Shown here piece after piece: positions 1 through 64,000 of a stretch of DNA of 64,000 bases (the first letter of the stretch is position 1; each line of letters starts with the position of its first letter). This DNA comes from an uncultured Selenomonas sp. (GTDB taxonomy: Bacteria > Bacillota > Negativicutes > Selenomonadales > Selenomonadaceae). Both the position numbers and the translations under genes were made by a program. Below the pieces are notes generated by a model. The model saw only the letters and a list, made by a program, of their open reading frames with translations, had not been told where the DNA came from and made no database searches. The stretch covers positions 1-64,000 of the forward strand of contig CACZFT010000001.1 of NCBI GenBank assembly GCA_902780535.1. Direction: 5' to 3'.

Positions 1-69
1 GTGCGTAACCAACTCGAAATGGATGAGCGCATGTCGGCCTTGATGCATAAGTACGACAAGGCTGACTGA
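1..69 (+). CDS. 3' end of an unidentified host gene
   Basis: An open frame runs from base 1 to a TGA at 67-69 and encodes 22 residues ending in KYDKAD. The start lies outside the window, so this is only the tail of a gene. Nothing in these residues identifies a family. It lies 57 bp upstream of the restriction-methyltransferase gene on the same strand, so it could belong to the same restriction locus. That is inference from position only. Confidence 0.4.
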   Translation: MRNQLEMDERMSALMHKYDKAD

Positions 70-126
70 AAAATTTACACAAAACTATTGACAATCCCAA
101 TTTAGAAAAAAGAGGGGGGCGTTGGT

Positions 127-1356
127 ATGAACAAGGAGCAGAAGGCGGCACAGGCGTTTGCGCGGAAGTGGGCCGGGCACGGGGAGGAGAAGCAGGAGAG
201 CCAGATTTTCTGGATGGAGCTCTTGCAGAAAGTGCTCGGTGTGGAGCATCCGACCGATCTCGTGAAATTCGAGGAGCGCGTGAGGCTCTCGCATACGAGC
301 TTCATCGACATCATGATTCCCTCGACGCACACGATGATTGAGCAGAAAAGTTATAAAAAGGAGCTCGACGAGCCCATCAAGCAGTCGGACGGCACGCTCT
401 TGAAGCCGTTCGAGCAGGCGAAACGCTACTCCGCCGCCTTGCCGTACTCCGAGCGGCCGCGCTGGATTGTCATCTGCAACTTCCGCCAGTTCGACCTCTA
501 CGACATGGAGCGTCCGAACGACGCGCCGACGCGCGTTGAGCTCGCGGATTTCCAGAAAGACTACGCCTGCCTCAAAGTCATCGTCGATCGCCAGAGCACG
601 CGCATCCAGAAAGAAATGGACCTCTCGCGCGAAGCGGGCACGCTTGTCGGAAAAATCTACGATGCACTCCTCCCGGCATATGGCCCAGAGCCGACGGCGC
701 AGGACTACCAAGACCTCAACAAGCTCATCGTGCGCCTCGTCTTCTGCTTCTACGCCGAGGACGCCGACCTCTTCGGCAAGAAGGACATGTTCCACGACTA
801 TCTCGCGTCGTTCATGCCCGAGCATTTCCGCACGGGGCTCATGGAGCTCTTCAAAGTCCTCGACCAGAAGCCCGAGGAGCGCGACCGCTTCCTCGAAGAC
901 CGCCTCAAAGCCTTTCCCTACGTCAACGGCAGCCTGTTCACCGAGACCATCCCCGTGCCGCCCATCAATGAAGCGACGCGCCGCCTGATTCTCGAAGACG
1001 GCTGTGGCTTTGACTGGAGCCAGATTTCTCCTACCATTTTCGGAGCTATCTTCGAATCGTCCTTGAACCCCGAAACGCGCCGCCGCGGCGGCATGCACTA
1101 CACGAGCATCGAAAACATCCACAAAGTCATCGACCCGCTGTTCCTCGATGACTATCGTGCGCAGTTCCAAGATGCGATGCAGGAAAAGCAGACGAAGAAG
1201 CGCATCGAAAAGCTCCGCAACCTGCAAGAAGGACTCGGGCGCGGGCGATATTTCGACAAAATGACTACGGCTATGATACGCTCAGAAGCCCGCGAACGCC
1301 TAGGAATCAAGGGCTTTTCAGCGGAACGGCTGGAAAGCCGTGAGGTGGCGGCGTGA
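127..1356 (+). pseudogene. Type IIG (MmeI-like) restriction-methyltransferase, 5' part, interrupted by the prophage
   Basis: The start is an ATG behind a strong AGAGGGGGG site. The first 377 codons are host sequence: an N-terminal nuclease domain with a PD-(D/E)XK-like pattern (D at about 62, then EQK near 75-77, in DIMIP...IEQKS) and a helical linker ending in GGMHYTSIENIHKVIDPLF. In intact type IIG enzymes this linker leads into methyltransferase motif I (FDPACGSGNFL). Here the reading leaves the host gene at the Asp codon (1255-1257) and runs 32 codons into phage DNA (KMTTAMIRS...) before a stop at 1356. The missing motif I lies at the far end of the window (63961-64000) in matching frame. 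The family usually has about 900 or more residues, so the 409-residue product lacks its methyltransferase and target-recognition domains and should not restrict or modify DNA. Confidence 0.88.
1237..1280 (+). other. attL, left prophage-host junction
   Basis: The left side reads as host coding sequence up to GAC at 1255-1257. The right side is phage arm: AAAATGACTACGGC, two bases, then TGATAC at 1274-1279. The phage arm is the approximate mirror of the arm left of GAC at 63961-63963 (GTATCA at 63938). The two arms are 22-23 bp long on each side of a GAC core, the size and symmetry expected for half sites of a large serine integrase attP. The exact crossover dinucleotide cannot be read from the sequence. 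It lies in or next to GAC. Confidence 0.8.
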
Positions 1357-1380
1357 AAGCGGAAGATGGCGTGAACGCAT

Positions 1381-1433
1381 GAAATCCCAATACTGTAACG
1401 ATAGCAGTCGTATCGTTACGGCGTTGGGATTTC
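1381..1433. repeat. 53-bp interrupted palindrome just inside the left end
   Basis: Outer arms GAAATCCCAA (1381-1390) and TTGGGATTTC (1424-1433) and inner arms GTAACGATA (1395-1403) and TATCGTTAC (1411-1419) are all perfect complements. Symmetric 4-base internal loops and a 7-base centre separate them. No T tract follows on the + strand, so it is not a typical rho-independent terminator. It lies between the stop of the truncated host gene and the first cargo gene. It could be a terminator-like barrier, a protein-binding dyad or part of the integration/excision site. Confidence 0.75.
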
Positions 1434-1530
1434 GTTATATGTTATGACAATTCTTCGGCGGGAAAGCAGGATACTGGCGTGTCCGTATCGAATGAATAAC
1501 AGATAGACATCATGTCAGGAGGGCGAGCCC

Positions 1531-2721
1531 GTGAACAAAACACATCTGGAACAGATTCTTGAGCATTATCTTGAAAATTTCGATACGATGAATGTCGATC
1601 CCAGCACGGAATGGTACAAGTGGAAAATCGCGAAAGCATTTCCAGCGGCGATGGATCGGGCCTTGGCAGCTGCGGCGGACGCGTTTTCGGATGCCTTGCT
1701 GCAGGTTGACAAGCTGACGGAGAATCTGGTCGACAACAAAACGACGCAGCCGTTTTATGGGCTGTGCAAAATGGCCGAACAAGAGCCGGAAGAGGTGCGT
1801 TCTCTGTTCCGCAACCTTTATGCAGATGACGGCGGAGACCTCGTCGTTCGTTCCAAGAAAATCCATGACTTCGTGGCGAAGAGCAACGACTTGTGCGAGC
1901 GATGCTTCCCTGGGAGCTTCCGCTACAAGAATGATGCGCATGCGGCAACGACGTATTTGTTCTTGTATGCCCCGGACGAGAATTATCTCTACAAGCCGAT
2001 GGAAGCGCTCGATTTTTCGACGTATGTTGAGTTTTATGAGGACTGGGGGCGGGGAGAGGCGTTCCATCTGGATGCCTATTATCGGATGTGCGACCAGCTG
2101 GTGTCAGCCATGCAGGAGCATCCGACGTTCCTCGCAAAGCGGCAGGAGCTCTGGGAACAGCTGCATCTTTCGCCGGAGGAAATGCACCCGGACACCAAGC
2201 ATCATATCTTGGCGGTAGACCTCATTTATTGCTGCAAGACGTACGGCCTTTTCGATGGCATCCATCCCAAGCCGCGTCCATCGAAAAAGCGCAAGGAAGA
2301 AACGCCGCAGGTTGACGTTACTGCTCTCGTAGCAGAATACCGAGAAGCGGAACGGGTGGAAAAGAAGCGCAGGGAGGCCGAGGCCTATCTTCATCAGGTG
2401 CTCGCCTCGGGTGCGCACGTCCATCATAAGAAATTTGGCGATGGCATCATCCAGCAGGTGAAGGTCACGAGCCAAGGAAAAGAATCCGTCGTGGTGGCTT
2501 TCCCGAACGAAGGAGAAAAGGAGCTCGGCTCGATCGAAGTGGCAATCTATGGAATCCTTGATGCGGTCGCCGGCGTGCCAGATTTCGCCGAGCGTGTCCA
2601 AGCGCTCCGTGAGGTCTTGCGAAACGGTAATAGCATAAAGAAAACGTACGAGGATTGCCGCAAAAATCTCCAGCCGTATCGTGAGGAACTTGGCGAAGAT
2701 TTTGATGGTTTGGAAGGCTGA
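1531..2721 (+). CDS. Unknown cargo protein with a UvrD-tail-like C-terminal segment
   Basis: GTG start 7 bp after AGGAGGG; 396 residues. No signal peptide or membrane segment is visible. The first 250 residues are helical and not recognised. After a lysine-rich linker (residues about 250-290, KPRPSKKRKEE) there is a segment near 297 reading HHKKFGDGIIQQV followed by VAFPNEGEKELG. It resembles the small Tudor-like domain at the C-terminus of UvrD/PcrA helicases (pattern H-KFG-G-V ... F-GEK). No helicase motifs are present. The gene is 35 bp upstream of the DUF262 gene in the same direction, so the two probably form an operon and may act together in defence. Function is not established. Confidence 0.7.
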   Translation: MNKTHLEQILEHYLENFDTMNVDPSTEWYKWKIAKAFPAAMDRALAAAADAFSDALLQVDKLTENLVDNKTTQPFYGLCKMAEQEPEEVRSLFRNLYADDGGDLVVRSKKIHDFVAKSNDLCERCFPGSFRYKNDAHAATTYLFLYAPDENYLYKPMEALDFSTYVEFYEDWGRGEAFHLDAYYRMCDQLVSAMQEHPTFLAKRQELWEQLHLSPEEMHPDTKHHILAVDLIYCCKTYGLFDGIHPKPRPSKKRKEETPQVDVTALVAEYREAERVEKKRREAEAYLHQVLASGAHVHHKKFGDGIIQQVKVTSQGKESVVVAFPNEGEKELGSIEVAIYGILDAVAGVPDFAERVQALREVLRNGNSIKKTYEDCRKNLQPYREELGEDFDGLEG

Positions 2722-2756
2722 GCGTTTGCCGGGTGTGTTGTCCGTGGAGGTGCGGC

Positions 2757-4535
2757 ATGAAGTCACATGATACGAGTTTGAAAGTCCTGATGCAACAGGT
2801 AGCGTCTGGCGCGGCGCAGTTGCCGGATTTCCAGCGCGGCTGGGTCTGGGATGACGGGCGGATTCGTGCGCTCATCTACAGCGTCATTCGGAACTTCCCT
2901 GTGGGCGCGGCGATGTTCCTCGAGTATGGGAATCCCGAGATCCAGTTCCGTTATCAGCCCATCGAAGGCGCTCCGGCTTCGGCGGCGAGCGAAAAGCCGT
3001 CCATGCTGATTCTCGACGGGCAGCAGCGCTTGACGTCGCTTTACAATGCGATGTACGCCGCGCATCCCGTCAAGACGCAGACGGAGAAGAAGCAGCCCAT
3101 CGAGCGGTACTATTATCTCGACATCGAAAAGGCGCTGGACCCTTCGTCGGATGCGGACGAGATTGTCCGTTCCATTCCCGCGACGAAGCTCGTCACGTCG
3201 AATTTCGGGAGGACGGTGGAGCTCGATGTCACGACGCAGGAGAAGGAATTCGAGCACAAGTTGTTCCCGTTGAACATCATCTTGGATTTTGTGAAGGCGC
3301 AGGACTGGCAGAACAAGTATTATGCGTACCATCATTTTCAGCCGGAGGTCATCGCGGAGTTCACGCAGTTCAGCACGAAGTTCGTCATGACAACGATGGA
3401 ATATGCGATGCCGGTCATCACGCTGGAAAAGGACACGCCGAAGGAAGCGGTTTGCCAGGTGTTCGAGAATGTCAATACGGGCGGCGTTTCGTTGACGGTC
3501 TTCGAGCTCGTGACGGCAGTGTTCGCCATGCATAATTTCCCGCTGCGCAAAGATTGGGAGGAGCGGCAGAAGAAATATTTCTCGGATGAGATTTTGTCCG
3601 TGCTCACGGCAACGGATTTCTTGACGGCGCTGACGCTGCTCGCGTCTTATAAAGGCAACCGGACGGTCAGCTGCAAGAAGAAGGACGTGCTGAACCTGAC
3701 GTTCGAGGACTATCAGACGTATGCGGATGCGCTTTGCGATGGCTTCGTGCTCGCACGGAATTTTTTGAAGGAAGAGCGCATTTTCTCGCGGAAAGACCTG
3801 CCGTACACGACGCAGCTGATTCCGCTCGGCGCGATCTGTACCGTGCTCGCGGGAGAGCACCAGCTCATGACGAAAGTCGTGCGCGACAAGGTGCGCCGCT
3901 GGTATTGGTGCGGCGTGTTCGGCGAGCTCTACGGCTCGGCAAACGAGACGCGCTATGCCAATGACATCGTGCAGGTGGTCGCGTGGGTCAAGGGTGGCGA
4001 TTTGCCGAAGACGGTGACAGATGCGTATTTCAACCCGCGCCGTCTGCTCGGCATGCAGTCGCGTCAGTCCGCGGCCTACAAGGGCATCATGGCGCTCATC
4101 TTGAAGAACAAAAGCCGCGATTTCATCTCGGGCGTCGAGATGGACTTCACGTGCTTCGCGGATGAAAACGTGGATATCCATCACATCTTTCCGCGTGCCT
4201 ATGCGGAGTCCATGCATTACGAGAAGGCGAAGTGGAACAGCGTTGTGAACAAGACACCGATTTCTGCGAAGTCGAACCGCACGATCGGCGGTGACGCGCC
4301 GTCGAAGTATCTCGGAAGCCTAGAGCGGGCGGGGGCCATCACGCCAGAGAATCTGGACGAGATTGTCGAGACGCATTGGATTGACCATGAGCTCCTGCGG
4401 AAGGACGAGTTCGAAGCGTTCATCGTGGATCGCGCGAAGAAGCTCCTCGACGCCATCGAGCAGGCGACCGGGATGCCCGTGTCCGGGCGCGACTCCGAGG
4501 ATGTCGTGCAGGCGTTTGGGCAGTCACTCAAATAA
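2757..4535 (+). CDS. DUF262/DUF1524 protein, GmrSD-like type IV restriction candidate
   Basis: ATG start 6 bp after GGAGG; 592 residues. The N-terminal DUF262 domain carries LILDGQQRLTSL (about 83-94), the ParB/sulfiredoxin-like nucleotide-binding motif of the GmrS class. The C-terminal HNH-type DUF1524 domain carries VDIHHIFPRAYAE near 470-482. Known GmrSD proteins use nucleotide hydrolysis to cleave DNA with glucosylated hydroxymethylcytosine, and relatives act against other modified phage DNA. Both catalytic motifs are present, so the enzyme looks intact. It follows the unknown 1531-2721 gene and ends at a bidirectional terminator. As prophage cargo it would protect the lysogen from competing phages. 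The substrate here is unknown. Confidence 0.85.
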   Translation: MKSHDTSLKVLMQQVASGAAQLPDFQRGWVWDDGRIRALIYSVIRNFPVGAAMFLEYGNPEIQFRYQPIEGAPASAASEKPSMLILDGQQRLTSLYNAMYAAHPVKTQTEKKQPIERYYYLDIEKALDPSSDADEIVRSIPATKLVTSNFGRTVELDVTTQEKEFEHKLFPLNIILDFVKAQDWQNKYYAYHHFQPEVIAEFTQFSTKFVMTTMEYAMPVITLEKDTPKEAVCQVFENVNTGGVSLTVFELVTAVFAMHNFPLRKDWEERQKKYFSDEILSVLTATDFLTALTLLASYKGNRTVSCKKKDVLNLTFEDYQTYADALCDGFVLARNFLKEERIFSRKDLPYTTQLIPLGAICTVLAGEHQLMTKVVRDKVRRWYWCGVFGELYGSANETRYANDIVQVVAWVKGGDLPKTVTDAYFNPRRLLGMQSRQSAAYKGIMALILKNKSRDFISGVEMDFTCFADENVDIHHIFPRAYAESMHYEKAKWNSVVNKTPISAKSNRTIGGDAPSKYLGSLERAGAITPENLDEIVETHWIDHELLRKDEFEAFIVDRAKKLLDAIEQATGMPVSGRDSEDVVQAFGQSLK

Positions 4536-4560
4536 CATAGCGAAATACACGAGAGGGAAA

Positions 4561-4607
4561 ATCCCCATCGGTACACCATTCCAAGAGGTGTATCGATGGG
4601 GATTTTT
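4561..4607. terminator. Bidirectional rho-independent terminator
   Basis: A 17-bp stem (4561-4577 with 4587-4603, one G-T pair, 9-base loop) is followed by T residues on the + strand and preceded by A residues, so it can serve both strands. It lies between the convergent DUF262 gene and ABC ATPase gene. Confidence 0.85.
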
Positions 4608-4612
4608 GCGTC

Positions 4613-6940
4613 TCAGGCGCTGGTTGTTTCTGGCGAGCCGCATGCGGCTCGAGATGTTTCCATCATTTTCTGATAGTGCTGCTCCTGGCCCATGGCCTTG
4701 AAAATAAGGCGGAAGGCTTCTCGGTAGGGTTGGGCGTCGGTTGCGTCATCGACGTAATGGGCATCGTGCCCGAAGTCGTTCGGCGCGGCGATATAGCGCA
4801 GCAGCGCTTCTGCGGGATGATATTGCGTCATGTCGGGCCGGCCACTTTCGGGAGCCGGCTTCTTGAGTTTTCCCAGCACCTCGGCACGCAGTTTTTTGCG
4901 GTCGTAGGAACACATCTGGATGAAGTAGTAATCCAGAATTTGCCGGATGGCGTGGATGACCGAGATGGTCGAGTTGGCTTCCTGCAATTGCGTCCAGAGG
5001 GCTTGGTAGTTGTTTTGCACGGGATTGTAGTTGATGGTTCTGGGCAGGCTGCTCGCCGGGTCTTGTTTCGTGCAGAGGTAGACGGAGGACTGATTCCCGT
5101 CTTTCAGCACTTTGTAAAAATTTGTTGCCTTGAAGTCCTGCACCCATTGATCGGTGACTTCCATGTGGAAACGGATGTTGTGCGTCAGGATGAAGATTTG
5201 CTTGATGTACCCGCCTGTGTCTTGCGGATCGTGATAATCCGCCGTGCTGTGGCACACCTCCAGCAATTCTCGGATGAGGGAACTGACGATGAACAGGACG
5301 CCGTCATCCATGCTGGAGACCGGGTCGTCGATGACCACGATTTTCTTCTTCTGCTGGCCGTCCTCGCGGCCTCCCTTGACTTGGTGATAGAAGTAGAGGA
5401 ATGCGATGAACTGCAGCTCGCCTTCGCTGAGGTTTTCCGCGATGCTGCCATCGGCGCGGACGATTTCGTAATGGTTCCGGTATGCTTTTGATTCGCGCAG
5501 GCGGAATCCTTGGAAGCCGGTATAGCGCAAGGTGTCGTTGATCTGGTTCATCACGTCGACGGTGCTGACGATTTCCTTGCTCAGGTTCGCGATTTTGCTT
5601 TCGATGGAAGCCTTTTCTTTTTGCAGGGCATTGAGCGCTTTCGATGCGGCAGCGCAGGATTTTTCGGCGTTCTTGAGATTCTTGTCATACGCCGACAGAT
5701 CGTCTGCTACAAGGGATTTCAAGTATTCCAAAATCTGTCGCTTGCATTTTGCCTGCTGGTTTTTCTGGTCGTCGATGATGGCATTGTATGCATCGATTTT
5801 CTTGTTGAAATCTTCGACGAGCTGATTCAATTCGCGAATGATGGGAAGAATCGGCTTGAGCTCCGCTGCGGGCTGCCCCGGCATCTTGAGCTTTTCGTCG
5901 AGGCGTTGCCGGTTGAGCTCGATGCCATCCTGCAACTTCTCTAGCAGGCCGTCGTAGGCATCCCAATCGAGCGATTGGGGCAGCGGCTTGCTTTTGTTGG
6001 AAATGAGCATCTGGAGAGCGTTGTCCGCAAAGGACAGGTAGGTGCTCCGAAGCAGGGAGAGCTGGCGTGTCTTTTCCTTGTATTGTTCGTCAAAGACGGA
6101 AGCCAGCTGCTCTTCAAAATCATCGGGAAGCGTCTGCTGGCAATATGGGCATTTGCCATTGGCTTCGTGTGAAAAGCGATGATGCCCGTCCTTGACCCAG
6201 TCCACGGCTCCGAGCGCGGTCAAGAATTGCGCGAATTGGGATTCGCTGCTGCTGGTGATGCTTTCGGCGAGCAAGTGGAGATGCTCGTCGATCACGGCAG
6301 GGCATTGTTCCGGCGCGAGATGAAGTTTTTCAAGCTTGCTTTTCGCTTTTCCGAATGCAGTCGCGGCGGTTGTCTTCAAGGCTTCGAGGTCATGCGATTC
6401 AACCGCGAGCTCCTTGTCGGACATGGCGTTATAAAAGGAGTCCTTTTTCTTGATTTTCAAGTCGATAGCCTTAAAATCTTCGCGCTCCTTTTTTGTCTTT
6501 TCCCAGATGGTATCCCGCATCGCAGGGTACAAAGCAGACTTATCATCTTCCTTTTCACGCTTGTCTTTTTCGGCAGCCTGCACCTTGCCCTTGGCTTCGT
6601 TTAATTTTTCCTCGAGCGCGGCAATCTGTTCTTCTTTTTCATTGTTGCCCTTGCAGATGGTGTAGATGCCATGCAGCTGCTTGTAGTTCGAGACTTCTTC
6701 GGAGACGAACTCGCGATTGTAGATCAGAATTTCGTAATCCTCGGGCGCGACGCCATCGATCCATGTCAGATGGGCTTGGCTTCCGATGCTTCGCGCGATC
6801 GTGGATTTGCCCGTGCCGTTTTCGCCATAGAAGAAATTGATGACGCTTGGCTTGATGGTCGCAGGGTCAGCTTGGAACGTGGCTGTATCGATGCGGATGG
6901 CCTGGATGGCTGGGCATTTTTTCTCGTTCTGGGTCGACAT
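4613..6940 (-). CDS. ABC/SMC-type ATPase with zinc hook (AAA_13, RloC-like)
   Basis: The start is the ATG at 6940, 6 bp after AAAGGAG, giving 775 residues. Walker A GENGTGKST lies at 39-47. A long coiled coil is broken by CPYC at 264-267, a zinc hook as in Rad50 and RloC. The ABC signature LSEGEL is at 504-509, Walker B VIDDPVSSMDD at 536-546 and the H-loop THN at 586-588. The last 190 residues contain NYQALW and IRQILDYYF. The placement R666-x3-D670 and a later GHDAH (725-728) loosely recall the R-E-H triad of PrrC/RloC anticodon nucleases, with Asp for Glu. It is the last gene of a three-gene leftward operon. The protein probably senses DNA damage or invasion and controls an effector. Whether its own C-terminus is a nuclease is uncertain. 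Confidence 0.85.
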   Translation of the reverse strand: MSTQNEKKCPAIQAIRIDTATFQADPATIKPSVINFFYGENGTGKSTIARSIGSQAHLTWIDGVAPEDYEILIYNREFVSEEVSNYKQLHGIYTICKGNNEKEEQIAALEEKLNEAKGKVQAAEKDKREKEDDKSALYPAMRDTIWEKTKKEREDFKAIDLKIKKKDSFYNAMSDKELAVESHDLEALKTTAATAFGKAKSKLEKLHLAPEQCPAVIDEHLHLLAESITSSSESQFAQFLTALGAVDWVKDGHHRFSHEANGKCPYCQQTLPDDFEEQLASVFDEQYKEKTRQLSLLRSTYLSFADNALQMLISNKSKPLPQSLDWDAYDGLLEKLQDGIELNRQRLDEKLKMPGQPAAELKPILPIIRELNQLVEDFNKKIDAYNAIIDDQKNQQAKCKRQILEYLKSLVADDLSAYDKNLKNAEKSCAAASKALNALQKEKASIESKIANLSKEIVSTVDVMNQINDTLRYTGFQGFRLRESKAYRNHYEIVRADGSIAENLSEGELQFIAFLYFYHQVKGGREDGQQKKKIVVIDDPVSSMDDGVLFIVSSLIRELLEVCHSTADYHDPQDTGGYIKQIFILTHNIRFHMEVTDQWVQDFKATNFYKVLKDGNQSSVYLCTKQDPASSLPRTINYNPVQNNYQALWTQLQEANSTISVIHAIRQILDYYFIQMCSYDRKKLRAEVLGKLKKPAPESGRPDMTQYHPAEALLRYIAAPNDFGHDAHYVDDATDAQPYREAFRLIFKAMGQEQHYQKMMETSRAACGSPETTSA

Positions 6941-6960
6941 GGTTTCTCCTTTCATTTTCG

Positions 6961-7590
6961 TTAAAAGGGAAGAGGGATGCTGTTTCGATGGAAGACGGAT
7001 ATGAGGTTGGCTTCCTTGACCGTCCAATGCGGCGTGTCGAATTCATTGCTGAGGTCTGTATGTCGGAGTTGGAGGTCGGAGACAATCTCGTTCAGCCGCT
7101 GTTGTGGAATCTGTGTAAGAAGGGAATAGCGAATATGGACGGACTGATGGTATCGGGCCATGTCCGTGATTTTTCCGAAATATGCCTGATGGTCAGCGTC
7201 CGTTTTGTTTCCGTGATGGTTCGGACTTGCAAAGATGCAGGGAAACGAGCAGAGCTCTGCCTGCGCGGAAGCGTCAAGGCGGCAGAATCGTTCTTGCAAC
7301 TGCGGGCTGATGCTTTCGTTGAAGACGAGCTCGTTTGGAATCGTCACGTAATTGCGGCAGAGGAATTCTTCTTCGAGGACAATGAGGTTGTAACAGGAGA
7401 GATTCATCGGCTCGTTCGGGAGAGGATTTTGCTGGTGATTGACCGGCGTGGAGAGAGCGATGACGGTCATCTTGTTGTTGTTGATTGTGGAATAAGGGCC
7501 GAGGGCATAGGAGGGGTGGTCGAAGTTGATGGTCGGGACTTCGGCGGGGGATGTCTTCGGGCAGGTGATGGGATGTGATGATTCATTCAT
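6961..7590 (-). CDS. Unknown protein, middle gene of the ABC-ATPase operon
   Basis: About 209 residues from the ATG at 7590 (MNESSHPITC). A TTG at 7602 overlapping the upstream stop is a possible alternative start, but the GAGG lies only 2 bp from it. The gene ends 20 bp before the ATPase start. No membrane segment, signal peptide or known motif is visible. It has a polar N-terminus and a body of mixed helix and strand, with QIPQQRLNEIVSDLQLRHTD near the C-terminus. Three-component systems built around ABC ATPases usually have such a middle component linking ATPase and effector. That role is inferred from position only. Confidence 0.65.
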   Translation of the reverse strand: MNESSHPITCPKTSPAEVPTINFDHPSYALGPYSTINNNKMTVIALSTPVNHQQNPLPNEPMNLSCYNLIVLEEEFLCRNYVTIPNELVFNESISPQLQERFCRLDASAQAELCSFPCIFASPNHHGNKTDADHQAYFGKITDMARYHQSVHIRYSLLTQIPQQRLNEIVSDLQLRHTDLSNEFDTPHWTVKEANLISVFHRNSIPLPF

Positions 7591-7598
7591 GTTGCAAA

Positions 7599-8504
7599 TC
7601 AATCCTCGTAGATGTTGATGACGCAGTGATCTCCTGGAAAAATCTTGGGCTTGGTTACATTGATTGTGGGATGAGAAAACGGGCTGTTGAAGACGTTTTG
7701 AATGAAAGTAGCGGCGGGAGGAATCACTTCTTCTTGCGTGGCAGAAGAAGTTGTATCTTCTTCGCTGCCGTTTTGTTGGGACTGCTCCTGCTGTTTCTCG
7801 TCATCGAAAAGCGGCGGGAGTTCATGCGAGACCTTGATTTTTTTCTGGCTTTCCTCGACGAACGTTGCTTGGAATGTTCGTCTTCCATGTGATTGGTTTT
7901 GCGGGAACCAGTTTTCATACGTTTCGTGGCCGCAAGCGTTGTCCTTTCGACCGCACACACAGAAATGCCAAACACCGAGCAGGAACGGCGCGATGTACAG
8001 GCTGTCCTGCTGGCATAGCTTCTCTTTGCTGATTGGAGTGCCATCGGGTTGCGCGTAAAATTCCTGCGTCGAAGGGATGGAATCGTCCTGCTCGATGAGC
8101 ACGAGAAGCGCCTTGCAGAGCCATTCGTCTTTCTGCGTTCCCATATCGATGAATTTCTGGACGATTTCTTCCATGGAACGCACGGCAGCAGCGTATTCGT
8201 CATGTAGCCTTGCGGAGAAGACCTCTCGCGTATGTGATTCCTTCAATCGCGCTTCTGACCATCCCCAAGTTTTGCACGTTTTGAAATTGGAAATGCTGTT
8301 GCTGATCGTCTGCTTATCCTGACCGGTTCGTTTCGGCAGGTCGGGGAAAATGATGCTTGCTAACGCGAGAAACAGGTCGGATTCCGTTCGCCCGCTTTTC
8401 TTGCTGGATAGTGGGTCTTTTCTGATGCCTGTAGCCGTTCTTGCTTCCGCGAATAAAGCGAAAAATGTCCCGCCGCAGAGACGGAAGGGAGGATGCTGGT
8501 TCAT
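7599..8504 (-). CDS. Unknown protein, first gene of the ABC-ATPase operon
   Basis: ATG at 8504; 301 residues; stop overlaps the alternative TTG start of the next gene, showing translational coupling. Residues about 30-120 are helical. A cysteine/histidine-rich stretch follows near 180-200 (CVCGRKDNACGHETYENWF), which may bind zinc. A low-complexity, Gln/Ser/Glu-rich linker lies near 240-270. The N-terminal part (SKKSGRTESDLFLALASIIFPDLP) looks like a helical recognition domain. The family is not recognised. As the first gene of an operon with an ABC/SMC-type ATPase in prophage cargo, it is the likely effector or target-recognition subunit of an uncharacterised defence system. This is inference. 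Confidence 0.7.
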   Translation of the reverse strand: MNQHPPFRLCGGTFFALFAEARTATGIRKDPLSSKKSGRTESDLFLALASIIFPDLPKRTGQDKQTISNSISNFKTCKTWGWSEARLKESHTREVFSARLHDEYAAAVRSMEEIVQKFIDMGTQKDEWLCKALLVLIEQDDSIPSTQEFYAQPDGTPISKEKLCQQDSLYIAPFLLGVWHFCVCGRKDNACGHETYENWFPQNQSHGRRTFQATFVEESQKKIKVSHELPPLFDDEKQQEQSQQNGSEEDTTSSATQEEVIPPAATFIQNVFNSPFSHPTINVTKPKIFPGDHCVINIYED

Positions 8505-8998
8505 GGAGAGCCTCGATTCTCAAAAAGTGACTGAAATAACTGAAATAACAGATAGGGGGGCTTGCATGATGACTGAAGTTACTTCGAAATAGAACGTGTC
8601 AAGGGAAGAGCAAATGTGGCGATGGCTCATGAAAAGCAATTGCTAAAATATCCTTCCCATCATTATAACACGATAGAACGATTTTTCTCTACACATTAAA
8701 GATATGTTTTTTGCGAATCGCAAGAACTGTCGGTTTTGTTTCACGTCCCGAGCATGACAGAAAACTGCTTCCAATCGTCGGTGCGCCGTTCCCAGTCGAC
8801 CTTGGGGAGCCGTTCACCGTGTCGGCGGTTTGGACAACTGAATATTTGAGCCAGTGATGTGAACCAGCTGGACGCAACTTGAGGCGGAGACTCCAAAGTC
8901 TCGCTCAGGCAGATTTTCTGCGTCTAGTTTCATGCCGCTGGCTTTTTTCGCAGGTCTCCGTCTCTTCGCAGCAGCGGCGAGATGAGGAGACCTGCATC
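8505..8998. promoter_or_regulatory. 494-bp divergent intergenic region
   Basis: This region separates the leftward ABC operon from the rightward sigma-like gene and must hold promoters for both. Near the ABC side are repeated ACTGAAATA units (about 8534-8550) and a related ACTGAAGTTACT at 8570-8581, a possible operator. A modest AT-rich block lies at 8640-8700. A short open frame between about 8700 and 8850 reads protein-like (VGAPFPVDLGEPFTVSAVW) but has no good start or ribosome binding site. It may be a gene remnant. No convincing gene is seen. Confidence 0.45.
8886..8995 (+). promoter_or_regulatory. Structured leader that can hide the ribosome binding site
   Basis: GCAGGTCTCC (8950-8959) is a perfect complement of GGAGACCTGC (8986-8995), which contains part of the GAGGAG ribosome binding site of the 8999 gene. 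An upstream hairpin pairs GGAGACT (8886-8892) with AGTCTC (8897-8902). GGAGAC at 8886 could instead pair with GTCTCC at 8954-8959, which would free the ribosome binding site. The layout resembles a two-state RNA switch. The signal is unknown. Confidence 0.5.
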
Positions 8999-9613
8999 AT
9001 GGGACAGCAGAAAAAGAATCGGTACTACTTTGGCTATTACGATGGGAACGGGAATTTCTACATTCCGATGTTCGAGGACGAGGGGGTTCTCTCTATGGCG
9101 GAGGTCGAGAGGTATCCGCGCTGCAAGGTCTTTGACGGTAAGAGGAAACGCTGGGCGCGGTTGGTTCCTTGCTCGGAGGCGCAGGCGCGGGCGTTCATGC
9201 ATTTCGTCTGGAACGAGCAGCAGGCGGAGATGCGCAAGAAGCGCTGCATGGTGCGCGGGAAGAGCGGGAAGCTGATTCGCTGCCCGGAGGAGCGGAAATG
9301 CGAGCATTGTCCGTTCTTCCTTGACGGAACGAAGGAAATGTACGAGCCGGCATCCGTGGAATATCTCGTTGTGAACGAAGCGACGGACGCGGCGCTCTTG
9401 GCGGCATCCGCAGAAGAGCAGACCGTCTCCCGCCTTCTGGTTGACGAAATCTGGGCGGCGGTCGCGGCGCTCGGCGATGCGTATGTCTCTGTGCTGAGGC
9501 TCCGTGCGCAGGGGAAGAAGCAGAGCGAGATCGCGAGGGAACTGCATATCCCTGCACGGACGGTTTCGGATATGATGACGAAAATGAAAACGGTCGTTTT
9601 GGAAATCCTGTAA
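8999..9613 (+). CDS. Sigma-70 region-4-like helix-turn-helix protein
   Basis: The chosen start is the ATG at 8999 (MGQQKKNRYYFGYY), 9 bp after GAGGAG, giving 204 residues. Upstream in-frame TTG codons have no binding site. The middle holds a cysteine cluster (CPEERKCEHCPFF, residues about 98-110). The C-terminus, ALGDAYVSVLRLRAQGKKQSEIARELHIPARTVSDMM in part, is a region-4 helix-turn-helix as in phage and integrative-element sigma-like regulators. It is preceded by the foldable leader and followed by a strong terminator, so it is a single-gene unit. It may direct transcription of prophage promoters such as those repeated in the accessory array, but that link is untested. Confidence 0.75.
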   Translation: MGQQKKNRYYFGYYDGNGNFYIPMFEDEGVLSMAEVERYPRCKVFDGKRKRWARLVPCSEAQARAFMHFVWNEQQAEMRKKRCMVRGKSGKLIRCPEERKCEHCPFFLDGTKEMYEPASVEYLVVNEATDAALLAASAEEQTVSRLLVDEIWAAVAALGDAYVSVLRLRAQGKKQSEIARELHIPARTVSDMMTKMKTVVLEIL

Positions 9614-9620
9614 GTATCGC

Positions 9621-9664
9621 AGAGGGCGATGCACATCCTTTTTGGATGGGCACCGCCCTCTTTT
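9621..9664 (+). terminator. Rho-independent terminator
   Basis: AGAGGGCGATGCACATCC (9621-9638) pairs with GGATGGGCACCGCCCTCT (9644-9661) with a few mismatches and is followed by T residues. It ends the sigma-like gene. Confidence 0.85.
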
Positions 9665-9668
9665 GCAG

Positions 9669-9827
9669 GGAAGCACTGATGAAATCTGCCGCCCATCTTA
9701 CCGCATTTTTTCCGCCCTCTCTGCGTCGATAAATCCTCGACGTAGCTCTGCTACGCCTGTGGTTTATCTCCTTGATAGGACGAAAAATCTGCGGCAATCT
9801 GGACAGTCATCTTTCACCATCGCTTCC
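9669..9827. repeat. 159-bp imperfect palindromic element (MITE/REP-like)
   Basis: The whole stretch folds back on itself. GGAAGC (9669) matches GCTTCC (ending 9827). CCGCAT pairs with ATnnGCGG, GATAAA with TTTATC, and the centre CGTAGC-TCT-GCTACG is perfect. It has no coding capacity and ends exactly at the stop codon of the polymerase gene. Such long, imperfect palindromes are typical of dispersed non-autonomous repeats. Whether further copies exist in this genome cannot be seen here. Confidence 0.7.
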
Positions 9828-11810
9828 CTAGTCTTTCTGATAAAACGCGCACTCGTAACCATCCGCCCGGAGCAACAGGCCGTTCATCCACGGCGGCGTG
9901 CGGCTCATCTGTTCGCAGATTTCCGTGATGGTCGTGTTTTTCTCGCACTCGATGATGAGCTCGTCGTGCACATGGGCGCAGATGAATTCGCGGCGCAATG
10001 TCCGCATGGCGTACATGAGGATGTCGCGGCTCGTGGCCTGGACGATGTTCTCGACGAATTTCGGGCCGTAGCTTTCGAGACGTTCCCACTTCTTCGTGAG
10101 GCCGACGCCCTCGTAGGTGACCGACTCGCCGCCGAAGCGGTTGACGCCCATCTGCGGCTTGACGTAGGCGAGCTTGCGTCCGCTCGGGAGTGTGATGAAA
10201 AGGAAGCCGTTGCGATAGGCGAAGCGGAGACTGCCGAGCTTGCTGTCGAGATGCTGCTGGACGGCTTGCTTCACGGCGCGATCGACCGCCCACCAGAACG
10301 CGACGATATTCGTGTTCGCTTCGCGCCAAGCATCGACGAGCGGCTGGAGCTCGGATTCCTGGAGCCCCATATCCAAAGCGCCCATCGCCGTGAGCGCTCC
10401 GACTGAGCCGCCGTAACCAAGGGCCAGCTCCGCAATCTTGCCTTTCTGCCGCAGCTCGCCGTTCACGCCGTGCTTCACGACTGGCACGCCGAACATGCGC
10501 GAGGCGGCGGCGCAGTAGATGTCCCCGTTCTCCGCAAAGACTTTCATGCGCCACGTCTCGCCCGCGAGGAACGAGAGGACGCGAGCTTCGATCGCAGAAA
10601 AATCCGCGACGATGAATTTGCAGCCGTTCCGTGGAATGAACGCCGTGCGGACGAGCTGGGAGAGGACTTCGGGGACGGAGTCGTAAAGCATGGTGAGCGC
10701 GTCGTAATTGCCGTCACGCACGAGCGCACGCGCTTCGGCGAGGTCGGGCAGGCTGTTGCGTCGGAGATTTTGCAGCTGGATGATGCGCCCACTCCAGCGG
10801 CCCGTTCGCGTCGCGCCGTAGAACTGGAACATCCCCCGCGCCCGGCCGTCGGCGCAGACCGCCGTCTGCATTGCCTGATATTTCTTGACGGAAGATTTCG
10901 CCGCTTGCAGCCGCAGGCCGAGAACGGTCTTGACGGGCTCGTTCGCGGTCGGGATGGCCTGCTCGACGTCCTTCTTGCCGAGACTTTCCATCGGTGCGCC
11001 CTGCGCGGCGAGCCAGTCTTTCATCTGTGCGACGGAGTTCGGATTTTCGAGGTGCGTGATGGACTTCATTCGTTCCATCAGCGCCGCCCGCGCACGCTCG
11101 TCGAGCGCGATGGCTTGCGTGACGAGCGTGCGGTCAATCTGGATGCCACGGTCGTTGATTTGCTGATCGAGCGCGTATTCTTCCCAGAGAAATGCTGGCA
11201 CGGGGAACCGGCTGAGCTTCTGCTGGATGGCTTGCTCGACCTCGACGTCGCGCTGGTTGTATGTCTTGAAGAGCGCCCACTTTTCCTGCGACTGCCACGG
11301 CAGATTGCGCGTCCGCATGCCGTTCGCTTTCGTCGGCTTGCACGGAACGCAGAAGTAACGGATGAGCGCTTTGCCTTCCGTCATTTTCTGTTCGTCGAGC
11401 TTCAGCACCGCACCAATGCCTTGAAGCGAGAGCGGCAGGCCGAGCGTCGCGCCCCAGATGCGGGAGCAGCGCCAGCTCGCGGGATTGAGGTAATCCCCAA
11501 TGGCATCGCCGAGCGGGGCGTAGTGGTGGAACGCTTCGGGATGCACCTTGCGCAGCCAGCGTGAGATACAGATGCGCTCGAAGCTCGCGTTGTACGCCCA
11601 TTTGAGCACATCGTCGCAGACAAGTGCGTCGATGAGCTCGTCCGGCAAACTCTCGCCGCACGCGAGGTCGTAGACACGCACCGGCCCGCCGTCGATGCTC
11701 ACGCCGAACAGCAGAATCTCGAACGTTGGCGATTCGACGTAGCGGTACGCGCCCGCTTTCGCGAGATCGACGTCGCTGAACGTCTCGATGTCGATGGATA
11801 GTTTTTCCAT
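9828..11810 (-). CDS. Phage family A DNA polymerase
   Basis: ATG start 6 bp after AGGAGG; 660 residues. The N-terminus has a 3'-5' exonuclease domain beginning SIDIETFSDVDL (5-16). The C-terminal two thirds carry family A polymerase motifs, including DFSAIEARV (motif A, with the catalytic Asp), a Lys/Tyr-containing helix around the O-helix region, and HDELIIECE near the C-terminus (motif C). The size matches the family typical of Firmicute phages, which lack a 5' nuclease domain. It is the last gene of a leftward operon with DUF2815 and DUF2800 and should replicate the phage genome with the primase/helicase encoded on the opposite strand at 14902-17169. Confidence 0.93.
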   Translation of the reverse strand: MEKLSIDIETFSDVDLAKAGAYRYVESPTFEILLFGVSIDGGPVRVYDLACGESLPDELIDALVCDDVLKWAYNASFERICISRWLRKVHPEAFHHYAPLGDAIGDYLNPASWRCSRIWGATLGLPLSLQGIGAVLKLDEQKMTEGKALIRYFCVPCKPTKANGMRTRNLPWQSQEKWALFKTYNQRDVEVEQAIQQKLSRFPVPAFLWEEYALDQQINDRGIQIDRTLVTQAIALDERARAALMERMKSITHLENPNSVAQMKDWLAAQGAPMESLGKKDVEQAIPTANEPVKTVLGLRLQAAKSSVKKYQAMQTAVCADGRARGMFQFYGATRTGRWSGRIIQLQNLRRNSLPDLAEARALVRDGNYDALTMLYDSVPEVLSQLVRTAFIPRNGCKFIVADFSAIEARVLSFLAGETWRMKVFAENGDIYCAAASRMFGVPVVKHGVNGELRQKGKIAELALGYGGSVGALTAMGALDMGLQESELQPLVDAWREANTNIVAFWWAVDRAVKQAVQQHLDSKLGSLRFAYRNGFLFITLPSGRKLAYVKPQMGVNRFGGESVTYEGVGLTKKWERLESYGPKFVENIVQATSRDILMYAMRTLRREFICAHVHDELIIECEKNTTITEICEQMSRTPPWMNGLLLRADGYECAFYQKD

Positions 11811-11875
11811 AGATTCCTCCTACACAAAACGGGCAGCGGGAATCCCCGCCGCCCAGAGAGTGTTGATAGATGTGG

Positions 11876-12433
11876 TTAGTTCAGGAAATCCTCGTCCGCC
11901 GACGTTGCCGCGAAATCGTCCTCGGCACGCGCATGACCGCCGAGGGGCTCGCCATCGCGGAGCTTCTGGAGGTTGTTGAGCCAGCACGCGATGCCGCGAT
12001 TGCCGTTGGTGTTGTAGGCGTAGAACGAGATGGACGCGCGGCCGTAGACACCGCTGTAGACCTCCTCAGGGTCGATGATGTGCTGGAGCTTGCCATCGAC
12101 GATGCCCGGCTTCTGGGTGCTGTTCGCGTTGACGAAATAGCTCCCCGCATAGGCCGGGTCGTCGGGGCGCTCGGCATCGCCGTCGCGGAGCGGCGTCTTG
12201 AGCGCGGAGAGCGCGGGGACGGAGCGGGAGTTGCCTTTGAGCTTGCCCGCTCCTTCGTCGTATGCGGCTTTAATAGCCAACTCGATGGCTGCGAGCGTCT
12301 TTTTGTCATCCTTCGGAATAATCAAGCTCACCGAATACTTCGGCGTGCTGCCGTTGATGCTCTTCGGCTGGAAAACGCTGACGTAGCTCCAGCGCGTGTT
12401 GACACCCGTGATGACTTTCGTGTTTGTAGACAT
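11876..12433 (-). CDS. DUF2815 protein, probable phage single-strand DNA-binding/annealing protein
   Basis: ATG at 12433 (MSTNTKVITGVNTRWSYVSVFQPK), 7 bp after AGGAGG; 185 residues. The conserved DUF2815 opening and the FQPKSINGSTPKYSVSLIIPK segment are clear. The family is found in Firmicute phages next to DUF2800 and polymerase A and has been suggested to bind single-stranded DNA. The acidic C-terminal tail (EDDFAATSADEDFLN) is typical of SSB-like proteins that recruit partners. It is the second-last gene of the leftward replication operon. Confidence 0.85.
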   Translation of the reverse strand: MSTNTKVITGVNTRWSYVSVFQPKSINGSTPKYSVSLIIPKDDKKTLAAIELAIKAAYDEGAGKLKGNSRSVPALSALKTPLRDGDAERPDDPAYAGSYFVNANSTQKPGIVDGKLQHIIDPEEVYSGVYGRASISFYAYNTNGNRGIACWLNNLQKLRDGEPLGGHARAEDDFAATSADEDFLN

Positions 12434-12450
12434 GATTCGTTTCCTCCTGT

Positions 12451-13578
12451 TCAACGTTTGAAATCTTCTGCTGCCACGTCGATGGCACGGCGCTTGTCCG
12501 TCTCGGGGACGAGCGTTGGCTTGCCGGGCGGCTTACTCATGAGGCCTCCGAGAAGGTTTTCCATGCGTTTCTTTCCGAGCAGCTTGCCCATGGCGGTGAT
12601 GCCGAGGAGCTTGCGCTCGTATGGGTCGAAGCCCGCGGCCTGCACGGCTTTCGCGACGGCGGCTTCGTCCGTGTATTTCCGCACGGAGCGGCCAGCCACG
12701 ACCTTGTAGCCATCGAAGTGCGTGCCGTCGAGCGCCTTTTGCAGGGCGAACGCTTTGATGTCGTTTGCCCAGGCGATGAATTCGTCGATGCGCGGCAGGA
12801 GCGCGGCGATTTCGTCCGCTCCGAGCGTGTCGGGCATAGCGAAGTCGTATTTCGCGAGCTCGAGATTGTACTCGGCGCGTTTGCGGCAGTCGGCTTTCAC
12901 GGGGCAGAAGCGGCAATGGTCGCCGGCCTGAAACTCGCCCTCACCTGCGTAGGCCTGCTTGGCGCGGGGTGCGAGGACATCCTTGCCCCAGACCACGAGC
13001 TCGTCTTTCGGAAATTCGTCGATGCTGACGTTTTCGAGACGCGGCTGGTAGATGACGAGGCGGACGGTCGTGATGGCGTAGATGCCATCGAATGCGGCGA
13101 GCGCACCGAGCGCGTAGCACATGAGCTGCGTGTTCCGCTTCGCGCTGACCTCGATGCCTTTTCCGTACTTGAAATCGACGATCGTCAGCCGCCCGTCCGC
13201 GACGATAACGCAGTCGCCGGTGCCGAACGAGTCCGGCACGCCGCAAGCGCGGCTGTAGTCGAGACGCTCCTCAACGAGTACGAGCGGGTCGCGGCAGGTC
13301 GCTTTTTCTTCTTCGACCAGCTGGAGCACGAACGCGGCGTAGTCCTCCGCGCACGTCTCCATCTCTTCGTCGTAAAACGTGAGGTCTTCGGTCGGGTCCC
13401 GCGCCCTGCGCCCGAGCGCGTGTTCGAGCTTGTAGGCGCAGAGCGCGTGGGCGCTCGTGCCTTCCTCGGCGTAGGAGCTCGTCTTGTTTTCGTACTGCGC
13501 GGCCAGCCGCGCCGAGGGCGGGCAGGCGATCCAGCGGGCGCTCGCCGAGGGCGAGAGAGATGCGTGCTTACGTGCCAT
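12451..13578 (-). CDS. DUF2800 protein, probable RecB/Cas4-like exonuclease
   Basis: ATG start 9 bp after GGAGGG; 375 residues. The opening LSPSASARWIACPPSARL is characteristic. A PD-(D/E)XK-type core is seen around LTIVDFKYGKGIEV. Cysteines in FQAGDHCRFCPVKADCRKRAEYN, with an N-terminal Cys, form the likely iron-sulfur or zinc cluster of Cas4/AddB-like nucleases. With the DUF2815 protein it probably forms a phage exonuclease/annealing pair used in recombination-dependent replication. Its start overlaps the end of the upstream small gene by 11 bp. Confidence 0.85.
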   Translation of the reverse strand: MARKHASLSPSASARWIACPPSARLAAQYENKTSSYAEEGTSAHALCAYKLEHALGRRARDPTEDLTFYDEEMETCAEDYAAFVLQLVEEEKATCRDPLVLVEERLDYSRACGVPDSFGTGDCVIVADGRLTIVDFKYGKGIEVSAKRNTQLMCYALGALAAFDGIYAITTVRLVIYQPRLENVSIDEFPKDELVVWGKDVLAPRAKQAYAGEGEFQAGDHCRFCPVKADCRKRAEYNLELAKYDFAMPDTLGADEIAALLPRIDEFIAWANDIKAFALQKALDGTHFDGYKVVAGRSVRKYTDEAAVAKAVQAAGFDPYERKLLGITAMGKLLGKKRMENLLGGLMSKPPGKPTLVPETDKRRAIDVAAEDFKR

Positions 13579-13936
13579 CGCCGATGCCCTCCAATTCTTT
13601 CAGCAGCGCCCCGTACTCTGCGGGCGGCACCGCCGAGAGCTTGTCCGCGCCGTGCTTCTCGATGAGCGCTTTCACCTGCTCCGTGCCGCCCGCCCGCGCG
13701 ATCTTCGCCGCGACAGCGCGGACGGCTTCGAGCGTGACCGGCGTTTCTTTCGTCGGCTTTGCCGCTTTAGATGGAACGCTTGCACCCTTGTCGGGCGCTT
13801 CTTGCGTCTCTGCCGGCTTCTCCGGCTTGGCGGTCGATGCTTTCGCATCTTCCGTCTCTGTCAGCAAATCCGCGAGACCGTGCAAGATGTTCGCGCACTT
13901 GCGCAGGTCAGCCGCGACCCGTTTTGCTTTGTCCAT
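13568..13936 (-). CDS. Small helical protein at the head of the leftward replication operon
   Basis: The start is the ATG at 13936 (MDKAKRVAADLRKCANILHGL), behind AAAGGAGG; 122 residues. An N-terminal amphipathic helix is joined by a low-complexity Lys/Ala/Pro/Thr linker (about 27-60) to a C-terminal segment (VRAVAAKIARAGGTEQVKALIEKHGADKLSAVPPAEYGALLKEL) that resembles a short HeH/SAP-like helical module. Similar small proteins stand first in this operon in related phages. The function is not known, but a DNA-binding helper role in replication is plausible. Its promoter lies in the divergent region with the bipartite motifs. Confidence 0.65.
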   Translation of the reverse strand: MDKAKRVAADLRKCANILHGLADLLTETEDAKASTAKPEKPAETQEAPDKGASVPSKAAKPTKETPVTLEAVRAVAAKIARAGGTEQVKALIEKHGADKLSAVPPAEYGALLKELEGIGDGT

Positions 13937-13966
13937 TTGGACTCCTCCTTTCTTGCCCTTCACCTA

Positions 13967-14247
13967 TGTAAGGACAGTTCCCGTTGATTTCGGCGGAAGG
14001 GGGAGGAATTTTTTTCTTTTCCCGCTCCCTTCACCCTTGAAAGGACAACAGGGGACTGTTTCGGCGGACGGGAAACAAGTTTTTTTTGAAAAAATCGGCG
14101 TGTGACATCGTCTTGCTGGGCAATAAAAGGAAAGCAAAATTTTTTTCGATTCGCTCCGCCGAAATGTGCACGAAGTGTCCTTTCACGAGTGGAAGGGCAA
14201 GAAAGAAAAAATTTGCTCCGCCGAAACCGGGCGGTTCTGTCCTTTCA
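13967..14247. promoter_or_regulatory. Divergent control region with four copies of a bipartite motif
   Basis: Motif CCGCCGAAA, exactly 11 bp, then TGTCCTTTCA. It occurs twice on the - strand (13967-13996 with one T-to-A change, and 14038-14067), pointing into the leftward operon, and twice on the + strand (14156-14185 and 14218-14247), pointing into the rightward operon. Downstream of each copy is GTGGAAGG or a variant, so CCTTTCA and TGGAAGG form a dyad. A fifth copy is at 56372-56401. AT-rich runs (14017-14025, 14071-14090 and 14136-14148) lie between the pairs. The region is a promoter/operator pair and could also contain the replication origin. Confidence 0.75.
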
Positions 14248-14301
14248 CTTGTGGAACGAGGGCTGCGATGGTGCAGCCCGTGACGGAAAGGAGACACACG
14301 A

Positions 14302-14517
14302 ATGTTCTACGCCAAGGAAAAACTCAACGAGAACGCAGAGCTCGCGGTCGAGCTCACGGAGGAAAACGTGTATTGCAAATGCCCCGTGTGCGGGCGGGAG
14401 GTGCCGGTCAACCTCGCGGCGGTGTTCGCGGACGGCGAAGGCGACCTCGCCAGCACGGCGGTGCTCTGTGCTCATTGCACGTCGGAAGTCGTAGGAGGGA
14501 AAAGGGATGAAGTATAA
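14302..14517 (+). CDS. Small zinc-ribbon-like phage protein
   Basis: ATG start behind AAAGGAG; 71 residues. Two Cys pairs, CKCPVCGREVPV (CxC and CxxC, about 19-24) and LCAHCTSE (about 56-59), suggest a zinc ribbon. First gene of the rightward replication operon; it overlaps the next gene by 11 bp. No specific function is known. Small zinc-ribbon proteins at this position may assist the primase/helicase or regulate transcription. Confidence 0.7.
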   Translation: MFYAKEKLNENAELAVELTEENVYCKCPVCGREVPVNLAAVFADGEGDLASTAVLCAHCTSEVVGGKRDEV

Positions 14518-14905
14518 CGACGAAGGCTATCTCGATCTCACGCCTTACGAGGCGTTGAAGAATGTGGAGGCGGACACCAAGTTCCGCCCCATCGTCTACA
14601 TTTGCTCGCCATTCGCGGGCGACCGCAAGCGGCATGTGCAGGCGGCGCGGAGGTATTGCCGTTACGCCGTGGATGCCAGGTGCATCCCCATCGCGCCGCA
14701 CTTGTTCTTCCCGCAATTCATGGACGAGGAGACCGAGCGCGGCTTGGCGATTTTCATGGGGAATGTGCTCCTCTCGAAGTGCTACGAAGTCTGGGTGTTC
14801 GGTGACAATATTTCGGCGGGCATGGCGGCAGAGATCGCTTATGCGGGGAAGAAAGGCAAGCCCGTCCGCTATTTCACCGAGGATTTCACGGAGGTATTCA
14901 AATGA
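14507..14905 (+). CDS. DUF4406-like protein (deoxyribosyltransferase fold)
   Basis: ATG start 10 bp inside the preceding gene, behind GGAGGG; 132 residues. The segment RPIVYICSPFAGDRKRHVQAARRYCRYAV and later PHLFFPQFMDEETERG and EVWVFGDNISAGMAAEIAYA follow the pattern of DUF4406 and nucleoside 2-deoxyribosyltransferase-like folds common in phage replication operons. Such proteins may act on nucleotides. The exact substrate is not known. Its stop overlaps the primase start by 4 bp (ATGA), so the genes are co-translated. Confidence 0.8.
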   Translation: MKYNDEGYLDLTPYEALKNVEADTKFRPIVYICSPFAGDRKRHVQAARRYCRYAVDARCIPIAPHLFFPQFMDEETERGLAIFMGNVLLSKCYEVWVFGDNISAGMAAEIAYAGKKGKPVRYFTEDFTEVFK

Positions 14906-17169
14906 AGATGACGATTTACACGGCGGACTGCCGTGGCAACGAGAAGAACAGCCGTTATCCGAACAAGCGCATCGTGGTGGATGCGGAGAGCCTTTGGAAA
15001 GCTGTCGCGTTCGACCATGTGTGCGCGGCGTACGAAGGCCACCATCGCAGCAAGCTGAACTTCCTCACGGCGGATGTTTGCGTGATGGACCTCGATAACG
15101 ACCACTCGGAAAATCCCGATGACTGGGTCACGCCCGAGATGATGTGCGAGATGTTGCGGGCGATTTCGCCGACGCTCGCCTTTGTCATCGTGCCGAGCCG
15201 CAGCAATAGGAAAGAGAAGGACGGGAAAGCCGCCCGCCCGCGCTTCCATGTATATTTCCCGCACCGCGCGATCACGAATCCTGATGCGGAAAAGACGCTG
15301 AAGTCAGCCATCTGCCATCGTTTCCCGATGTTCGATGACAACGCGCTCGATGCCGCCCGTTTTATCTTCGGGAATGAGGCCCGGCTGGAGGACGTTCTCT
15401 GGCAGGACGGCGAGACGACCATTGACGAGGTGTTCGCCTTTGATGCGGCGGGCGCGATTCCGCAGGGGCAGCGGAATTCGACGATGAGCCGTTTCGCCGG
15501 CCGCGTGATCAAGCGCTATGGCGCGACGGATCGGGCGCACGAGATTTTTTGCAAGGAAGCGGAAAAATGCGTGCCGCCGCTTGAAGAGAGTGAGCTTGCG
15601 ACCATCTGGCAGAGCGCGTGCCGGTTCGGGGAAAAGGTCGCGAAAGAGGCGGGCTACGTGTCGCCCGAAGAGTACAACAAAGACTTTCCTGCCGTCTCGC
15701 TGAAGCCAGGCGATTACTCCGACATCGGGCAGGCGAAAATCATCATGAGGGAGTACCGCGACGAGCTCGCGTATTCCGACGCGACGGATTTCCTTCGTTA
15801 TGACGGCACGCGCTGGGTCGAGTCGCGGCAGGATGCCGTGGGCGCGGTCGAGCAGTTCCTCGACCTCCAGCTGGCCGACGCGATGGATGCCGTGGCGGCT
15901 GCGAAGCAGAAGCTCCTGGACGGCGGCATCGGGGAGGATGCGATGCAGAAAGGCGGCCGGGCGCTCGAAAAGTTCATCTCCGGCGACCTCATGAAAGCGT
16001 ACCTCGCGTATGTCGAAGCGAAGAACTACCTCGCGTTCGTGAGGAAGCGCCGCGACACGAAATACATCCTCTCCGCCATGATTGCCCTGAAGCCGATGGT
16101 GCAGATTCGCTCGCAGGAGCTCGACCACGACGGCTTCCTGTTGAACACGCCGGCGGGAACGTTTGACCTGCGGCGCGGCATGGACGGCCTGCGTCCGCAT
16201 GACTCGCACGACCTCATCACGAAAATCACGACCGTCGCGCCGGGCGACGAGGGCAAAAAGCTCTGGATGGATGCGGTCTATACGACGTTCCAAGGCGACC
16301 TCGAACTCGTGGAGTACGTCCAGCAGATCGTCGGGCTCTGCGCTATCGGCAACGTGTATCTCGAGCAGCTCATCATCTGCTATGGGAAGGGGTCGAACGG
16401 CAAGTCGACGTTCTGGAACTCCATCGCCCGCGTCCTCGGAAAATACAGCGGCTCGATTTCGGCGGACACGCTGACCATCGGCTGCCGCCGAAACGTGAAA
16501 CCGGAACTCGCCGAAGCGCAGGGCAAGCGCCTGCTCATCGCGGCAGAACTTGAGGAGGGTATGCGCCTTTCGACAAGCGTCGTGAAGCAGTTGTGCAGCA
16601 CGGACGAGATCGAAGGCGAGAAAAAATACAAAGCGCCCGCCGCGTTCCGCCCGTCGCACACTTTGATTTTGTATACGAACCACCTGCCAAAAGTCGGGGC
16701 GCGGGACGAGGGCATCTGGCGCCGCCTCGTCGTGATTCCGTTCACCGCGACCATCACGGGCAAAAAAGACATCAAGAACTATGCGGACTATCTCGTGAAG
16801 AACGCTGGCTCCGCCATCCTCGCGTGGGTCATCGAGGGCGCGAAAAAAGTCATCGACCGCGAGTACCATCTCGCGCTGCCCGCTTGTGTGCGGCAAGCCG
16901 TCGCGGTGTATCGGGAAGACAACGACTGGCTCTCGAATTTCATCACGTCTTGCTGCGACGTGGGCAAAGGACTCGAACAGCCCTCGGGCAAGTTCTACGA
17001 GACGTACCGCTCGTACTGCAATCTGACGGGTGAGTACTTCCGCGATTCCGCGACGTTCTACGGAGCACTCGACCAGGCTGGGTTCCATCGTGTCCATAAG
17101 AAACATGGCCGCTTCATCATGGGCTTGCAGCTCAGGGATGATGCGCTTGGAGAGGTCTTGAACAACTGA
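14902..17169 (+). CDS. P4-type phage primase/helicase (virulence-associated E-like)
   Basis: ATG overlaps the upstream stop; 755 residues. The N-terminal 200 residues carry a primase-like domain (CVMDLDNDHSENPDDW, acidic pair near 68-73). The middle has a D5_N-type domain. The C-terminal SF3 helicase has Walker A GKGSNGKST near 494-502, an acidic motif LLIAAELEEG and a conserved TNHLP sensor. It would open and prime the origin for the family A polymerase. The long inverted repeat directly downstream (17172-17272) is a candidate target, since P4-type proteins bind repeated short boxes near their gene. Confidence 0.92.
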   Translation: MKMTIYTADCRGNEKNSRYPNKRIVVDAESLWKAVAFDHVCAAYEGHHRSKLNFLTADVCVMDLDNDHSENPDDWVTPEMMCEMLRAISPTLAFVIVPSRSNRKEKDGKAARPRFHVYFPHRAITNPDAEKTLKSAICHRFPMFDDNALDAARFIFGNEARLEDVLWQDGETTIDEVFAFDAAGAIPQGQRNSTMSRFAGRVIKRYGATDRAHEIFCKEAEKCVPPLEESELATIWQSACRFGEKVAKEAGYVSPEEYNKDFPAVSLKPGDYSDIGQAKIIMREYRDELAYSDATDFLRYDGTRWVESRQDAVGAVEQFLDLQLADAMDAVAAAKQKLLDGGIGEDAMQKGGRALEKFISGDLMKAYLAYVEAKNYLAFVRKRRDTKYILSAMIALKPMVQIRSQELDHDGFLLNTPAGTFDLRRGMDGLRPHDSHDLITKITTVAPGDEGKKLWMDAVYTTFQGDLELVEYVQQIVGLCAIGNVYLEQLIICYGKGSNGKSTFWNSIARVLGKYSGSISADTLTIGCRRNVKPELAEAQGKRLLIAAELEEGMRLSTSVVKQLCSTDEIEGEKKYKAPAAFRPSHTLILYTNHLPKVGARDEGIWRRLVVIPFTATITGKKDIKNYADYLVKNAGSAILAWVIEGAKKVIDREYHLALPACVRQAVAVYREDNDWLSNFITSCCDVGKGLEQPSGKFYETYRSYCNLTGEYFRDSATFYGALDQAGFHRVHKKHGRFIMGLQLRDDALGEVLNN

Positions 17170-17171
17170 AT

Positions 17172-17272
17172 GGTGACACCCTCGACAACCTCAAACATAA
17201 GTACCCTTTAGGGGTGAAAAAAATAGATTTTCCTAATAGAGAGTACTGTTTGAGGATGTCGGGGGTGTCACC
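17172..17272. repeat. Large inverted repeat after the primase gene (candidate origin or control hairpin)
   Basis: The arm at 17172-17204 begins GGTGACACC and ends AGTAC. The arm at 17243-17272 starts GTACT and ends GGTGTCACC. About 28 of 30 positions pair, around a 38-base, AT-rich centre. The T tract expected of a terminator is absent. The GGTG-CACC boxes and the place next to a P4-type primase suggest a replication site; an mRNA structure separating primase from the downstream genes is the alternative. Confidence 0.7.
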
Positions 17273-17288
17273 GAAAGGAATGGGTTTG

Positions 17289-17591
17289 ATGAGAGAAAAA
17301 ATCATCGAGCAAAAGCTCGTGACGGAGACGCGTAAGGCTGGTGGCTTGGCGCTGAAGTTCGTCTCGCCGGGGTTCGCTGGCGTTCCCGACCGCATCGTCC
17401 TGATGCATGGCGGGTGCGTTGCGTTCGTCGAGGTCAAAGCGCCGGGGAAAAAGCCGCGAGCGTTGCAGCGTTCGCGCCACGCGCTCTTGCGGCGGATGGG
17501 ATTCCGTGTGTACGTGCTGGATGACGTGGACGAGATTCCGCGCATCCTCGCTGCGGTGAAAGGAGAAGCAGATGAAATACACTCCGCATGA
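17289..17591 (+). CDS. VRR-NUC domain nuclease
   Basis: The chosen start is the ATG at 17289 (MREKIIEQKLV), after AAGGA; 100 residues. GGLALKFVSPGFAGVPDRIVLM, then VAFVEVKAPGKKP, give the G-PD-EVK core of the VRR-NUC branch of PD-(D/E)XK nucleases, which resolve branched DNA. Standalone VRR-NUC proteins next to SNF2-type helicases are a standard pair in Firmicute phages. The 3' end overlaps the helicase start by 20 bp. Confidence 0.9.
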   Translation: MREKIIEQKLVTETRKAGGLALKFVSPGFAGVPDRIVLMHGGCVAFVEVKAPGKKPRALQRSRHALLRRMGFRVYVLDDVDEIPRILAAVKGEADEIHSA

Positions 17592-18927
17592 TTACCAGAA
17601 TTACGCCATCCGCTACATCGAGGAACACCCGATTGCCGCTGTGTTCCTCGACATGGGCTTGGGCAAGACGTCGATTACTTTGACTGCGATTCAGCATCTT
17701 CTGACCGCAGGCGCGGTGAAGAAGGTGCTGGTCATCGCGCCGCTGCGCGTCGCGCAATCGACGTGGCCGGACGAGGTTGCGAAGTGGGATCACCTCGCGG
17801 GGCTCTCGTTCGCCGTCGCGGTCGGCACGCCGAAGGTGCGCGAGGCCGCGCTGCGGCAGAACGCTTCGGTCACCATCATCAATCGCGAGAACATTGAGTG
17901 GCTGGTCAAGAAGCTCGGCAGCGGATTCGATTACGACATGGTCGTGATTGACGAGCTCTCGTCGTTCAAAAGCTGGCGGGCGAAGCGGACGCGGGCGCTG
18001 CTCTCTGTCCGTCCGCGCATCCGCCGCATCGTCGGTTTGACGGGAACGCCGAGCCCGAACGGGCTGATGGATTTGTTTTCGGAGTTCCGCATCCTCGACA
18101 TGGGGAAGCGGCTCGGGCGGTTCATCGGGCAGTATCGCGCCGCCTACTTCACGCCGGATAAGCGCAACGGGGACATCATCTACTCGTACAAGCCTTTGCC
18201 AGGCGCGGAAAAGCGCATCTACCAGCGCATCTCGGACATCACGATTTCCATGAGCGCCGCAGACCACTTGCCGATGCCGTCGTTCGTCTCGACGGAATTG
18301 CCGGTGAAACTCAGCAAGAAGGAGCGCGAGAGCTACGATCGTTTCTGTCACGATCTCGTCCTGCCGCTCAAGGGCGGCGAGGTCACGGCGGGGAATGCAG
18401 CCGTTCTTGCGGGCAAGCTCGTGCAGCTCGCAAATGGGGCCGTCTATACGGATGCAGGCACCATCGCGAAGATACATGACCGAAAGCTCGACGCTTTGGA
18501 AGACGTCATCGAGGGCATGAACGGCAAGCCGCTTCTCGTGGCGTACTGGTTCAAGCATGACCTTGAACGCATCGAGAAACGGCTGGTCGAGCGTCATATC
18601 CTGTTTGAGGAAATCAAGAGCGCAGAGAGCATCGTAAAGTGGAATCGCGGAGAGATCGCGGTCGGCCTCATCCATCCCGCCTCGGCGGGGCATGGCTTGA
18701 ATCTCCAGGCGGGCGGCAGCACGCTGGCGTGGTTCGGCCTGTGCTGGTCGTTGGAACTGTACCAGCAGATGAACGCCCGCCTGTATCGGCAAGGCCAGCA
18801 ACACACCGTGGTCGTGACGCACATCGTCACGGAGGACACGATTGACGAGCACATCCTCGCCGCATTGAAGCAGAAGGATAAGACGCAAGCCGCATTGATT
18901 TCGGCGGTAAAGGCGGTGATCGCATGA
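17572..18927 (+). CDS. SNF2-type DEAD/DEAH helicase
   Basis: ATG start behind AGGAGAAG; 451 residues. Motif I DMGLGKTS (about 28-35), motif II VIDELSSFK (DEAH-like, near 124), motif III LTGTPSPNG and the C-terminal motifs HPASAGHGLNLQ and QMNARLYRQGQ are all present. It works with the VRR-NUC nuclease, probably remodelling replication or recombination intermediates. Overlaps both neighbours, so it lies inside one operon. Confidence 0.93.
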   Translation: MKYTPHDYQNYAIRYIEEHPIAAVFLDMGLGKTSITLTAIQHLLTAGAVKKVLVIAPLRVAQSTWPDEVAKWDHLAGLSFAVAVGTPKVREAALRQNASVTIINRENIEWLVKKLGSGFDYDMVVIDELSSFKSWRAKRTRALLSVRPRIRRIVGLTGTPSPNGLMDLFSEFRILDMGKRLGRFIGQYRAAYFTPDKRNGDIIYSYKPLPGAEKRIYQRISDITISMSAADHLPMPSFVSTELPVKLSKKERESYDRFCHDLVLPLKGGEVTAGNAAVLAGKLVQLANGAVYTDAGTIAKIHDRKLDALEDVIEGMNGKPLLVAYWFKHDLERIEKRLVERHILFEEIKSAESIVKWNRGEIAVGLIHPASAGHGLNLQAGGSTLAWFGLCWSLELYQQMNARLYRQGQQHTVVVTHIVTEDTIDEHILAALKQKDKTQAALISAVKAVIA

Positions 18928-19133
18928 GTGGATACGAGGCGTTGGCGAACGCCGTCATCCTGCAGGCCGTGCGGGATTGGCGCGACGCTTGCCGTATTTT
19001 GAAGTCGTATCCGGAGAATTTTTCGGAGGAGCAGAAGCGGAAAGCCGTCGAGCGGTTCTTCCGTTCGGACTGGTTCGGCATCCTGACGGACGTGGACGGG
19101 CGGCTGCTGCTTCGGAAATTGCAGGAGGAATAG
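18924..19133 (+). CDS. Small conserved phage protein
   Basis: ATG overlaps the helicase stop by 4 bp; 69 residues, no signal or membrane segment. The central SEEQKRKAVERFFRSDWFGILTDVDGRLLLRKLQ is a pattern seen in small proteins encoded between the SNF2 helicase and the late regulator in Firmicute phages. The acidic-aromatic composition suggests a compact helical protein. The function is unknown. Confidence 0.7.
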   Translation: MSGYEALANAVILQAVRDWRDACRILKSYPENFSEEQKRKAVERFFRSDWFGILTDVDGRLLLRKLQEE

Positions 19134-19138
19134 GCATC

Positions 19139-19591
19139 ATGATTTCTTGGACGTACCTCAACAAGCGGAGCGCGGCCGCGAAAGCCATCCGCGACTATGA
19201 CAGTATGCGCTTCATCATCGAGCACACGGACGAGGACATCCGCACGGCGTACCATGACCTCACGAGCCTCGGCTCGCCCTCGTTCGACGGCTTGCCGGGC
19301 GCGAAGGACCCGCAGGCTGCGGAGGAGCACGTCGCGGCGGGGCTCGACGAGATTGATACGATGCGCGAGCGCTACCGGCAAGCCGTCGAATACATGAAGT
19401 GGTTTCAGCCTGCGTGGGATGAGCTTGACGAGGAAGAGCGCTACGTGCTTACCGCTTTCTTCGGCAGCCGTTATGGGGACGGAGCTGCCGATCAAGTCGG
19501 GCGACACCTCTCCGTCGAACGCTCGACGGCGTATCGAAAGAAAGACCACGCTCTCGACCATCTCGCGACATTGCTCTACGGTCGGCTGTGA
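19139..19591 (+). CDS. ArpU/DUF1492-like late transcription regulator
   Basis: ATG at 19139 (MISWTYLNKRSAAAKAI), behind GGAGGAA; 150 residues. The N-terminal half is helical; the C-terminal half (DELDEEERYVLTAFFGSRYGDGAADQVGRHLSVERSTAYRKKDHALDHL) is a sigma-region-4-like helix-turn-helix. Proteins of this type sit immediately before the terminase in Firmicute phages and turn on late genes. The four phased GGGA repeats directly downstream (19599-19642) are its likely binding site. Confidence 0.82.
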   Translation: MISWTYLNKRSAAAKAIRDYDSMRFIIEHTDEDIRTAYHDLTSLGSPSFDGLPGAKDPQAAEEHVAAGLDEIDTMRERYRQAVEYMKWFQPAWDELDEEERYVLTAFFGSRYGDGAADQVGRHLSVERSTAYRKKDHALDHLATLLYGRL

Positions 19592-19598
19592 GAAATTC

Positions 19599-19665
19599 GT
19601 GGGATTTTCGTGGGACATTTGCGGGATAATGTTGGGACGATTCAACGGAGTAGATGTGCTATACT
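19599..19665 (+). promoter_or_regulatory. Late promoter with four 11-bp phased repeats
   Basis: GTGGGATTTTC, GTGGGACATTT, GCGGGATAATG and TTGGGACGATT follow each other without gaps (19599-19642), each with a GGGA core on the same DNA face. An extended -10 (TGC-TATACT, TATACT at 19660-19665) follows. The place of the -35 (19637-19642) has no consensus, as expected for an activator-dependent promoter. It should drive HNH, terminase and downstream genes. Confidence 0.75.
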
Positions 19666-19689
19666 GATAGCATGAACCATTGGGGAAAG

Positions 19690-19721
19690 GCCTCGGCGGA
19701 GCAAATCCGCTGAGGCTTTTT
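19690..19721 (+). terminator. Hairpin terminator or attenuator in the late leader
   Basis: GCCTCGGCGGA (19690-19700) pairs with TCCGCTGAGGC (19706-19716), one mismatch, followed by five T residues. It lies only about 25 bp after the late promoter and before the first late gene. It is therefore either an attenuator that needs antitermination or a stop for read-through from the early operon. Confidence 0.7.
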
Positions 19722-19740
19722 CCATGCAGAGGTGAAAGCG

Positions 19741-20097
19741 ATGCCGAGGAAGCCGAAGCGTCCCTGCCGCTATCCGGGTTGTCCGAATCTGACAGACAAC
19801 AAGAGCGGCTGGTGCGACGCGCACGAGAAGAAGATGCAGCAGCACTACGAGCATTTCGCCCGTGGCTACGACCATCGGGCGCGGTACGGCGGCAGCTGGC
19901 CGAAGGTGCGTGCGCGGTATCTTCACGCGCATCCGCTCTGCGAACGGTGCGCGGCGGCTGGCCGCTATGTCAAGGCAACGCTCGTCCACCACATCCTGCC
20001 GCTTTCGGAAGGCGGAACGCATGACGAGAAAAATCTCATGTCGCTCTGCGTTTCCTGCCACGAGCAGATTCACCAGCGGGCGAAGCAGGACGGGTAG
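19741..20097 (+). CDS. HNH endonuclease (packaging-associated)
   Basis: ATG at 19741, behind GAGGTG; 118 residues. N-terminal zinc-binding cysteines CRYPGCPNLTDNKSGWCDAHE, then the HNH core with CERCAAAG, LVHHILPLSEGGTHDEKNLMSLCVSCHEQIH. The motif order is that of phage HNH proteins encoded directly before the terminase, which are needed with the terminase for specific cleavage at cos. First late gene; a probable cos region follows. Confidence 0.93.
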   Translation: MPRKPKRPCRYPGCPNLTDNKSGWCDAHEKKMQQHYEHFARGYDHRARYGGSWPKVRARYLHAHPLCERCAAAGRYVKATLVHHILPLSEGGTHDEKNLMSLCVSCHEQIHQRAKQDG

Positions 20098-20182
20098 GGG
20101 GCATCAAATCTCTGTCCGGAAAGTGTCTCGCGACCGGCGTGGGCTCTCGCGTGAAAAATTTTTGAATCAAACACCCGATTTT
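20098..20182 (+). other. Probable cos region
   Basis: Non-coding stretch between HNH endonuclease and small terminase, GC-rich at first (GGGGCATCAAATCTCTG ... CGACCGGCGTGGGCTCTCGCG) then AT-rich. In cos-type Firmicute phages with the HNH-TerS-TerL order the cohesive end site lies here. The cut position cannot be determined from sequence alone. Confidence 0.45.
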
Positions 20183-20207
20183 AGCCGACTGCGCGTCGGC
20201 TATTTTT
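20183..20207 (+). terminator. Small hairpin terminator before the small terminase
   Basis: AGCCGAC (20183-20189) pairs perfectly with GTCGGCT (20195-20201) around a 5-base loop, followed by ATTTTT. It would limit late transcription into the terminase gene or mark an independent unit. Confidence 0.65.
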
Positions 20208-20231
20208 GTGCGCCAATTTGGAGGTGATGGG

Positions 20232-20795
20232 ATGGCGAAAGATGGAACGTATCGCGGCGGTCGGCGCGTGCGTGCTGGCGCAAAGCCGGACGCGCTCGTC
20301 GACAAGCTGAAGAAGGGCCACGTCGCGGAAATCCTCGAGCCGCCCGTCATGGAGCTCACGCCGGACGGCCTGCCCGTGCCGCCCAACCTTGCGGGCGAAG
20401 AGATGCCCGAGCCGGGCGCGTACCTCTCGGCGGTGCAGCGCGACGGCAAGCCGCTCGGCGCGGATATCATCTACGCCGAGACGTGGGCATGGCTCAAGGC
20501 GCGGAAGTGCGAGCGGCTCATCAACAAGCGGCTGCTTGAATCGTACGCCATGGCGTTCGCGAGATATGTTCAATGCGAGGAGGCCGCGACCACGTACGGC
20601 TTGCTCGGCAAGCACCCCACGACGGGCGGGGCGATCACCTCGCCGTTCGTCACGATGGCGCAGTCGTTCCAGAAGCAGGCGAACCTGCTCTGGTCAGAAA
20701 TCTTCGAGGTCGTGAAACAAAACTCGCTCACGCCGTACGAAGGCATGCCGCAGGATGACGCGATGGAGCGATTGCTCCGTGCGCGGCGCGGGTGA
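20232..20795 (+). CDS. terS: Terminase small subunit, P27 family
   Basis: ATG start behind GGAGGTGATGG; 187 residues. Basic N-terminus (KDGTYRGGRRVRAGAKPD), then a helical DNA-binding body and the conserved end LWSEIFEVVKQNSLTPYEG, typical of P27-family small terminases. It recognises the cos site and delivers DNA to the large subunit. Unusually, the large subunit gene is 7 kb further on (27988-29589), separated by a radical SAM gene, a methyltransferase, an amidase and the accessory array. Confidence 0.88.
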   Translation: MAKDGTYRGGRRVRAGAKPDALVDKLKKGHVAEILEPPVMELTPDGLPVPPNLAGEEMPEPGAYLSAVQRDGKPLGADIIYAETWAWLKARKCERLINKRLLESYAMAFARYVQCEEAATTYGLLGKHPTTGGAITSPFVTMAQSFQKQANLLWSEIFEVVKQNSLTPYEGMPQDDAMERLLRARRG

Positions 20796-20851
20796 GGTGG
20801 CTCACTTTTCGTTATCACATGGCTCAAACATTCGCGATCGGAGGGAACTGG

Positions 20852-21943
20852 ATGCAGCGCATCGCCATCATCGATGCCGACCTCGTCGGCAGGAAGCGCC
20901 ACCGCTTCCCAAATCTCGTGTGCATGAAGCTCTCGGGCTACCACAAGGAGCGCGGGGATGAGGTCGTGCTCCAGCAGAGCTATGACGGCCTTGCCGCTTT
21001 CGACCGTGTGTATCTCGCGAAGGTCTTCACGGACACAGCAGTGCCGCCCGACGTGTTGCGCCTGCCGAATGTTGTGTACGGCGGCACGGGCTTTTTCTAC
21101 GACAAGGCCACGCCGTTGCCGAGCGCCATCGAGCACCATCGACCGGACTATCATCTGTACGACGGCTGGGTCGAAGCGCAGCTGGCGGCGGGGAAGCGAC
21201 GGCAGGAGTATCGCTACTATCTCGACTACTCCATCGGATTCTTGACACGAGGGTGCTTTCGCCATTGTTCGTTCTGCGTCAACCAGCACTACGATCGTGT
21301 GATGGTACATAGTCCTCTCGCGGAATTCCTCGCGCCCGACCGCAGGAAAATCTGCCTGCTCGACGATAACTTTTTCGGCTGCCCATTGTGGAAACATCTG
21401 CTCGGTGAATTGCAAGCGACCGGGATGCCCTTTCAGTTCAAGCAAGGCCTCGACGAACGTCTGTTGACAGAGGAACGTTGCGAAGCGCTCGTCGCGTCAA
21501 AGTATGACGGCGAGTACATTTTCGCGTTCGATAACATCGCGGACGCTCCGCTCATCGAGCGGAAGATCCAGCTGTTGCGGAAATATACACCTGCGGTGTG
21601 CAGGTTCTATTGTTTTACGGGTTTCGACCGCGCAGGAAAGTGGGATGCGGCATTTTGGCATCGCGACCTCGTAGAATTGCTCGAACGCATCGCCATCCTC
21701 ATGCGATACCGTTGCCTGCCCTACGTCATGCGTTTCGAGCGCTATGTGGAAAGCCCGTATCGCGGCATGTACATCACGCTGGCCCGTTGGTGCAACCAGC
21801 CGGCGTTTTTCAAAAAGAAAAGCCTGCGCGAGTTCGTCGAGGCGAATGGCGCAGGCAGCATTACCGAACAATATTTCAGCGGCTTCGAGAAAGCATTTCC
21901 CGAGGCCGCTTCGTTTTCGGATTTGAGATTCGGGGAGGGTTGA
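20852..21943 (+). CDS. Phage-encoded radical SAM protein
   Basis: The chosen start is the ATG at 20852 (MQRIAIIDADLVG), 7 bp after GGAGGG; 363 residues. The N-terminal 120 residues look like a Rossmann-type domain. The [4Fe-4S] motif GCFRHCSFC places cysteines at 135, 139 and 142 (CxxxCxxC), followed by LLDDNFFGC and the barrel strands. The enzyme should bind SAM and an iron-sulfur cluster and make a 5'-deoxyadenosyl radical. Its substrate is unknown. It ends 3 bp before the ParB-methyltransferase gene, so DNA modification is one possible role, tRNA or protein modification another. Confidence 0.9.
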   Translation: MQRIAIIDADLVGRKRHRFPNLVCMKLSGYHKERGDEVVLQQSYDGLAAFDRVYLAKVFTDTAVPPDVLRLPNVVYGGTGFFYDKATPLPSAIEHHRPDYHLYDGWVEAQLAAGKRRQEYRYYLDYSIGFLTRGCFRHCSFCVNQHYDRVMVHSPLAEFLAPDRRKICLLDDNFFGCPLWKHLLGELQATGMPFQFKQGLDERLLTEERCEALVASKYDGEYIFAFDNIADAPLIERKIQLLRKYTPAVCRFYCFTGFDRAGKWDAAFWHRDLVELLERIAILMRYRCLPYVMRFERYVESPYRGMYITLARWCNQPAFFKKKSLREFVEANGAGSITEQYFSGFEKAFPEAASFSDLRFGEG

Positions 21944-21946
21944 CCT

Positions 21947-23191
21947 TTGGCAGATACACAGAAATTCGAGCAAATCCCCATCGACGAGCTCGTGCCATAC
22001 GCAAGGAATGCGCGGACGCACAGCAAGGAACAAATCCAGCAGTTGCGCTCGTCACTGCGGGAGTTCGGCTTCGTGACGCCGGTCGTGATTGACGAGAAGC
22101 ACACGATCCTCTGCGGCCACGGGCGCGTCGAGGCGGCGAAGGCCGAGGGCATGACGAGCGTGCCGTGTGTCTACGCCGAGCGGCTGACGGACGCGCAGAA
22201 GCGGGCGTTCATCCTCGCCGACAACCGCCTCGCGCTCAATGCGGGCTGGGATGACGAAATGTTGCGCGTGGAGCTATCTGACCTCCAGGGCGCGGACTTC
22301 GATCTCGGGCTCATGGGCTTTGATGAAAAAGAGCTCGCGGAGCTGTTCCAAGACCCGGACGGCGGCGCGGAAGATGACGGTTACGACCTCACGGCGGCGC
22401 TCGAAAAGGCTGCGTTCGTCGAGCGCGGCGATGTCTGGACGGTCGGGCGGCACCGCCTCATCTGTGGCGATGCGACGAAAGCGGAAGATGTCGCGCTGCT
22501 CATGGACGGCAAAAAAGCGAACCTCGTCGTGACCGACCCGCCGTACGGCGTCTCGTTCCAGAGCGCCAGCGGTCTGTCCATTCAGAACGACTCGATGAAG
22601 GACGAAGAATTCTACCAGTTCCTTTTGAAGTCGTTCCAGAACATGGCGGCGCATCTCGAAAAGGGCGGCGCGGCCTATGTGTTCCACGCTGACACGGAAG
22701 GGCTGAATTTCCGCAAGGCGTTCATCAACGCTGGCTTCCGTCTGGCGGGCTGCTGCATCTGGGTCAAGGATTCGCTCGTGCTCGGTCGTTCGGATTACCA
22801 ATGGCAGCACGAGCCCATCCTCTACGGCTTTTTGCAGAACGGCCACCACCCATGGTACAGCGACCGCCGCCAGACCACCATCTGGAATTTCAAGAAGCCG
22901 AAGAAGAACAAGAACCATCCGACCTCGAAGCCGCTCGACCTCATCGGCTACCCGATCGGCAACAGCACGCAGGAGAACGGCATCGTGCTCGACCCGTTCG
23001 GCGGCAGCGGCTCGACGCTCATGGCGTGCGAGCAGATGAACCGCATCTGCTTCACGATGGAGCTTGACGAAAAATACGCTTCCGTCATCCTCCGGCGTTT
23101 CGTCGAGGACACGGGCCGCCCGCAGGATGTGTTCGTGATGCGCGGCGGCAAGCGATACGAGTATGCTGAACTCGTGAAAGAGGTCGAATGA
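21947..23191 (+). CDS. ParB-like domain fused to a DNA methyltransferase
   Basis: TTG start 9 bp after GGGAGGG; 414 residues. Residues 1-130 form a ParB/sulfiredoxin-like domain (IPIDELVPYARNARTHS, CGHGRVEAAKAEG). The C-terminal part is an amino-methyltransferase of the beta class: VTDPPYG near 196-202 (motif IV first), and FGGSGSTLMACEQM late (motif I). It should methylate adenine N6 or cytosine N4 in phage DNA and protect it from host restriction. Located between small and large terminase, so expressed late. Confidence 0.93.
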   Translation: MADTQKFEQIPIDELVPYARNARTHSKEQIQQLRSSLREFGFVTPVVIDEKHTILCGHGRVEAAKAEGMTSVPCVYAERLTDAQKRAFILADNRLALNAGWDDEMLRVELSDLQGADFDLGLMGFDEKELAELFQDPDGGAEDDGYDLTAALEKAAFVERGDVWTVGRHRLICGDATKAEDVALLMDGKKANLVVTDPPYGVSFQSASGLSIQNDSMKDEEFYQFLLKSFQNMAAHLEKGGAAYVFHADTEGLNFRKAFINAGFRLAGCCIWVKDSLVLGRSDYQWQHEPILYGFLQNGHHPWYSDRRQTTIWNFKKPKKNKNHPTSKPLDLIGYPIGNSTQENGIVLDPFGGSGSTLMACEQMNRICFTMELDEKYASVILRRFVEDTGRPQDVFVMRGGKRYEYAELVKEVE

Positions 23192-23203
23192 AAGGAGCCA
23201 GCT

Positions 23204-23755
23204 ATGCGAGTCTTTTTGAATCCCGGCCACGACCAGCACTACGACAGCGGCGCGGTCAATCCCAGCACGGGCCTTCGCGAGTGCGACGTTGCCGCCGAGG
23301 TCGGTGCGCTCGTGCAAGGGTATCTCGAGCAGGCGGGCTGCGAGGTGGCGGTCGTGCAAAGCGACAACCTCAACGGCGAATCGCCGTGGCTGCCGTGCGT
23401 CGTGCAGTCGGCGAACGCCTGGCCTGCCGATATCTTCGTGAGCCTGCATTGCAACGCCGCGAACGGGCAGGCGCGGGGGACGGAGACGCTGGCGTTTGCG
23501 TTCGGCGGCGAATCGGAGAAACTGGCGCGTTGCATTCAAGACCAGATTGTGGATGCCGTCGGCACGGTCGATCGCGGCGTGAAGGAACGCCCTGACCTCT
23601 GCGTCCTGCGGCGCACGGATATGCCCGCCGTGCTCGTCGAGATGGCGTTCATCGACAACGACGAGGACGCCCGCCTTTTGACGGAACAAACAGATGAAAT
23701 CGCCCGAGCGATCGCCCGTGGCGTGACGGACTACGAACAGGAGGCACTTGAATGA
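23204..23755 (+). CDS. N-acetylmuramoyl-L-alanine amidase (family 3), endolysin
   Basis: ATG start behind AAAGGAG; 183 residues. MRVFLNPGHDQHYDSG (Zn His), LRECDVAAEV (Zn Glu), SLHCNAANGQARGTE (Zn His) and VLVEMAFIDNDEDARLL (catalytic Glu) give the complete Amidase_3 active site. No separate cell wall-binding domain and no signal peptide, so it needs a holin to reach the wall. The holin is 21 kb away (44978-45370), an unusual distance. Confidence 0.93.
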   Translation: MRVFLNPGHDQHYDSGAVNPSTGLRECDVAAEVGALVQGYLEQAGCEVAVVQSDNLNGESPWLPCVVQSANAWPADIFVSLHCNAANGQARGTETLAFAFGGESEKLARCIQDQIVDAVGTVDRGVKERPDLCVLRRTDMPAVLVEMAFIDNDEDARLLTEQTDEIARAIARGVTDYEQEALE

Positions 23756-24027
23756 AAATCGACATGGTGAAGCAGGAGCTCAAGAACCGCATCGGGGACT
23801 TCGTGCAGGACGAGGCGAAAGCCGCGACGGTCGTGTGGCTGAAGGACAAGGCGCTGCCCGCCGTGCAGGAGGTCGCGGATGCGTACACGGCGGCGCTCAA
23901 AACGTCGGCGGCAGACGAGACGGGCTGGTGCAGATTCCGCGACGCGATTTTTCTGCCGGGGCTCGTCGATGCCGCACTCTGGCTCACGGGCAAGGCGCTC
24001 GGCGAGATGGCGGCGCGGCAGAACTGA
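23752..24027 (+). CDS. Small protein coupled to the amidase
   Basis: ATG overlaps the amidase stop; 91 residues. Mostly helical and charged (MKIDMVKQELKNRIGDFVQDEAKAATVVWLKDKALPAV), with a hydrophobic segment FLPGLVDAALWLTGKAL. It may be membrane-associated and could assist lysis or regulate the endolysin, but no family is recognised. It ends just before the first promoter of the accessory array. Confidence 0.65.
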   Translation: MKIDMVKQELKNRIGDFVQDEAKAATVVWLKDKALPAVQEVADAYTAALKTSAADETGWCRFRDAIFLPGLVDAALWLTGKALGEMAARQN

Positions 24028-24034
24028 TTTTCGC

Positions 24035-24083
24035 TTGTATACAACACAAGCCCCTTGCTATTTCTCCCGAACAGAGTGATGAA
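24035..24083 (+). promoter_or_regulatory. Array promoter 1
   Basis: TTGTATACAA (24035-24044), then TTGCTA (24055-24060), 17 bp, GATGAA (24078-24083). GTATAC starts 18 bp before TTGCTA. The -10 is the most divergent of the set. It drives the 24115 gene. Confidence 0.75.
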
Positions 24084-24114
24084 TGTAGTCAGCAAAGCAA
24101 GGGAGGAATGCATC

Positions 24115-24996
24115 ATGGAAATCAAGTACAACGCAACCGGCGCACGCCGCAAGGAACTCGTCAAGGTCATCGCGGCGATCTTGAATGAGAAGCCCGTCTA
24201 CCTCGGCACGCCGAGCTTCGCCTACAAGGTCGGGGACATCGAGGTCACGCGGGACGGCACGCTCCGCCTGCCGGACGGCATGGCGGCGCAGCCGCTCACG
24301 GAAGCCCTCGCGAAAGCGGGCTTCCATTATGAAGGGGAGGATGCCATGAACACGGCAGAAGAAGCAGGCGGCGAGGCGGATGCCGATGAAGCCGCTACGG
24401 AAACGGCATCAGAAGATGTCGCGGCGGGAGCGCCAGCATTGGAAAATGTGGAGCGCCCGGTTGCGGAGAACGCGGGAGCGGCGGTGGAGCCGCCTGCCGC
24501 CCAGAACGAGGAAAGCATTGAGCCCTCGCCAGAACCGGAAATGCACACCGAGGGCGTCGGCCTTACGGTGGAGCTTCCTGCCGCGCAGGTGAACGTCGAG
24601 CTCGTCGAAAAGCTCCTCGAAGCGAAGGGCGGGCTCATCCGCAAGGCGCTCGGCGTGACGGAGCTCCCGGTCGAAACGCACGAGGACAAGGTCGCGTTCC
24701 CTTGGTTCGCGGAACAGCCGCCCGAAGCGGAGCGCAAAGCGGCCATCGCGTTCCTCAGCCACCTCGCCGCCTTCTCGAAGCACGCGAAGCGCGTGACGGC
24801 GAAAGCGAAGCCGGTCACGAACGAGAAGTACGCCTTCCGCTGCTTTCTCCTGCGCCTCGGCTTCATCGGGAAAGAGTGGAAGGACGAGCGCAAGACGCTC
24901 CTCAAGAACCTCTCGGGCTCCTCGGCCTTCCGCGACGGCCAGCCGCACGAACACGCGACGGAGGCTGAAGAACAGGCGCAGGAGGTGACGGCATGA
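24115..24996 (+). CDS. Array protein sharing a C-terminal domain with the amidoligase
   Basis: ATG behind GGGAGGA; 293 residues. The N-terminal domain (MEIKYNATGARRKELVKVIAAIL..., 1-75) is of a type often labelled virulence protein in Firmicute mobile elements. Residues about 78-160 are a low-complexity Ala/Glu/Pro linker. The C-terminal segment from about 236 (NEKYAFRCFLLRLGFIG, then NLSGSSAFRDG) closely matches the last 40 residues of the amidoligase encoded next (NPKYAMRTWLLRLGFIG, NLAGDTAFRHG). Sharing a domain suggests that the two proteins dock onto one partner or act on one substrate. The biochemical role is unknown. Confidence 0.8.
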   Translation: MEIKYNATGARRKELVKVIAAILNEKPVYLGTPSFAYKVGDIEVTRDGTLRLPDGMAAQPLTEALAKAGFHYEGEDAMNTAEEAGGEADADEAATETASEDVAAGAPALENVERPVAENAGAAVEPPAAQNEESIEPSPEPEMHTEGVGLTVELPAAQVNVELVEKLLEAKGGLIRKALGVTELPVETHEDKVAFPWFAEQPPEAERKAAIAFLSHLAAFSKHAKRVTAKAKPVTNEKYAFRCFLLRLGFIGKEWKDERKTLLKNLSGSSAFRDGQPHEHATEAEEQAQEVTA

Positions 24997-25004
24997 ACGC
25001 CTGA

Positions 25005-25061
25005 GTATACACGAGAATCTTTCTCAATTCGCTTGCTATTTCTGTGCTTCAGAGTGATATA
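25005..25061 (+). promoter_or_regulatory. Array promoter 2
   Basis: GTATAC (25005-25010), TTGCTA (25033-25038), 17 bp, GATATA (25056-25061). Here GTATAC lies 28 bp before TTGCTA, exactly 10 bp (one helical turn) more than in the other copies. It drives the amidoligase gene. Confidence 0.85.
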
Positions 25062-25125
25062 TAGACACAACGAAAGGGGCAACGCCCCGAAGCACACACC
25101 CAGCAAGCGAATGGAGGAACCCACC

Positions 25126-26067
25126 ATGAACGAGAAGCTCATCCAGCAAGTCGAAACCATGAAGACGCAGACCATTGGGGTCGAGGTCGAGATGAACCGC
25201 ATCGAGCGCCGCAAGGCCGCCCGCATCGCCGCCGAATTTTTCGGCACGAGGAACTACAAGAACACGGCGGAGCGCAACGGCTACAGCACCTGGAGCGCAT
25301 GGGACGCGGACGGCAGGGAATGGAAATTCCAGAAGGACGTTTCCATCGCCGGGCCGGACGGCGAGAAATGCGAACTGGTGACGCCCATCCTCCACTACGA
25401 GGACATCGGGACGCTCCAGGAGCTCTGCCGCCGCCTCCGCAAGGCCGGCGCGAAGAGCGACGCCTCGAGGGGCTGCGGCGTCCACATCCACATCGGCGCG
25501 GGCAAGCACACGCCGCACACGCTCCGCAACCTCGCGAACATCATGGCGAGCCACGAACGCCTCCTCGCCGACGCCCTCCAGCTCGACGCCGGCCGCGTGC
25601 ACCGCTACTGCCGCACGGTCGACCCCGAGTTCCTGCGCCTCCTCAACAAAGAGAAGCCGCGCACCATGCAGGCGCTGGAAAGCCTCTGGTACACCTCGCA
25701 GGGCGAAAGCTACGGACGCCACCAGCACTACAACGGCAGCCGCTACCATATGCTGAACCTGCACGCCACTTTCACGAAAGGCACGATCGAGTTCCGCCTC
25801 TTCCAATTCGACACGCCGGACGGCGAGCGCAAGGGCGGCATCCACGCAGGGCAGCTCAAAAGCTACATCCAGCTTTGCCTGGCACTCAGCCAGATGGCCC
25901 TCGCGGTCACGAAGGCGAGCCCGAAGGAACAGCAGAAGGAGAACCCCAAGTACGCGATGCGCACCTGGCTCCTCCGCCTCGGCTTCATCGGGGACGAGTT
26001 CAAGACCGCCCGCGACTTCCTGACGAGGAACCTCGCAGGCGATACCGCCTTCCGCCACGGGCGCTGA
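25126..26067 (+). CDS. Putative amidoligase (Amidoligase_2, glutamine synthetase-like fold)
   Basis: ATG 7 bp after GGAGG; 313 residues. IGVEVEM gives the G-x-E-x-E metal/ATP-binding motif at 18-22. GVHIHIGAG (HxH at 120-122) and TIEFRLFQFD (Arg at 224) are the other family motifs. The family is predicted to join amino groups to carboxylates, in peptide tagging or small peptide synthesis. Residues 275-313 match the C-terminus of the 24115 protein. The next gene encodes a gamma-glutamylcyclotransferase-like enzyme, a frequent partner that would remove gamma-glutamyl-type bonds. Strong candidate for a modification/demodification pathway of the phage. Confidence 0.87.
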   Translation: MNEKLIQQVETMKTQTIGVEVEMNRIERRKAARIAAEFFGTRNYKNTAERNGYSTWSAWDADGREWKFQKDVSIAGPDGEKCELVTPILHYEDIGTLQELCRRLRKAGAKSDASRGCGVHIHIGAGKHTPHTLRNLANIMASHERLLADALQLDAGRVHRYCRTVDPEFLRLLNKEKPRTMQALESLWYTSQGESYGRHQHYNGSRYHMLNLHATFTKGTIEFRLFQFDTPDGERKGGIHAGQLKSYIQLCLALSQMALAVTKASPKEQQKENPKYAMRTWLLRLGFIGDEFKTARDFLTRNLAGDTAFRHGR

Positions 26068-26073
26068 CCATCC

Positions 26074-26127
26074 GCAGGAGCTAGCCTCCTGCCACCTGAA
26101 GCCGCGAAAGCGGCCTTGAGGTGGTAG
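26074..26127 (+). other. Hairpins between amidoligase and cyclotransferase genes
   Basis: GCAGGAG/CTCCTGC-type arms (26074-26092), then CCACCT...CCGC-gaaa-GCGG...AGGTGG (26093-26127), a stable nested hairpin without a long T tract. No array-type promoter is present here, so the cyclotransferase gene is probably transcribed from the amidoligase promoter. The hairpins may tune its level. Confidence 0.55.
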
Positions 26128-26160
26128 AAGGGTATCCCCTTCGGAAAGGAGAACACCACC

Positions 26161-26592
26161 ATGGAAAAGAAACTCTACATCGCCTACGGCAGCAATCTGA
26201 ACCGCGCCCAGATGGCGTGGCGCTGCCCGACCGCCCGCTTCGTCAAGACGGACGCCATCCCGGACTACCGCCTGCTCTTTCGCGGGAGCAAGACCGGCTC
26301 GTACCTCACGGTCGAGCCGATGCCGGGGCGCAGCGTCCCCGTCGCGATTTGGGAGGTCACACCCGAGGACGAGGCCGCGCTCGACCGCTACGAGGGCTAC
26401 CCGGCCTTCTACGACAAGGTCGAGGAAGAAAGCGGGCGCGGCTTCCTCTACGTGATGCAGCCGGGCCGCCCGCTCGGCAAGCCCTCCCTGCGCTACGTCG
26501 AGACGTGCCTCGAAGGCTACCGCGACATGGGCTTCGACGAGGACATCCTCTGGGAAGCCATCCGCGAGACCATCCGCGAAAGCCAGCGCTGA
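26161..26592 (+). CDS. Gamma-glutamylcyclotransferase-like (GGCT/AIG2) protein
   Basis: ATG behind GGAAAGGAG; 143 residues, complete for the family. IAYGSNLN (YGSN 9-12) binds the gamma-glutamyl moiety, and ALDRYEGYPAFY carries the catalytic Glu78. The family cleaves gamma-glutamyl-amines with release of 5-oxoproline. Next to an amidoligase it probably reverses or trims the ligase product. It ends at the terminator at 26621-26645. Confidence 0.9.
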   Translation: MEKKLYIAYGSNLNRAQMAWRCPTARFVKTDAIPDYRLLFRGSKTGSYLTVEPMPGRSVPVAIWEVTPEDEAALDRYEGYPAFYDKVEEESGRGFLYVMQPGRPLGKPSLRYVETCLEGYRDMGFDEDILWEAIRETIRESQR

Positions 26593-26620
26593 AGCCGAGG
26601 CGGGCGAGCCGCCGACCACC

Positions 26621-26645
26621 GAAAGGAGCCGCGAGGCTCCTTTCT
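26621..26645 (+). terminator. Terminator after the cyclotransferase gene
   Basis: GAAAGGAGCC (26621-26630) pairs with GGCTCCTTTC (26635-26644) over a 4-base loop. The next promoter begins 2 bases further on, showing a compact gene-unit design. Confidence 0.75.
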
Positions 26646-26646
26646 T

Positions 26647-26693
26647 GTATACACACGAATCCGCTTGCTATTTCAGGCCGTCAGAGTGATATA
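26647..26693 (+). promoter_or_regulatory. Array promoter 3
   Basis: GTATAC (26647-26652), 18 bp start-to-start to TTGCTA (26665-26670), 17 bp, GATATA (26688-26693). Drives the 26744 gene. Confidence 0.85.
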
Positions 26694-26743
26694 TGTACAT
26701 GCAAGAAGGAAACCACCCAGACACCTGAAAGGAGCAACCCACC

Positions 26744-26929
26744 ATGAAGAGCATCAAGAAGACCTTGGAACAGATTGCCTGCGACAACATCGTGACCGTC
26801 CGGATGCGCGGCGGCACCCTCGAAGCGCGGTACAACGACGAAGAGGATTTCCTCGACGTTTCGGTTTGCGAACTGGAGACGGCGCTGCGCAAAGCCTACG
26901 AAGCCGGGCGGGCGGCGGCGAAGAAGTAA
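26744..26929 (+). CDS. Small array protein, 61 residues
   Basis: ATG behind AAAGGAGC. The sequence KSIKKTLEQIACDNIVTVRMRGGTLEARYNDEEDFLDVSVCELETALRKAYEAGRAAAKK predicts strand-strand-helix, acidic in the middle and basic at the end. No known domain. Own promoter and terminator. Small acidic phage proteins in such arrays may be anti-defence or host-takeover factors. Unproven here. Confidence 0.75.
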   Translation: MKSIKKTLEQIACDNIVTVRMRGGTLEARYNDEEDFLDVSVCELETALRKAYEAGRAAAKK

Positions 26930-26951
26930 CCAGCCGAGCAACCCCGAACGG

Positions 26952-26973
26952 GAAGGGCCTGCGAGCCCTTTCC
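26952..26973 (+). terminator. Terminator after the 26744 gene
   Basis: AAGGGC (26953-26958) and GCCCTT (26965-26970) form a short GC-rich hairpin followed by TCC. It is nearly identical to the one at 27491-27512. Confidence 0.6.
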
Positions 26974-26992
26974 TCGTCGTGAAAATCCGATT

Positions 26993-27039
26993 GTATACAC
27001 GCAAAACCGCTTGCTATAAATCCCGTTTAGAGTGATTAA
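26993..27039 (+). promoter_or_regulatory. Array promoter 4
   Basis: GTATAC (26993-26998), 18 bp start-to-start to TTGCTA (27011-27016), 17 bp, GATTAA (27034-27039). Drives the 27102 gene. Confidence 0.85.
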
Positions 27040-27101
27040 TACACATGGGGAACGGAAAAGCCCCAAGCCGATCAACCACATTTTGAACGGAGGAACAAGC
27101 C

Positions 27102-27467
27102 ATGAAAACGCACATCGAGAAACTGGACGCCATCTTCAAGACCCACGCCTGCCCCACGCAGAAGGAACTGGGCATGAACGGCACGCTCGCGAGGGCATAC
27201 CTTTTCAGCCTGGAGGCGGGCAACGACCTGCCGGACTTCCACGACGTCATCTGGGAGGAGGATATCGACGGCATCCTCGAGGCCTGCAAAGCCCACGGCA
27301 TCCGCGAGTTCACGATTTCCTGCAGCGCCTCCGGCCTGCTCGACGATCTCGCGGCCTTCACGGCGCGGGGCGCGAAGATTGACGGGATGGTCAAAATCAA
27401 CGACCGCTTCACCGAAATCGGCAGCACCGAGAAGCGGAAGCTCAACGCCATCCAGCTGAGCATCTGA
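27102..27467 (+). CDS. Small array protein, 121 residues
   Basis: ATG behind GGAGGAA. The sequence begins MKTHIEKLDAIFKTHACPTQKELG. A middle segment (FHDVIWEEDIDGILEACKAHGIREFTISCSASGLLDDLAAF) has alternating helix and strand and is conserved in similar proteins of Firmicute elements (DUF7698-like by pattern, not verified). No catalytic motif is evident. Own promoter and terminator. Confidence 0.78.
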   Translation: MKTHIEKLDAIFKTHACPTQKELGMNGTLARAYLFSLEAGNDLPDFHDVIWEEDIDGILEACKAHGIREFTISCSASGLLDDLAAFTARGAKIDGMVKINDRFTEIGSTEKRKLNAIQLSI

Positions 27468-27490
27468 AATCGAGCAACCACCCGGACGGG

Positions 27491-27512
27491 GAAGGGCCTG
27501 CGGGCCCTTTCC
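27491..27512 (+). terminator. Terminator after the 27102 gene
   Basis: GAAGGGCC and GGGCCCTTTC form a GC-rich hairpin. The sequence context (GGGAAGGGCCTGCG...CCTCGTCG) matches that at 26952, so promoter-gene-terminator units were duplicated as blocks. Confidence 0.6.
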
Positions 27513-27530
27513 TCGTCGCGCCATTTGATT

Positions 27531-27577
27531 GTATACACGCGAAACCGCTTGCTATTTCCGGCCCGCAGAGTGATATA
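27531..27577 (+). promoter_or_regulatory. Array promoter 5
   Basis: GTATAC (27531-27536), 18 bp start-to-start to TTGCTA (27549-27554), 17 bp, GATATA (27572-27577). Drives the 27630 gene. Confidence 0.85.
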
Positions 27578-27629
27578 TAGACATGCAAGAAGGAAATACA
27601 CCTGCGAAGCCAGAAAGGAGCAACCCACC

Positions 27630-27854
27630 ATGTACACGCACGGAACCATCCAGATCGAAAACGAGACCTTCACTTACGATGCCAAGCACTTCGACGAGCC
27701 TTCGGAGTATGGCATCGAGGGCGGGCGCATCAGCAAGCTCGGCATCCGCAAGGGGCGCGAGGTGGTGCTGAACTACGACCGGGGCTGGGTTATCGAGCCC
27801 GAGACCGAGGGCGCACAGCTGGCGCTCCTGGCCATCTGCCAGAAGCTGAACTGA
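27630..27854 (+). CDS. Small array protein, 74 residues
   Basis: ATG behind AAAGGAGC. It starts MYTHGTIQIENETFTYDAKHF; later YGIEGGRISKLGIRKGREVVLNYDRGW. Predicted to be mainly beta strand (DUF7678-like by pattern, not verified). Such proteins occur widely in Firmicute phages and conjugative elements, but no function is known. Own promoter and terminator. Confidence 0.78.
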   Translation: MYTHGTIQIENETFTYDAKHFDEPSEYGIEGGRISKLGIRKGREVVLNYDRGWVIEPETEGAQLALLAICQKLN

Positions 27855-27916
27855 ACACGAAAGCACCCGAGCGGGCGGGGCCGAGAGACCCTGCTTGCTC
27901 GTCGGAAAATAAAGCA

Positions 27917-27940
27917 AGCCGCTCGTCGGGCGGCTTTTTT
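27917..27940 (+). terminator. Terminator before large terminase
   Basis: AGCCGC and GCGGCT arms around a 9-base loop are followed by six T residues (27935-27940). It separates the array from the terminase gene. Confidence 0.8.
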
Positions 27941-27987
27941 GATGAAGCGAAGGCGGGCGGTCTTGCTCGTGGAAAGGATGATGGAAA

Positions 27988-29589
27988 TTGCGGAAGCTCG
28001 AAAATTACACGCCGACGCGTTTCATGCAAGAGGACTCGCATTACGACAAGGCTGCGGCGGATTTTGCCGTGGCGTTCATCGAGAGCCTTTGCCATACGAA
28101 AGGAACGTGGGCGGGGCAGCCGTTCGAGCTCATCGACTGGCAGGAGCGCATCGTTCGCGATTTGTTCGGCGTGCTGAAGCCGAACGGCTACCGCCAGTTC
28201 AACACGGCGTACATCGAGATTCCGAAAAAGCAGGGCAAGTCGGAGCTGGCTGCGGCCGTCGCGTTGCTCCTTTGTTGTGGTGATGGGGAGCAACGTGCCG
28301 AAGTGTATGGCTGCGCCGCCGACCGGCAGCAGGCGAGCATCGTGTTCGAGGTCGCGGCGGACATGGTACGGATGTGCCCGGCGCTTTCGCGGCGCGTGAA
28401 AATTCTCGCATCGCAGAAGCGCATGATGTACCTTCCGACGAACAGCTTTTATCAAGTCCTCTCCGCCGAGGCGTATTCGAAGCATGGCTTCAACGTCCAC
28501 GGCGTGGTGTTCGACGAGCTCCACACGCAGCCGAACCGGAAGCTCTTCGACGTCATGACGAAGGGCTCGGGCGATGCCCGCATGCAGCCGCTGTATTTCC
28601 TCATCACGACGGCGGGGACGGATACGCAGTCCATCTGCTACGAGACGCACCAGAAAGCGCAGGACATCCTCGAAGGGCGAAAGCACGACCCGACGTTTTA
28701 CCCGGTCATCTATGGTGCGCCGAGCGAGGCGGACTGGACGGCTCCCGAGGTCTGGGCGAAAGCGAATCCGTCGCTCGGCATCACGATCGGGCTCGACAAG
28801 GTGCAGGCGGCGTGCGAGTCGGCGAAGCAGAATCCGGGCGAGGAAAATGCTTTCCGCCAGCTCCGCCTGAACCAATGGGTGAAGCAGAGCATCCGCTGGA
28901 TGCCGATGGCGAAATGGGATGCGTGCGCGTTTCCCGTGAACGAGCGGGAGCTTGAGGGGCGCGTCTGTTACGGCGGGCTCGATCTTTCCAGCACGACGGA
29001 CATCACGGCGTTCGTGCTCGTGTTCCCGCCGCGCACGGAGGACGAGCGCTTCGTCGTGCTGCCGTATTTCTGGATTCCCGAGGAAAACGTCGACCTGCGC
29101 GTGCGGCGCGACCACGTCCCGTACGATACGTGGCAGCGGCAGGGCGTCCTCCAGACCACGGTAGGGAACGTCGTGCATTACGGTTTCATCGAGCAGTTCA
29201 TCGGGCGGCTCGGTGAGCGCTTCCACATCCGCGAGATTGCGTTCGACCGCTGGGGCGCGGTGCAGATGGTGCAAAACCTCGAAGGCATGGGCTTCACCGT
29301 CGTGCCGTTCGGCCAGGGCTTCGCGTCCATGTCCCCGCCGACAAAGGAATTGATGAAGCTCGTCCTCGAGCAGCGCATCGCCCACGGCGGTCATCCCGTC
29401 CTGCGGTGGAACATGGACAACATCTTCATCCGCACCGACCCGGCCGGCAACATCAAGGCTGACAAGCAGAAATCAACCGAGAAGATCGACGGAGCCATCG
29501 CGCTCATCATGGCACTCGACCGCGCCATCCGCTGCGGCAACGAGGACGGCGAAAGCGTGTACGACAAGCGGGGCGTCGTGGTACTGTGA
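27988..29589 (+). CDS. terL: Terminase large subunit
   Basis: TTG start behind GGAAAGGATG; 533 residues. Walker A-like PKKQGKSE (79-86), Walker B VVFDELH (near 172-178), ATPase coupling motif ITTAGTD, and nuclease-domain acidic residues (YGGLDLSSTTDITAF; late FDRWG) are all present. It cuts and packages DNA with the small terminase and the HNH protein. Its separation from the small terminase by 7 kb of accessory genes is unusual. Confidence 0.95.
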   Translation: MRKLENYTPTRFMQEDSHYDKAAADFAVAFIESLCHTKGTWAGQPFELIDWQERIVRDLFGVLKPNGYRQFNTAYIEIPKKQGKSELAAAVALLLCCGDGEQRAEVYGCAADRQQASIVFEVAADMVRMCPALSRRVKILASQKRMMYLPTNSFYQVLSAEAYSKHGFNVHGVVFDELHTQPNRKLFDVMTKGSGDARMQPLYFLITTAGTDTQSICYETHQKAQDILEGRKHDPTFYPVIYGAPSEADWTAPEVWAKANPSLGITIGLDKVQAACESAKQNPGEENAFRQLRLNQWVKQSIRWMPMAKWDACAFPVNERELEGRVCYGGLDLSSTTDITAFVLVFPPRTEDERFVVLPYFWIPEENVDLRVRRDHVPYDTWQRQGVLQTTVGNVVHYGFIEQFIGRLGERFHIREIAFDRWGAVQMVQNLEGMGFTVVPFGQGFASMSPPTKELMKLVLEQRIAHGGHPVLRWNMDNIFIRTDPAGNIKADKQKSTEKIDGAIALIMALDRAIRCGNEDGESVYDKRGVVVL

Positions 29590-29611
29590 AAAATAATCAT
29601 CAGCGTGCCGA

Positions 29612-29658
29612 GTATACACGCGGAATCGCTTGCTATTCGTGTGCTTTAGAGTGATATA
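29612..29658 (+). promoter_or_regulatory. Array promoter 6
   Basis: GTATAC (29612-29617), 18 bp start-to-start to TTGCTA (29630-29635), 17 bp, GATATA (29653-29658). This copy lies beyond the terminase gene, so the array straddles it. Drives the 29706 gene. Confidence 0.85.
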
Positions 29659-29705
29659 TAGACATGCCGAAGGGAACAGAAACACACGAACAGGAGGAGA
29701 TTCAA

Positions 29706-30035
29706 ATGACCAGACAGGAACTCAACAGCATCATCGAAGCCAAAGCGGCGGACTACGGATTCGGCATCAAGCACGAAGGCGACCGCATCACGGCGGTCAC
29801 GGGCAGGAAGGGCAGCTACATCAGCATCCGGGTGTTCGAGAGGCCGAACTTCGAAAAGAGCGACCTCCAGAAGCGCATCGGCGTGCACGACATCGAAATC
29901 CACACCAACATTTGCGGCATGGGCGGCGAGCCCACGATGGACGAGCTCCTCGAAGCGGCAGACGAAATCGAGCGCGGCGCGAAGCTCACGAACGACCTCC
30001 GCAGCCTGCACCTCAGCATCGAAGAAAAGTTCTGA
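29706..30035 (+). CDS. Small array protein, 109 residues
   Basis: ATG behind AGGAGGAG. MTRQELNSIIEAKAADYGFGIKHEGDRITAVTGRKGSYISIRVF, then a C-terminal helix pair (MDELLEAADEIERGAKLTNDL). Compact alpha/beta protein of unknown function. Own array promoter, and a strong terminator behind it. Confidence 0.78.
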   Translation: MTRQELNSIIEAKAADYGFGIKHEGDRITAVTGRKGSYISIRVFERPNFEKSDLQKRIGVHDIEIHTNICGMGGEPTMDELLEAADEIERGAKLTNDLRSLHLSIEEKF

Positions 30036-30057
30036 AGCCGGAGCCCCGCAGACACAC

Positions 30058-30089
30058 AGCGGCACCGCCAGAGAAAAGGCGGTGCCGCT
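30058..30089. terminator. Bidirectional terminator
   Basis: AGCGGCACCGCC (30058-30069) and GGCGGTGCCGCT (30078-30089) are perfectly complementary over an 8-base loop. It lies between the convergent 29706 gene and the AbiEii gene. T tracts are short, so it may work mainly as a strong roadblock. Confidence 0.75.
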
Positions 30090-30095
30090 GCGTGG

Positions 30096-30944
30096 TCAAT
30101 GCGTGGATTCGATTTCCTGGAAGAGCGCTGTGGCGCTTTCGATGATGTCGGCGTAGGAGAGGTCAGCAGCATACGAAAATTTCTTCTGGTACGATTCCCA
30201 GAGCCGCTGAAGGGACGGATTACTTGCAATCCCGTCGAGAATGGTCGTTCCTTCTTCGAGCAGGCGCTCCGTGCCGCGCTTGCGGCAGGTCGCTTGGAAG
30301 GCGGCGCGGAGTGTCGGTGCGTCGATGGCTTCGGCGTAGAGACGGCTGAGTTCGTGGACGTCGTAAAAATCGCGCATGCGCGTGTTCAGCACGCCACGCG
30401 CCAGCACGGTCTGCAGTTTTTCCGCGAGGATGGTTTCGAGGTTGTACGACCAGAGCGGGATGCTGCGGTCTTCCGTCAGGAGTTTGTAATCGTACCGGAT
30501 TTCGCGGGGCGTGATGACATCGCCCGTCGAAATGTCGAGCTTCAAGGGAATCGGCATCGGGCCGAGCGCGGCTTCCATCGCGACACGGATGCCCGGATAT
30601 TCCATCTCATCCATGATTCGTTCGGCGCGTTTCACACGGAAGGCGATGCCGTCATCGAGATCGATGGCGCTGATTTCCGTGAGCATCTGGAGGAGGTGTT
30701 CTTCCGAAAGTTCCTCATTCTTGATGCTGGCGTCGATGTCCATCGTCGAGCGGAGCGCGACGCCAATCAGCGAGGTGACGAGGATGCCACCTTTGATGAT
30801 GAGATGGTCGCGGTACGGCGAGACGGAGACGCGTTCGAGAAAGCGTTCCATCATGAAGATGCGCATAAGGATTCTGGCGTCGGCGTGATTCTTTTGCGCG
30901 AGACTTTTGATACGCCCTTTTAGCTGGGCGGGCGTGAGTTTCAT
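30096..30944 (-). CDS. abiEii: AbiEii toxin, nucleotidyltransferase
   Basis: ATG overlaps the antitoxin stop by 4 bp; 282 residues. LIIKGGILVTSLIG (KGG 51-53) and STMDIDASIKN (DID 69-71) are the DNA polymerase beta-like nucleotidyltransferase motifs of the AbiEii (DUF1814) family. Related toxins bind GTP or modify tRNA to arrest growth. With AbiEi it forms a type IV-like toxin-antitoxin system that blocks phage by growth arrest and also stabilises the prophage. Confidence 0.92.
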   Translation of the reverse strand: MKLTPAQLKGRIKSLAQKNHADARILMRIFMMERFLERVSVSPYRDHLIIKGGILVTSLIGVALRSTMDIDASIKNEELSEEHLLQMLTEISAIDLDDGIAFRVKRAERIMDEMEYPGIRVAMEAALGPMPIPLKLDISTGDVITPREIRYDYKLLTEDRSIPLWSYNLETILAEKLQTVLARGVLNTRMRDFYDVHELSRLYAEAIDAPTLRAAFQATCRKRGTERLLEEGTTILDGIASNPSLQRLWESYQKKFSYAADLSYADIIESATALFQEIESTH

Positions 30945-31525
30945 CCGAGGAGCACCTCCAGATAGTTCCGCACGACGTTCTGCACACGGAAGAGGCGTGC
31001 GTACTCCATGAGCCGGTTCAAATCCTTGTCCTTGCGGGCGGCGTAGCGTCGGAGCGCGGATTGGAAATCTTGGAAATCGAAATGGCTGCGGCTGCGGACG
31101 AGGTCGCAGATCGTCCGTTCGAGGTCGTACATGGGAATCTCGTGGCCGAACGCGTTCGTGATGGTTTCCTTGCCGATGGGCAGGAGCTCTTTCTTGACGG
31201 TGTAGACCTTGATGCCGGAAGCGGTCAGCTTTTGCGTGTTGTAGCCAGAGTAAATCGTGAGCGTCGGTTGCATGGGCTCGCGGTCGACGAGGTCGTGATA
31301 ATAGAGCGCCTCGTCGTGGGAAAAGACCGCCTGCGGGCAGCGGAGGTGCAAGACGTAAGCGGTGTCCTCCCAGCTCTCGGGTGAAAGGTAGATGCCGTGC
31401 GCGAGGCGTTCCATCTGATTCTTTTGGACAAATTGATAAAAGGTGCTTTTCGGGATGCCGCTTTTCCGGGCGTTTTTCGCGAGGAGCACACCGGCATCGT
31501 CCATGCAGTTTTTTACAGTGTTCAT
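30941..31525 (-). CDS. abiEi: AbiEi antitoxin/autorepressor
   Basis: The start is the ATG at 31525 (MNTVKNCMDDAGVLLAKNARKSGIPKS), downstream of its operator, not the longer frame. 194 residues. N-terminal winged helix (AGVLLAKNARKSGIPKSTFYQFV), then the AbiEi body (LAHGIYLSPESWEDTAYVLHLRCPQAVFSHDEALYYHDL). It represses its own promoter by binding the inverted repeat at 31536-31575. Confidence 0.92.
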   Translation of the reverse strand: MNTVKNCMDDAGVLLAKNARKSGIPKSTFYQFVQKNQMERLAHGIYLSPESWEDTAYVLHLRCPQAVFSHDEALYYHDLVDREPMQPTLTIYSGYNTQKLTASGIKVYTVKKELLPIGKETITNAFGHEIPMYDLERTICDLVRSRSHFDFQDFQSALRRYAARKDKDLNRLMEYARLFRVQNVVRNYLEVLLG

Positions 31526-31535
31526 CGTATCACCA

Positions 31536-31575
31536 ACTTTCGTGCTTATATTATAAACAAAATAAGCACGAAAGT
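31536..31575 (-). promoter_or_regulatory. abiE promoter and operator
   Basis: Perfect 14-bp inverted repeat ACTTTCGTGCTTAT (31536-31549) / ATAAGCACGAAAGT (31562-31575). The spacer holds TATAAT on the - strand, so a dimeric repressor bound here blocks the abiE promoter. The portal gene starts only 27 bp to the right. Read-through effects on head genes are possible. Confidence 0.85.
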
Positions 31576-31601
31576 CCATTCAATTTAGGAGGCCGTGTTG
31601 T

Positions 31602-32867
31602 ATGTTTCAATTCTTGAAATCCATCTTCCACACCCGCGACAAGCCACAGGACGCATACCGCTTTTCGCAAGCGCCGTTCCTCTTCGGACGGTCGACGGCT
31701 GGGAAGCGCGTGAACGAGTTCACGGCGATGCAGACAACGGCGGTGTATGCCTGCGTCCGTATTCTCGCGGAATCCATCGCGGGCTTGCCGCTCCATGTGT
31801 ACGCCTATCGTGGCGAAGGGCGGGAGCGCGTGCCTGGGCATCCGCTGTTCACGATTCTCCACGATGCGCCGAATCCCGAAATGACGTCGTTCGTTTTCCG
31901 CGAGACGCTCATGGTGCATCTGCTCCTGTGGGGCAACGCCTACGCGCAGATTTTGCGCGACCGGGCGGGACGTGTGGCGGGGCTGTACCCACTCTTGCCG
32001 AACCGCATGAGTGTCAACCGCGACGAAGCCGGGCGGCTTTACTACACGTACCAGCGCGTGACAGAGGAAAATCCAAATTTCCGGCGCGGCGGCGAGGTCA
32101 CGTTATCGAGCGCAGATGTGCTGCATATCCCTGGCCTCGGTTTTGACGGCCTTATCGGCTACTCGCCGATTGCCATGGCGCGGAATGCCGTGGGCATGAC
32201 GCTGGCCTGCGAGGAATACGGCGCGTCGTTTTTCGCGAACGGGGCGCGGCCGGGCGGCGTGTTGCAGCATCCGGGCGTCTTGAAAGACCCAGCGAAGCTC
32301 CGCGAAAGCTGGCAGGCCGTTTACGGCGGCGCGGCGAACACGGGCAAGGTCGCCGTGCTCGAAGAGGGCATGACGTACCAGCAGATCGGCATCCCGCCCG
32401 AGGAAGCGCAGTTTTTGGAAACGCGAAAATTTCAAGTGGACGAGATTGCGCGGCTCTACCGCATCCCACCGCACATGGTCGGCGACCTCGACAAATCGAG
32501 TTTTTCGAACATCGAGCAGCAGTCACTCGAATTCGTGAAATACACGTTGAACCCGTGGGTCGTGCGCTGGGAGCAGGCGCTTCAGAAATCGCTGCTGCTT
32601 CCAGAGGAGCGCAAGCGCTACTTCATCCGCTTCAACGTGGACGGCCTCTTGCGCGGCGATTACCAGAGCCGCATGCAGGGCTACGCGGTCGGGCGGCAGA
32701 ATGGCTGGCTTTCGGCGAACGACATCCGCGAAATGGAGGACATGAACCCGATTCCTGCCGAGGAGGGCGGTGACACGTACCTCATCAACGGCAACATGAC
32801 GAAGCTCCGCGATGCTGGCCTTTTCGCGGGCAACACGAACAATACGGAGGGACAAGATGAAACGTAA
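31602..32867 (+). CDS. HK97-type portal protein
   Basis: ATG 8 bp after AGGAGG; 421 residues. AVYACVRILAESIAGLPLHVYAY, LLWGNAYAQILRD and RLYRIPPHMVGDLDKSSFSNIEQQSLEFV are the classic HK97 gp3 motifs. Forms the dodecameric ring through which DNA enters the head. Its 3' end overlaps the protease gene by 11 bp. Confidence 0.96.
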   Translation: MFQFLKSIFHTRDKPQDAYRFSQAPFLFGRSTAGKRVNEFTAMQTTAVYACVRILAESIAGLPLHVYAYRGEGRERVPGHPLFTILHDAPNPEMTSFVFRETLMVHLLLWGNAYAQILRDRAGRVAGLYPLLPNRMSVNRDEAGRLYYTYQRVTEENPNFRRGGEVTLSSADVLHIPGLGFDGLIGYSPIAMARNAVGMTLACEEYGASFFANGARPGGVLQHPGVLKDPAKLRESWQAVYGGAANTGKVAVLEEGMTYQQIGIPPEEAQFLETRKFQVDEIARLYRIPPHMVGDLDKSSFSNIEQQSLEFVKYTLNPWVVRWEQALQKSLLLPEERKRYFIRFNVDGLLRGDYQSRMQGYAVGRQNGWLSANDIREMEDMNPIPAEEGGDTYLINGNMTKLRDAGLFAGNTNNTEGQDET

Positions 32868-33591
32868 ATTTTGGAACTGGGTGCGGGATGCCGATGGCAA
32901 CCGCACGCTTTTGCTCAACGGCACGATTGCGCAGGAGACCTGGTATGGCGATGAAGTCACACCGGGTCTTTTTCGTGAGGAGCTCGCGGGCGGCGCGGGG
33001 GACATCACGGTCTGGATCAATTCGCCGGGCGGCGATGTGTTCGCGGCGGCGCAAATCTACAATATGCTCATGGAGTACGCAGGCAACGTCACGGTGCGCA
33101 TCGACGGCATCGCGGCTTCGGCGGCGTCCGTCATCGCGATGGCCGGCACAACGGTCGAGATTTCGCCCGTGGGCATGATGATGATTCATAACCCGAGCAC
33201 GGTCGCGGTCGGCGATGCGAAAGAAATGCAGGCGGCGATCGAGATGCTTTCCGAGACAAAAGAAAGCATCCTCAATGCCTACGAGCTCAAGACGGGCCTC
33301 GACCGCGCCGTGCTCTCGGATTACATGGACGGCGAGTGCTGGATGAACGCGAAAAAGGCCGTGGAGCTCGGCTTCGCGGACAAGATTCTGTTCACGGACG
33401 AGTCGCAGGAAATGGAGAAACTTGCGGGTGGCACGGAAGCCATGCTGTTTTCGCGCCGGGCCGTGACGGCCTCGTTCCTCGACAAGCTGAAAGCAAGAAT
33501 GTCGGCAAAAGCGGACAAGCCGCAGCCGATGGATGATAACCGAGTTTCAGCAGATGTTTTGAAAAAGCGTCTCTCGCTGATTCTGCACTGA
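32857..33591 (+). CDS. ClpP-type prohead protease
   Basis: The start is the ATG at 32857 (MKRKFWNWVRDADGNR), behind GGAGGG; 244 residues. Serine protease fold with the catalytic Ser in GIAASAASVIAMAG and His in MMMIHNPST, as in ClpP-like phage maturation proteases. It cleaves scaffold and the N-terminal part of the capsid protein. C-terminal low-complexity tail may serve scaffolding. Confidence 0.93.
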   Translation: MKRKFWNWVRDADGNRTLLLNGTIAQETWYGDEVTPGLFREELAGGAGDITVWINSPGGDVFAAAQIYNMLMEYAGNVTVRIDGIAASAASVIAMAGTTVEISPVGMMMIHNPSTVAVGDAKEMQAAIEMLSETKESILNAYELKTGLDRAVLSDYMDGECWMNAKKAVELGFADKILFTDESQEMEKLAGGTEAMLFSRRAVTASFLDKLKARMSAKADKPQPMDDNRVSADVLKKRLSLILH

Positions 33592-33606
33592 CGAAAGGAG
33601 TACACA

Positions 33607-34794
33607 ATGACGGACATCATGGAACTTCGCGCGAAACGCGCAAACCTCTGGGAAGCCGCGAAGGCTTTTCTCGACACGCACACGGGCAAGGACGGCAAGC
33701 TCTCGCTGGAAGACAGCGCGGCCTACGACCGCATGGAGGCGGATGTCGTGGCGCTCGGCAAGGACATCGAGCGCCTCGAGCGCCAGGCGGCAATCGACAA
33801 GGAGCTCGCTCAGCCCGCGACCGCGCCCATCACGAACGCGCCGGGCGGCAAGACGGAGTATCCGCAGTCGGCTTATCACGATGCCGTGATGGATGCCATC
33901 CGCAGCCGTTTCCGCAAGGTCTCGGACGTGCTGCAGGAGGGTGTCGACACGGACGGCGGCTATCTCGTGCCGGAGGAAATGGACAGCCGCCTCGTTGACG
34001 TACTGACGGAAGAGAACGTCATGCGCACGCTCGGCACGACGCTCACGACGAGCGGCGAGCGCAAAATCAACATCGCTGCGACGAAGCCAGCCGCGAGCTG
34101 GATCGAGGAAGGCGGGGCGCTCTCGTTCGGTGACGCGACGTTCGACCAGATCATCCTCGACGCGCACAAGCTCCACGTTGCGATCAAGGTGACGGAGGAA
34201 CTGCTCTACGACAATGCGTTCAACCTCGAGAGCTACATCATCGAGCAGTTCGGCAAGGCCATCGCAAACGCCGAGGAAGACGCTTTTCTCAATGGCGATG
34301 GCGCGGCGAAGCCGAAAGGCCTGTTCCAGATGGCGGACACGGGCGTCACGACCTCGGGGGCGTCTATCGCGTCGGATGATTTGATTTCGCTCATCTACTC
34401 GCTCAAGCGCCCGTACCGCCGCAACGCCTCGTTCCTCGTGAACGACCAGACGCTTGCGGTCATCCGCAAGCTGAAGGACAACAACAACGCCTACCTCTGG
34501 CAGCCGTCGTACCAGGTGGGCGAACCCGACCGCCTTATGGGTTACGCCGTCTACACCTCGCCGTACGTTCCGACCGTCGAGGCGGGCGCGGCGGTGCTCG
34601 CGTTCGGCGATTACAGCTACTACAACATCGGCGACCGCGGCACGCGCACGTTGCAGGAGCTCAAAGAGCTCTTCGCGGGCAACGGCATGGTCGGCTACGT
34701 CATGAAGGAGCGCGTCGACGGCAAGCTCATCCTGCCCGAGGCGGTGAAGCTCCTGAAAATCAAGGGCACGGCGGCAGCGAAAGCGAACGGCTGA
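33607..34794 (+). CDS. HK97-type major capsid protein
   Basis: ATG behind GAAAGGAG; 395 residues. N-terminal coiled delta domain (about 1-95, later cleaved), then GGYLVPEEMDSRLVDVL, the typical start of the HK97 fold, and RTLQELKELFAGNGMVGYVMKERVDGKLI near the C-terminus. Forms the icosahedral shell. Confidence 0.96.
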   Translation: MTDIMELRAKRANLWEAAKAFLDTHTGKDGKLSLEDSAAYDRMEADVVALGKDIERLERQAAIDKELAQPATAPITNAPGGKTEYPQSAYHDAVMDAIRSRFRKVSDVLQEGVDTDGGYLVPEEMDSRLVDVLTEENVMRTLGTTLTTSGERKINIAATKPAASWIEEGGALSFGDATFDQIILDAHKLHVAIKVTEELLYDNAFNLESYIIEQFGKAIANAEEDAFLNGDGAAKPKGLFQMADTGVTTSGASIASDDLISLIYSLKRPYRRNASFLVNDQTLAVIRKLKDNNNAYLWQPSYQVGEPDRLMGYAVYTSPYVPTVEAGAAVLAFGDYSYYNIGDRGTRTLQELKELFAGNGMVGYVMKERVDGKLILPEAVKLLKIKGTAAAKANG

Positions 34795-34829
34795 CGTTCG
34801 CTGATTTGGAAGCAAGAGAGGGGATGCCT

Positions 34830-35105
34830 ATGATTGCCGATCTGGCAGAAGCGAAAACGTACCTGCGCGTGGATAGCGATGACGAAGATGCGCTCATTGA
34901 CGAGCTCTTGCGGGCAGCGCAACGGCTCTGCGAGGATGTTTCTCGATTAGATGAAACACACTTCGATGCATCGGGCGGCACGGCGAAAGCCGCCGTGCTC
35001 TACACGTTGGCCTATCTCTACGAGCACCGCGAGGAAGCCGACCATCACGCGCTCGTGCTGACGCTCCGCAACTTGCTCATGGGCGTCCGGGAGGAGGGAT
35101 TCTGA
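34830..35105 (+). CDS. Head-tail connector (gp6-like)
   Basis: The chosen start is the ATG at 34830 (MIADLAEAKTYLRVDSDDEDALIDELL), 6 bp after GAGGGG; 91 residues. The pattern AKTYLRVDSDDED-LI is the signature of phage gp6-like head-tail connectors. Binds beneath the portal. Confidence 0.9.
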   Translation: MIADLAEAKTYLRVDSDDEDALIDELLRAAQRLCEDVSRLDETHFDASGGTAKAAVLYTLAYLYEHREEADHHALVLTLRNLLMGVREEGF

Positions 35106-35443
35106 TGTATGTCACCATCGGCGAATTGCGCCATCGCGTGACCGTCGAGCGGGCTGTGACAGAGATCGATGATGCGGGCAATCTCATCACGTCGGAATGG
35201 CAGCCGCTTTTCACCACATGGGCGAAAGTGCTGCCGTATTCTGCAACCATCAAGGACGGCGCGACGGAGCAAGCGCCGGAGGTCGGCTACCGCATCGCCA
35301 TGCGTTATCGCACGGACATCCGCACGACCGACCGCCTGCGCTGGGCGGGCAAGACGCTCCTGCTTGTTGCGCCGCCGTACGGCAAGGACGGCAAGCGCGA
35401 ATACCTCATCCTCGAAGCGAAGGAGATGGTGGAAGATGGCTAA
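35105..35443 (+). CDS. Head-tail joining protein (SPP1 gp16-like)
   Basis: Start codon overlaps the last base of the connector gene; 112 residues. LRHRVTVERAVTEIDDAGNLITSEWQPLFTTWAKVLPYSA is the family signature; the end DRLRWAGKTLLLVAPP fits a small beta barrel. Acts as a stopper under the connector. Confidence 0.9.
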   Translation: MYVTIGELRHRVTVERAVTEIDDAGNLITSEWQPLFTTWAKVLPYSATIKDGATEQAPEVGYRIAMRYRTDIRTTDRLRWAGKTLLLVAPPYGKDGKREYLILEAKEMVEDG

Positions 35444-35813
35444 ATTCAAAAGGGCAGAAACCATCCTCAAAGAGCTCGGCGAGCAGGCGATGGAAGCGGC
35501 AAAAGCGGCGCTGGCCGATGGTGCGGAGGTCGTGGCCGACGAAGCGCGGCGGCGCTGTCCCGTCTATGATGGCCGCGACCGGCGCGTCGTGAAAGGTGCA
35601 CTGAAGAAATCCATCCATGTGGTGAAAGGCAAGGGCGGCAAGGAATGCTACATCGTCGCGGATGCGCAGGCGCAGGACGGGCTGTTCTACGGCACAATCG
35701 TGGAATTCAGTCCGAAGGGCAGGCCGTTTCTTTATCCCGCGCTCGACGCGAAGCGCAAGGCCGTGCAGGATATCATCATCGAGCGCGTGCGGGAGGCGAT
35801 CCGACGAAAATGA
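35436..35813 (+). CDS. HK97 gp10-like tail completion protein
   Basis: ATG at 35436 (MAKFKRAETILKELGEQAMEA), overlapping the preceding stop by 8 bp; 125 residues. AADEARRRCPVYDG-like segment (VVADEARRRCPV), KGALKKSIHVVKG and VEFSPKGRPFLYPALDAKRKAV follow the gp10/DUF646 pattern. Joins tail to head. Confidence 0.9.
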   Translation: MAKFKRAETILKELGEQAMEAAKAALADGAEVVADEARRRCPVYDGRDRRVVKGALKKSIHVVKGKGGKECYIVADAQAQDGLFYGTIVEFSPKGRPFLYPALDAKRKAVQDIIIERVREAIRRK

Positions 35814-36181
35814 ACATCAAGGAACAGGTCTATCAAGCGCTCTCGCGCTCGAAGAAACTCACGGCGCTTCTTGCGCACGACCGCCGGGGGCGCTGTATTT
35901 ATCCCATGCGCAGCCCGGACGCGGGCAGCTATCCCATCCTCGTGTATTCCGTCATTTCGGACGTGCCGGCCGTCATGGCGGACGGCGAGGAACGGGAGCG
36001 CGTCGTGACGGTGCGCATTCATATTCTCACGAAAGACGGAAACTTCGAGAGCATCCTCCGAGAGATTCAAAAAGTGATGGTCGGCATCGGCTTCGTCCGG
36101 GCGCAGAGCGTGGAATTTGCGGAGGGACAGCTTTTCATCATGGCCATCGACTATCGGACAGGAACAGGAGGCATCATTTAA
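35810..36181 (+). CDS. Tail terminator/completion protein (DUF3168-like)
   Basis: ATG overlaps the preceding stop (ATGA); 123 residues. LYLVYSV-type core (SYPILVYSVISDVPAVMADGEERERVVTVRIHILTKD) matches the DUF3168/gpU-like pattern. Caps the tail tube. Confidence 0.85.
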   Translation: MNIKEQVYQALSRSKKLTALLAHDRRGRCIYPMRSPDAGSYPILVYSVISDVPAVMADGEERERVVTVRIHILTKDGNFESILREIQKVMVGIGFVRAQSVEFAEGQLFIMAIDYRTGTGGII

Positions 36182-36793
36182 ATGGCAGATACGGAAAACA
36201 CGGAAATCACCACGGCAACTCGCCCGGCGAGCCGCCTCGCGAGCGGGCAGTTCATCAACATTCAGCGGCTCCACGTCGCGAAACTCCTCACGGACAGCAC
36301 GGACGGCGCGACGTATGACGAGCCCGTCGACCTCGGCAAGGTGCTGCGCAGCATCGACATCAAGCCGTCGAACAGCCAGGCCGACCTCTACGCGGACGGG
36401 CAGTCCATCGACACGGCATCGAGCACGGCCTCATACGAGCTCACGTTCGACACGGCGGCGCTCCCGCTCGCCTATACGGCCTACCTGCTCGGCCACCATT
36501 ACGAAAACGGTGTGATGGTCGCGAACAAGGATGACGTCGCGCCCTATTTCGCCGTGCTGTTCCAATCGGACAAGCGCAACGGCAAGGCGCGGTACATGAA
36601 ATTCTACAAGGTGCAGTTCCAGGAGCCGTCCATCAAGGGCTCGACGAAAGAGGAGAACATTTCCTACCAGACGCCGACGCTGACCGCGAAGGCCATCTAT
36701 CGCCTGTCGGACGGCAACTGCTACACTTACGCTGATGACGAGGATGCCGGCTTCACGGCAGAAAACGCCGCGAAGTGGTACACGACGGTTTGA
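36182..36793 (+). CDS. Major tail tube protein
   Basis: ATG directly after the previous stop; 203 residues. FINIQRLHVAKLLTDSTDGATYDEPVDLGKVLRSIDIKPS and LYADGQSIDTASSTASYELTFDTAALPLAYTAYLLGHHYENGVM are the phi13/TP901-type tail tube pattern. Polymerises into the long non-contractile tail, consistent with no sheath gene. Confidence 0.92.
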   Translation: MADTENTEITTATRPASRLASGQFINIQRLHVAKLLTDSTDGATYDEPVDLGKVLRSIDIKPSNSQADLYADGQSIDTASSTASYELTFDTAALPLAYTAYLLGHHYENGVMVANKDDVAPYFAVLFQSDKRNGKARYMKFYKVQFQEPSIKGSTKEENISYQTPTLTAKAIYRLSDGNCYTYADDEDAGFTAENAAKWYTTV

Positions 36794-36803
36794 GGAGGGC
36801 ATC

Positions 36804-37130
36804 ATGGACGAAAAAGTGCTGCATCCGCAGTTGGTTATCAATGGGAAAGCTATCAAACCCGCCCCGCCGAAGATGCGCGTCTGGCGGGCGTTCCTCGCGT
36901 TTTTCGACGAGGACAAGAGCCATTTGACCATGGAAGAATTTCTTGACAAGCACATCGACCTCATCGTGCTGGCGTTCGGCCGGCCAGAGGCCACGAGAGA
37001 ATCTGTGGAGGATACGCTCGACATCGCGGACGTCGTGCCGTTCACCCGCGACCTGTTCGGCTGGCTCCAGACGCAGACATTCGCGAAGCTGGTGAAGCTC
37101 CCAAACGCGGCGGCGGGGAAGGAGGACTGA
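36804..37130 (+). CDS. Tail assembly chaperone (gpG-like)
   Basis: ATG at 36804 (MDEKVLHPQLVINGKAIKP), behind GAGGAGG; 108 residues. Small acidic helical protein (FLAFFDEDKSHLTMEEFLDKHIDLIVLAFG), as usual between tail tube and tape measure. Near its end a slippery CCCAAAC allows a -1 shift into the next frame. Confidence 0.85.
   Translation: MDEKVLHPQLVINGKAIKPAPPKMRVWRAFLAFFDEDKSHLTMEEFLDKHIDLIVLAFGRPEATRESVEDTLDIADVVPFTRDLFGWLQTQTFAKLVKLPNAAAGKED
37100..37106 (+). other. Slippery heptamer for programmed -1 frameshift
   Basis: C-CCA-AAC in the zero frame of gpG (CCA codon at 37101) is an X-XXY-YYZ heptamer, placed eight codons before the gpG stop. It lies where siphophage G/GT shifts occur. 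Confidence 0.75.
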
Positions 37131-37303
37131 ATCTTTCCCCGTATCAAAATTTGCTTCTTTACTACGAGCGGCTGCAATCCGCCTACGGCTGGACGATGCA
37201 GCAGGTCGACGCTCACGAGATCGCCTTCCTGCTCGACCAGTTGTACGTCATGAGCTTGTCACGCACGGAAGGCCACGCAAAATTTATCGACGATGTGATG
37301 TGA
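37106..37303 (+). CDS. Tail assembly chaperone extension (gpT part of gpGT), read by -1 frameshift
   Basis: In the -1 frame after the heptamer, an open stretch of 65 codons runs to TGA at 37301-37303 (RGGGEGGLNLSPYQNLLLYYERLQSAYGW..., with HAKFIDDVM at the end). It has no ATG/GTG start and no ribosome binding site of its own, as expected for gpT. The fused product of about 166 residues is the G-T chaperone that binds the tape measure protein, whose gene starts 2 bp downstream. Confidence 0.85.
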   Translation, partial: RGGGEGGLNLSPYQNLLLYYERLQSAYGWTMQQVDAHEIAFLLDQLYVMSLSRTEGHAKFIDDVM

Positions 37304-37304
37304 C

Positions 37305-39902
37305 ATGGCGAAACGCGGACAGAAAATTGACGAGCTTTACTTGAGCCTCGGGCTCGACATCGCCCAGCTGCAACTCGACTTCGACACGGCGGGCAAAACC
37401 GTCTCGCAGGCGATGGCGCGGCTGAACAGCAAGGAAACCCAGCTGAAGCTCCGCATGGACATCGACCTCACGAAGCTCGACGAGGCAGGCACGGAGCTCG
37501 ACAAGGTCGAGGTCAAGTACAAGGCGATCAACCGGCAGCTCGACATCCAGCGGCAGAAAGAAGAAATCCTCGCGGCTGTCCTCAAGGATGCACAGAAGAC
37601 GAGCGGCATGGACAGCGGCGCGGCCAGCCGTGCCGAGACGAATCTTCTGAAGCAGCAGCGGATCGTCGCGCAGACGGAAGCGGAACTGCGGCGGCTCGGC
37701 AAGGAATACGCGAACGTCGGCCAGCAGATGAATGCGGCAGGCCGTCAGGCGGGGACGTTTGGCGCACGGATGCAGCGCGGCATTGCGCAGGCGCATACAG
37801 GTCTGACGAAGCTCTCGAACGGCTTCTCCCTGCTCAACGCCAAGACTGCTGCCGTCATGGCAGCCGTTTCGACCGGCGCGGGCCTTTTCACGCTGACAAA
37901 GGGCGCGATGGAGGCGGGCGAAAATATCTATCGCCTCTCGAAACGTCTCCATGCCTCGGCAGGCGAAGCAGCGCAACTCAACCGCACGTTCCAGCTGGCT
38001 GGCATGGACGTGATGACGGTCATCCCGCTCATCGCGAAGCTCGACAAGCAAATCGAGTCGGCTGGAACATCGGGCAACGAAACGACGGAAGCGCTCGCCC
38101 GCTTCGGCGTTACCATCCAAGACCAGCAGGGCAATCTCCTGCCGCTCAACGAGCAGTTAGCCGAGCTCGCGAAGGGCTACCAATACGCCGTTGACATGGG
38201 GCAGGAAGAAGCCTACACTGCCGAAGTCCTCGGTGCGCGTGGCGCGGCGCTCGTTCCGCTTCTCGAGCAGTACCAAGACCTCATGCAGATCTCGGCGAAC
38301 GTCAAAACGACGGGCCTGCTGAATCCAGAGGAAAGCCATCAGACGTGGCTTGAATGGAAGCAGATGGAGATGGAGCTCGGGCAGCTCAAGGGCGCGATCG
38401 GCGCAGCGCTCCTGCCCGTCTCGAAAGAGCTCATGCCCGAGGTGACGGATGCGTTTCGCGCTCTTGTGCAGGAAATTTCCGAGCACAAGGACGACATCAA
38501 GGAAGCCATCCTCGGCTGGGGAACGGCGCTCAAAGGCGTCGCGGAGGTCGCGACGTTCGTCGGCGAGCAGATCAAGAAAGTCAGCGATCACGCCAAGGCG
38601 AACGAATGGCTCGTGAAGAACCACCCGATGGCCGGGCCGCTCATCGGCATCCCCTTCATCGGCGGGGCCGTGCTCGACCGGATGTATGGGGACGAGTATC
38701 AGGCGTATCTCAAAGAGCAGGAGGCGCTCAAAGAGAAAGCGAAGGCCGAGAAGAAAGCCGCTGAAGCCGCGAAGGAAAACAAGAACGCCGAGTTCGAGAA
38801 CGCGACGGCAGCGAAGCGTCGTGCCGAGGCGGAGAAAGAGGCCGCGAAAGCCACGGAAGAAGCGGCGAAAGCGAACGCCGACTTGACGGAAAGACTGTAC
38901 ACGCTCACCCACAACGAGCTCGAAGCCTCGCTCCATGCCGTGGACAAGGAAATCGAATCGTTCCGCGAGAAAGGCGCGGACGTCAACCTGCTTGACGAAT
39001 ACAAGATCGCGAAGCAGGCGAAAATCTACGAGGACTTCCAGCGAAACGTCGTGGACGCGACGCAAGCCATCTATCGCAACGACCTCGAGAACAAGCTCGC
39101 GAATATCGACCGCGAGGCCGCGGCCTACCGGCAGAAGGGGCTCGACGAAGTCAGCGCGACCGAGTGGGCCGAGGCCAGCAAGGCGCAGGTTATGCAGGCG
39201 TTCGAAAGCGACGTCGCGTCGAAGGTTGATGCCGTCTGGAAGACGGAACTCCAGAACCGATTGGATGACATCGAGCGCGAGAAGCAGGCGTGGATGCAGA
39301 AGGGGCTCGACGAGGTCAAGGCGACCGAATGGGCGGAGAAGGAAAAGCTCGACGCGAAGCGCAACGCCGCGCTGCAAGTGCTCCAGTCGCAGAAAGACGA
39401 GTTTCGCGCCTACCTCCAAGGCGGGCAGCGCGGCCTCGCCGAGTATTACAAAAAGGCGCACGGCTTCACGATGGACGATCTCCAGATGACGCCGGAACAG
39501 CTGGCCGGCTTCCAGCAAGCGCGGCAGCAGATGCTCGAAAACCTCCTGCCGAACTTCCGCGACCCTGCCGTGATTCAAAGGGAGCGTGAGGCATGGGAAG
39601 CGCAGTATCGGGCGAACATGGAGGCGAACGGCTACGCGCAGGCGATGGACGGGACGTTCCAGCCCATGGCGCGGGCGATGGATCGTCTCGCGGATGCGCC
39701 CATCGCGCCGCAAGGAACGGATTCACAGGCCCAGCCGACCGTGACGGATAACCGCCAAGTGACGGTGCAAGTCAGCATCGAGAACGCCGTTACGGCAGAC
39801 AACGAGGGCATCCGTTACCTCGCAGACCAGGTGGCCGACCGCATCGAGCCGGCCGTCAAGCAAGCGCTAGGAGATGGTGAAAATACATATCGCGATTGGT
39901 GA
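37305..39902 (+). CDS. Tail tape measure protein
   Basis: ATG start; 865 residues. Long coiled coil with a hydrophobic segment near 175-200 (FSLLNAKTAAVMAAVSTGAGLF). An Ala/Lys/Glu-rich region (about 470-540) is followed by three repeats of a unit around KGLDEVSATEWAEASKAQ / KGLDEVKATEWAEKEK. Length sets tail length, about 1.5 angstrom per residue in related phages. Follows the frameshifting chaperones as usual. Confidence 0.94.
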   Translation: MAKRGQKIDELYLSLGLDIAQLQLDFDTAGKTVSQAMARLNSKETQLKLRMDIDLTKLDEAGTELDKVEVKYKAINRQLDIQRQKEEILAAVLKDAQKTSGMDSGAASRAETNLLKQQRIVAQTEAELRRLGKEYANVGQQMNAAGRQAGTFGARMQRGIAQAHTGLTKLSNGFSLLNAKTAAVMAAVSTGAGLFTLTKGAMEAGENIYRLSKRLHASAGEAAQLNRTFQLAGMDVMTVIPLIAKLDKQIESAGTSGNETTEALARFGVTIQDQQGNLLPLNEQLAELAKGYQYAVDMGQEEAYTAEVLGARGAALVPLLEQYQDLMQISANVKTTGLLNPEESHQTWLEWKQMEMELGQLKGAIGAALLPVSKELMPEVTDAFRALVQEISEHKDDIKEAILGWGTALKGVAEVATFVGEQIKKVSDHAKANEWLVKNHPMAGPLIGIPFIGGAVLDRMYGDEYQAYLKEQEALKEKAKAEKKAAEAAKENKNAEFENATAAKRRAEAEKEAAKATEEAAKANADLTERLYTLTHNELEASLHAVDKEIESFREKGADVNLLDEYKIAKQAKIYEDFQRNVVDATQAIYRNDLENKLANIDREAAAYRQKGLDEVSATEWAEASKAQVMQAFESDVASKVDAVWKTELQNRLDDIEREKQAWMQKGLDEVKATEWAEKEKLDAKRNAALQVLQSQKDEFRAYLQGGQRGLAEYYKKAHGFTMDDLQMTPEQLAGFQQARQQMLENLLPNFRDPAVIQREREAWEAQYRANMEANGYAQAMDGTFQPMARAMDRLADAPIAPQGTDSQAQPTVTDNRQVTVQVSIENAVTADNEGIRYLADQVADRIEPAVKQALGDGENTYRDW

Positions 39903-40218
39903 CATCACGACGCTCGACACGGAAAACTGGCAGGTCGTCCCCGATGACCGCCAGCAGCTGGTGGAAATCATCGGCGGCGTGGCCGTGCAGGACTTCGGCC
40001 ATGTCGCGGCAGGGGACAAGATTTCCTGCACCGTGCGCGTACGGAAACGCGACTTCGACACGCTTGTCGGTTACTGGGACAACCGCACGCCCGTCACGGT
40101 GACGGACGAAGCGGGCATCGTCTGGGAAAATATGCGCGTCGTGGTCAAGAGCTACGAGTACGTGCCGCGCTTTTCCAGCAAGGCGGTGCAGGCGTCAATC
40201 GAATTTTGGAGGGTATAG
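39874..40218 (+). CDS. Small tail protein overlapping the tape measure end
   Basis: Start either ATG 39874 or GTG 39877. AGGAG directly touches the ATG, so GTG may be used. 114 residues, beta-rich (HIAIGDITTLDTENWQVVPDDRQQLVEIIGGVAVQDFGHVAAGDKISCTVRVRKRDF). Overlaps the tape measure gene by 29 bp. Resembles small distal tail components of Negativicute phages. Precise role unknown. Confidence 0.75.
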   Translation: MVKIHIAIGDITTLDTENWQVVPDDRQQLVEIIGGVAVQDFGHVAAGDKISCTVRVRKRDFDTLVGYWDNRTPVTVTDEAGIVWENMRVVVKSYEYVPRFSSKAVQASIEFWRV

Positions 40219-40220
40219 AC

Positions 40221-40661
40221 ATGGCAGACCTCATTCAGATTTACACAAACAATCCCACGGTGCTGGGGACGGACGGCACGCTCGTCTCGAGCGGCACGGG
40301 CCTTGCGCCCATCTCGGTATCACTTGACGCCGCGAAGGAAGAGCAGAAAGCCATCAAGTGCGCCCTGCGCGTCCCGACCGGCTACAAGCAGCAGGGCAGC
40401 ATCACGCTGAAATTCACAGGAGACACAGCGAGCCTGTGGAAAATCGCGCAAGGCTACGACGAGACGGATGCGGCAAAAGCGCTCACGAGCCTTGCGTGGA
40501 AGGACGAGATTGAGATTGCGGAGGGTGCGGAGGTTCACACGAATTACGTGTTCTGGGTGCGGGCGGGCTGCTCGAAAGACGAGCGCCCGCAGAGCGACAC
40601 GGGCGTCAAGCTGCAGGCCGAGGGCACGATCGTCGTGGACGAGGAGGCGAAGAGCTCGTGA
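40221..40661 (+). CDS. Tail structural protein, 146 residues
   Basis: The start is the ATG at 40221 (MADLIQIYTNNPTVLGTDG), behind GGAGGG. Beta-rich sequence (GTLVSSGTGLAPISVSLDAAKEEQKAIKCALRVPTGYKQQGSITLKFTGD). It may be a distal tail or receptor-binding accessory. No firm family. Lies between tape measure and the LamG-like protein. Confidence 0.75.
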   Translation: MADLIQIYTNNPTVLGTDGTLVSSGTGLAPISVSLDAAKEEQKAIKCALRVPTGYKQQGSITLKFTGDTASLWKIAQGYDETDAAKALTSLAWKDEIEIAEGAEVHTNYVFWVRAGCSKDERPQSDTGVKLQAEGTIVVDEEAKSS

Positions 40662-41611
40662 GCTTCAAGTATCTGAATCCCGGCTTTCCAGGACTGCTCG
40701 ACACGACAAGCGGCGTGCTCGTGGAGGACGAGAAGTGCAGCCGGACGGGCGTCGGTTTCTGGCAGCCAAACACAGAAAAAGGTGTGAAGTTTCCCACATA
40801 CCCGCAAGAGCTCTATTGCAAGTTCGATTTCTTCCTGTACTATGACACATCTTCTAATACGGATTATTCCATCATCGTCCGCACGAACTATCCATATTGC
40901 GGCATTTCTCTCAAAAAGTCAAAGGCGTATGTTGACTTCGAATACCATGTGCGCAGTTATGATTACACGATTGCCTATGGGAATGAAACAGCGAAGCTGC
41001 AGGATGAAGGGAACTTGCGGCTCAATCAGGTGAATACGGTCTGTTTCCACTACAAGCCATCAACATCGAGCTCGTCTAATGACAGCGTGATTGAAATCTT
41101 CGTCAATGGAAAGCGGAAGGTGCGGAGCAGTCGTTATGCTGAGTTCCCCAGTAGCAGCGAAGGGGTCACCATGGCGTTTTCCAGCAGCAATGCCATCGCG
41201 CCGCTCTCGAGCATCCTCCTGTCCGACGAGCCATTCGATATGCGGGAAAGCCTCGTACGCGTGCCTGTCAAATCTGTCACGACGGACATGACAGACAACG
41301 GTGACGGGACATACACGACGTCAGAAGTCGGGCAGACGCTGTTGCAGGAGCTCGATGTTCCAGCGCTTCTCGAGGCGCATGGAGCAACTTCGGACGTGAC
41401 GGGCATCCTTTCCGTCGCTTCGCCTGCCTGTCGGACGGAGGCGCTCAACCAGCTCACGCACATCGAAAAACAGGGCGATACTGTCACGGAATATGGAAGC
41501 ACCGAGGTCGGGCTGGACGCGACGGGAGCCGCTTGCGCCGTGCGGCCAGTCTCCATGAAGCTTTCGGAACTGGCTGGACTTTCGGTCGGCTGGAAAGCGG
41601 GGAGCAAATGA
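40658..41611 (+). CDS. LamG-like tail protein, probable carbohydrate-binding
   Basis: GTG start overlapping the previous stop; 317 residues. The first 200 residues read like a jelly-roll lectin domain (LYCKFDFFLYYDTSSNTDYSIIVRTNYPYCGISL, NTVCFHYKP, VIEIFVNGKRKV). The base composition from 40830 to 41200 is AT-richer than the flanking genes, suggesting domain exchange. It could bind the host surface. Confidence 0.75.
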   Translation: MSFKYLNPGFPGLLDTTSGVLVEDEKCSRTGVGFWQPNTEKGVKFPTYPQELYCKFDFFLYYDTSSNTDYSIIVRTNYPYCGISLKKSKAYVDFEYHVRSYDYTIAYGNETAKLQDEGNLRLNQVNTVCFHYKPSTSSSSNDSVIEIFVNGKRKVRSSRYAEFPSSSEGVTMAFSSSNAIAPLSSILLSDEPFDMRESLVRVPVKSVTTDMTDNGDGTYTTSEVGQTLLQELDVPALLEAHGATSDVTGILSVASPACRTEALNQLTHIEKQGDTVTEYGSTEVGLDATGAACAVRPVSMKLSELAGLSVGWKAGSK

Positions 41612-41612
41612 C

Positions 41613-43559
41613 ATGGGCATCCAGCTGAAACCATCCGTGTATGTTTCGGGCATCCTGGCGGGCAAGCTGCTGCTGCGGCCAGCCGTGTATCTTTCCGCGA
41701 TTGTGATGGGGAAGACGAAGATTCAGCCTGCGGTTTTCGTCACTTGTGTCGAAGCCGCACCGAAGACGAAAGTCACAGCAGATACGCGGCGTGACCTCAT
41801 CGTGAGCGTTCTGGCAGATACACGGCGCGACTTGCCTGTGCAAGTGGCTGCCGACACCGAACGGCAGGTCTACGCGCCCGTTGCGAAGATAAATTTTGAC
41901 ACGGCGCGAACGCTCACGAATGACCGCATCCATGATGTGAGGTCGGTTTTCGACACGCGCAGGGATGTCGGCATTGCCCACGTATGCTTCGACCTTCAGA
42001 GGAATCTTTCGCAGACGGTCAAGGCGGAATGGGATACGCATCGCAAGGTCGCCGTGCCAGCCTCCGCGATCGGGGACACGCGCCGCACGCTCAAGAACCG
42101 CGTGACGGTCAAGGCCGACACGCAGCTGCGTGTCCCGTACCGCTTGGACTGCGTGACAGAGGAACGGGAAGAGGGAGAACATCATTTCCTCGAACCGCTC
42201 CGCACGAACGGCATCCGTTCTCTTTTGTTCACGCTCGGGGAACTGACGCTTTCCGACACGTTCCAGCTCGAGACCGTCCGCCCGTTTGTTATCGGGGCCG
42301 CTATCGAAGGGCAGCTCATGGACTACCATTTCCACTTCCTCGTCGAAGAAATCTCGCAGCGCGACCTCGTGCAGAGCGTGAAAGGCATGTATGACCGCGA
42401 CGCGCTGCTCTACACGTCCATCTTCATCACGGTCAAGGAGGCGCAAGTCCTGTACTATGCCTACGAGATTGCGCGGGCAATGGGATGGGAGCTCAGCTTT
42501 CACTGCGACAACTTCATCCCGTCGCAGAACTATGAGCATAGCGGCATGACGTATCAAGACTTCGTCTCGTCGCTGTTCGGCTGGACATCGCGCCTGCCGC
42601 ATCGGCAGGTCAATGTGTTCCTGCGCGGCAATACGCTCCATGTCATCCAGCGCGGGCAGGAGACGAGTACCATCGACATCACGGACTGGCCGCACGGCCG
42701 ACCGACCATCGAGCGGAAGATTGTGCGCTCCGTCTGGAGCAGCGGGAACAACGACAGCCCGAACAACCCGGCACACAACGAGGAAGATGAGGAGCCGATT
42801 CCCTTCAGCGGCACGATTTCCTTCCAGAACATCACGCGCACCTATCGGAACGGCTACCTCGTGGACGAGACGAGCGACAACGGCTACGCGCACTACGCCT
42901 ACGCTGACGGCTACCTGATTGCGAAGCAGACGCACAACACGGACGGCTCCACGAGCATTACGCATTATGCGTACGCCACAACGGCAAATGACTACTATCT
43001 TTTCTGCGAACAGGAGCACGCAACCGACGCCATCGACGATGGCCGCGTCCATGACCGCTACGACTGGAAGGACTGGGACAACAAGAACTTCACCGACCGC
43101 GTGACGTATCACGCGCCGCTCGGCGGCGGCTGGTATGGCACGACCGTCTACGAGGACGGAGAGCTCGTCGGCAGTTCGCTTTCGCAGGGAAAATCAGGCG
43201 GCAAGGCCAGCCAGTACACCATCGAGCAGTCGAACCTCGGTCTCGGCGGGACATACCGTTCGAGCGAGGACGAAGGGCAATCGTGGACGCCGATCGGGAG
43301 CTCCGAGTTTCCCGTCAAGGGCAACGACTACCTCGCCCTGCTTTCCCGCGAGATGGCATGGCTCAACCGAAAGACGCAGGAAACGATTACGCTGGACATT
43401 CAAGCACGGATTCGAAATGGCGTTCCCGACATCCAGCATGTCGTGGATTTTACCGAGCGCATCCGCTTCGAGGGGAACGAGTATTTCCTCGTGTCGAATA
43501 CCGTGGAACTCACGCCGCGCAGCCTGCGGCAGACGATCAAGATGACGAGGTGGTATTAG
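41613..43559 (+). CDS. Baseplate/tail-associated protein with N-terminal DTRR repeats
   Basis: ATG behind GGGGAG; 648 residues. Residues about 55-165 carry roughly nine imperfect copies of a unit (A/F)DTRR(D/T)(L/V) spaced 9-16 residues. The central region (HFLVEEISQRDLVQSVKGMYDRDALLYTSIFITVKEAQVLYYAYEIARAMGW) resembles tail hub/baseplate proteins. The C-terminal part has Tyr/Gly-rich turns (NGYAHYAYADGYLIAKQTHNTDGSTSITHY) like YD-type repeats. Confidence 0.82.
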   Translation: MGIQLKPSVYVSGILAGKLLLRPAVYLSAIVMGKTKIQPAVFVTCVEAAPKTKVTADTRRDLIVSVLADTRRDLPVQVAADTERQVYAPVAKINFDTARTLTNDRIHDVRSVFDTRRDVGIAHVCFDLQRNLSQTVKAEWDTHRKVAVPASAIGDTRRTLKNRVTVKADTQLRVPYRLDCVTEEREEGEHHFLEPLRTNGIRSLLFTLGELTLSDTFQLETVRPFVIGAAIEGQLMDYHFHFLVEEISQRDLVQSVKGMYDRDALLYTSIFITVKEAQVLYYAYEIARAMGWELSFHCDNFIPSQNYEHSGMTYQDFVSSLFGWTSRLPHRQVNVFLRGNTLHVIQRGQETSTIDITDWPHGRPTIERKIVRSVWSSGNNDSPNNPAHNEEDEEPIPFSGTISFQNITRTYRNGYLVDETSDNGYAHYAYADGYLIAKQTHNTDGSTSITHYAYATTANDYYLFCEQEHATDAIDDGRVHDRYDWKDWDNKNFTDRVTYHAPLGGGWYGTTVYEDGELVGSSLSQGKSGGKASQYTIEQSNLGLGGTYRSSEDEGQSWTPIGSSEFPVKGNDYLALLSREMAWLNRKTQETITLDIQARIRNGVPDIQHVVDFTERIRFEGNEYFLVSNTVELTPRSLRQTIKMTRWY

Positions 43560-43772
43560 ATGAATGGCATCCAAGGACTCATGGCAACCATCCGCCAAGG
43601 CATGAAACCGAGAGAACAGCAAGCCATGCGCGGCGTGATCGAAGATGGCCGCGTTCGGATTGGGGCGCGGTCGTATCCCTTCCGTGCCGCCGTCGATTGT
43701 CGGACGGATGACGGCTGCCGCGTCTGGGTGCTGCTGACGGAAGGCGGAAAAGCCATCATCGTGGGAGCGTGA
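43560..43772 (+). CDS. Small baseplate-associated protein, 70 residues
   Basis: ATG directly after the preceding TAG. MNGIQGLMATIRQGMKPREQQAMRGVIEDGRVRIGARSYPFRAAVD is a compact beta-rich pattern ending ALL-TEGGKAIIVGA-like. Translationally coupled to the baseplate protein. Probably a spike tip or plug, but no family is identified. Confidence 0.72.
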   Translation: MNGIQGLMATIRQGMKPREQQAMRGVIEDGRVRIGARSYPFRAAVDCRTDDGCRVWVLLTEGGKAIIVGA

Positions 43773-43776
43773 ATCT

Positions 43777-44973
43777 ATGCGGAGAGCACAAGTTGAAAAA
43801 GTGGATGGAAGGCATGTCTTTGTTGACGGGCACTGGCTGACCTGCATCGGCAACCGCCTCGTCCGCCCCGGCGACCGCGTCTGGGCGGATGGGCGTTGTG
43901 TCTATGGCAACGAGCAGGAAGGCGGAGGCAGCGGCGTCATGACGAGCGGCTGGGTCAAGGGCATTCCCATTCTCATCTACCATCGGTTTTATCTTTTGGC
44001 GCATGAAAAAATCCAGCGCATTGGGCGGAACGAAACCATCGCCAGCATGATTCACCGTAAGAACCACGTTGCTTATTTTTCTGCGAAAGAGTATGTCGTA
44101 GACGCTGATATGGATTCCCAGGGAAATTTCTACGCGATGTCGGGAACTAATGGAATTGAACATATTCCTGCCATGCCCGACGATCTGGGGCCGCAGGACT
44201 TCACCATCACGGTGCGGAAGAATCAGGAAATCCTGCATCGCTTTGACATCTCCCCTTCTTACGAGCAAGTCAAGCAGGAGTGCCTCGCTCTCCGAAATGA
44301 GCTTTCTCTGTTGGAAAATGATACATATTTCCCCAGTTTGTACGGGCATTTTTCGTGCACGAATGGATATATCGATTGCGATGGGCATTGGAGTGCGTGG
44401 CTCCTTTTGGAGTCTTCGGGTGAATTGCAGATTTACAGCCAGGCGGCGGGCGTCATCAAGCTCTACTACATCGATGACGGCAACATGCACCTTCTGATGG
44501 ACACGCGAGGGAAAGTCGTGAGGGGAGAGCCACACATCGTTCGGACGAAGGCGTATTTTGACGGCATCATCGGGCAGAAGTTTCCCATCCACGACGGCTA
44601 CTACTTTACGATACATCCCCATCAGCTCCTCTGGTGGCGAATCGGGCTGCCCAGCGTCGCTGTCTGCACCATCTTCACGCCGGACAATCAAGCCATCTTT
44701 ACGGGGCGTTTCTACATGATTCCGCGTTTCAGTATCCTGCCGCTCGGAAAGGGACGGTATCTCCTGGACGTGAATCACCGCTTGCTGCTGGCATTTGAAA
44801 TGGTGTATCGGGTTGCGGGGTTGTGGGAGGATATGACGCATATCGCACCAGGCATTTATCTCCTCGAGAACGGCAGCCTGACCCTGCTGCTCGAAGGGCG
44901 CAACGATGCGTTCCGCCTCCGCTATCTCAAGGATTATCGGAAATGGGTGCACAGCATCCAGGGAAAGGACTGA
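43777..44973 (+). CDS. Tail fibre/receptor-binding protein candidate
   Basis: ATG, 5 bp after the previous stop, with weak ribosome binding site (translational coupling likely); 398 residues. N-terminal 50 residues match the preceding small gene's style (VFVDGHWLTCIGNRLVRPGDRVWADGRCVYG). The rest (FYAMSGTNGIEHIPAMPDD, YGHFSCTNGYIDCDGHWSAW, GKGRYLLDVNHRLLLAFEMVYRVAG) is beta-rich and AT-richer than its surroundings, typical of exchanged host-range proteins. Last structural gene before the holin. Confidence 0.75.
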   Translation: MRRAQVEKVDGRHVFVDGHWLTCIGNRLVRPGDRVWADGRCVYGNEQEGGGSGVMTSGWVKGIPILIYHRFYLLAHEKIQRIGRNETIASMIHRKNHVAYFSAKEYVVDADMDSQGNFYAMSGTNGIEHIPAMPDDLGPQDFTITVRKNQEILHRFDISPSYEQVKQECLALRNELSLLENDTYFPSLYGHFSCTNGYIDCDGHWSAWLLLESSGELQIYSQAAGVIKLYYIDDGNMHLLMDTRGKVVRGEPHIVRTKAYFDGIIGQKFPIHDGYYFTIHPHQLLWWRIGLPSVAVCTIFTPDNQAIFTGRFYMIPRFSILPLGKGRYLLDVNHRLLLAFEMVYRVAGLWEDMTHIAPGIYLLENGSLTLLLEGRNDAFRLRYLKDYRKWVHSIQGKD

Positions 44974-44977
44974 TTTC

Positions 44978-45370
44978 ATGGATTACTCTCTCGACATCCG
45001 CGCCTGGTCGGCTGGGATAGGGGCCATCGTCGGCGGCTTCGTTGGCGATTACGACCGCCTCGTCCTCGCGCTCGTCATTTTCGTCTCGGTCGACTACATC
45101 ACCGGCGTCCTCTGCGGCATCGCGGAAAAGAAGCTCTCGAGCGAGACAGGCTTTCGCGGCATCTGCCAGAAGGTCTTCATCTTCCTCCTCGTCGGCGTGG
45201 CGAACGCGCTCGACACGCACATCATCGGCAGCGGCAGTGTGCTCCGGAGCGCGGTCATCTGCTTCTACATCTCGAACGAGGGCATCTCGATCATCGAAAA
45301 CGCCGCGAGGATCGGATTGCCCGTGCCCGAGCAGCTGCGGGCGCTGTTGGAACAATTGAAGAAGAAATGA
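44978..45370 (+). CDS. Phage holin (toxin secretion/lysis holin family)
   Basis: The start is the ATG at 44978 (MDYSLDIRAWSAGIGAIVGGFVGDYDRLVLALVIFVSVDYITG); 130 residues. Three hydrophobic segments (about 8-24, 26-45, 68-90) and the VDYITGVLCG and LSSETGFRGICQKV motifs define the Bacteroides/Clostridium-type holin family (PF05105). It lets the amidase (23204-23755) reach the cell wall. A terminator follows. Confidence 0.93.
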   Translation: MDYSLDIRAWSAGIGAIVGGFVGDYDRLVLALVIFVSVDYITGVLCGIAEKKLSSETGFRGICQKVFIFLLVGVANALDTHIIGSGSVLRSAVICFYISNEGISIIENAARIGLPVPEQLRALLEQLKKK

Positions 45371-45376
45371 TTGCTA

Positions 45377-45404
45377 CGCCCGCCGGCCGACGGGCGTTTT
45401 TTTG
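45377..45404 (+). terminator. Terminator of the late operon
   Basis: CGCCCG (45377-45382) pairs with CGGGCG (45391-45396) and is followed by seven T residues. It ends morphogenesis and lysis transcription. Confidence 0.9.
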
Positions 45405-45525
45405 TGCCCGTGAACAAATTCCATGGGAAGCATGTAGAAGCTGGCGGATATTCATGTTATAATAAAATAATAAATTAAGACGAATGACGCATGACGTTGT
45501 TAACATGAAAAAGGGGACTGTTGTG

Positions 45526-48500
45526 ATGAAGCCGTTAGCTCAAATGCTGAAGCCGCGCGATTCTGTGTTTGCGGATACGAATCAGGAAGATGTGCTGAAT
45601 CTCACCGATTTTGCCAAGGGCAAGTATGATGATGCGAAAGAAGCAGAGCGATTTTTCGCGGAAAACTTCACGACGCAGGGTATGCGGATGCTCTGGGACA
45701 TCGTGTTTTCCCGTTGCGCGGGGACGTCGGACACAGGACTCGTGAAGCTCACGCAGGCGATGGGCGGCGGCAAGACGCACTGCATGATCGCGACGGGGCT
45801 GCTTGCAAAGCACCCAGAGCTCAGGGGGCAGAACGGCCTCGGCACGGCCTACCAAAACCTTGGTGAGATCGAAGTCGTGACGATTTCGGGCCGCGAGAAT
45901 TACGAATATGGCATCTGGGGCAGCATCTCCGAGCAACTTGGAGCGTTCGACCTCTTTCAGGAGTACAACAAAAATCTCAAGGCACCGGGCGAAGCGGCGT
46001 GGGTGAACCTCTTCAAGGGGCGGAGGGTGCTCCTGCTCCTCGACGAGCTGCCGCCGTATCTTGATTATGCGCGGGCCGAAAAGGTCGGCAATGCCGATCT
46101 CGCGGTCGTCACGACGCGCGCGCTGTCGAATCTTTTCAGCGCGCTCGGCACCAAAGAGCTCGCGCAGGTCTCTATCGTCATCTCCGACCTCGATGCGGCG
46201 TATGAAAACGGCAGCGAGATGATTCGCGGCGCGTTCGCCCAGCTCGATAATTTGAAATCCGAAGTCGACCGCCAGGCGCGCGACGTGCAGCCGGTCAAGC
46301 ACAATTCCGACGAAGTCTACGACATCATGCGCGTCCGCCTCTTCGAACGCCGCATCTCGCCCGATACCTATGTGCAGGACAAGAACGACATCGCCATCGC
46401 GTACAAGGAAGCCGTCGCGAAAGCGCGCAAGCTGAATCTCACGAACTACGCGGAGACGCTCGTGTATCAAGGCGTGCTCGACTCGTATCCGTTCCATCCA
46501 GGGCTCAAAGCGCTCTATGAGCGCTTCAAGGAAAACGACAGCGTCCGCCAGACGCGCGGGCTCTTGAAGCTCATGCGCCAGATCGTCCGGCAGTTTTACG
46601 AGAGCGGGCTCGCAGATCAAAAGAGCCTCATCAATGTCTACGATTTCGACCTGAACCACGAGCGCATGTTTACGATGATCCGCAACATCAATCCGACGCT
46701 CGAGAATGCGATCAGCCACGATATCGCGAACAAAGGCCGCTCCGTCGCGGAAGCCATCGATAAAGAGCGCGGCGACGGCGAAGACGAAGCCGCCCGCATG
46801 GCGAAGATGCTGCTCGTCTCGTCGCTTTCGACGGCGCTCCAGAGCACGCGCGGCCTCTCCGAGCAGGATGCCTGCGGCTATGCGGCCGAGCCAGGTGTGG
46901 ACTTCGGGAAAATCCAGGACGCGCTCGAAAAGCTCAAAGCCGCGTGCTGGTACATCAAGCAGGACAACCGCGGCCTCCTGTATTTCCAGAATACGAAGAA
47001 CATGGTCGCCGAGATGAATACGCTCATGCAGTCCTACACGCAGGAAAATGCGCGCAAGGAACTGCGGCAGATTCTTCAGGACAATTTCCAGCCGAAGCTC
47101 AAGTCGTGCTATCAGAAGGTTCTTGTTTTTCCCGCCATCGATGAGATCGAGCTCTCCCGCGACGACACCAGCCTGATTATCTTCGAGCCGTCACATACCC
47201 CGGGCCTCCATCCAGACCTTCAGATGTTCTTTGACCAGACATCGTACAAGAACCGCGTGATGTTCCTCTCGGGCGAGCGCGATCTCATGGAAAAGCTCTA
47301 TGAAAACAGCAAGCGCCTCAAGGCCATCGAAAACATCTTCGACCGGATGAGGGCAGAGCACACGCCCGAAAGCGACCAGCAATACGTCGAAGCCGAAGCG
47401 CATCGCGACAAGGCCGTCCAAAGCCTCTTCTCGACGATCCGCGAGACGTTCGTCGTGCTCTATTATCCGACGGGACGTCACGATCAGGCGAAAATCCGCT
47501 CGGCGGATTTCAAGCTGGAGTTTAAGAACAATCATTTTGACGGCGAAGACCAGATCATCAAGTGCTTGACGGACAATCACAAATACAGCGATTTCTCGCA
47601 AGAGGACGCCTTCCTCGAGACGCTGCGCAAGAAATGCGAGCAACGCCTCTTCACGCAGAAGGAAATGCAGTGGGCGACCATCCTCGACCGCGCGGCGACG
47701 AATGCGGCGTGGGAGTGGTATCATCCGCAGCAGATGGAGACGCTCAAAAACGACGCGCTCAAGAAAGACCTCTGGCGCGAAGAGGGAGGCTATCTCGTCA
47801 AAGGGCCGTTCCCGAAAGAGCCGACATCCGTTCAAGTCGAGGACGCCGGATACGATCCGGAGACGGGGACGTTCACGCTGCGCGTGCATGGCATTGGCGG
47901 CACGGTCTACTACGACGTGGGCGCCGAGCCGACGATGGCTTCGACCGCCGTCACGAGCACGCTCTTCACGACGAAGGAGCCCTGCCTCTATTTCGCTTGC
48001 ATCGACGAGACGGGCGAGCGCGAGACGGGGCCTGTGGAGCAGCATATCTGCCATGCGCCCATCCAGTACGGCATCCGCCAGACGACGGAAGGGCCCGTGC
48101 TCTCCTTCGTCGCCAATGAACATTATGACGTGTACTATACGACGGACGGCAGCGAGCCGCGCGAAAACGGCAGCCTGTACGATCAGCAGGGCATCGGCCT
48201 GCCGAAGGACTGCCGCGTCGTGCAAGTCGTCGAGCTCTACGATGGCGAAGTCATCGACCGCAAGACGATTCCCATCGACCAGAAGGTTGCGCCGACGGTG
48301 CAGCCCATTAACGAGGCGCGCCCGCTCGCGTTCGTCTACCGCACGAAGAAGCAGCTCGCGGAGACCGGGGCAGTATATCAGGAGCTCGCCGCGCTCGACC
48401 AGCTTGGCGGCGTGACGATCCAAGGGGCGGTCGCTTGTGTCGTGGACAAGGATGATACCAGGAATTATGCGGAGCTCGCAATCAATGTGCCGACGACGCC

Positions 48501-48687
48501 GAAAAGCGTGCAGGCGTACATCGATCTCGTGCGTGAGCAGAGCTTCCGCACGCGGGAGCGCGAATCGACGCTGACGCTCGATTACAAGAAGCTGCTGTTT
48601 GCAAGCGGTGCGAAGTTCAAAGAGTGGGCGGAGCGCAAGAAAATCGACCTCGCGAAACTCGCGAAAGAAGGAGACATCGAACAATGA
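45526..48687 (+). CDS. DUF499 ATPase, first gene of the right defence cassette
   Basis: The chosen start is the ATG at 45526 (MKPLAQMLKPRDSVF), behind AAAGGGG; earlier in-frame ATGs lack a binding site. 1053 residues. Walker A MGGGKTH (79-85), Walker B VLLLLDELP (168-176) and the arginine-rich C-terminal half of DUF499 proteins. A TATAAT at about 45456 may be its -10. The family is linked with DUF1156 methylases in defence islands. Probably an ATP-driven motor or sensor that couples modification and effector. Confidence 0.9.
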   Translation: MKPLAQMLKPRDSVFADTNQEDVLNLTDFAKGKYDDAKEAERFFAENFTTQGMRMLWDIVFSRCAGTSDTGLVKLTQAMGGGKTHCMIATGLLAKHPELRGQNGLGTAYQNLGEIEVVTISGRENYEYGIWGSISEQLGAFDLFQEYNKNLKAPGEAAWVNLFKGRRVLLLLDELPPYLDYARAEKVGNADLAVVTTRALSNLFSALGTKELAQVSIVISDLDAAYENGSEMIRGAFAQLDNLKSEVDRQARDVQPVKHNSDEVYDIMRVRLFERRISPDTYVQDKNDIAIAYKEAVAKARKLNLTNYAETLVYQGVLDSYPFHPGLKALYERFKENDSVRQTRGLLKLMRQIVRQFYESGLADQKSLINVYDFDLNHERMFTMIRNINPTLENAISHDIANKGRSVAEAIDKERGDGEDEAARMAKMLLVSSLSTALQSTRGLSEQDACGYAAEPGVDFGKIQDALEKLKAACWYIKQDNRGLLYFQNTKNMVAEMNTLMQSYTQENARKELRQILQDNFQPKLKSCYQKVLVFPAIDEIELSRDDTSLIIFEPSHTPGLHPDLQMFFDQTSYKNRVMFLSGERDLMEKLYENSKRLKAIENIFDRMRAEHTPESDQQYVEAEAHRDKAVQSLFSTIRETFVVLYYPTGRHDQAKIRSADFKLEFKNNHFDGEDQIIKCLTDNHKYSDFSQEDAFLETLRKKCEQRLFTQKEMQWATILDRAATNAAWEWYHPQQMETLKNDALKKDLWREEGGYLVKGPFPKEPTSVQVEDAGYDPETGTFTLRVHGIGGTVYYDVGAEPTMASTAVTSTLFTTKEPCLYFACIDETGERETGPVEQHICHAPIQYGIRQTTEGPVLSFVANEHYDVYYTTDGSEPRENGSLYDQQGIGLPKDCRVVQVVELYDGEVIDRKTIPIDQKVAPTVQPINEARPLAFVYRTKKQLAETGAVYQELAALDQLGGVTIQGAVACVVDKDDTRNYAELAINVPTTPKSVQAYIDLVREQSFRTRERESTLTLDYKKLLFASGAKFKEWAERKKIDLAKLAKEGDIEQ

Positions 48688-49313
48688 GGAAGGGCTGCGC
48701 CGGCTTCGGGTACGACCCGAAGGAGACGAGCAATCATTTTTATATCGTGAAGCCGAAAGACCGCACGGAGCCCGTCGAAGTCTACGAGCGCTTCGCGTGG
48801 GCGGACGCGCCCGAGACCGCGCAGCCGCTCGCGGACGCGGATGTTTTGAAGCTTGTCGTGCCTAGGAAAAAGTGGAACGCAGTGCAAAAAGAGGTCACGG
48901 CGGAATTCAACCGCCGCCTCAAAGCGGCGAAGAAGCCCATCGGGAAGTTCGCCGTGGGCGGCACGGCGGTCGAGCGGCAGCTCGGGAAGGAGCTCCTCGT
49001 GCTGCTCTGGGGCATCGAGCACAATGAAGTCCGCGGCATCCCGCGCGCGATCCGCAACTGGCTCGGCCTCCAGCCCGAGGAGCGCTGGTGGCTCTACACG
49101 ATGACGAACGCGACGTCCGGCAAGCTCGGCGACAAGCGCGGCTGGCGCATGGCGCTCCGGTACATCCTCTGCGAGAATCCGGTGGAGGAAGCGCAGGAGA
49201 TCGGCTTGACGTGGAGCGAGGGCAGCTCTCAACCTCCAGCCTCCCTCTCCGAGGGAGGGGGACCGCGAAGCGGTGGTGGGTGTGACGAAGACGGAAAGGG
49301 ACAAAAACAATGA
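48684..49313 (+). CDS. DUF3780 protein
   Basis: ATG at 48684 (MRKGCAGFGYDPKETSNHFYIV) overlapping the DUF499 stop (ATGA); 209 residues. GFGYDPKETSNHFYIVKPKDRTEPVEVYERFAW and RQLGKELLVLLWGIEHNEVRGIPRAIRNWLGL are the DUF3780 pattern. The last 30 residues (SSQPPASLSEGGGPRSGGG...) come from an inserted palindromic repeat (49227-49284). Always found with DUF499 and DUF1156 genes; may bind DNA or the methylase. Confidence 0.87.
   Translation: MRKGCAGFGYDPKETSNHFYIVKPKDRTEPVEVYERFAWADAPETAQPLADADVLKLVVPRKKWNAVQKEVTAEFNRRLKAAKKPIGKFAVGGTAVERQLGKELLVLLWGIEHNEVRGIPRAIRNWLGLQPEERWWLYTMTNATSGKLGDKRGWRMALRYILCENPVEEAQEIGLTWSEGSSQPPASLSEGGGPRSGGGCDEDGKGQKQ
49227..49284 (+). repeat. REP-like palindromic repeat within the DUF3780 3' end
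   Basis: CCTCCCTCTCC-GAGGGAGGGGG and CCGCGAAGCGG form adjacent hairpins, followed by TGGTGGGTGTGACG. This is the look of intergenic REP elements of Firmicutes. It lies in frame and is translated into a Gly/Ser/Pro-rich tail. Confidence 0.65.
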
Positions 49314-52219
49314 GTGAATCATCTTTCATCGAAGAGCAATTCCCCGTCAGCAAGCTGTCGAAGGAATGCTACAAGGAGCGGAAATCGTCGCAGGGTCAGA
49401 CGATCACGGGGCTCGGGAAATGGTGGGGGCGCAAGCCCCTGACGCTCGTGCGGGCGGCCATCCTCGGCTGCCTGTTGCCGGCGACGGCGGACAAAGCCAG
49501 CGACCGCGCGGCCTTCCTGCGGCTCATGGGCATGGATGCCGAAGGGCTCTGGTATCGCCGGAAGAAACTCTCGGTGAAGTTCGTGCTGGAGACGCTGAAA
49601 GAACGGAACGCGATGGCCTACGAGCAAGCGCTGACGATGGTGCTTCGTTCGTCCCTCGGGACGCCGCGCTGGGACAAGAGCATCTCGGCGTCGGAGCGCG
49701 AACGCATCGAACGGGCGGCGTGGGATACGCTGTCGTATGATGAAAAAATCGCGAATTGCTATCGCCAGGAAGAGCTGGAAAATCTCAGCAAGGAGGCGTG
49801 GGCGGCCATCAACGCGCACTGCGGCACGCATGCGCAGGATTATCCGTCGTTCGTCGCTGCGCTGTCGAAGCAGCGCTTCGGGGACGTGCTGTCGGTCGGC
49901 GACTGCTTCGCGGGCGGCGGGTCGATTCCGTTCGAAGCGGCGCGGCTCGGGTGCGAGGTGGTCGCAAGCGACTTGAATCCGATCGCGGGGCTTTTGACGT
50001 GGGCGGATATTCATCTGTCGGGCGCGGACGAGGAGACGCGGAAGCGCGTGCAGGCGTTCCAGCAACGCGCCTACGATAACGTGAAGAAACAGATTGACGC
50101 GCTTGGCATCGAGCGCGCGGCGAACGGGGCGCAGGCGTTGTCGTATCTCTACTGCGTGGAAGTCGTCTGCCCCGAATGCGGCTGGCGCGTGCCGATGATC
50201 CCGTCGCTCGTCGTGGGCGCGCGGGCGGGGAAGGTGCGCGCGGCGCTGCGCGAATTGCCGGAAAGCCAGTCGTATGCGATTGATATTGTGGAGACGGATG
50301 CGAAAGGGCTCGCAGCGGCGGCGAAAGAAGGAACGGTGAATGACAGCGGGCTCGTGTGTCCGCACTGCCACCGCACGACGCCGATTGCAGCGCTCCGCCA
50401 TGACCGCGTGGCCGAGGATGGAACGACGGTCTATGGACTCCGGGCGTGGGAAAAAGAGGAATGGGAGCCGCGCAAGGAAGATTTGTATCAAGAGCGTTTG
50501 TATGCCATCCGTTACGAACGTTTTATTGATGAGAAGCACACAGAACGTTACTATGCGGCGCCGGACGGACATGATTTAGAGAATGAGAAGAAGGTTCACG
50601 ATTTCGTTGCGGCGCACTTCGATGGTTGGCAAGCGCGTGGGCTTGTGCCGTCGATGGCGATTGAGGGCGGCTACAACACCGACCAGCCGATTCGTGAACG
50701 TGGATGGCGCTATTGGCATCAGTTGTTCGGGCCGCGACAGTTGCTTGTGCTTGCGTTACTGAATGAACAAGTGCAACAAGAGCAGAATAAAGAAGCGAAA
50801 GCAGCGGGCATCTTGAGCCTCAATAAATGCGTGGATGCGGATTCGCGTCTTTCGCGTTGGCATCCAGGTTGTGACAAGGCAGAACAAACGTTCTACAATC
50901 AGGCACTCAACACGTTGTTCAACTGGGGCGTTCGCAGTCTGTATATGCTAGAGCCTTCGTGGTTTAACATCAAATTCGCGAACGCGTTAAACGTCAGAAA
51001 CGATATTTCTCTTTGTGACGCCCGCGAAGTGAAGCACCCCGCCCGTCTCTGGCTCACCGACCCTCCCTACGCCGATGCCGTGAATTATCACGAGCTCTCG
51101 GAATATTTCCTCGCGTGGGACAAGTCGCTGCTGCCTTCCATTTTCCCGGACGGCTACACGGACAGCAAGCGGGCGCTGGCCGTGCGCGGGGACGCGCATT
51201 TCGCGCAGACGATGGTCGAGATCTACACGAACCTCGCGCGCCACATGCCCGACGACGGCATGCAGGTCGTCATGTTCACCCATTCCAGCCCCGCCGTCTG
51301 GGCGCAGCTCGCGCTCATTCTTTGGCAGGCCGGGCTCTCCGTCACCGCCGCTTGGAACATCGTCACCGAGACCGATTCGCCGGGGCTCAAGGCCGGGAAC
51401 TATGTCAAGGGTACCGTCCTCCTCGTCCTCCGCAAACGCACCGGCACCGAGGAAGCGTTCCTCAATGAAGTCTATGAAGACATCGAAGAAGAAGTCGCCG
51501 CGCAGATCGAATCCATGCGCGCCCTCGACGACCAGGAAGAGCCGAACTTCTCCGATCCCGATTACGTCCTCGCCGCTTACGCCGCGTCGCTGAAAGTCCT
51601 CACGAGCTACAGCAGCATCGACGAAATCGACCTCGACTACGAGCTCCAGCACGCCATCGAAAACCCGAAGGACAGCCAGATCGTCAAGATCATCGAAAAA
51701 GCCAAAGACATCGCCTACGGCTGCATCATCCCGCAGGGCTTCGACCGGCAGAGTTGGCGCAGCCTCACGCAGGCCGAGAAATTTTATCTCAAGGGCCTTG
51801 AGAGCGAAAAGCGCGGCGACACGAAAATCGCCACCTATCAGGAATTCGCGCGCGGCTTTGGCATCGCGGGCTACGGCCAGCTCATGGCCAGCGAAAAAGC
51901 CAACGCCGCCCGCCTCAAGACGCCCGTCGAATGCGGCGAGCGCACCTTTGGCGACGTGCCTGATTTTTCGCACTCGCTCCTGCGCACCCTTTTCGCCGCC
52001 ATCGCCGCCGGTGTCCGCGCCGACCACGACCCGCGCACGGCCCGCGACTACCTCAAGACCGAGCTCGGCTCCGCCTATTGGGAGCAGCGCGACCTCATCC
52101 GCCGCCTCCTCGCCGTCCTCATCGACACGCGCGACATCGGCAACATGAAAAAGCATTGGGCCGCCTCCGCCGACGTCGCCGATATGCTCCTCGCGCTCGT
52201 CGCGAATGACGGGGTGTGA
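49310..52219 (+). CDS. DUF1156 DNA methyltransferase
   Basis: ATG overlaps the DUF3780 stop (ATGA); 969 residues. The DUF1156 opening is FPVSKLSKECYKERKSSQGQTITGLGKWWGRKPL. Motif I is DCFAGGGSIPFEAARLG (198-214) followed by VVASDLNP, motif IV is LTDPPYAD near 582-589. A zinc-binding CPECGW/CPHCHR pair lies around 285-350. Likely an adenine N6- or cytosine N4-methylase marking self DNA for the cassette. Overlaps the next gene's alternative GTG start. Confidence 0.92.
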   Translation: MSESSFIEEQFPVSKLSKECYKERKSSQGQTITGLGKWWGRKPLTLVRAAILGCLLPATADKASDRAAFLRLMGMDAEGLWYRRKKLSVKFVLETLKERNAMAYEQALTMVLRSSLGTPRWDKSISASERERIERAAWDTLSYDEKIANCYRQEELENLSKEAWAAINAHCGTHAQDYPSFVAALSKQRFGDVLSVGDCFAGGGSIPFEAARLGCEVVASDLNPIAGLLTWADIHLSGADEETRKRVQAFQQRAYDNVKKQIDALGIERAANGAQALSYLYCVEVVCPECGWRVPMIPSLVVGARAGKVRAALRELPESQSYAIDIVETDAKGLAAAAKEGTVNDSGLVCPHCHRTTPIAALRHDRVAEDGTTVYGLRAWEKEEWEPRKEDLYQERLYAIRYERFIDEKHTERYYAAPDGHDLENEKKVHDFVAAHFDGWQARGLVPSMAIEGGYNTDQPIRERGWRYWHQLFGPRQLLVLALLNEQVQQEQNKEAKAAGILSLNKCVDADSRLSRWHPGCDKAEQTFYNQALNTLFNWGVRSLYMLEPSWFNIKFANALNVRNDISLCDAREVKHPARLWLTDPPYADAVNYHELSEYFLAWDKSLLPSIFPDGYTDSKRALAVRGDAHFAQTMVEIYTNLARHMPDDGMQVVMFTHSSPAVWAQLALILWQAGLSVTAAWNIVTETDSPGLKAGNYVKGTVLLVLRKRTGTEEAFLNEVYEDIEEEVAAQIESMRALDDQEEPNFSDPDYVLAAYAASLKVLTSYSSIDEIDLDYELQHAIENPKDSQIVKIIEKAKDIAYGCIIPQGFDRQSWRSLTQAEKFYLKGLESEKRGDTKIATYQEFARGFGIAGYGQLMASEKANAARLKTPVECGERTFGDVPDFSHSLLRTLFAAIAAGVRADHDPRTARDYLKTELGSAYWEQRDLIRRLLAVLIDTRDIGNMKKHWAASADVADMLLALVANDGV

Positions 52220-52221
52220 TC

Positions 52222-55008
52222 ATGGTACATCCATATTCTTCACGGCGCGGCCTCGGGAAAACCTTCCTCGCCGACCGCCTCAAAGGCGCGCAGTCGTATG
52301 ACCGCCTCGCCGGATATTTTGCTTCCTCCATCGTCGAGCTCGCGGGCGAGGCCATGGAGCAGGTGACGGGCAAAGTCCGCATCCTTTGCAACGCGCACCT
52401 CAAGAAAGCCGACGTCCGCGCCGCCGCGCTCGCGCAGCAGCATGAGTGGTGCGCCATGCACCCGGAAGAGATGTATGCCATGCCGGCCGGGCAAAAGCGC
52501 CTCGCGCGCTTCGTCGCGCTCATGGCCTCGGGCAAGCTCGAGATCCGCGTGCTGCCCGATGAAGTCTACGGCCTCATGCATGGCAAAGGCGGCATCATCA
52601 CGTACGAGAACGGGCGGCGGAGCTCGTTCGTCGGCAGCATCAATGAGACGAAGAGCGCGTTCGCACTGAATTACGAACTCGCGTGGGAAGACGACGACCC
52701 AAAGATTGCTGACTGGATGCAGGAAGAATTCGACACGTTCTGGCAGAGCCCGTATGCTGTGCCGCTCGCGCAGTTTGTTGTCAAAGATGCCGAACGTATC
52801 GCCGGCCGCTTTGTCTTGCCACTGCAAAACTGGCGTGATCAGAAAGAGCCGCGGCCCGAGCAGGCCGCCGTCGAGGAGCCCGTGTTCCGCGAGGAAAACG
52901 GCCTCTGGGCGCATCAGAAGGCGTTCGTCGAGCAGGCGTTCCGCGCGCATCGCACGAAGGCCGGCGCGCGCTTCGTGCTCGCTGACCAGGTCGGCCTCGG
53001 CAAGACCGTCCAGCTCGCGCTCGCCGCGCAGCTCATGGCGCTCTATGGCGACAAGCCCGTGCTCATCATCGTGCCGAAGACGCTCCTTGCGCAGTGGCAG
53101 GAGGAAATCTTTTCTCTCTTGCATCTGCCGAGCGCTATCTGGCTTGGGAGCGGCTGGCAGGACGAGCAGGGCATGTTTTACCAGGCGGAGGGCGTATCGT
53201 CCATCCTGCGCTGCCCGCGCCGCGTCGGCATCGTCTCCCAAGGCCTCGTGACGCGCCGCACGGAAGCGCGCTCCCTTTTGCTCACGCAAGACTATGAGTG
53301 CGTCGTGCTCGACGAAGCGCATCGCGCGCGCCGGCGCAACGCCGCGAAAAATCCCGACACGCACAAGGCCGACGCGAATTTTCTTCTCGCGTTTCTCCAG
53401 GAAATTTCCCCGCGCACGCACAGCCTCCTCCTCGCGACGGCGACGCCCGTGCAGACGCATACGATCGAAGCGTATGACCTTTTGACTGCGTTGAGCCCAG
53501 CATCTTATGCACCGGCCTACGGCATCCTCGGTGACAATATGAACAGCCTGTGGCGCAAAGAGTCGCAGACGATGCTCGACATCCTTTGCGATGCGAAGCC
53601 CATCCCTCGGAACGCGGTCAAAATCTGGGACCTCATGCGCGATCCGCTACCGCTCCCGGATGCATCGGACACGAGCGCGGCGGCACGCCAGCTTCGGAGC
53701 CTCCGCCAACGCTTGGACCTCTCGGATACGACGTTCGTTCTCCAAGATTATACCTGGCTGCATCGCCAGCGGCACACCATCCAAGACCGCGTGCACGAGT
53801 TGTACCAGTCGTATGATTTTTTGCACACGGAAAATCCCTACATCCGCCACATCATCCGCCGCACGCGCAAGACACTCGAAGAGACGTTGAATCCCGAAAC
53901 CGGCCTGCCGTACCTCCCAAAGATCGACGTGAAGACGTATGACAAGACGGCGCTGCCGCTCCTCGGACCCTACGCCGAGGCGTATCATCAGGCGGAGGTC
54001 TTTTGCCAGCTCTTATCGCATCGCGTGAAAGCGGGCGGCTTCCTCTCGACGATGCTCCTGAAGCGCATCGGCAGCACGATCGTCGCGGGCGAGATCACGG
54101 CGAAGAAGCTCCTCGCATGGACGGAAGCAGGGCGGGACATCCTCGCCGACGAATTCGATGAAGAGATGGAGCTCGACGAGGCGGAGGATGAGGAAGAGGA
54201 CAGCGCGGTGAAAGCTTTGACCGAAGACGAGATCGACGCGCTTCATCTTCTCGTCAAACAGCTCGCGAGCTGCCATGATGAAGACCCGAAGTATGAGAAG
54301 ACGCTCGCCCTTTTGCAGCAGGGCACAAGCGCGCACGATACGCCGTGGCGGGAGCGCGGCTGCATCATTTTCTCGCAGTTCTACGACAGTGCGCGCTTCG
54401 TCGCGGAGAAGCTCTCGCGCGACCTCTCGGGCGAGCGCATTGGCCTCTATGCGGGCGGCGACAAGTCTGGTGTGTATGTGGATGGCACATTCACGCGCGC
54501 GCGCAAAGACGAGCTCAAAGCACAGGTGCGCGCAAGGGAGCTCCGCATCCTCGTCGGCACGGATGCGGCCAGCGAAGGATTGAACCTCCAGACGCTCGCG
54601 ACGCTCATCAACCTCGACCTGCCGTGGAATCCGACGCGCCTTGAACAACGCAAAGGCCGCATTCAGCGCATCGGCCAGGCGAGCGACACGGTGCTCGTCT
54701 ACAATCTTCGCTACAAGGACTCCATCGAGGACAAGGTGCACGAGAAGCTTTCCAAGCGTCTCCAAGCCGTCCACGACCTTTTCGGCCAGGTGCCGGACAC
54801 GCTGTCGGATCTCTGGATTGACGTATTGAATGAAGACGAAGAGCGTGCGAAAGAGCGCATTGATGTCGTGATGAAGCAAAATCCGTTCGTGAACAAGTAC
54901 GACAACATCCCGACGCAGACAAACGATTGGTCCGCTTGCCAAGCCGTACTTTCCAAAGAAGAAGCACAGAAGCAGTTATTGCGGGGCTGGAAGCAGCATA
55001 AGGTGTAG
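52222..55008 (+). CDS. PLD-domain/SNF2-type helicase, effector candidate of the cassette
   Basis: The chosen start is the ATG at 52222; a GTG at 52216 overlapping the previous stop is possible. 928 residues. The N-terminal phospholipase D-like domain has LMHGKGGIITYENGRRSSFVGSINET (H-x-K ... GSxNxT, about 117-142). Motif I LADQVGLGKTVQ is near 253-264, motif II DEAHRARRR near 362, and the C-terminal helicase motifs GLNLQTLATLINLDLPWNPTRLEQRKGRIQRIGQ are complete. The PLD domain could cut DNA that the helicase loads on. Related to, but not the same as, DrmC/DrmA of DISARM. Confidence 0.92.
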   Translation: MVHPYSSRRGLGKTFLADRLKGAQSYDRLAGYFASSIVELAGEAMEQVTGKVRILCNAHLKKADVRAAALAQQHEWCAMHPEEMYAMPAGQKRLARFVALMASGKLEIRVLPDEVYGLMHGKGGIITYENGRRSSFVGSINETKSAFALNYELAWEDDDPKIADWMQEEFDTFWQSPYAVPLAQFVVKDAERIAGRFVLPLQNWRDQKEPRPEQAAVEEPVFREENGLWAHQKAFVEQAFRAHRTKAGARFVLADQVGLGKTVQLALAAQLMALYGDKPVLIIVPKTLLAQWQEEIFSLLHLPSAIWLGSGWQDEQGMFYQAEGVSSILRCPRRVGIVSQGLVTRRTEARSLLLTQDYECVVLDEAHRARRRNAAKNPDTHKADANFLLAFLQEISPRTHSLLLATATPVQTHTIEAYDLLTALSPASYAPAYGILGDNMNSLWRKESQTMLDILCDAKPIPRNAVKIWDLMRDPLPLPDASDTSAAARQLRSLRQRLDLSDTTFVLQDYTWLHRQRHTIQDRVHELYQSYDFLHTENPYIRHIIRRTRKTLEETLNPETGLPYLPKIDVKTYDKTALPLLGPYAEAYHQAEVFCQLLSHRVKAGGFLSTMLLKRIGSTIVAGEITAKKLLAWTEAGRDILADEFDEEMELDEAEDEEEDSAVKALTEDEIDALHLLVKQLASCHDEDPKYEKTLALLQQGTSAHDTPWRERGCIIFSQFYDSARFVAEKLSRDLSGERIGLYAGGDKSGVYVDGTFTRARKDELKAQVRARELRILVGTDAASEGLNLQTLATLINLDLPWNPTRLEQRKGRIQRIGQASDTVLVYNLRYKDSIEDKVHEKLSKRLQAVHDLFGQVPDTLSDLWIDVLNEDEERAKERIDVVMKQNPFVNKYDNIPTQTNDWSACQAVLSKEEAQKQLLRGWKQHKV

Positions 55009-55032
55009 GAATTGTCCTTAGGAGGGAGCGAA

Positions 55033-55863
55033 ATGAACGTTCGAAAGAATTTTAGGCAAAAGGCTGCAAGTATTGTGCTTGGAGTGTTTATTGGGCTAGG
55101 AATTTGTAATACGGTATCTGCGGGCACGTATGCTTCACAAATCGATGAAGTCATGTCCGATCAATCTTTTAACGACACCATGTCGAATACCGTGTTTCAG
55201 CAAATTTCGAATGGTGGATACCGCACCGTAGATATGCTGGCGATTATTGCGCGGGAATTGGATGACACGGGTGATTATGGCAGCGCGATTGATAGTGTCA
55301 TGTCCGATAAAAGCTTTAACGACACGATGTCGGACACGGTTTATCAACAAATTTCAAATGGAAGTTATCGCACCGTAGACATGTTGGCGATTATTGCGCG
55401 GGAGCTTGATGCTGATGGGCAATATGCTAGTCAAATAGATGAGGTCATGTCCGATAAGAGTTTCCATGATACGATGTCGGATACGGTCTATCAACAAATT
55501 TCGAATGGAGGATATCGTACAGTGGATATGCTGGCCATTATTGCGCGGGAGCTTGATGTTGATGGGCAGTATGCCAGCCAGATCGATAGCGTCATGTCTG
55601 ATATGAGTTTTAACGATACGATGTCAGATACAATTTATCAACAGATTTCGAACGGCGGGTATCGCACGGTGGATATGCTGGCCATCATCGCTCGCGAGCT
55701 CGACAGTGATGGCAGTTATAGCAGTCAAATTGATTCTGTCCTATCAGATAAAAGCTTTCACGATACCATGGCCGATACGGTACAACAGCAGATTGTGAAT
55801 GGCAGGTACAGGACGGTGGAAATGTTGGAAATCATTGCGCGAGAAAAAGATGTAAGTGAATAA
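55033..55863 (+). CDS. Secreted protein of five 49-residue tandem repeats
   Basis: ATG behind TTAGGAGGGAG; 276 residues. A Sec signal peptide (NVRKNFRQKAASIVLGVFIGLGICNTVSAG, cut after SAG) is followed by five copies of a unit built as YxSxIDxVMSDxSFNDTMSDTVYQQISNG then GYRTVDMLAIIARELD. DNA composition is clearly more AT-rich than the cassette. No family is recognised. Lies 24 bp after the helicase gene, possibly in the same transcript. Its function may be at the cell surface (for instance phage adsorption block or adhesion). Uncertain. Confidence 0.85.
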   Translation: MNVRKNFRQKAASIVLGVFIGLGICNTVSAGTYASQIDEVMSDQSFNDTMSNTVFQQISNGGYRTVDMLAIIARELDDTGDYGSAIDSVMSDKSFNDTMSDTVYQQISNGSYRTVDMLAIIARELDADGQYASQIDEVMSDKSFHDTMSDTVYQQISNGGYRTVDMLAIIARELDVDGQYASQIDSVMSDMSFNDTMSDTIYQQISNGGYRTVDMLAIIARELDSDGSYSSQIDSVLSDKSFHDTMADTVQQQIVNGRYRTVEMLEIIAREKDVSE

Positions 55864-55884
55864 GTTTTGATTTAGGAGATCGTC

Positions 55885-56301
55885 ATGCCGAAACTTGAAG
55901 AACTGGCATTTGCCCGTGCAGGCAGCTATCCGGGAGCAGTCGAGTCATTCCATGTTCTTGTCCATGCTGACGGGCGGATCGCGTATTCCGTGACGGATGC
56001 GGCGGGGGATACATTCGCGTTGGAGGATGCAGCTCCGACCGAGGCGCACATCAGGTGGGCGAAGTCATGGAATCGGAGAGCCATCCGTCATTGGGAAGAT
56101 TCCTGCGGGCCAAAGCGACAGGAATGTGATGGAGACAGCTGGACGTTGGAATTCCGCGAAGCCGGCGCGGAAGCACGCATGGTCGACGGCGGTCACGGCG
56201 CATACCCGCCAGCTTTCCATTCGATGGAGCGCTGGGTTCGCGTTCTTCTGGACGAGCTGCGGGCGGCATATCCGATGCTAGACGTGATACTCGATCACTA
56301 A
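55885..56301 (+). CDS. Unknown protein, 138 residues
   Basis: ATG behind TTAGGAG; alternating strand and helix (MPKLEELAFARAGSYPGAVESFHVLVHADGRIAYSVTDAAGD...), with a C-terminal amphipathic helix (WVRVLLDELRAAYPMLDVIL). No signal peptide. Possibly part of the same cargo unit as the repeat protein. Not recognised. Confidence 0.7.
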   Translation: MPKLEELAFARAGSYPGAVESFHVLVHADGRIAYSVTDAAGDTFALEDAAPTEAHIRWAKSWNRRAIRHWEDSCGPKRQECDGDSWTLEFREAGAEARMVDGGHGAYPPAFHSMERWVRVLLDELRAAYPMLDVILDH

Positions 56302-56342
56302 GTTGTACAAGTTTTGAAAGTTTGCGAACTATCATGATAACG

Positions 56343-56371
56343 GCTCTGCTTCGGCAGGGCTTATTTTTTTT
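56343..56371 (+). terminator. Terminator before the integration module
   Basis: GCTCTGC (56343-56349), tetraloop TTCG, GCAGGGC (56354-56360), then TTATTTTTTTT. Strong hairpin with a long T tract. Confidence 0.9.
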
Positions 56372-56401
56372 GCGCCGAAATCGCGTTTTTCTGTCCTTTC
56401 A
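56372..56401 (+). promoter_or_regulatory. Fifth copy of the bipartite motif, upstream of the integration module
   Basis: GCGCCGAAA (56372-56380), 11 bp, TGTCCTTTCA (56392-56401), then AGAGTAGAGG. Same spacing as the four copies at 13.9-14.2 kb, linking control of replication and recombination genes. Confidence 0.75.
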
Positions 56402-56462
56402 AGAGTAGAGGGGTATGAAACGGGCGTCTCGTGTCCGTTTCCTCTTGAAGGGAGCGATGGAC

Positions 56463-56843
56463 ATGACGAAGGAAGAGAAGCAGCGCGTGGAGGCTTTGCG
56501 GCGGCAGGGTACGGGGTATGGCGCGATTGCGTGGGAGCTTGGGCTTTCCGTCAATACGGTGAAGTCGTACTGCCGCCGCCATCCGCTGCCGGACGGGACG
56601 GTGTGCGAGAATTGCGGAGCGCCGATCGTGCAGATGCCTGGACGGAAGCGCAAGCGGTTCTGCTCGGACGCTTGCCGGAATGCGTGGTGGAATGCGCATC
56701 TTGACCTCGTGAAGCGGAAGGCCGTGCGCACGGTGGTCTGCGCGGGCTGCGGCCAGCCGTTCGAGGCGTATGGCCGGGCGCCGCGCAAGTATTGCAGCCA
56801 CGCTTGCTATGTCGCGCATCGGTTTGGAGGGCATCATGAATAA
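56463..56843 (+). CDS. Helix-turn-helix/zinc-finger regulator
   Basis: ATG at 56463 (MTKEEKQRVEALRRQGTGYGAIAWELGLSVNTVKSYCRRH); 126 residues. Helix-turn-helix at 8-40, then two zinc knuckles (CENCGAPI ... CSDACRNAWW; CAGCGQPF ... CSHACYVAH). Such proteins sit just upstream of serine recombinases in Firmicute elements and may regulate them or act as directionality factor. Overlaps the next gene by 8 bp. Confidence 0.85.
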   Translation: MTKEEKQRVEALRRQGTGYGAIAWELGLSVNTVKSYCRRHPLPDGTVCENCGAPIVQMPGRKRKRFCSDACRNAWWNAHLDLVKRKAVRTVVCAGCGQPFEAYGRAPRKYCSHACYVAHRFGGHHE

Positions 56844-56997
56844 GAAGCAATTCCGCACGGAGACGGCGTTCCAAGCGACGCTCTGCATCGCTCGGCGGAT
56901 GCTCGCGCAAGGGCTCCTCACGAAGCGGGAATACCGCGCGTTCGTGAAGCGTCTGCTCGAAAAATATCATCCGCCCACGGGCGATTTATTCACTTGA
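56836..56997 (+). CDS. SHOCT-domain-like small protein
   Basis: ATG at 56836 (MNKKQFRTETAFQATLCIARRMLAQGLLTKREYRAFVKRLLEKYHP), behind GGAGG; 53 residues. The helical GLLTKREY-like segment is a SHOCT pattern. A small conserved partner gene in many recombinase operons. Its stop overlaps the recombinase promoter. Confidence 0.8.
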   Translation: MNKKQFRTETAFQATLCIARRMLAQGLLTKREYRAFVKRLLEKYHPPTGDLFT

Positions 56998-57022
56998 TAA
57001 ATTTTCGCATTTGAGTGATAGA
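56994..57022 (+). promoter_or_regulatory. Recombinase promoter, same core as the array promoters
   Basis: TTGATA (56994-56999), 17 bp, GATAGA (57017-57022), with GAGTGATAGATAGGAC resembling the array GAGTGATATATAGAC. No GTATAC box is present 18 or 28 bp upstream of the -35. Confidence 0.7.
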
Positions 57023-57041
57023 TAGGACGAGGTGAAAGACC

Positions 57042-58691
57042 ATGAAAACGATACAACGCATCGAGCGGGCGGCCCCGGCTCCGCGAAAACGCCTGCGCGT
57101 CGCGGCCTATGCGCGTGTCTCCGTCGCGTCGGAGCGCATGCAGCATTCGCTTTCCGCGCAGGTCAGCTACTACAGCGCCCGCATCCAGAAGCATCCCGAA
57201 TGGGAGTACGCCGGCGTGTACGCCGACTATGGCATCTCGGGGACAGGCACGGCGAAGCGCGAAGCGTTCCAGGAAATGCTCGCGGCGTGCGAGGCGGGGC
57301 GCATCGACCTCGTCCTCACGAAGTCCATCCAGCGCTTCGCCCGCAACACGGTCGATTTGCTGAAGACCGTGCGGCGGCTGAAGGAGCTCGGCATCGAGGT
57401 GTATTTCGAGAAAGAAAACATCCGCACGCTGAGCGGCGAGGGCGAGCTCCTGCTGACGATCCTCGCGTCGTTCGCGCAGGAGGAGAGCCGCAGCATCTCG
57501 GAAAACATCAAGTGGCGCGTCAAGAAACGCTTCGAGCAGGGCATCCCGAACGGGCGCTTTCGTATCTACGGCTACCGCTGGGAGGGCGATACGCTCGTCA
57601 TCGTGCCGGAGGAAGCCGCCATCGTGCGGCGCATTTTCCAGAACTTCCTCGACGGCAAGTCGCGCCTCGAGACGGAGCGCGAGTTCGCCGCCGAGGGCAT
57701 CACGACACGGGCGGGCTGCCGCTGGGCGGACTCGAACCTCGCGTGCGTCTTGCGGAACATCACCTACACGGGCAACTTGCTCCTGCAAAAGGAATACATC
57801 GAAGACCCGATCACGAAGAAGCGTCGCAAGAATCGCGGCGAGCTGCCGAAGTACCTCGTCGAGCACACGCACGAAGCCATCATCGACCGGGAGACGTTCG
57901 ACTATGTCCAAAAGGAAATGGCGCGGCGCAAGGAGCTCGGCCCGCTCGCGAACAAGGCGCTCCGCACGACGTGCTTCACGGGGAAAATCAAGTGTGGCAT
58001 CTGCGGCAAGAGTTACGTCCATGATTATCGGAATGATAGGAACGCACTCGAATGCTGGACGTGCAGTTCCAAGAAAATCAAGGGCGGGAGCTGCGGAGCG
58101 AAAGGCAGCGTCCCGCACAAGGTGTTATTGCAGGAGTGCGCCGCCGTGCTCGGACTGGATGCCTTTGACGAAGATGCGTTCCTCGCGCAAGTCGAGAAGA
58201 TTGTCGTGCCCGAGCGGCGCGTGCTGGTCTTTTACATGAAAGACGGGCGGCAAATCACGCGCCATTGGACGTCCACGGCGAAGAAAGACTGGTGGACGCC
58301 CGAGCGCCGGCAGGCCGCGTCGGAAGCCCGCAGGAAGCGCGTGATTCATCGGGCGGACATCACCTGTTTTACGGGGCATATCAAATGCACGGCTTGCGGG
58401 CGGAATTTCCAGCGCGATGCGAATCAAGGCAGGATTCCTTACTGGCGGTGTGACGGCAAGGACGCGCCCGGCTTGCGCGAGGACGTCCTGCGGTCGATGA
58501 TTGCCGAGGTGATGGGGCTGCCCGCCTTTGACGAGACGGCCTTTTCCGAGCAGATGGAGCGCATTGAATTTCACGCGCCCGACGAATTGGCATTCTTTTT
58601 CAAGGATGGGCGACAAGCATCCCGCACCTGGGTCAAGCCGAAGAAAATCATGCCACCGAGGGCATTGTGGCATAGAAAGGGGCAGTCATGA
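57042..58691 (+). CDS. Large serine recombinase 1, with duplicated C-terminal module
   Basis: ATG behind GAGGTGAAAG; 549 residues. Catalytic YARVSVASE (Ser27), QRFARNTVDLL and EESRSISENIKWRVKKRFEQG are conserved. After the recombinase domain a zinc ribbon (CGICGKSY ... CWTCSSKK, about 325-352) and a helical segment with YMKDGRQ are followed by a second ribbon (CTACGRNF ... YWRCDG) and FFKDGRQ. The module is thus duplicated. Overlaps recombinase 2 by 4 bp. Catalyses integration and, with a partner, excision. Confidence 0.95.
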   Translation: MKTIQRIERAAPAPRKRLRVAAYARVSVASERMQHSLSAQVSYYSARIQKHPEWEYAGVYADYGISGTGTAKREAFQEMLAACEAGRIDLVLTKSIQRFARNTVDLLKTVRRLKELGIEVYFEKENIRTLSGEGELLLTILASFAQEESRSISENIKWRVKKRFEQGIPNGRFRIYGYRWEGDTLVIVPEEAAIVRRIFQNFLDGKSRLETEREFAAEGITTRAGCRWADSNLACVLRNITYTGNLLLQKEYIEDPITKKRRKNRGELPKYLVEHTHEAIIDRETFDYVQKEMARRKELGPLANKALRTTCFTGKIKCGICGKSYVHDYRNDRNALECWTCSSKKIKGGSCGAKGSVPHKVLLQECAAVLGLDAFDEDAFLAQVEKIVVPERRVLVFYMKDGRQITRHWTSTAKKDWWTPERRQAASEARRKRVIHRADITCFTGHIKCTACGRNFQRDANQGRIPYWRCDGKDAPGLREDVLRSMIAEVMGLPAFDETAFSEQMERIEFHAPDELAFFFKDGRQASRTWVKPKKIMPPRALWHRKGQS

Positions 58692-60253
58692 GAAAAGTCC
58701 ATACGATTCCCGCGACCATCAGCCGGTTTACGGCCACGCCGCTCACGAGCACGAAGCGGCGGCGCGTTGCGGGCTATGCCAGAGTCTCGACCGACCACGC
58801 CGACCAAGTGACGAGCTACGAGGCGCAGGTCGATTACTATACGAACTACATCAAAAGCCGCGAGGACTGGGAGTTCGCGGGAATGTACACCGACGAGGGC
58901 ATCAGCGCGACGAACACGCGTCACCGCGAAGGCTTCAAACGCATGGTCGAGGACGCGCTCGCGGGCAAGATCGACCTCATCATCACGAAGAGCGTCAGCC
59001 GTTTCGCCCGCAACACCGTCGACAGCCTGACCACCGTTCGCAAGCTCAAGGACAAGGGCATCGAGGTGTATTTCGAGAAGGAAAACATCTGGACGCTCGA
59101 CGCGAAAGGCGAGCTACTCATCACCATCATGAGCTCGCTCGCGCAGGAAGAAAGCCGCAGCATTTCCGAAAACACGACCTGGGGCCAGCGGAAACGCTTC
59201 GCCGACGGCAAGGTCAGCGTGCCCTACAAGCGTTTCCTCGGCTACGACAAAGGCCCGGACGGCAACCTCGTCGTGAACCGTGCACAGGCCGAGACCGTGA
59301 AGGACATCTACCGCCTATTCCTCGCGGGCTACACCTTCCACTCCATCGCCGCCGAGCTCACGCGCCGGGGCATCCCCACGCCCGGCGGCTGCAAGAACTG
59401 GAGCCAGAGCACCATCCGCAGCATCCTCACAAACGAGAAATACAAAGGCGATGCGCTCCTCCAGAAGCGCTACACCGTCAATTTCCTCACGAAAGAAACG
59501 CGGGAGAACAAAGGCGAGGTGCCGCAATACTACGTCGAGCACAACCACGAAGCCATCATCCGCCCCGAGGTCTTCGACCAGGTGCAGGAAGAACTGGAGC
59601 GCCGCCGGCACGGCGGCAATCGCTACAGCGGCGTCAGCATCTACTCGTCGAAAATCCGGTGCGGCGATTGCGGCGGCTGGTACGGCGCGAAAGTCTGGCA
59701 CTCCACCGACAAATACCGCAAGACCATCTACCGCTGCAACAACAAGTTCAAGCATCACTGCCAGACGCCGCATCTCACCGAAGCCGACATCCAGCAAATC
59801 TTCCTCCGCGCCGTCAACAAGCTCATCACGGAAAAGCAGGAAATCATCGAAAACATCCGCGACCTGCAACAGACGCTCTGCCAGACGGGCGACCTCGAAA
59901 AGGCGCAAGCACAGCACGAAGCCGACATGAAAATGCTCGCAGGCCTCACGGAACAATGCATCGCCGAAAACGCTCGCATCGCCCAAGACCAAAGCGCCTA
60001 CCAGAAACGCTACGACGACCTCGCCCGCAGGTACGACGAAGCGAAGAAAGCATACGAAGAAGCGTCCGCGGCCATCAAGCGCAGAAAGACACGCGCCAAG
60101 CAGCTGGACGCTTTCATCCAGACGCTCGAAGGGCAGGAGCCGGTGAAGGCGTTCGACGAAACGCTATGGAGCAGCCTCGTCGACTTCCTCACCGTGCATG
60201 GAGAGGGGGATGTGCGCGTCACGTTCAAGGACGGGACGGAAATCAGGGCATGA
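58688..60253 (+). CDS. Large serine recombinase 2
   Basis: ATG overlaps the upstream stop (ATGA); 521 residues. GYARVSTDHADQ (Ser34), SRFARNTVDSL, and EESRSISENTTWGQRKRFADG are intact. Zinc ribbon CGDCGGWYGAKVW...YRCNNKFKHHC, then a long coiled coil (about 390-470), typical of large serine integrases. Tandem pairs like this recall ccrA/ccrB, where both may be needed. Which one acts on the mapped att sites is unknown. Confidence 0.95.
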   Translation: MRKVHTIPATISRFTATPLTSTKRRRVAGYARVSTDHADQVTSYEAQVDYYTNYIKSREDWEFAGMYTDEGISATNTRHREGFKRMVEDALAGKIDLIITKSVSRFARNTVDSLTTVRKLKDKGIEVYFEKENIWTLDAKGELLITIMSSLAQEESRSISENTTWGQRKRFADGKVSVPYKRFLGYDKGPDGNLVVNRAQAETVKDIYRLFLAGYTFHSIAAELTRRGIPTPGGCKNWSQSTIRSILTNEKYKGDALLQKRYTVNFLTKETRENKGEVPQYYVEHNHEAIIRPEVFDQVQEELERRRHGGNRYSGVSIYSSKIRCGDCGGWYGAKVWHSTDKYRKTIYRCNNKFKHHCQTPHLTEADIQQIFLRAVNKLITEKQEIIENIRDLQQTLCQTGDLEKAQAQHEADMKMLAGLTEQCIAENARIAQDQSAYQKRYDDLARRYDEAKKAYEEASAAIKRRKTRAKQLDAFIQTLEGQEPVKAFDETLWSSLVDFLTVHGEGDVRVTFKDGTEIRA

Positions 60254-60257
60254 CACG

Positions 60258-60300
60258 AAGCAGCCGCTTCTCACAGAAATTTTGTGAGGAGCGGCTGCTT
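60258..60300. terminator. Bidirectional terminator
   Basis: AAGCAGCCGCTTCTCAC (60258-60274) pairs with GTGAGGAGCGGCTGCTT (60284-60300), one G-T pair. Lies between convergent recombinase 2 and the leftward operon. Confidence 0.85.
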
Positions 60301-60316
60301 TGTGCCATTATCGGAA

Positions 60317-60871
60317 TCAAGCGAGCGTGAGGATGTTGCGCGTACATTTCGCCGTCAGCCCGTCTGGCCAATCATCCTCTTCAAACGCTGAAGGGCTCGT
60401 GAACGTCGAAATCACGTCCTGTCCCTTCTGAATGTAGAGGTCCTCGGAAAACCAGGCGGCTTTTTCAAAGGAGAGCTCGCGATCGCCGAAATCAAAAATC
60501 AGACCGCGCGTCACGAGGACATCATCCGTTTGTTCCTCGCCATCGAAAACCTCTTGATGCTCCTGTACGACCCGGATGTCTCGAATCGTCTCGTCGATAG
60601 GCGAGGCCATCCAATCCTTCGCGTCAATAAAACTTTTCTTGTCTGCCTGCAAAGACCACCGGGCAACCTCCTCCGTATCCCCGTAGAAATCCATGACCTC
60701 GGTGAGACTGTAGAGATAATAGGTCGCGTCCTCGATGTGAAGCGCGACGGCTTTGAACGAGGTGTTGGTATAGCGGAACTTGTCATGCTGGATGGAGACG
60801 AGCTTTTTCCCGACCATGGAACGCAGAATTTCGATTTCTTGCGCGGTCAGGCAAAGATTGATGGATGTCAT
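60317..60871 (-). CDS. Unknown protein, possible immunity partner
   Basis: The start is the ATG at 60871 (MTSINLCLTAQEIEILRSMVGKKL), behind GGAGGTG; 184 residues. Acidic overall, alpha/beta (FKAVALHIEDATYYLYSLTEVMDFYGDTEE), with no signal peptide. Its start overlaps the stop of the basic upstream gene by 4 bp. Acidic proteins coupled to basic toxin-like proteins are often immunity factors, but no family is recognised. Confidence 0.72.
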   Translation of the reverse strand: MTSINLCLTAQEIEILRSMVGKKLVSIQHDKFRYTNTSFKAVALHIEDATYYLYSLTEVMDFYGDTEEVARWSLQADKKSFIDAKDWMASPIDETIRDIRVVQEHQEVFDGEEQTDDVLVTRGLIFDFGDRELSFEKAAWFSEDLYIQKGQDVISTFTSPSAFEEDDWPDGLTAKCTRNILTLA

Positions 60872-61281
60872 GTGAGAGGCACCTCCAAAGTGAAATGAAT
60901 TTTTTGCACACGGATATCTACTTCGATACGGCAACTTTTGGTGTCAATGCTGATGGCAGGACTCTTGTCGGCAGAATGAGAAACCGGGCGGAATATGATG
61001 ATGCTCCCATCTGGGAGATCGACGCGAAAACCGTACGGCTCGCCGTTGTCATTTTTCAAGACTTCTCTCGCCGCATCCTGCACCAAGGTGTCGAAAAAAT
61101 CCTTTGCTGTTTGCAATGGATTCTTGGAAGGGATATTTCGCGTGCTGGACTTGCGCCCTTTTCCACGCTTTCCAAAGTAACCGTTTTGGAATCCGAACTT
61201 GCTCTTCAAAGAGCGGCTGTTCTTCATGATGCCCGTCAAAAGCGCAAGTTTTCCGATGTTTCCTGTTCCCATCGCAATCAC
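60868..61281 (-). CDS. Basic protein resembling polymorphic toxin C-terminal domains
   Basis: GTG start at 61281 (or ATG at 61272) overlapping the DUF4417 stop; 137 residues. Strongly basic N-terminal half (KNSRSLKSKFGFQNGYFGKRGKGRKSS), then NPLQTAKDFFDTL and DLPDGSIIIFRPVSHSADKSPAISIDT with a final VQKIHF. The order NP-TAKDFF, DG-I-R-S-SDxSPA-, QKIHF is the pattern I associate with toxin domains of Bacillus-type secreted toxins. A standalone nuclease toxin is therefore possible. Not verified. Confidence 0.72.
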   Translation of the reverse strand: MIAMGTGNIGKLALLTGIMKNSRSLKSKFGFQNGYFGKRGKGRKSSTRNIPSKNPLQTAKDFFDTLVQDAAREVLKNDNGEPYGFRVDLPDGSIIIFRPVSHSADKSPAISIDTKSCRIEVDIRVQKIHFTLEVPLT

Positions 61282-61919
61282 CCGGCCTTCCGATGCGCAC
61301 GCTCAATCTGGCTGGGATAGCGGTGGAATTCGACCCGCCTGGCGAACGGCGCGAAGACGTCCTCGGGCATCCGTCCGTGCACCAAGACGATGGACGGGCG
61401 GATGTGCTCGAGCATCGCTTCAAGACCAGTGCGGAACATGGCTTTTTCCTGCCGCGATCGGATGCATCCATGCGTGCTCACCGCGACCATGCTGCCTTGC
61501 GGCACGCCGAGGAAGCAGTAGGAAAAGCTGGACTCGTCGCTCCATCGGATGTTCGGAATCACGGGAAGCTTCTGCAGATAGAAGCCGACCGCACGGTTCA
61601 TGTAGGTGTTCGCCTGTTGCAGGCAGGGTGCTTGCCCTATCATCATACTGCAATCCGGCGTGATGACGCCATCAAATTTTTGCAGCAGCGGAAGATACCG
61701 GCGCGTGGCCGTCAGCACGCGGGAAAACTCCTTGTCGTACATATAGAAATGCACGTACTGGCGGTAGTTCGTGGCGGACAGGGCAGCCTTGAACGGAATC
61801 ATGTCCCTGGGAATCTGGGTGTTGCGAAAATCCATCAACATGGGAATCCCCGCTTCTCCGACGAAAGCTGCTCCTTCCGTCAGATAGGCTTGGAATCCAT
61901 CATCTAAAATACTCTTCAT
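61278..61919 (-). CDS. DUF4417 protein
   Basis: The start is the ATG at 61919 (MKSILDDGFQAYLTEGAAFVGEAGIPMLMDFRN), behind AGGAGG; 213 residues. YMYDKEFSRVLTATRRYLPLLQKFDGVITPDCSMMIGQAP and GCIRSRQEKAMFRTGLEAMLEHIRPSIVLVHG are the DUF4417 pattern, widespread in Firmicute phages and elements and of unknown function. First gene of the three-gene leftward operon. Confidence 0.87.
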   Translation of the reverse strand: MKSILDDGFQAYLTEGAAFVGEAGIPMLMDFRNTQIPRDMIPFKAALSATNYRQYVHFYMYDKEFSRVLTATRRYLPLLQKFDGVITPDCSMMIGQAPCLQQANTYMNRAVGFYLQKLPVIPNIRWSDESSFSYCFLGVPQGSMVAVSTHGCIRSRQEKAMFRTGLEAMLEHIRPSIVLVHGRMPEDVFAPFARRVEFHRYPSQIERAHRKAG

Positions 61920-62119
61920 TCTAACCTCCTTGCTTGGACTGTGATTTGTGACGAAGCAGGGTGCTCGCATGAGCATCACCGCTTTCCACACAGATACTTG
62001 CAGGGAGATACGGAATTTACCACCATGCGCTTAATTTTCTTGAGATTGCGTGGCAGGGGAAAGGCATTCGTGCGTCGAATCTTCCTATTGAAAGGAAAGC
62101 CGCAGGTGGCATGGATTCC

Positions 62120-62148
62120 TTGCCTTTTCGCCCGCGAGCCAGTAAAAT
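62120..62148 (+). promoter_or_regulatory. Promoter of the Rpn-family gene
   Basis: TTGCCT (62120-62125), 17 bp, TAAAAT (62143-62148). Transcription would start about 15 bp before the ATG at 62171, supporting that start over the upstream in-frame ATG at 62111. Confidence 0.7.
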
Positions 62149-62170
62149 AGAGCCAGAGGAGGCATCGCAA

Positions 62171-62983
62171 ATGCCGTTTGTTACCAAGGCGTGGGAAGAC
62201 CTCACGATTCAAGACGATTTCATGTTCAAGGCGGTCATGTACAGTAAGGAGCTCTGCATGGGCGTGCTCGAAGCCATCTTGAACGAGCCGATTCACGACA
62301 TCAAATATCTCGGCGAAGAAGTCTCGCTCAAGGCCGGCTATGCAAGCAAGGGCGTGCGGCTCGATGTCTACGTCGAAGACGCAGCGCATACGATCTACAA
62401 TGTGGAAATGCAGGTGGCCAGCGAAACCGACGAAGAGCTGGCCAAGCGCATGCGTTACTACCAGTCGCAGATTGATGCGGAAAAGCTGAAGAGCGGCAGG
62501 GACTATACCGAGCTCCGCCAGACAATCATTATCTTCATCTGTCCGTTCGATCCCATCGGGCGCGGATGGCATCTCTATTGGTATGAGAACACGTGCCGCC
62601 GCGATGCGACACTGAAACTGAAAGACGGCACTGTCAAGATTATTCTCAACACGCGTGGGACAGGCGAGGATATTACGCCGCAGCTGCAGGCATTCATGGA
62701 CTATGTGAACAGCGGCGTTCTCGGTACGAATCCGCTTGTGCAGGCTATCGACCAGAAAGTCAATGAAGTCAAGAAGAACGAGGAAGCGAGGTTGAGTTAT
62801 ATGACGCTTGAAATGAAAATGCGTGATGCGCATAAGGACGGAGAAGCCGAAGGAAAAGCCTTGATGATGCGCATCTGGAAGCTCCTGCAAGCAAAAATTC
62901 CATTTGCTGATATCGCGAAAGAGACACACGTTTCGATTGATGAAGTGCGCCAGATTGCTCACGAGATTGGCGTCGCTTATTGA
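62171..62983 (+). CDS. Rpn-family PD-(D/E)XK nuclease
   Basis: The start is the ATG at 62171 (MPFVTKAWEDLTIQDDFMFKAVMYSKELC), 8 bp after GAGGAGG; 270 residues. GVRLDVYVED...YNVEMQ gives D65 and E79-x-Q81 of the PD-(D/E)XK core used by Rpn proteins. C-terminal helical tail ends with a helix-turn-helix-like AKETHVSIDEVRQIAHEIG. Rpn proteins promote recombination in E. coli and small forms act in phage defence. Own promoter and terminator. Confidence 0.9.
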   Translation: MPFVTKAWEDLTIQDDFMFKAVMYSKELCMGVLEAILNEPIHDIKYLGEEVSLKAGYASKGVRLDVYVEDAAHTIYNVEMQVASETDEELAKRMRYYQSQIDAEKLKSGRDYTELRQTIIIFICPFDPIGRGWHLYWYENTCRRDATLKLKDGTVKIILNTRGTGEDITPQLQAFMDYVNSGVLGTNPLVQAIDQKVNEVKKNEEARLSYMTLEMKMRDAHKDGEAEGKALMMRIWKLLQAKIPFADIAKETHVSIDEVRQIAHEIGVAY

Positions 62984-63003
62984 CCATTGAGAAGAGTGAG
63001 ATT

Positions 63004-63030
63004 TCCCACGGCTGCGGCTGTGGGATTTTT
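63004..63030 (+). terminator. Terminator after the Rpn gene
   Basis: CCCAC (63005-63009) and GTGGG (63020-63024) with GC-rich inner pairs, followed by ATTTTT. Confidence 0.8.
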
Positions 63031-63056
63031 CACATCGGAGGGGAGGGACGGAGACG

Positions 63057-63872
63057 ATGGGCAGCGAGAAGAAAGTGACCTTCGACCAGTATCTTCGGAT
63101 GCGCGACCGCAACGCAGATTATGCGCGTGCGCTCGCACGGACGAATCTGGCCATCCGCTGCTGGGAAAAGGCCGGAGGGAAGGTCTGGTATCTCCCGCTC
63201 ATGTGGATGCTTGACAACCATATCGTGCAAGCGTTTTACAAGCGCTCGGGCATTGACGTGCAGGCAGAGTCCGTGGGTGGGATGTTCGGCTACGGCAGGA
63301 CAGTCGGGATTTTCCCGGAGAGTTGCCATCAGGTCAAAACACCACGGATTCTCGGGCGGATTTCGACTGGGTCGAGTGCTGCGTGGAATCCAAAGATGCG
63401 CGGAAAGGCCATCTCTATGGTGGAAGCGCTCGAGCACGGTGAGAATCCCATCGGCACGATCGAGAGCTCGGCGCTCGCGGCAGTCGGCGGCTGGCCGTCC
63501 CGTTGCACGAAAACGGGATGCCCGCATCAGAAAGATGTGGAGGTCTATCTCACCATTTACCAGATTGTGACGCTCTACGTCGTGATGGAGCAGTCGGAGG
63601 GCACGCCGGCAGCGGGCATTCCGATTCTCGGCACGGAGCTTCGAAGTTCCCCAGACTGGGACAGGGAGCATCATCCTCTGCATCAGGCGGGCTTTTTGAA
63701 GAACAAGAATTTCAGCTATGACTGGTTCGATGTCATGAACGTCTGGATTCACCGCAGGACGGGGACGCTCGTGTGCTTCGAGCACGGCAGCACTCGCGTT
63801 ATCCCGTATGCCGACTGGTGCGGCGGGAGCGTGGAGAAGGGCCTGCGATGGCTTCTGGAGCAGAATGGTTGA
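63057..63872 (+). CDS. Unknown protein beside attR
   Basis: ATG behind GGAGGGGAGG; 271 residues. The N-terminal half (VTFDQYLRMRDRNADYARALARTNLAIRCWEKAGG) is helical. A CTKTGCPHQKD segment near 155 may bind a metal. C-terminal half holds ILGTELRSSPDWDREHHPLHQAGFLKNKNF and aromatic-rich strands. No family is recognised. Last gene before the right end, a usual place for lysogenic conversion genes. Confidence 0.72.
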   Translation: MGSEKKVTFDQYLRMRDRNADYARALARTNLAIRCWEKAGGKVWYLPLMWMLDNHIVQAFYKRSGIDVQAESVGGMFGYGRTVGIFPESCHQVKTPRILGRISTGSSAAWNPKMRGKAISMVEALEHGENPIGTIESSALAAVGGWPSRCTKTGCPHQKDVEVYLTIYQIVTLYVVMEQSEGTPAAGIPILGTELRSSPDWDREHHPLHQAGFLKNKNFSYDWFDVMNVWIHRRTGTLVCFEHGSTRVIPYADWCGGSVEKGLRWLLEQNG

Positions 63873-63877
63873 GCAGA

Positions 63878-63915
63878 TGCACACCCTCCCTTGAAAATGC
63901 ACCCAGGGGTGTGCA
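63878..63915. repeat. Inverted repeat near the right end
   Basis: TGCACACCC (63878-63886) and GGGTGTGCA (63907-63915) are perfect complements separated by 20 bp, about two helical turns. No T tract. It lies 23 bp outside the attR arm and could bind a regulator or excision factor. Confidence 0.7.
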
Positions 63916-63937
63916 AAATCGGGCGCATCGTTACATT

Positions 63938-63975
63938 GTATCACTGACGGCGTCTTGTTTGACCCTGCCTGCGGT
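63938..63975 (+). other. attR, right prophage-host junction
   Basis: The phage arm GTATCACTGACGGCGTCTTG (63938-63957) is followed by TTT and the core GAC (63961-63963), then host coding sequence CCTGCCTGCGG. The arm mirrors the attL phage arm (TGATAC ... GCCGTAGTCAT in reverse). See attL. Confidence 0.8.
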
Positions 63976-64000
63976 TCGGGAAATTTCCTGACAGAGAGTT
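63961..64000 (+). pseudogene. Type IIG restriction-methyltransferase, continuation (partial)
   Basis: Reads GAC CCT GCC TGC GGT TCG GGA AAT TTC CTG ACA GAG AGT: DPACGSGNFLTES, motif I of the methyltransferase. In the same codon phase as D377 of the 5' part, so excision at GAC would restore the gene exactly. The remainder lies outside the window. No start codon or binding site is present here, so this half cannot be translated on its own while the prophage is integrated. Confidence 0.88.

Follow-up and report, generated by a model that had tools for sequence, protein, structure and literature searches.

We propose a model in which a temperate phage with the core genes of Candidatus Heliusviridae targets its integration to motif I of host methyltransferases by means of tandem integrases, using this motif as a landing pad across methyltransferase classes, a reading to which we assign a probability of roughly 0.87. 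The model is built on the window, a stretch of 64,000 nucleotides from an uncultured Selenomonas sp., in which a prophage of 62.7 kb interrupts the gene of an MmeI-type IIG restriction-methyltransferase at D377, within the SAM-binding motif I. In this model the phage would integrate via its paired large serine integrases, probably with both taking part, and the attB would be the DNA encoding motif I of the host enzyme. Integration would part the nuclease portion from the methyltransferase portion, and an enzyme made as one chain should thereby be deprived of both activities at once; its loss in the lysogen is very likely. Excision at a GA core, if precise, would return the codons TTC GAC CCT and so restore motif I. 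As relatives of the integrases occur at this position in the genes of HsdM, SNF2-helicase/methylase-like and PglX proteins, the motif I codons would provide a landing pad in many hosts.

The interrupted mmeI gene and its empty site

The N-terminal fragment (127..1257, + strand; residues 1-377, nuclease domain and helical spacer) starts at ATG 127 and runs to D377 (GAC 1255-1257), after which 32 phage-encoded residues form a read-through tail that ends at a stop (1258..1356, +). On the right side DPACGSGNFLTES continues in unchanged codon phase from GAC 63961, and this C-terminal fragment, from motif I onward, occupies 63961..64000 (+) of the window and continues to about 65610 of contig C1. 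The five domains of an MmeI-type IIG enzyme (N, helical spacer, methyltransferase, TRD and C) are all accounted for, two in the N-terminal fragment (Pfam MmeI_N, 9.7e-33, and MmeI_hel, 5.6e-20) and three in the C-terminal one (MmeI_Mtase, from profile position 25, MmeI_TRD and MmeI_C), and PADLOC names the former REase_MTase_IIG (3.7e-112). The reading across the junctions and the domains on both sides bear out the earlier note, which had placed the prophage within motif I of a type IIG enzyme, with the SAM site split in the lysogen. It had further held that the broken gene keeps its nuclease domain and its own promoter; the domain is present as MmeI_N, but upstream of the gene no match to a sigma-70-like promoter was found. 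Separately, a promoter-like site at 63891-63919, a consensus match only, is oriented into the C-terminal fragment.

The relative G005 is free of the prophage and carries an uninterrupted allele (L003/L028, 938 aa) with all five MmeI domains, 97.3% identical to the window DNA at 99 to 1257 and 99.8% at 63958 to 65610. When the flanks of the window are joined, they match the G005 empty site over 120 bp with a single mismatch, at -26, as a comparison with a prophage-free relative should if the earlier account is right. Six more copies in the genus are uninterrupted at this place, with D in L004, L006, L007, L010 and L030 and with E in L014, several of them being in pieces or cut elsewhere by contig ends; homologues do read through the motif I position, as the earlier account would require. 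The claim that excision restores the gene exactly stands for the reading frame and for motif I, but not for the product: a separate 70-bp deletion at the 3′ end of the window mmeI has taken away the stop and fused the gene in frame with a dgt-like one, so that excision would regenerate motif I and yield a fused protein. This copy may have been damaged before or after insertion.

A second lysogen, G004, is broken by a related phage at the same motif I codon of a different mmeI allele, its prophage ends lying on separate contigs (left end on C101, right end on C25), and the viral contig L112 holds a related phage at the same codon of yet another mmeI allele. As both are broken at one codon of different alleles, the place of insertion in the window is not due to chance. 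The outer stretches beside the junctions were considered as host DNA, an assignment dropped because they are common to G004 (both ends) and L112 (right end) up to the core. That the junctions stem from misjoined contigs is a negligible prospect: the assembly is a draft of 223 contigs and the G004 ends are on different contigs, but the same codon is involved in three assemblies with an intact counterpart in a fourth, and there are 8 further left and 16 further right junctions.

The phage, its integrases and its attachment sites

The prophage encodes a phage DNA polymerase (9828..11810, -; phrog_17, 2.4e-137), a PF10991 protein (11876..12454, -; 7.5e-75), which we take to be the former DUF2815, a DUF2800 protein (12451..13578, -; 2.1e-145), a VRR_NUC-like nuclease (17214..17591, +; 1.5e-4 and 22.3 bits, narrowly missing the cut-off of 23.8), an SNF2-like helicase (17572..18927, +; Pfam, 8.4e-16; phrog_62), the terminase large subunit (27988..29589, +; phrog_9, 3.8e-189), a portal protein (31602..32867, +; phrog_12, 3.2e-146), a head maturation protease (32812..33591, +; phrog_94, 3.9e-90) and a major head protein (33607..34794, +; phrog_10, 2.1e-109). 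By these profile matches, with VRR_NUC just below its cut-off, the window has all nine genes that passages of PMC9226167 give as shared in Ca. Heliusviridae (DUF2800, DUF2815, DNA polymerase I, VRR-NUC, SNF2-like helicase, terminase, portal, Clp protease and major capsid), and in this it resembles the Ca. Heliusviridae or Heliusvirales gut phages (PMC9226167; NatCom and IMGVR records, as excerpted). The main text of that paper contains none of the words recombinase, integrase, methylase and methyltransferase.

Integrase 1 (549 aa; 57042..58691, +) and integrase 2 (521 aa; 58688..60253, +) lie in tandem with a 4-base overlap, each with the Pfam domains Resolvase, Recombinase and Zn_ribbon_recom of a large serine integrase. 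From the sequence, compared with the empty site and the second lysogen, attL is placed at 1255..1279 (+), with the core GA at 1255-1256, N17 of the phage arm and TGATAC at 1274-1279, while attR spans 63937..63962 (+), with the phage arm TGTATCA at 63937-63943, N17 and the core GA at 63961-63962. Put together from the two window ends, attP reads TGTATCA-N17-GA-N17-TGATAC, a nearly symmetric site whose inverted arms centre on GA, and this central dinucleotide, with which the Asp codon of motif I begins, is shared with attB as seen in the empty site. As attL retains the host TTC and attR has TTT, the exchange is placed within GAC, and the exchanged pair is most likely the GA that starts the Asp codon.

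In the window (TGATACG) and in G004 (TGATGCG) the left arm is off the consensus. No intact attP of the window phage was found in the viral contigs, among which the exact right arm matched only L112, an attR, and scanning with one left arm gave no match at all. A general palindrome scan returned 28 contigs, two of which (L144 and L163) also hold related integrases, the remainder being chance-like.

Motif I junctions in related phages

Right junctions at motif I of N6-adenine methyltransferases number 19 (3 mmeI, 11 HsdM-type, 4 SNF2-helicase/methylase-like and 1 PglX) and left junctions 10, with TGATACA exact at left junctions in 8 other genomes. PADLOC gave MTase_I as the best match for all nine HsdM-like fragments submitted and PglX for the L176 target (877 aa, profile 313-1170 of 1174), and Pfam places N6_Mtase at 52-310 of the L032 target and N6_Mtase with ResIII in that of L046. 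The latter is of the SNF2 adenine methylase-helicase type, as are, less surely, L040, L041 and L050. Furthermore, NatCom_43819, a phage assigned to Ca. Heliusvirales, encodes related integrases and shows a right junction at HsdM motif I. Veillonella seminalis ADV4313-2 is an isolate with such a prophage in which the two halves of HsdM lie on a single contig.

In a permutation control on 190 loci, 17 of 61 exact-arm sites led into motif I (16 contigs, L112 and L171 being one contig) whereas 100 permuted heptamers gave 0 of 1615 and six other spacings 0 of 161. Where the motif was found first and the arm was not required, TGTATCA stood in register at every one of the 8 loci, 7 of them from a search in integrase loci and the eighth being L112. 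The search pattern demanded GA, C at +3 and GG at +12/+13 in most relatives, so the constancy of these bases is no independent evidence. Loci whose integrase 1 is at least 54% identical and that extend at least 3 kb downstream had a motif I junction in 13 of 22 cases, and those below 54% in 0 of 106, many of these being short. In an integrase 1 tree made by a quick method (SH-aLRT only; 90 of 122 sequences, the more distant ones thinned on a one-in-four basis and L171 omitted), the mmeI phages form one supported group and the HsdM label needs 4 changes, so the tree does not demonstrate a single origin of motif I use.

The nine close loci that gave no junction are L033, L034, L088, L101, L174, L186, L189, L190 and L195. 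On the contig of L033 there is a left junction that fits; the one on the contig of L101 is in the wrong orientation for its integrases and may belong to another element. The genome of L034 has no N6_Mtase match, nor have the short records L174 and L186, and no junction was seen in the near relative L172. Six loci with the same arm and related integrases were rejected as cases of methyltransferase motif I, being joined instead to serine-recombinase genes at a DDGxSG-like motif; L085 is joined to such a gene elsewhere. An unbiased scan with one right arm found three viral contigs, of which only L282 continues into a methyltransferase, L283 being joined to motif-I-like DNA outside any methyltransferase and L284 to neither.

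These sites bear on the view that motif I is used solely because it offers conserved DNA in dispensable genes, with loss of restriction as an unselected side effect, a view whose chances we judge to be not far short of even. The same-arm integrases at serine-recombinase genes speak for it, as the conserved motifs of other families seem to be used too, as does the site of L283; furthermore, the targets of serine integrases are not enriched in or near anti-phage defence genes according to passages of Durrant et al. 2022 (PMC10083194). Against it, library matches identify three of the target classes as restriction or BREX methyltransferases, and the defence-like slot genes described below would have to be a coincidence.

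Defence cargo and previously described insertions

Near its left end the window phage carries two candidate defence genes, GmrSD_N (2733..4535, +; Pfam GmrSD_N, 3.2e-28) and an AAA_13 ATPase (4613..7027, -; Pfam, 8.9e-127; PADLOC PDC-S06, 1.6e-189), and further right a cargo slot (45484..55008, +) with DUF499, DUF1156 methyltransferase and PLD-helicase defence genes (PADLOC, 2.6e-173, 1.7e-264 and 1.5e-221). The cargo is different in each of the four related phages compared: outside the window, G004 has a type II methyltransferase with a type II nuclease and PDC-S11, L172 a methyltransferase pair with a type IIG-like protein, and L112 a type IV-like nuclease-helicase with Vsr. Restriction- or defence-like genes thus occupy one slot in the window phage, both other mmeI phages and the near relative L172.

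It is possible, and we hold this tentatively, that insertion takes out a resident restriction system with a methyltransferase-dependent nuclease, leaving no toxic nuclease behind, the prophage bringing another defence set in its place. Consistent with this, those targets to which PADLOC gives a name belong to type I, type IIG and PglX, and in these systems restriction either requires the methyltransferase or shares one chain with it; the cargo also varies from phage to phage. However, prophages in general commonly carry defence genes, and other type I genes remain in the lysogen. Furthermore, the SNF2-methylase targets in Streptococcus suis are on ICEs, outside resident restriction systems, in excerpts of PMC7168690. 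An extended form of this idea, in which motif I, in restriction and BREX methyltransferases alike, would be an almost universal attB for a widespread gut phage family, lysogeny would remove methyltransferase-dependent restriction, an exchangeable slot beside the integrases would supply defence, and loss of the prophage would re-arm the enzyme on an unmethylated chromosome and so penalise curing, is in our judgement doubtful.

The host retains two HsdM genes, motif I being intact in both, and together with the defence-like genes of the prophage these weaken the earlier suggestion that lysogens are open to new DNA. They also count against a regulated switch, in which the prophage would excise and re-insert under control, as in comK, with restriction off in lysogens and on when useful. 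The precise junction and the uninterrupted allele in relatives would suit such a switch, and the same kind of switch has been suggested for hsdM, rumA and mutT insertions, and said never to have been studied, in passages on streptococcal ICEs (PMC4701971). Even so, we find it improbable: the several target classes of related integrases are more readily expected of a landing pad than of a tuned switch, and the restored enzyme would be fused owing to the 3′ deletion. The role for the expressed fragment and the escape from self-restriction that the earlier note put forward are conjectural. The comK prophage A118 of Listeria, as cited in the same source, is likewise a serine-recombinase prophage that splits a host gene; in the window the target is a restriction enzyme, and regulated excision would be hypothetical there.

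Our preferred reading, integration directed to motif I as a landing pad, has partial precedents, as serine-integrase elements inserted in hsdM and SNF2-methylase genes are already in print. Passages of Ambroset et al. 2016 (PMC4701971) describe streptococcal ICEs with a serine integrase triplet inserted in hsdM, mutT or traG, and PMC7563491, in excerpt, a case from S. salivarius. These share with the window adjacent serine integrases, very short direct repeats (2-8 bp) and the suggested return of function, and with the relatives studied here a disrupted hsdM, but they are conjugative and have three integrases, and in the excerpted text hsdM is the sole DNA methylase named and motif I is unmentioned; the window, with two integrases and phage structural genes, is no hsdM-directed integrase-triplet ICE. 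The IMEs of S. suis, in parts of PMC7168690, have serine recombinases and are inserted in the adenine methylase-helicase gene SNF2 that ICEs carry, the kind of target seen in L046 and less surely in L040, L041 and L050; unlike the window phage they are small mobilizable elements, and the position within SNF2 is not stated in those parts. Motif I as a shared attB was found stated nowhere in the literature searched, a scope that left out most subscription papers and all bioRxiv preprints, nor in the excerpts of PMC4701971, PMC7029219, PMC7168690, PMC8637289, PMC6109161, PMC9226167, PMC6907783, PMC7563491 and PMC10083194. What we show here is how the insertion is built, its empty site, the recurrence of one codon, the arms flanking GA and the range of methyltransferase classes involved.

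In this model integration specificity follows a protein motif and not a single gene, and integrases that read motif I codons can establish themselves in hosts whose restriction systems differ widely. The model also supplies a rule by which attB can be located in draft genomes, and an integrase set with a defined target site. Finally, settling in the host appears to disable one host defence as well; the model predicts which restriction systems should be missing from the lysogens of a common gut phage family, and it allows a test of whether resident restriction is exchanged for phage-borne defence on lysogeny.

The split mmeI gene and its empty site

As the earlier note had claimed, the prophage splits the SAM-binding motif I of the host MmeI-type IIG restriction-methyltransferase. 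The mmeI frame is open from window 127 up to D377 (GAC 1255-1257), runs through 32 codons of phage DNA to a stop, and picks up again at 63961 with DPACGSGNFLTES. Domain searches place the MmeI nuclease and helical-spacer domains in the left fragment; the right holds the target-recognition and C-terminal domains and, from its profile position 25 onward, the methyltransferase domain. The 62.7 kb separating the fragments hold terminase, portal, protease, capsid, tail and replication genes. A promoter-like match, by consensus only, lies at 63891-63919 (plus strand) just before attR and faces the C-terminal fragment and dgt.

As the host TTC is kept at attL and the phage TTT is found at attR, the exchange falls within GAC. 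The phage arms form the inverted repeat GTATCA-N17-GA-N17-TGATAC with GA at its centre, and serine integrases are expected to use inverted-repeat arms around a 2-bp core. The phage encodes two complete serine integrases in tandem, their genes overlapping by 4 bases (58688-58691). Apparently intact attP palindromes, TGTATCA-N17-GA-N17-TGATACA, lie downstream of relatives of integrase 2, at most 0.8 kb away, in L064, L066, L070, L109 and L163.

Some mmeI match is present in all seven genus genomes examined, the window's own counted, with that of G002 covering 76 residues only; G005, G003 and G006 have full-length matches, and G004 has one that comes as two pieces. The uninterrupted gene of G005 sits, judging by eye, between pcrA and the genes dgt, dnaG and rpoD, and window DNA is 97.3% identical to this genome up to 1257 and 99.8% from 63958. 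In this comparison with a prophage-free relative, which the earlier note had proposed, the joined window flanks differ from the empty site at one of 120 positions. Six further mmeI copies (D in five, E in one) continue across this place into PACGSGNF, as the note held that homologues should. Relative to G005, contig C1 carries a 70-bp deletion at 65610 (about 1811 in L002; missing stretch 4639-4708 of L028, the intact G005 locus) which takes out the stop codon of mmeI together with the dgt start, leaving dgt in the window genome without its own start and both genes in one frame, where HD and HD_assoc domains follow MmeI_C in the domain search.

Motif I junctions across methyltransferase classes

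The same codon has been used again. In G004, a second lysogen, a related prophage breaks another mmeI allele (74% protein identity) there, its ends lying on separate contigs (left C101, right C25) and its left arm carrying a single difference, TGATGC. Its phage side is gapped and mostly 84-95% identical to that of the window, two stretches dropping to about 70%. Identical alignment figures make it probable that viral contig L173 represents this same prophage. In viral contig L112 the same right end sits in a third mmeI allele; the phage of L172 is closely related to that of the window, its ends lying outside the contig. The core of the window phage matches Ca. Heliusviridae, a group reported from the bulk viromes of all but 6 of 196 participants, 190 in number (PMC9226167).

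Loci were gathered with integrase 2 from named genomes (best 80 of 547 matches), with integrase 1 from viral contigs (best 80 of 430), and with the first integrase of NatCom_43819, a viral record placed in Ca. Heliusvirales (27 viral loci, partly overlapping the earlier sets). TGTATCA-N17-GA followed by in-frame motif I was found in HsdM-like type I genes (L032, L038, L039, L043, L045, L048, L053, L069, L098) and in SNF2-helicase/methylase-like genes (L040, L041, L046, L050), these calls being weaker for three of them: L040 and L041 break off after 32 and 18 residues, and the Pfam match of L050 is below cut-off. The right junction lies in PglX in L176, with a type IIG model ranking second, in mmeI in L112, and in HsdM in L276, a human-gut record (PV036412). 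From 9570, this deposited phage genome (PV036412.1) seems to include host HsdM past the junction and also, by eye, HsdS. Right junctions thus total 19 among the loci examined, including the window, G004 and L282, the last classed from its sequence alone: 3 mmeI, 11 HsdM-type, 4 SNF2-type and 1 PglX. Left junctions total 10, counting the window and G004; in the others (G007, G009, G011, G013, G016, G017, G018, G021) an HsdM-like N-terminal fragment runs up to GA-N17-TGATACA. In G007 (Veillonella seminalis, L032) the two HsdM halves lie about 53 kb apart on a single contig, and in L123 (G014) an HsdM-like fragment also stops at this D, with no arm scored.

In 190 loci, 17 of 61 exact-arm sites (16 contigs, L112, fetched via the arm, and L171, fetched via the integrase, being one) led into motif I, against 0 of 1615 sites for 100 permuted heptamers and 0 of 161 for six other spacings. 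When motif I was sought first, with no arm required, 8 of 8 DP-type junctions found had TGTATCA in register. That GA, C and GG are constant at the right junctions proves nothing, since the search pattern demanded them. Integrase 1 was scored in 163 loci, 56 of them (L171 left out) reaching at least 54% identity; the junction was present in 13 of the 22 such loci with at least 3 kb downstream (10 of 16 with 6 kb) and in 0 of 106 loci below 54%, many of them short. No right junction was found in the remaining 9 close loci; among these, a left junction fits in L033 and is wrongly oriented in L101. Some results speak against the pattern: an unbiased one-arm scan of viral contigs found three, only one of them joined to a methyltransferase, and the same TGTATCA-N17-GA arm joined related integrases in seven loci to genes of serine recombinases. 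In L052, L067, L080, L089, L094 and L108 it meets a DDGxSG-like motif, in L085 another part of such a gene. Right arms in L283 (7474) and L284 (6835) run into non-methyltransferase DNA; that of L283 resembles motif I and may be a secondary site.

The putative motif-level attB, common to several methyltransferase classes, is the strongest result. It has already been published that ICEs of streptococci carrying integrase triplets target hsdM (PMC4701971, PMC7563491) and that S. suis IMEs target an SNF2 methylase (PMC7168690). No paper naming motif I as a shared attB was found in the literature searched, which did not include bioRxiv preprints or the majority of subscription papers.

Probable loss of restriction and the defence-like cargo

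In type I, type IIG and MmeI systems, restriction depends on the methyltransferase or shares its single chain. Splitting motif I should abolish methylation and, in such systems, restriction too, and loss of activity is likely in the lysogen, as the earlier note had interpreted. Its further step, a restriction switch controlled by lysogeny, appears unlikely. In the lysogen, two HsdM genes retain an intact motif I, as does one SNF2-type methylase gene; restriction genes are thus still present, and mmeI was struck despite other motif I genes being available.

The prophage carries DUF499/DUF1156/PLD-helicase, GmrSD-type, AAA_13 and AbiE-like genes, the AbiEi/AbiEii-like pair lying between terminase and portal genes (30096-31579, minus strand). 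The slot bounded by the holin-like gene and the integrases differs in its restriction- or defence-like content in all four related phages compared: DUF499/DUF1156/PLD-helicase in the window (45484-55008), a type IIG-like protein and a single-chain pair of cytosine methyltransferases in L172 (1575-9141), a type II methyltransferase, type II nuclease and PDC-S11 in the G004 phage (L025, 15620-19332), and a type IV-like nuclease-helicase and Vsr in L112 (81-4960). Ten proteins of the relatives' cargo were scanned, two giving no match and one weak matches only. The type IIG-like protein of L172 (6541-9141, minus strand; PADLOC 3e-161) is of the same family as the split host gene; no DPACGSG-like motif I was seen in it by eye, so the integrase would find no such attB there. 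The L172 cargo is flanked on both sides (1081-1194 and from 9332) by a stretch that matches window 56340-56453, possibly a trace of the route of cargo exchange.

Motif I may be a plain landing pad, a serious alternative favoured by a survey of serine integrases which reports that targets are not enriched in or close to anti-phage genes (PMC10083194). At a probability of roughly one in three, the phage would instead remove the resident restriction and bring its own defence set in its place.
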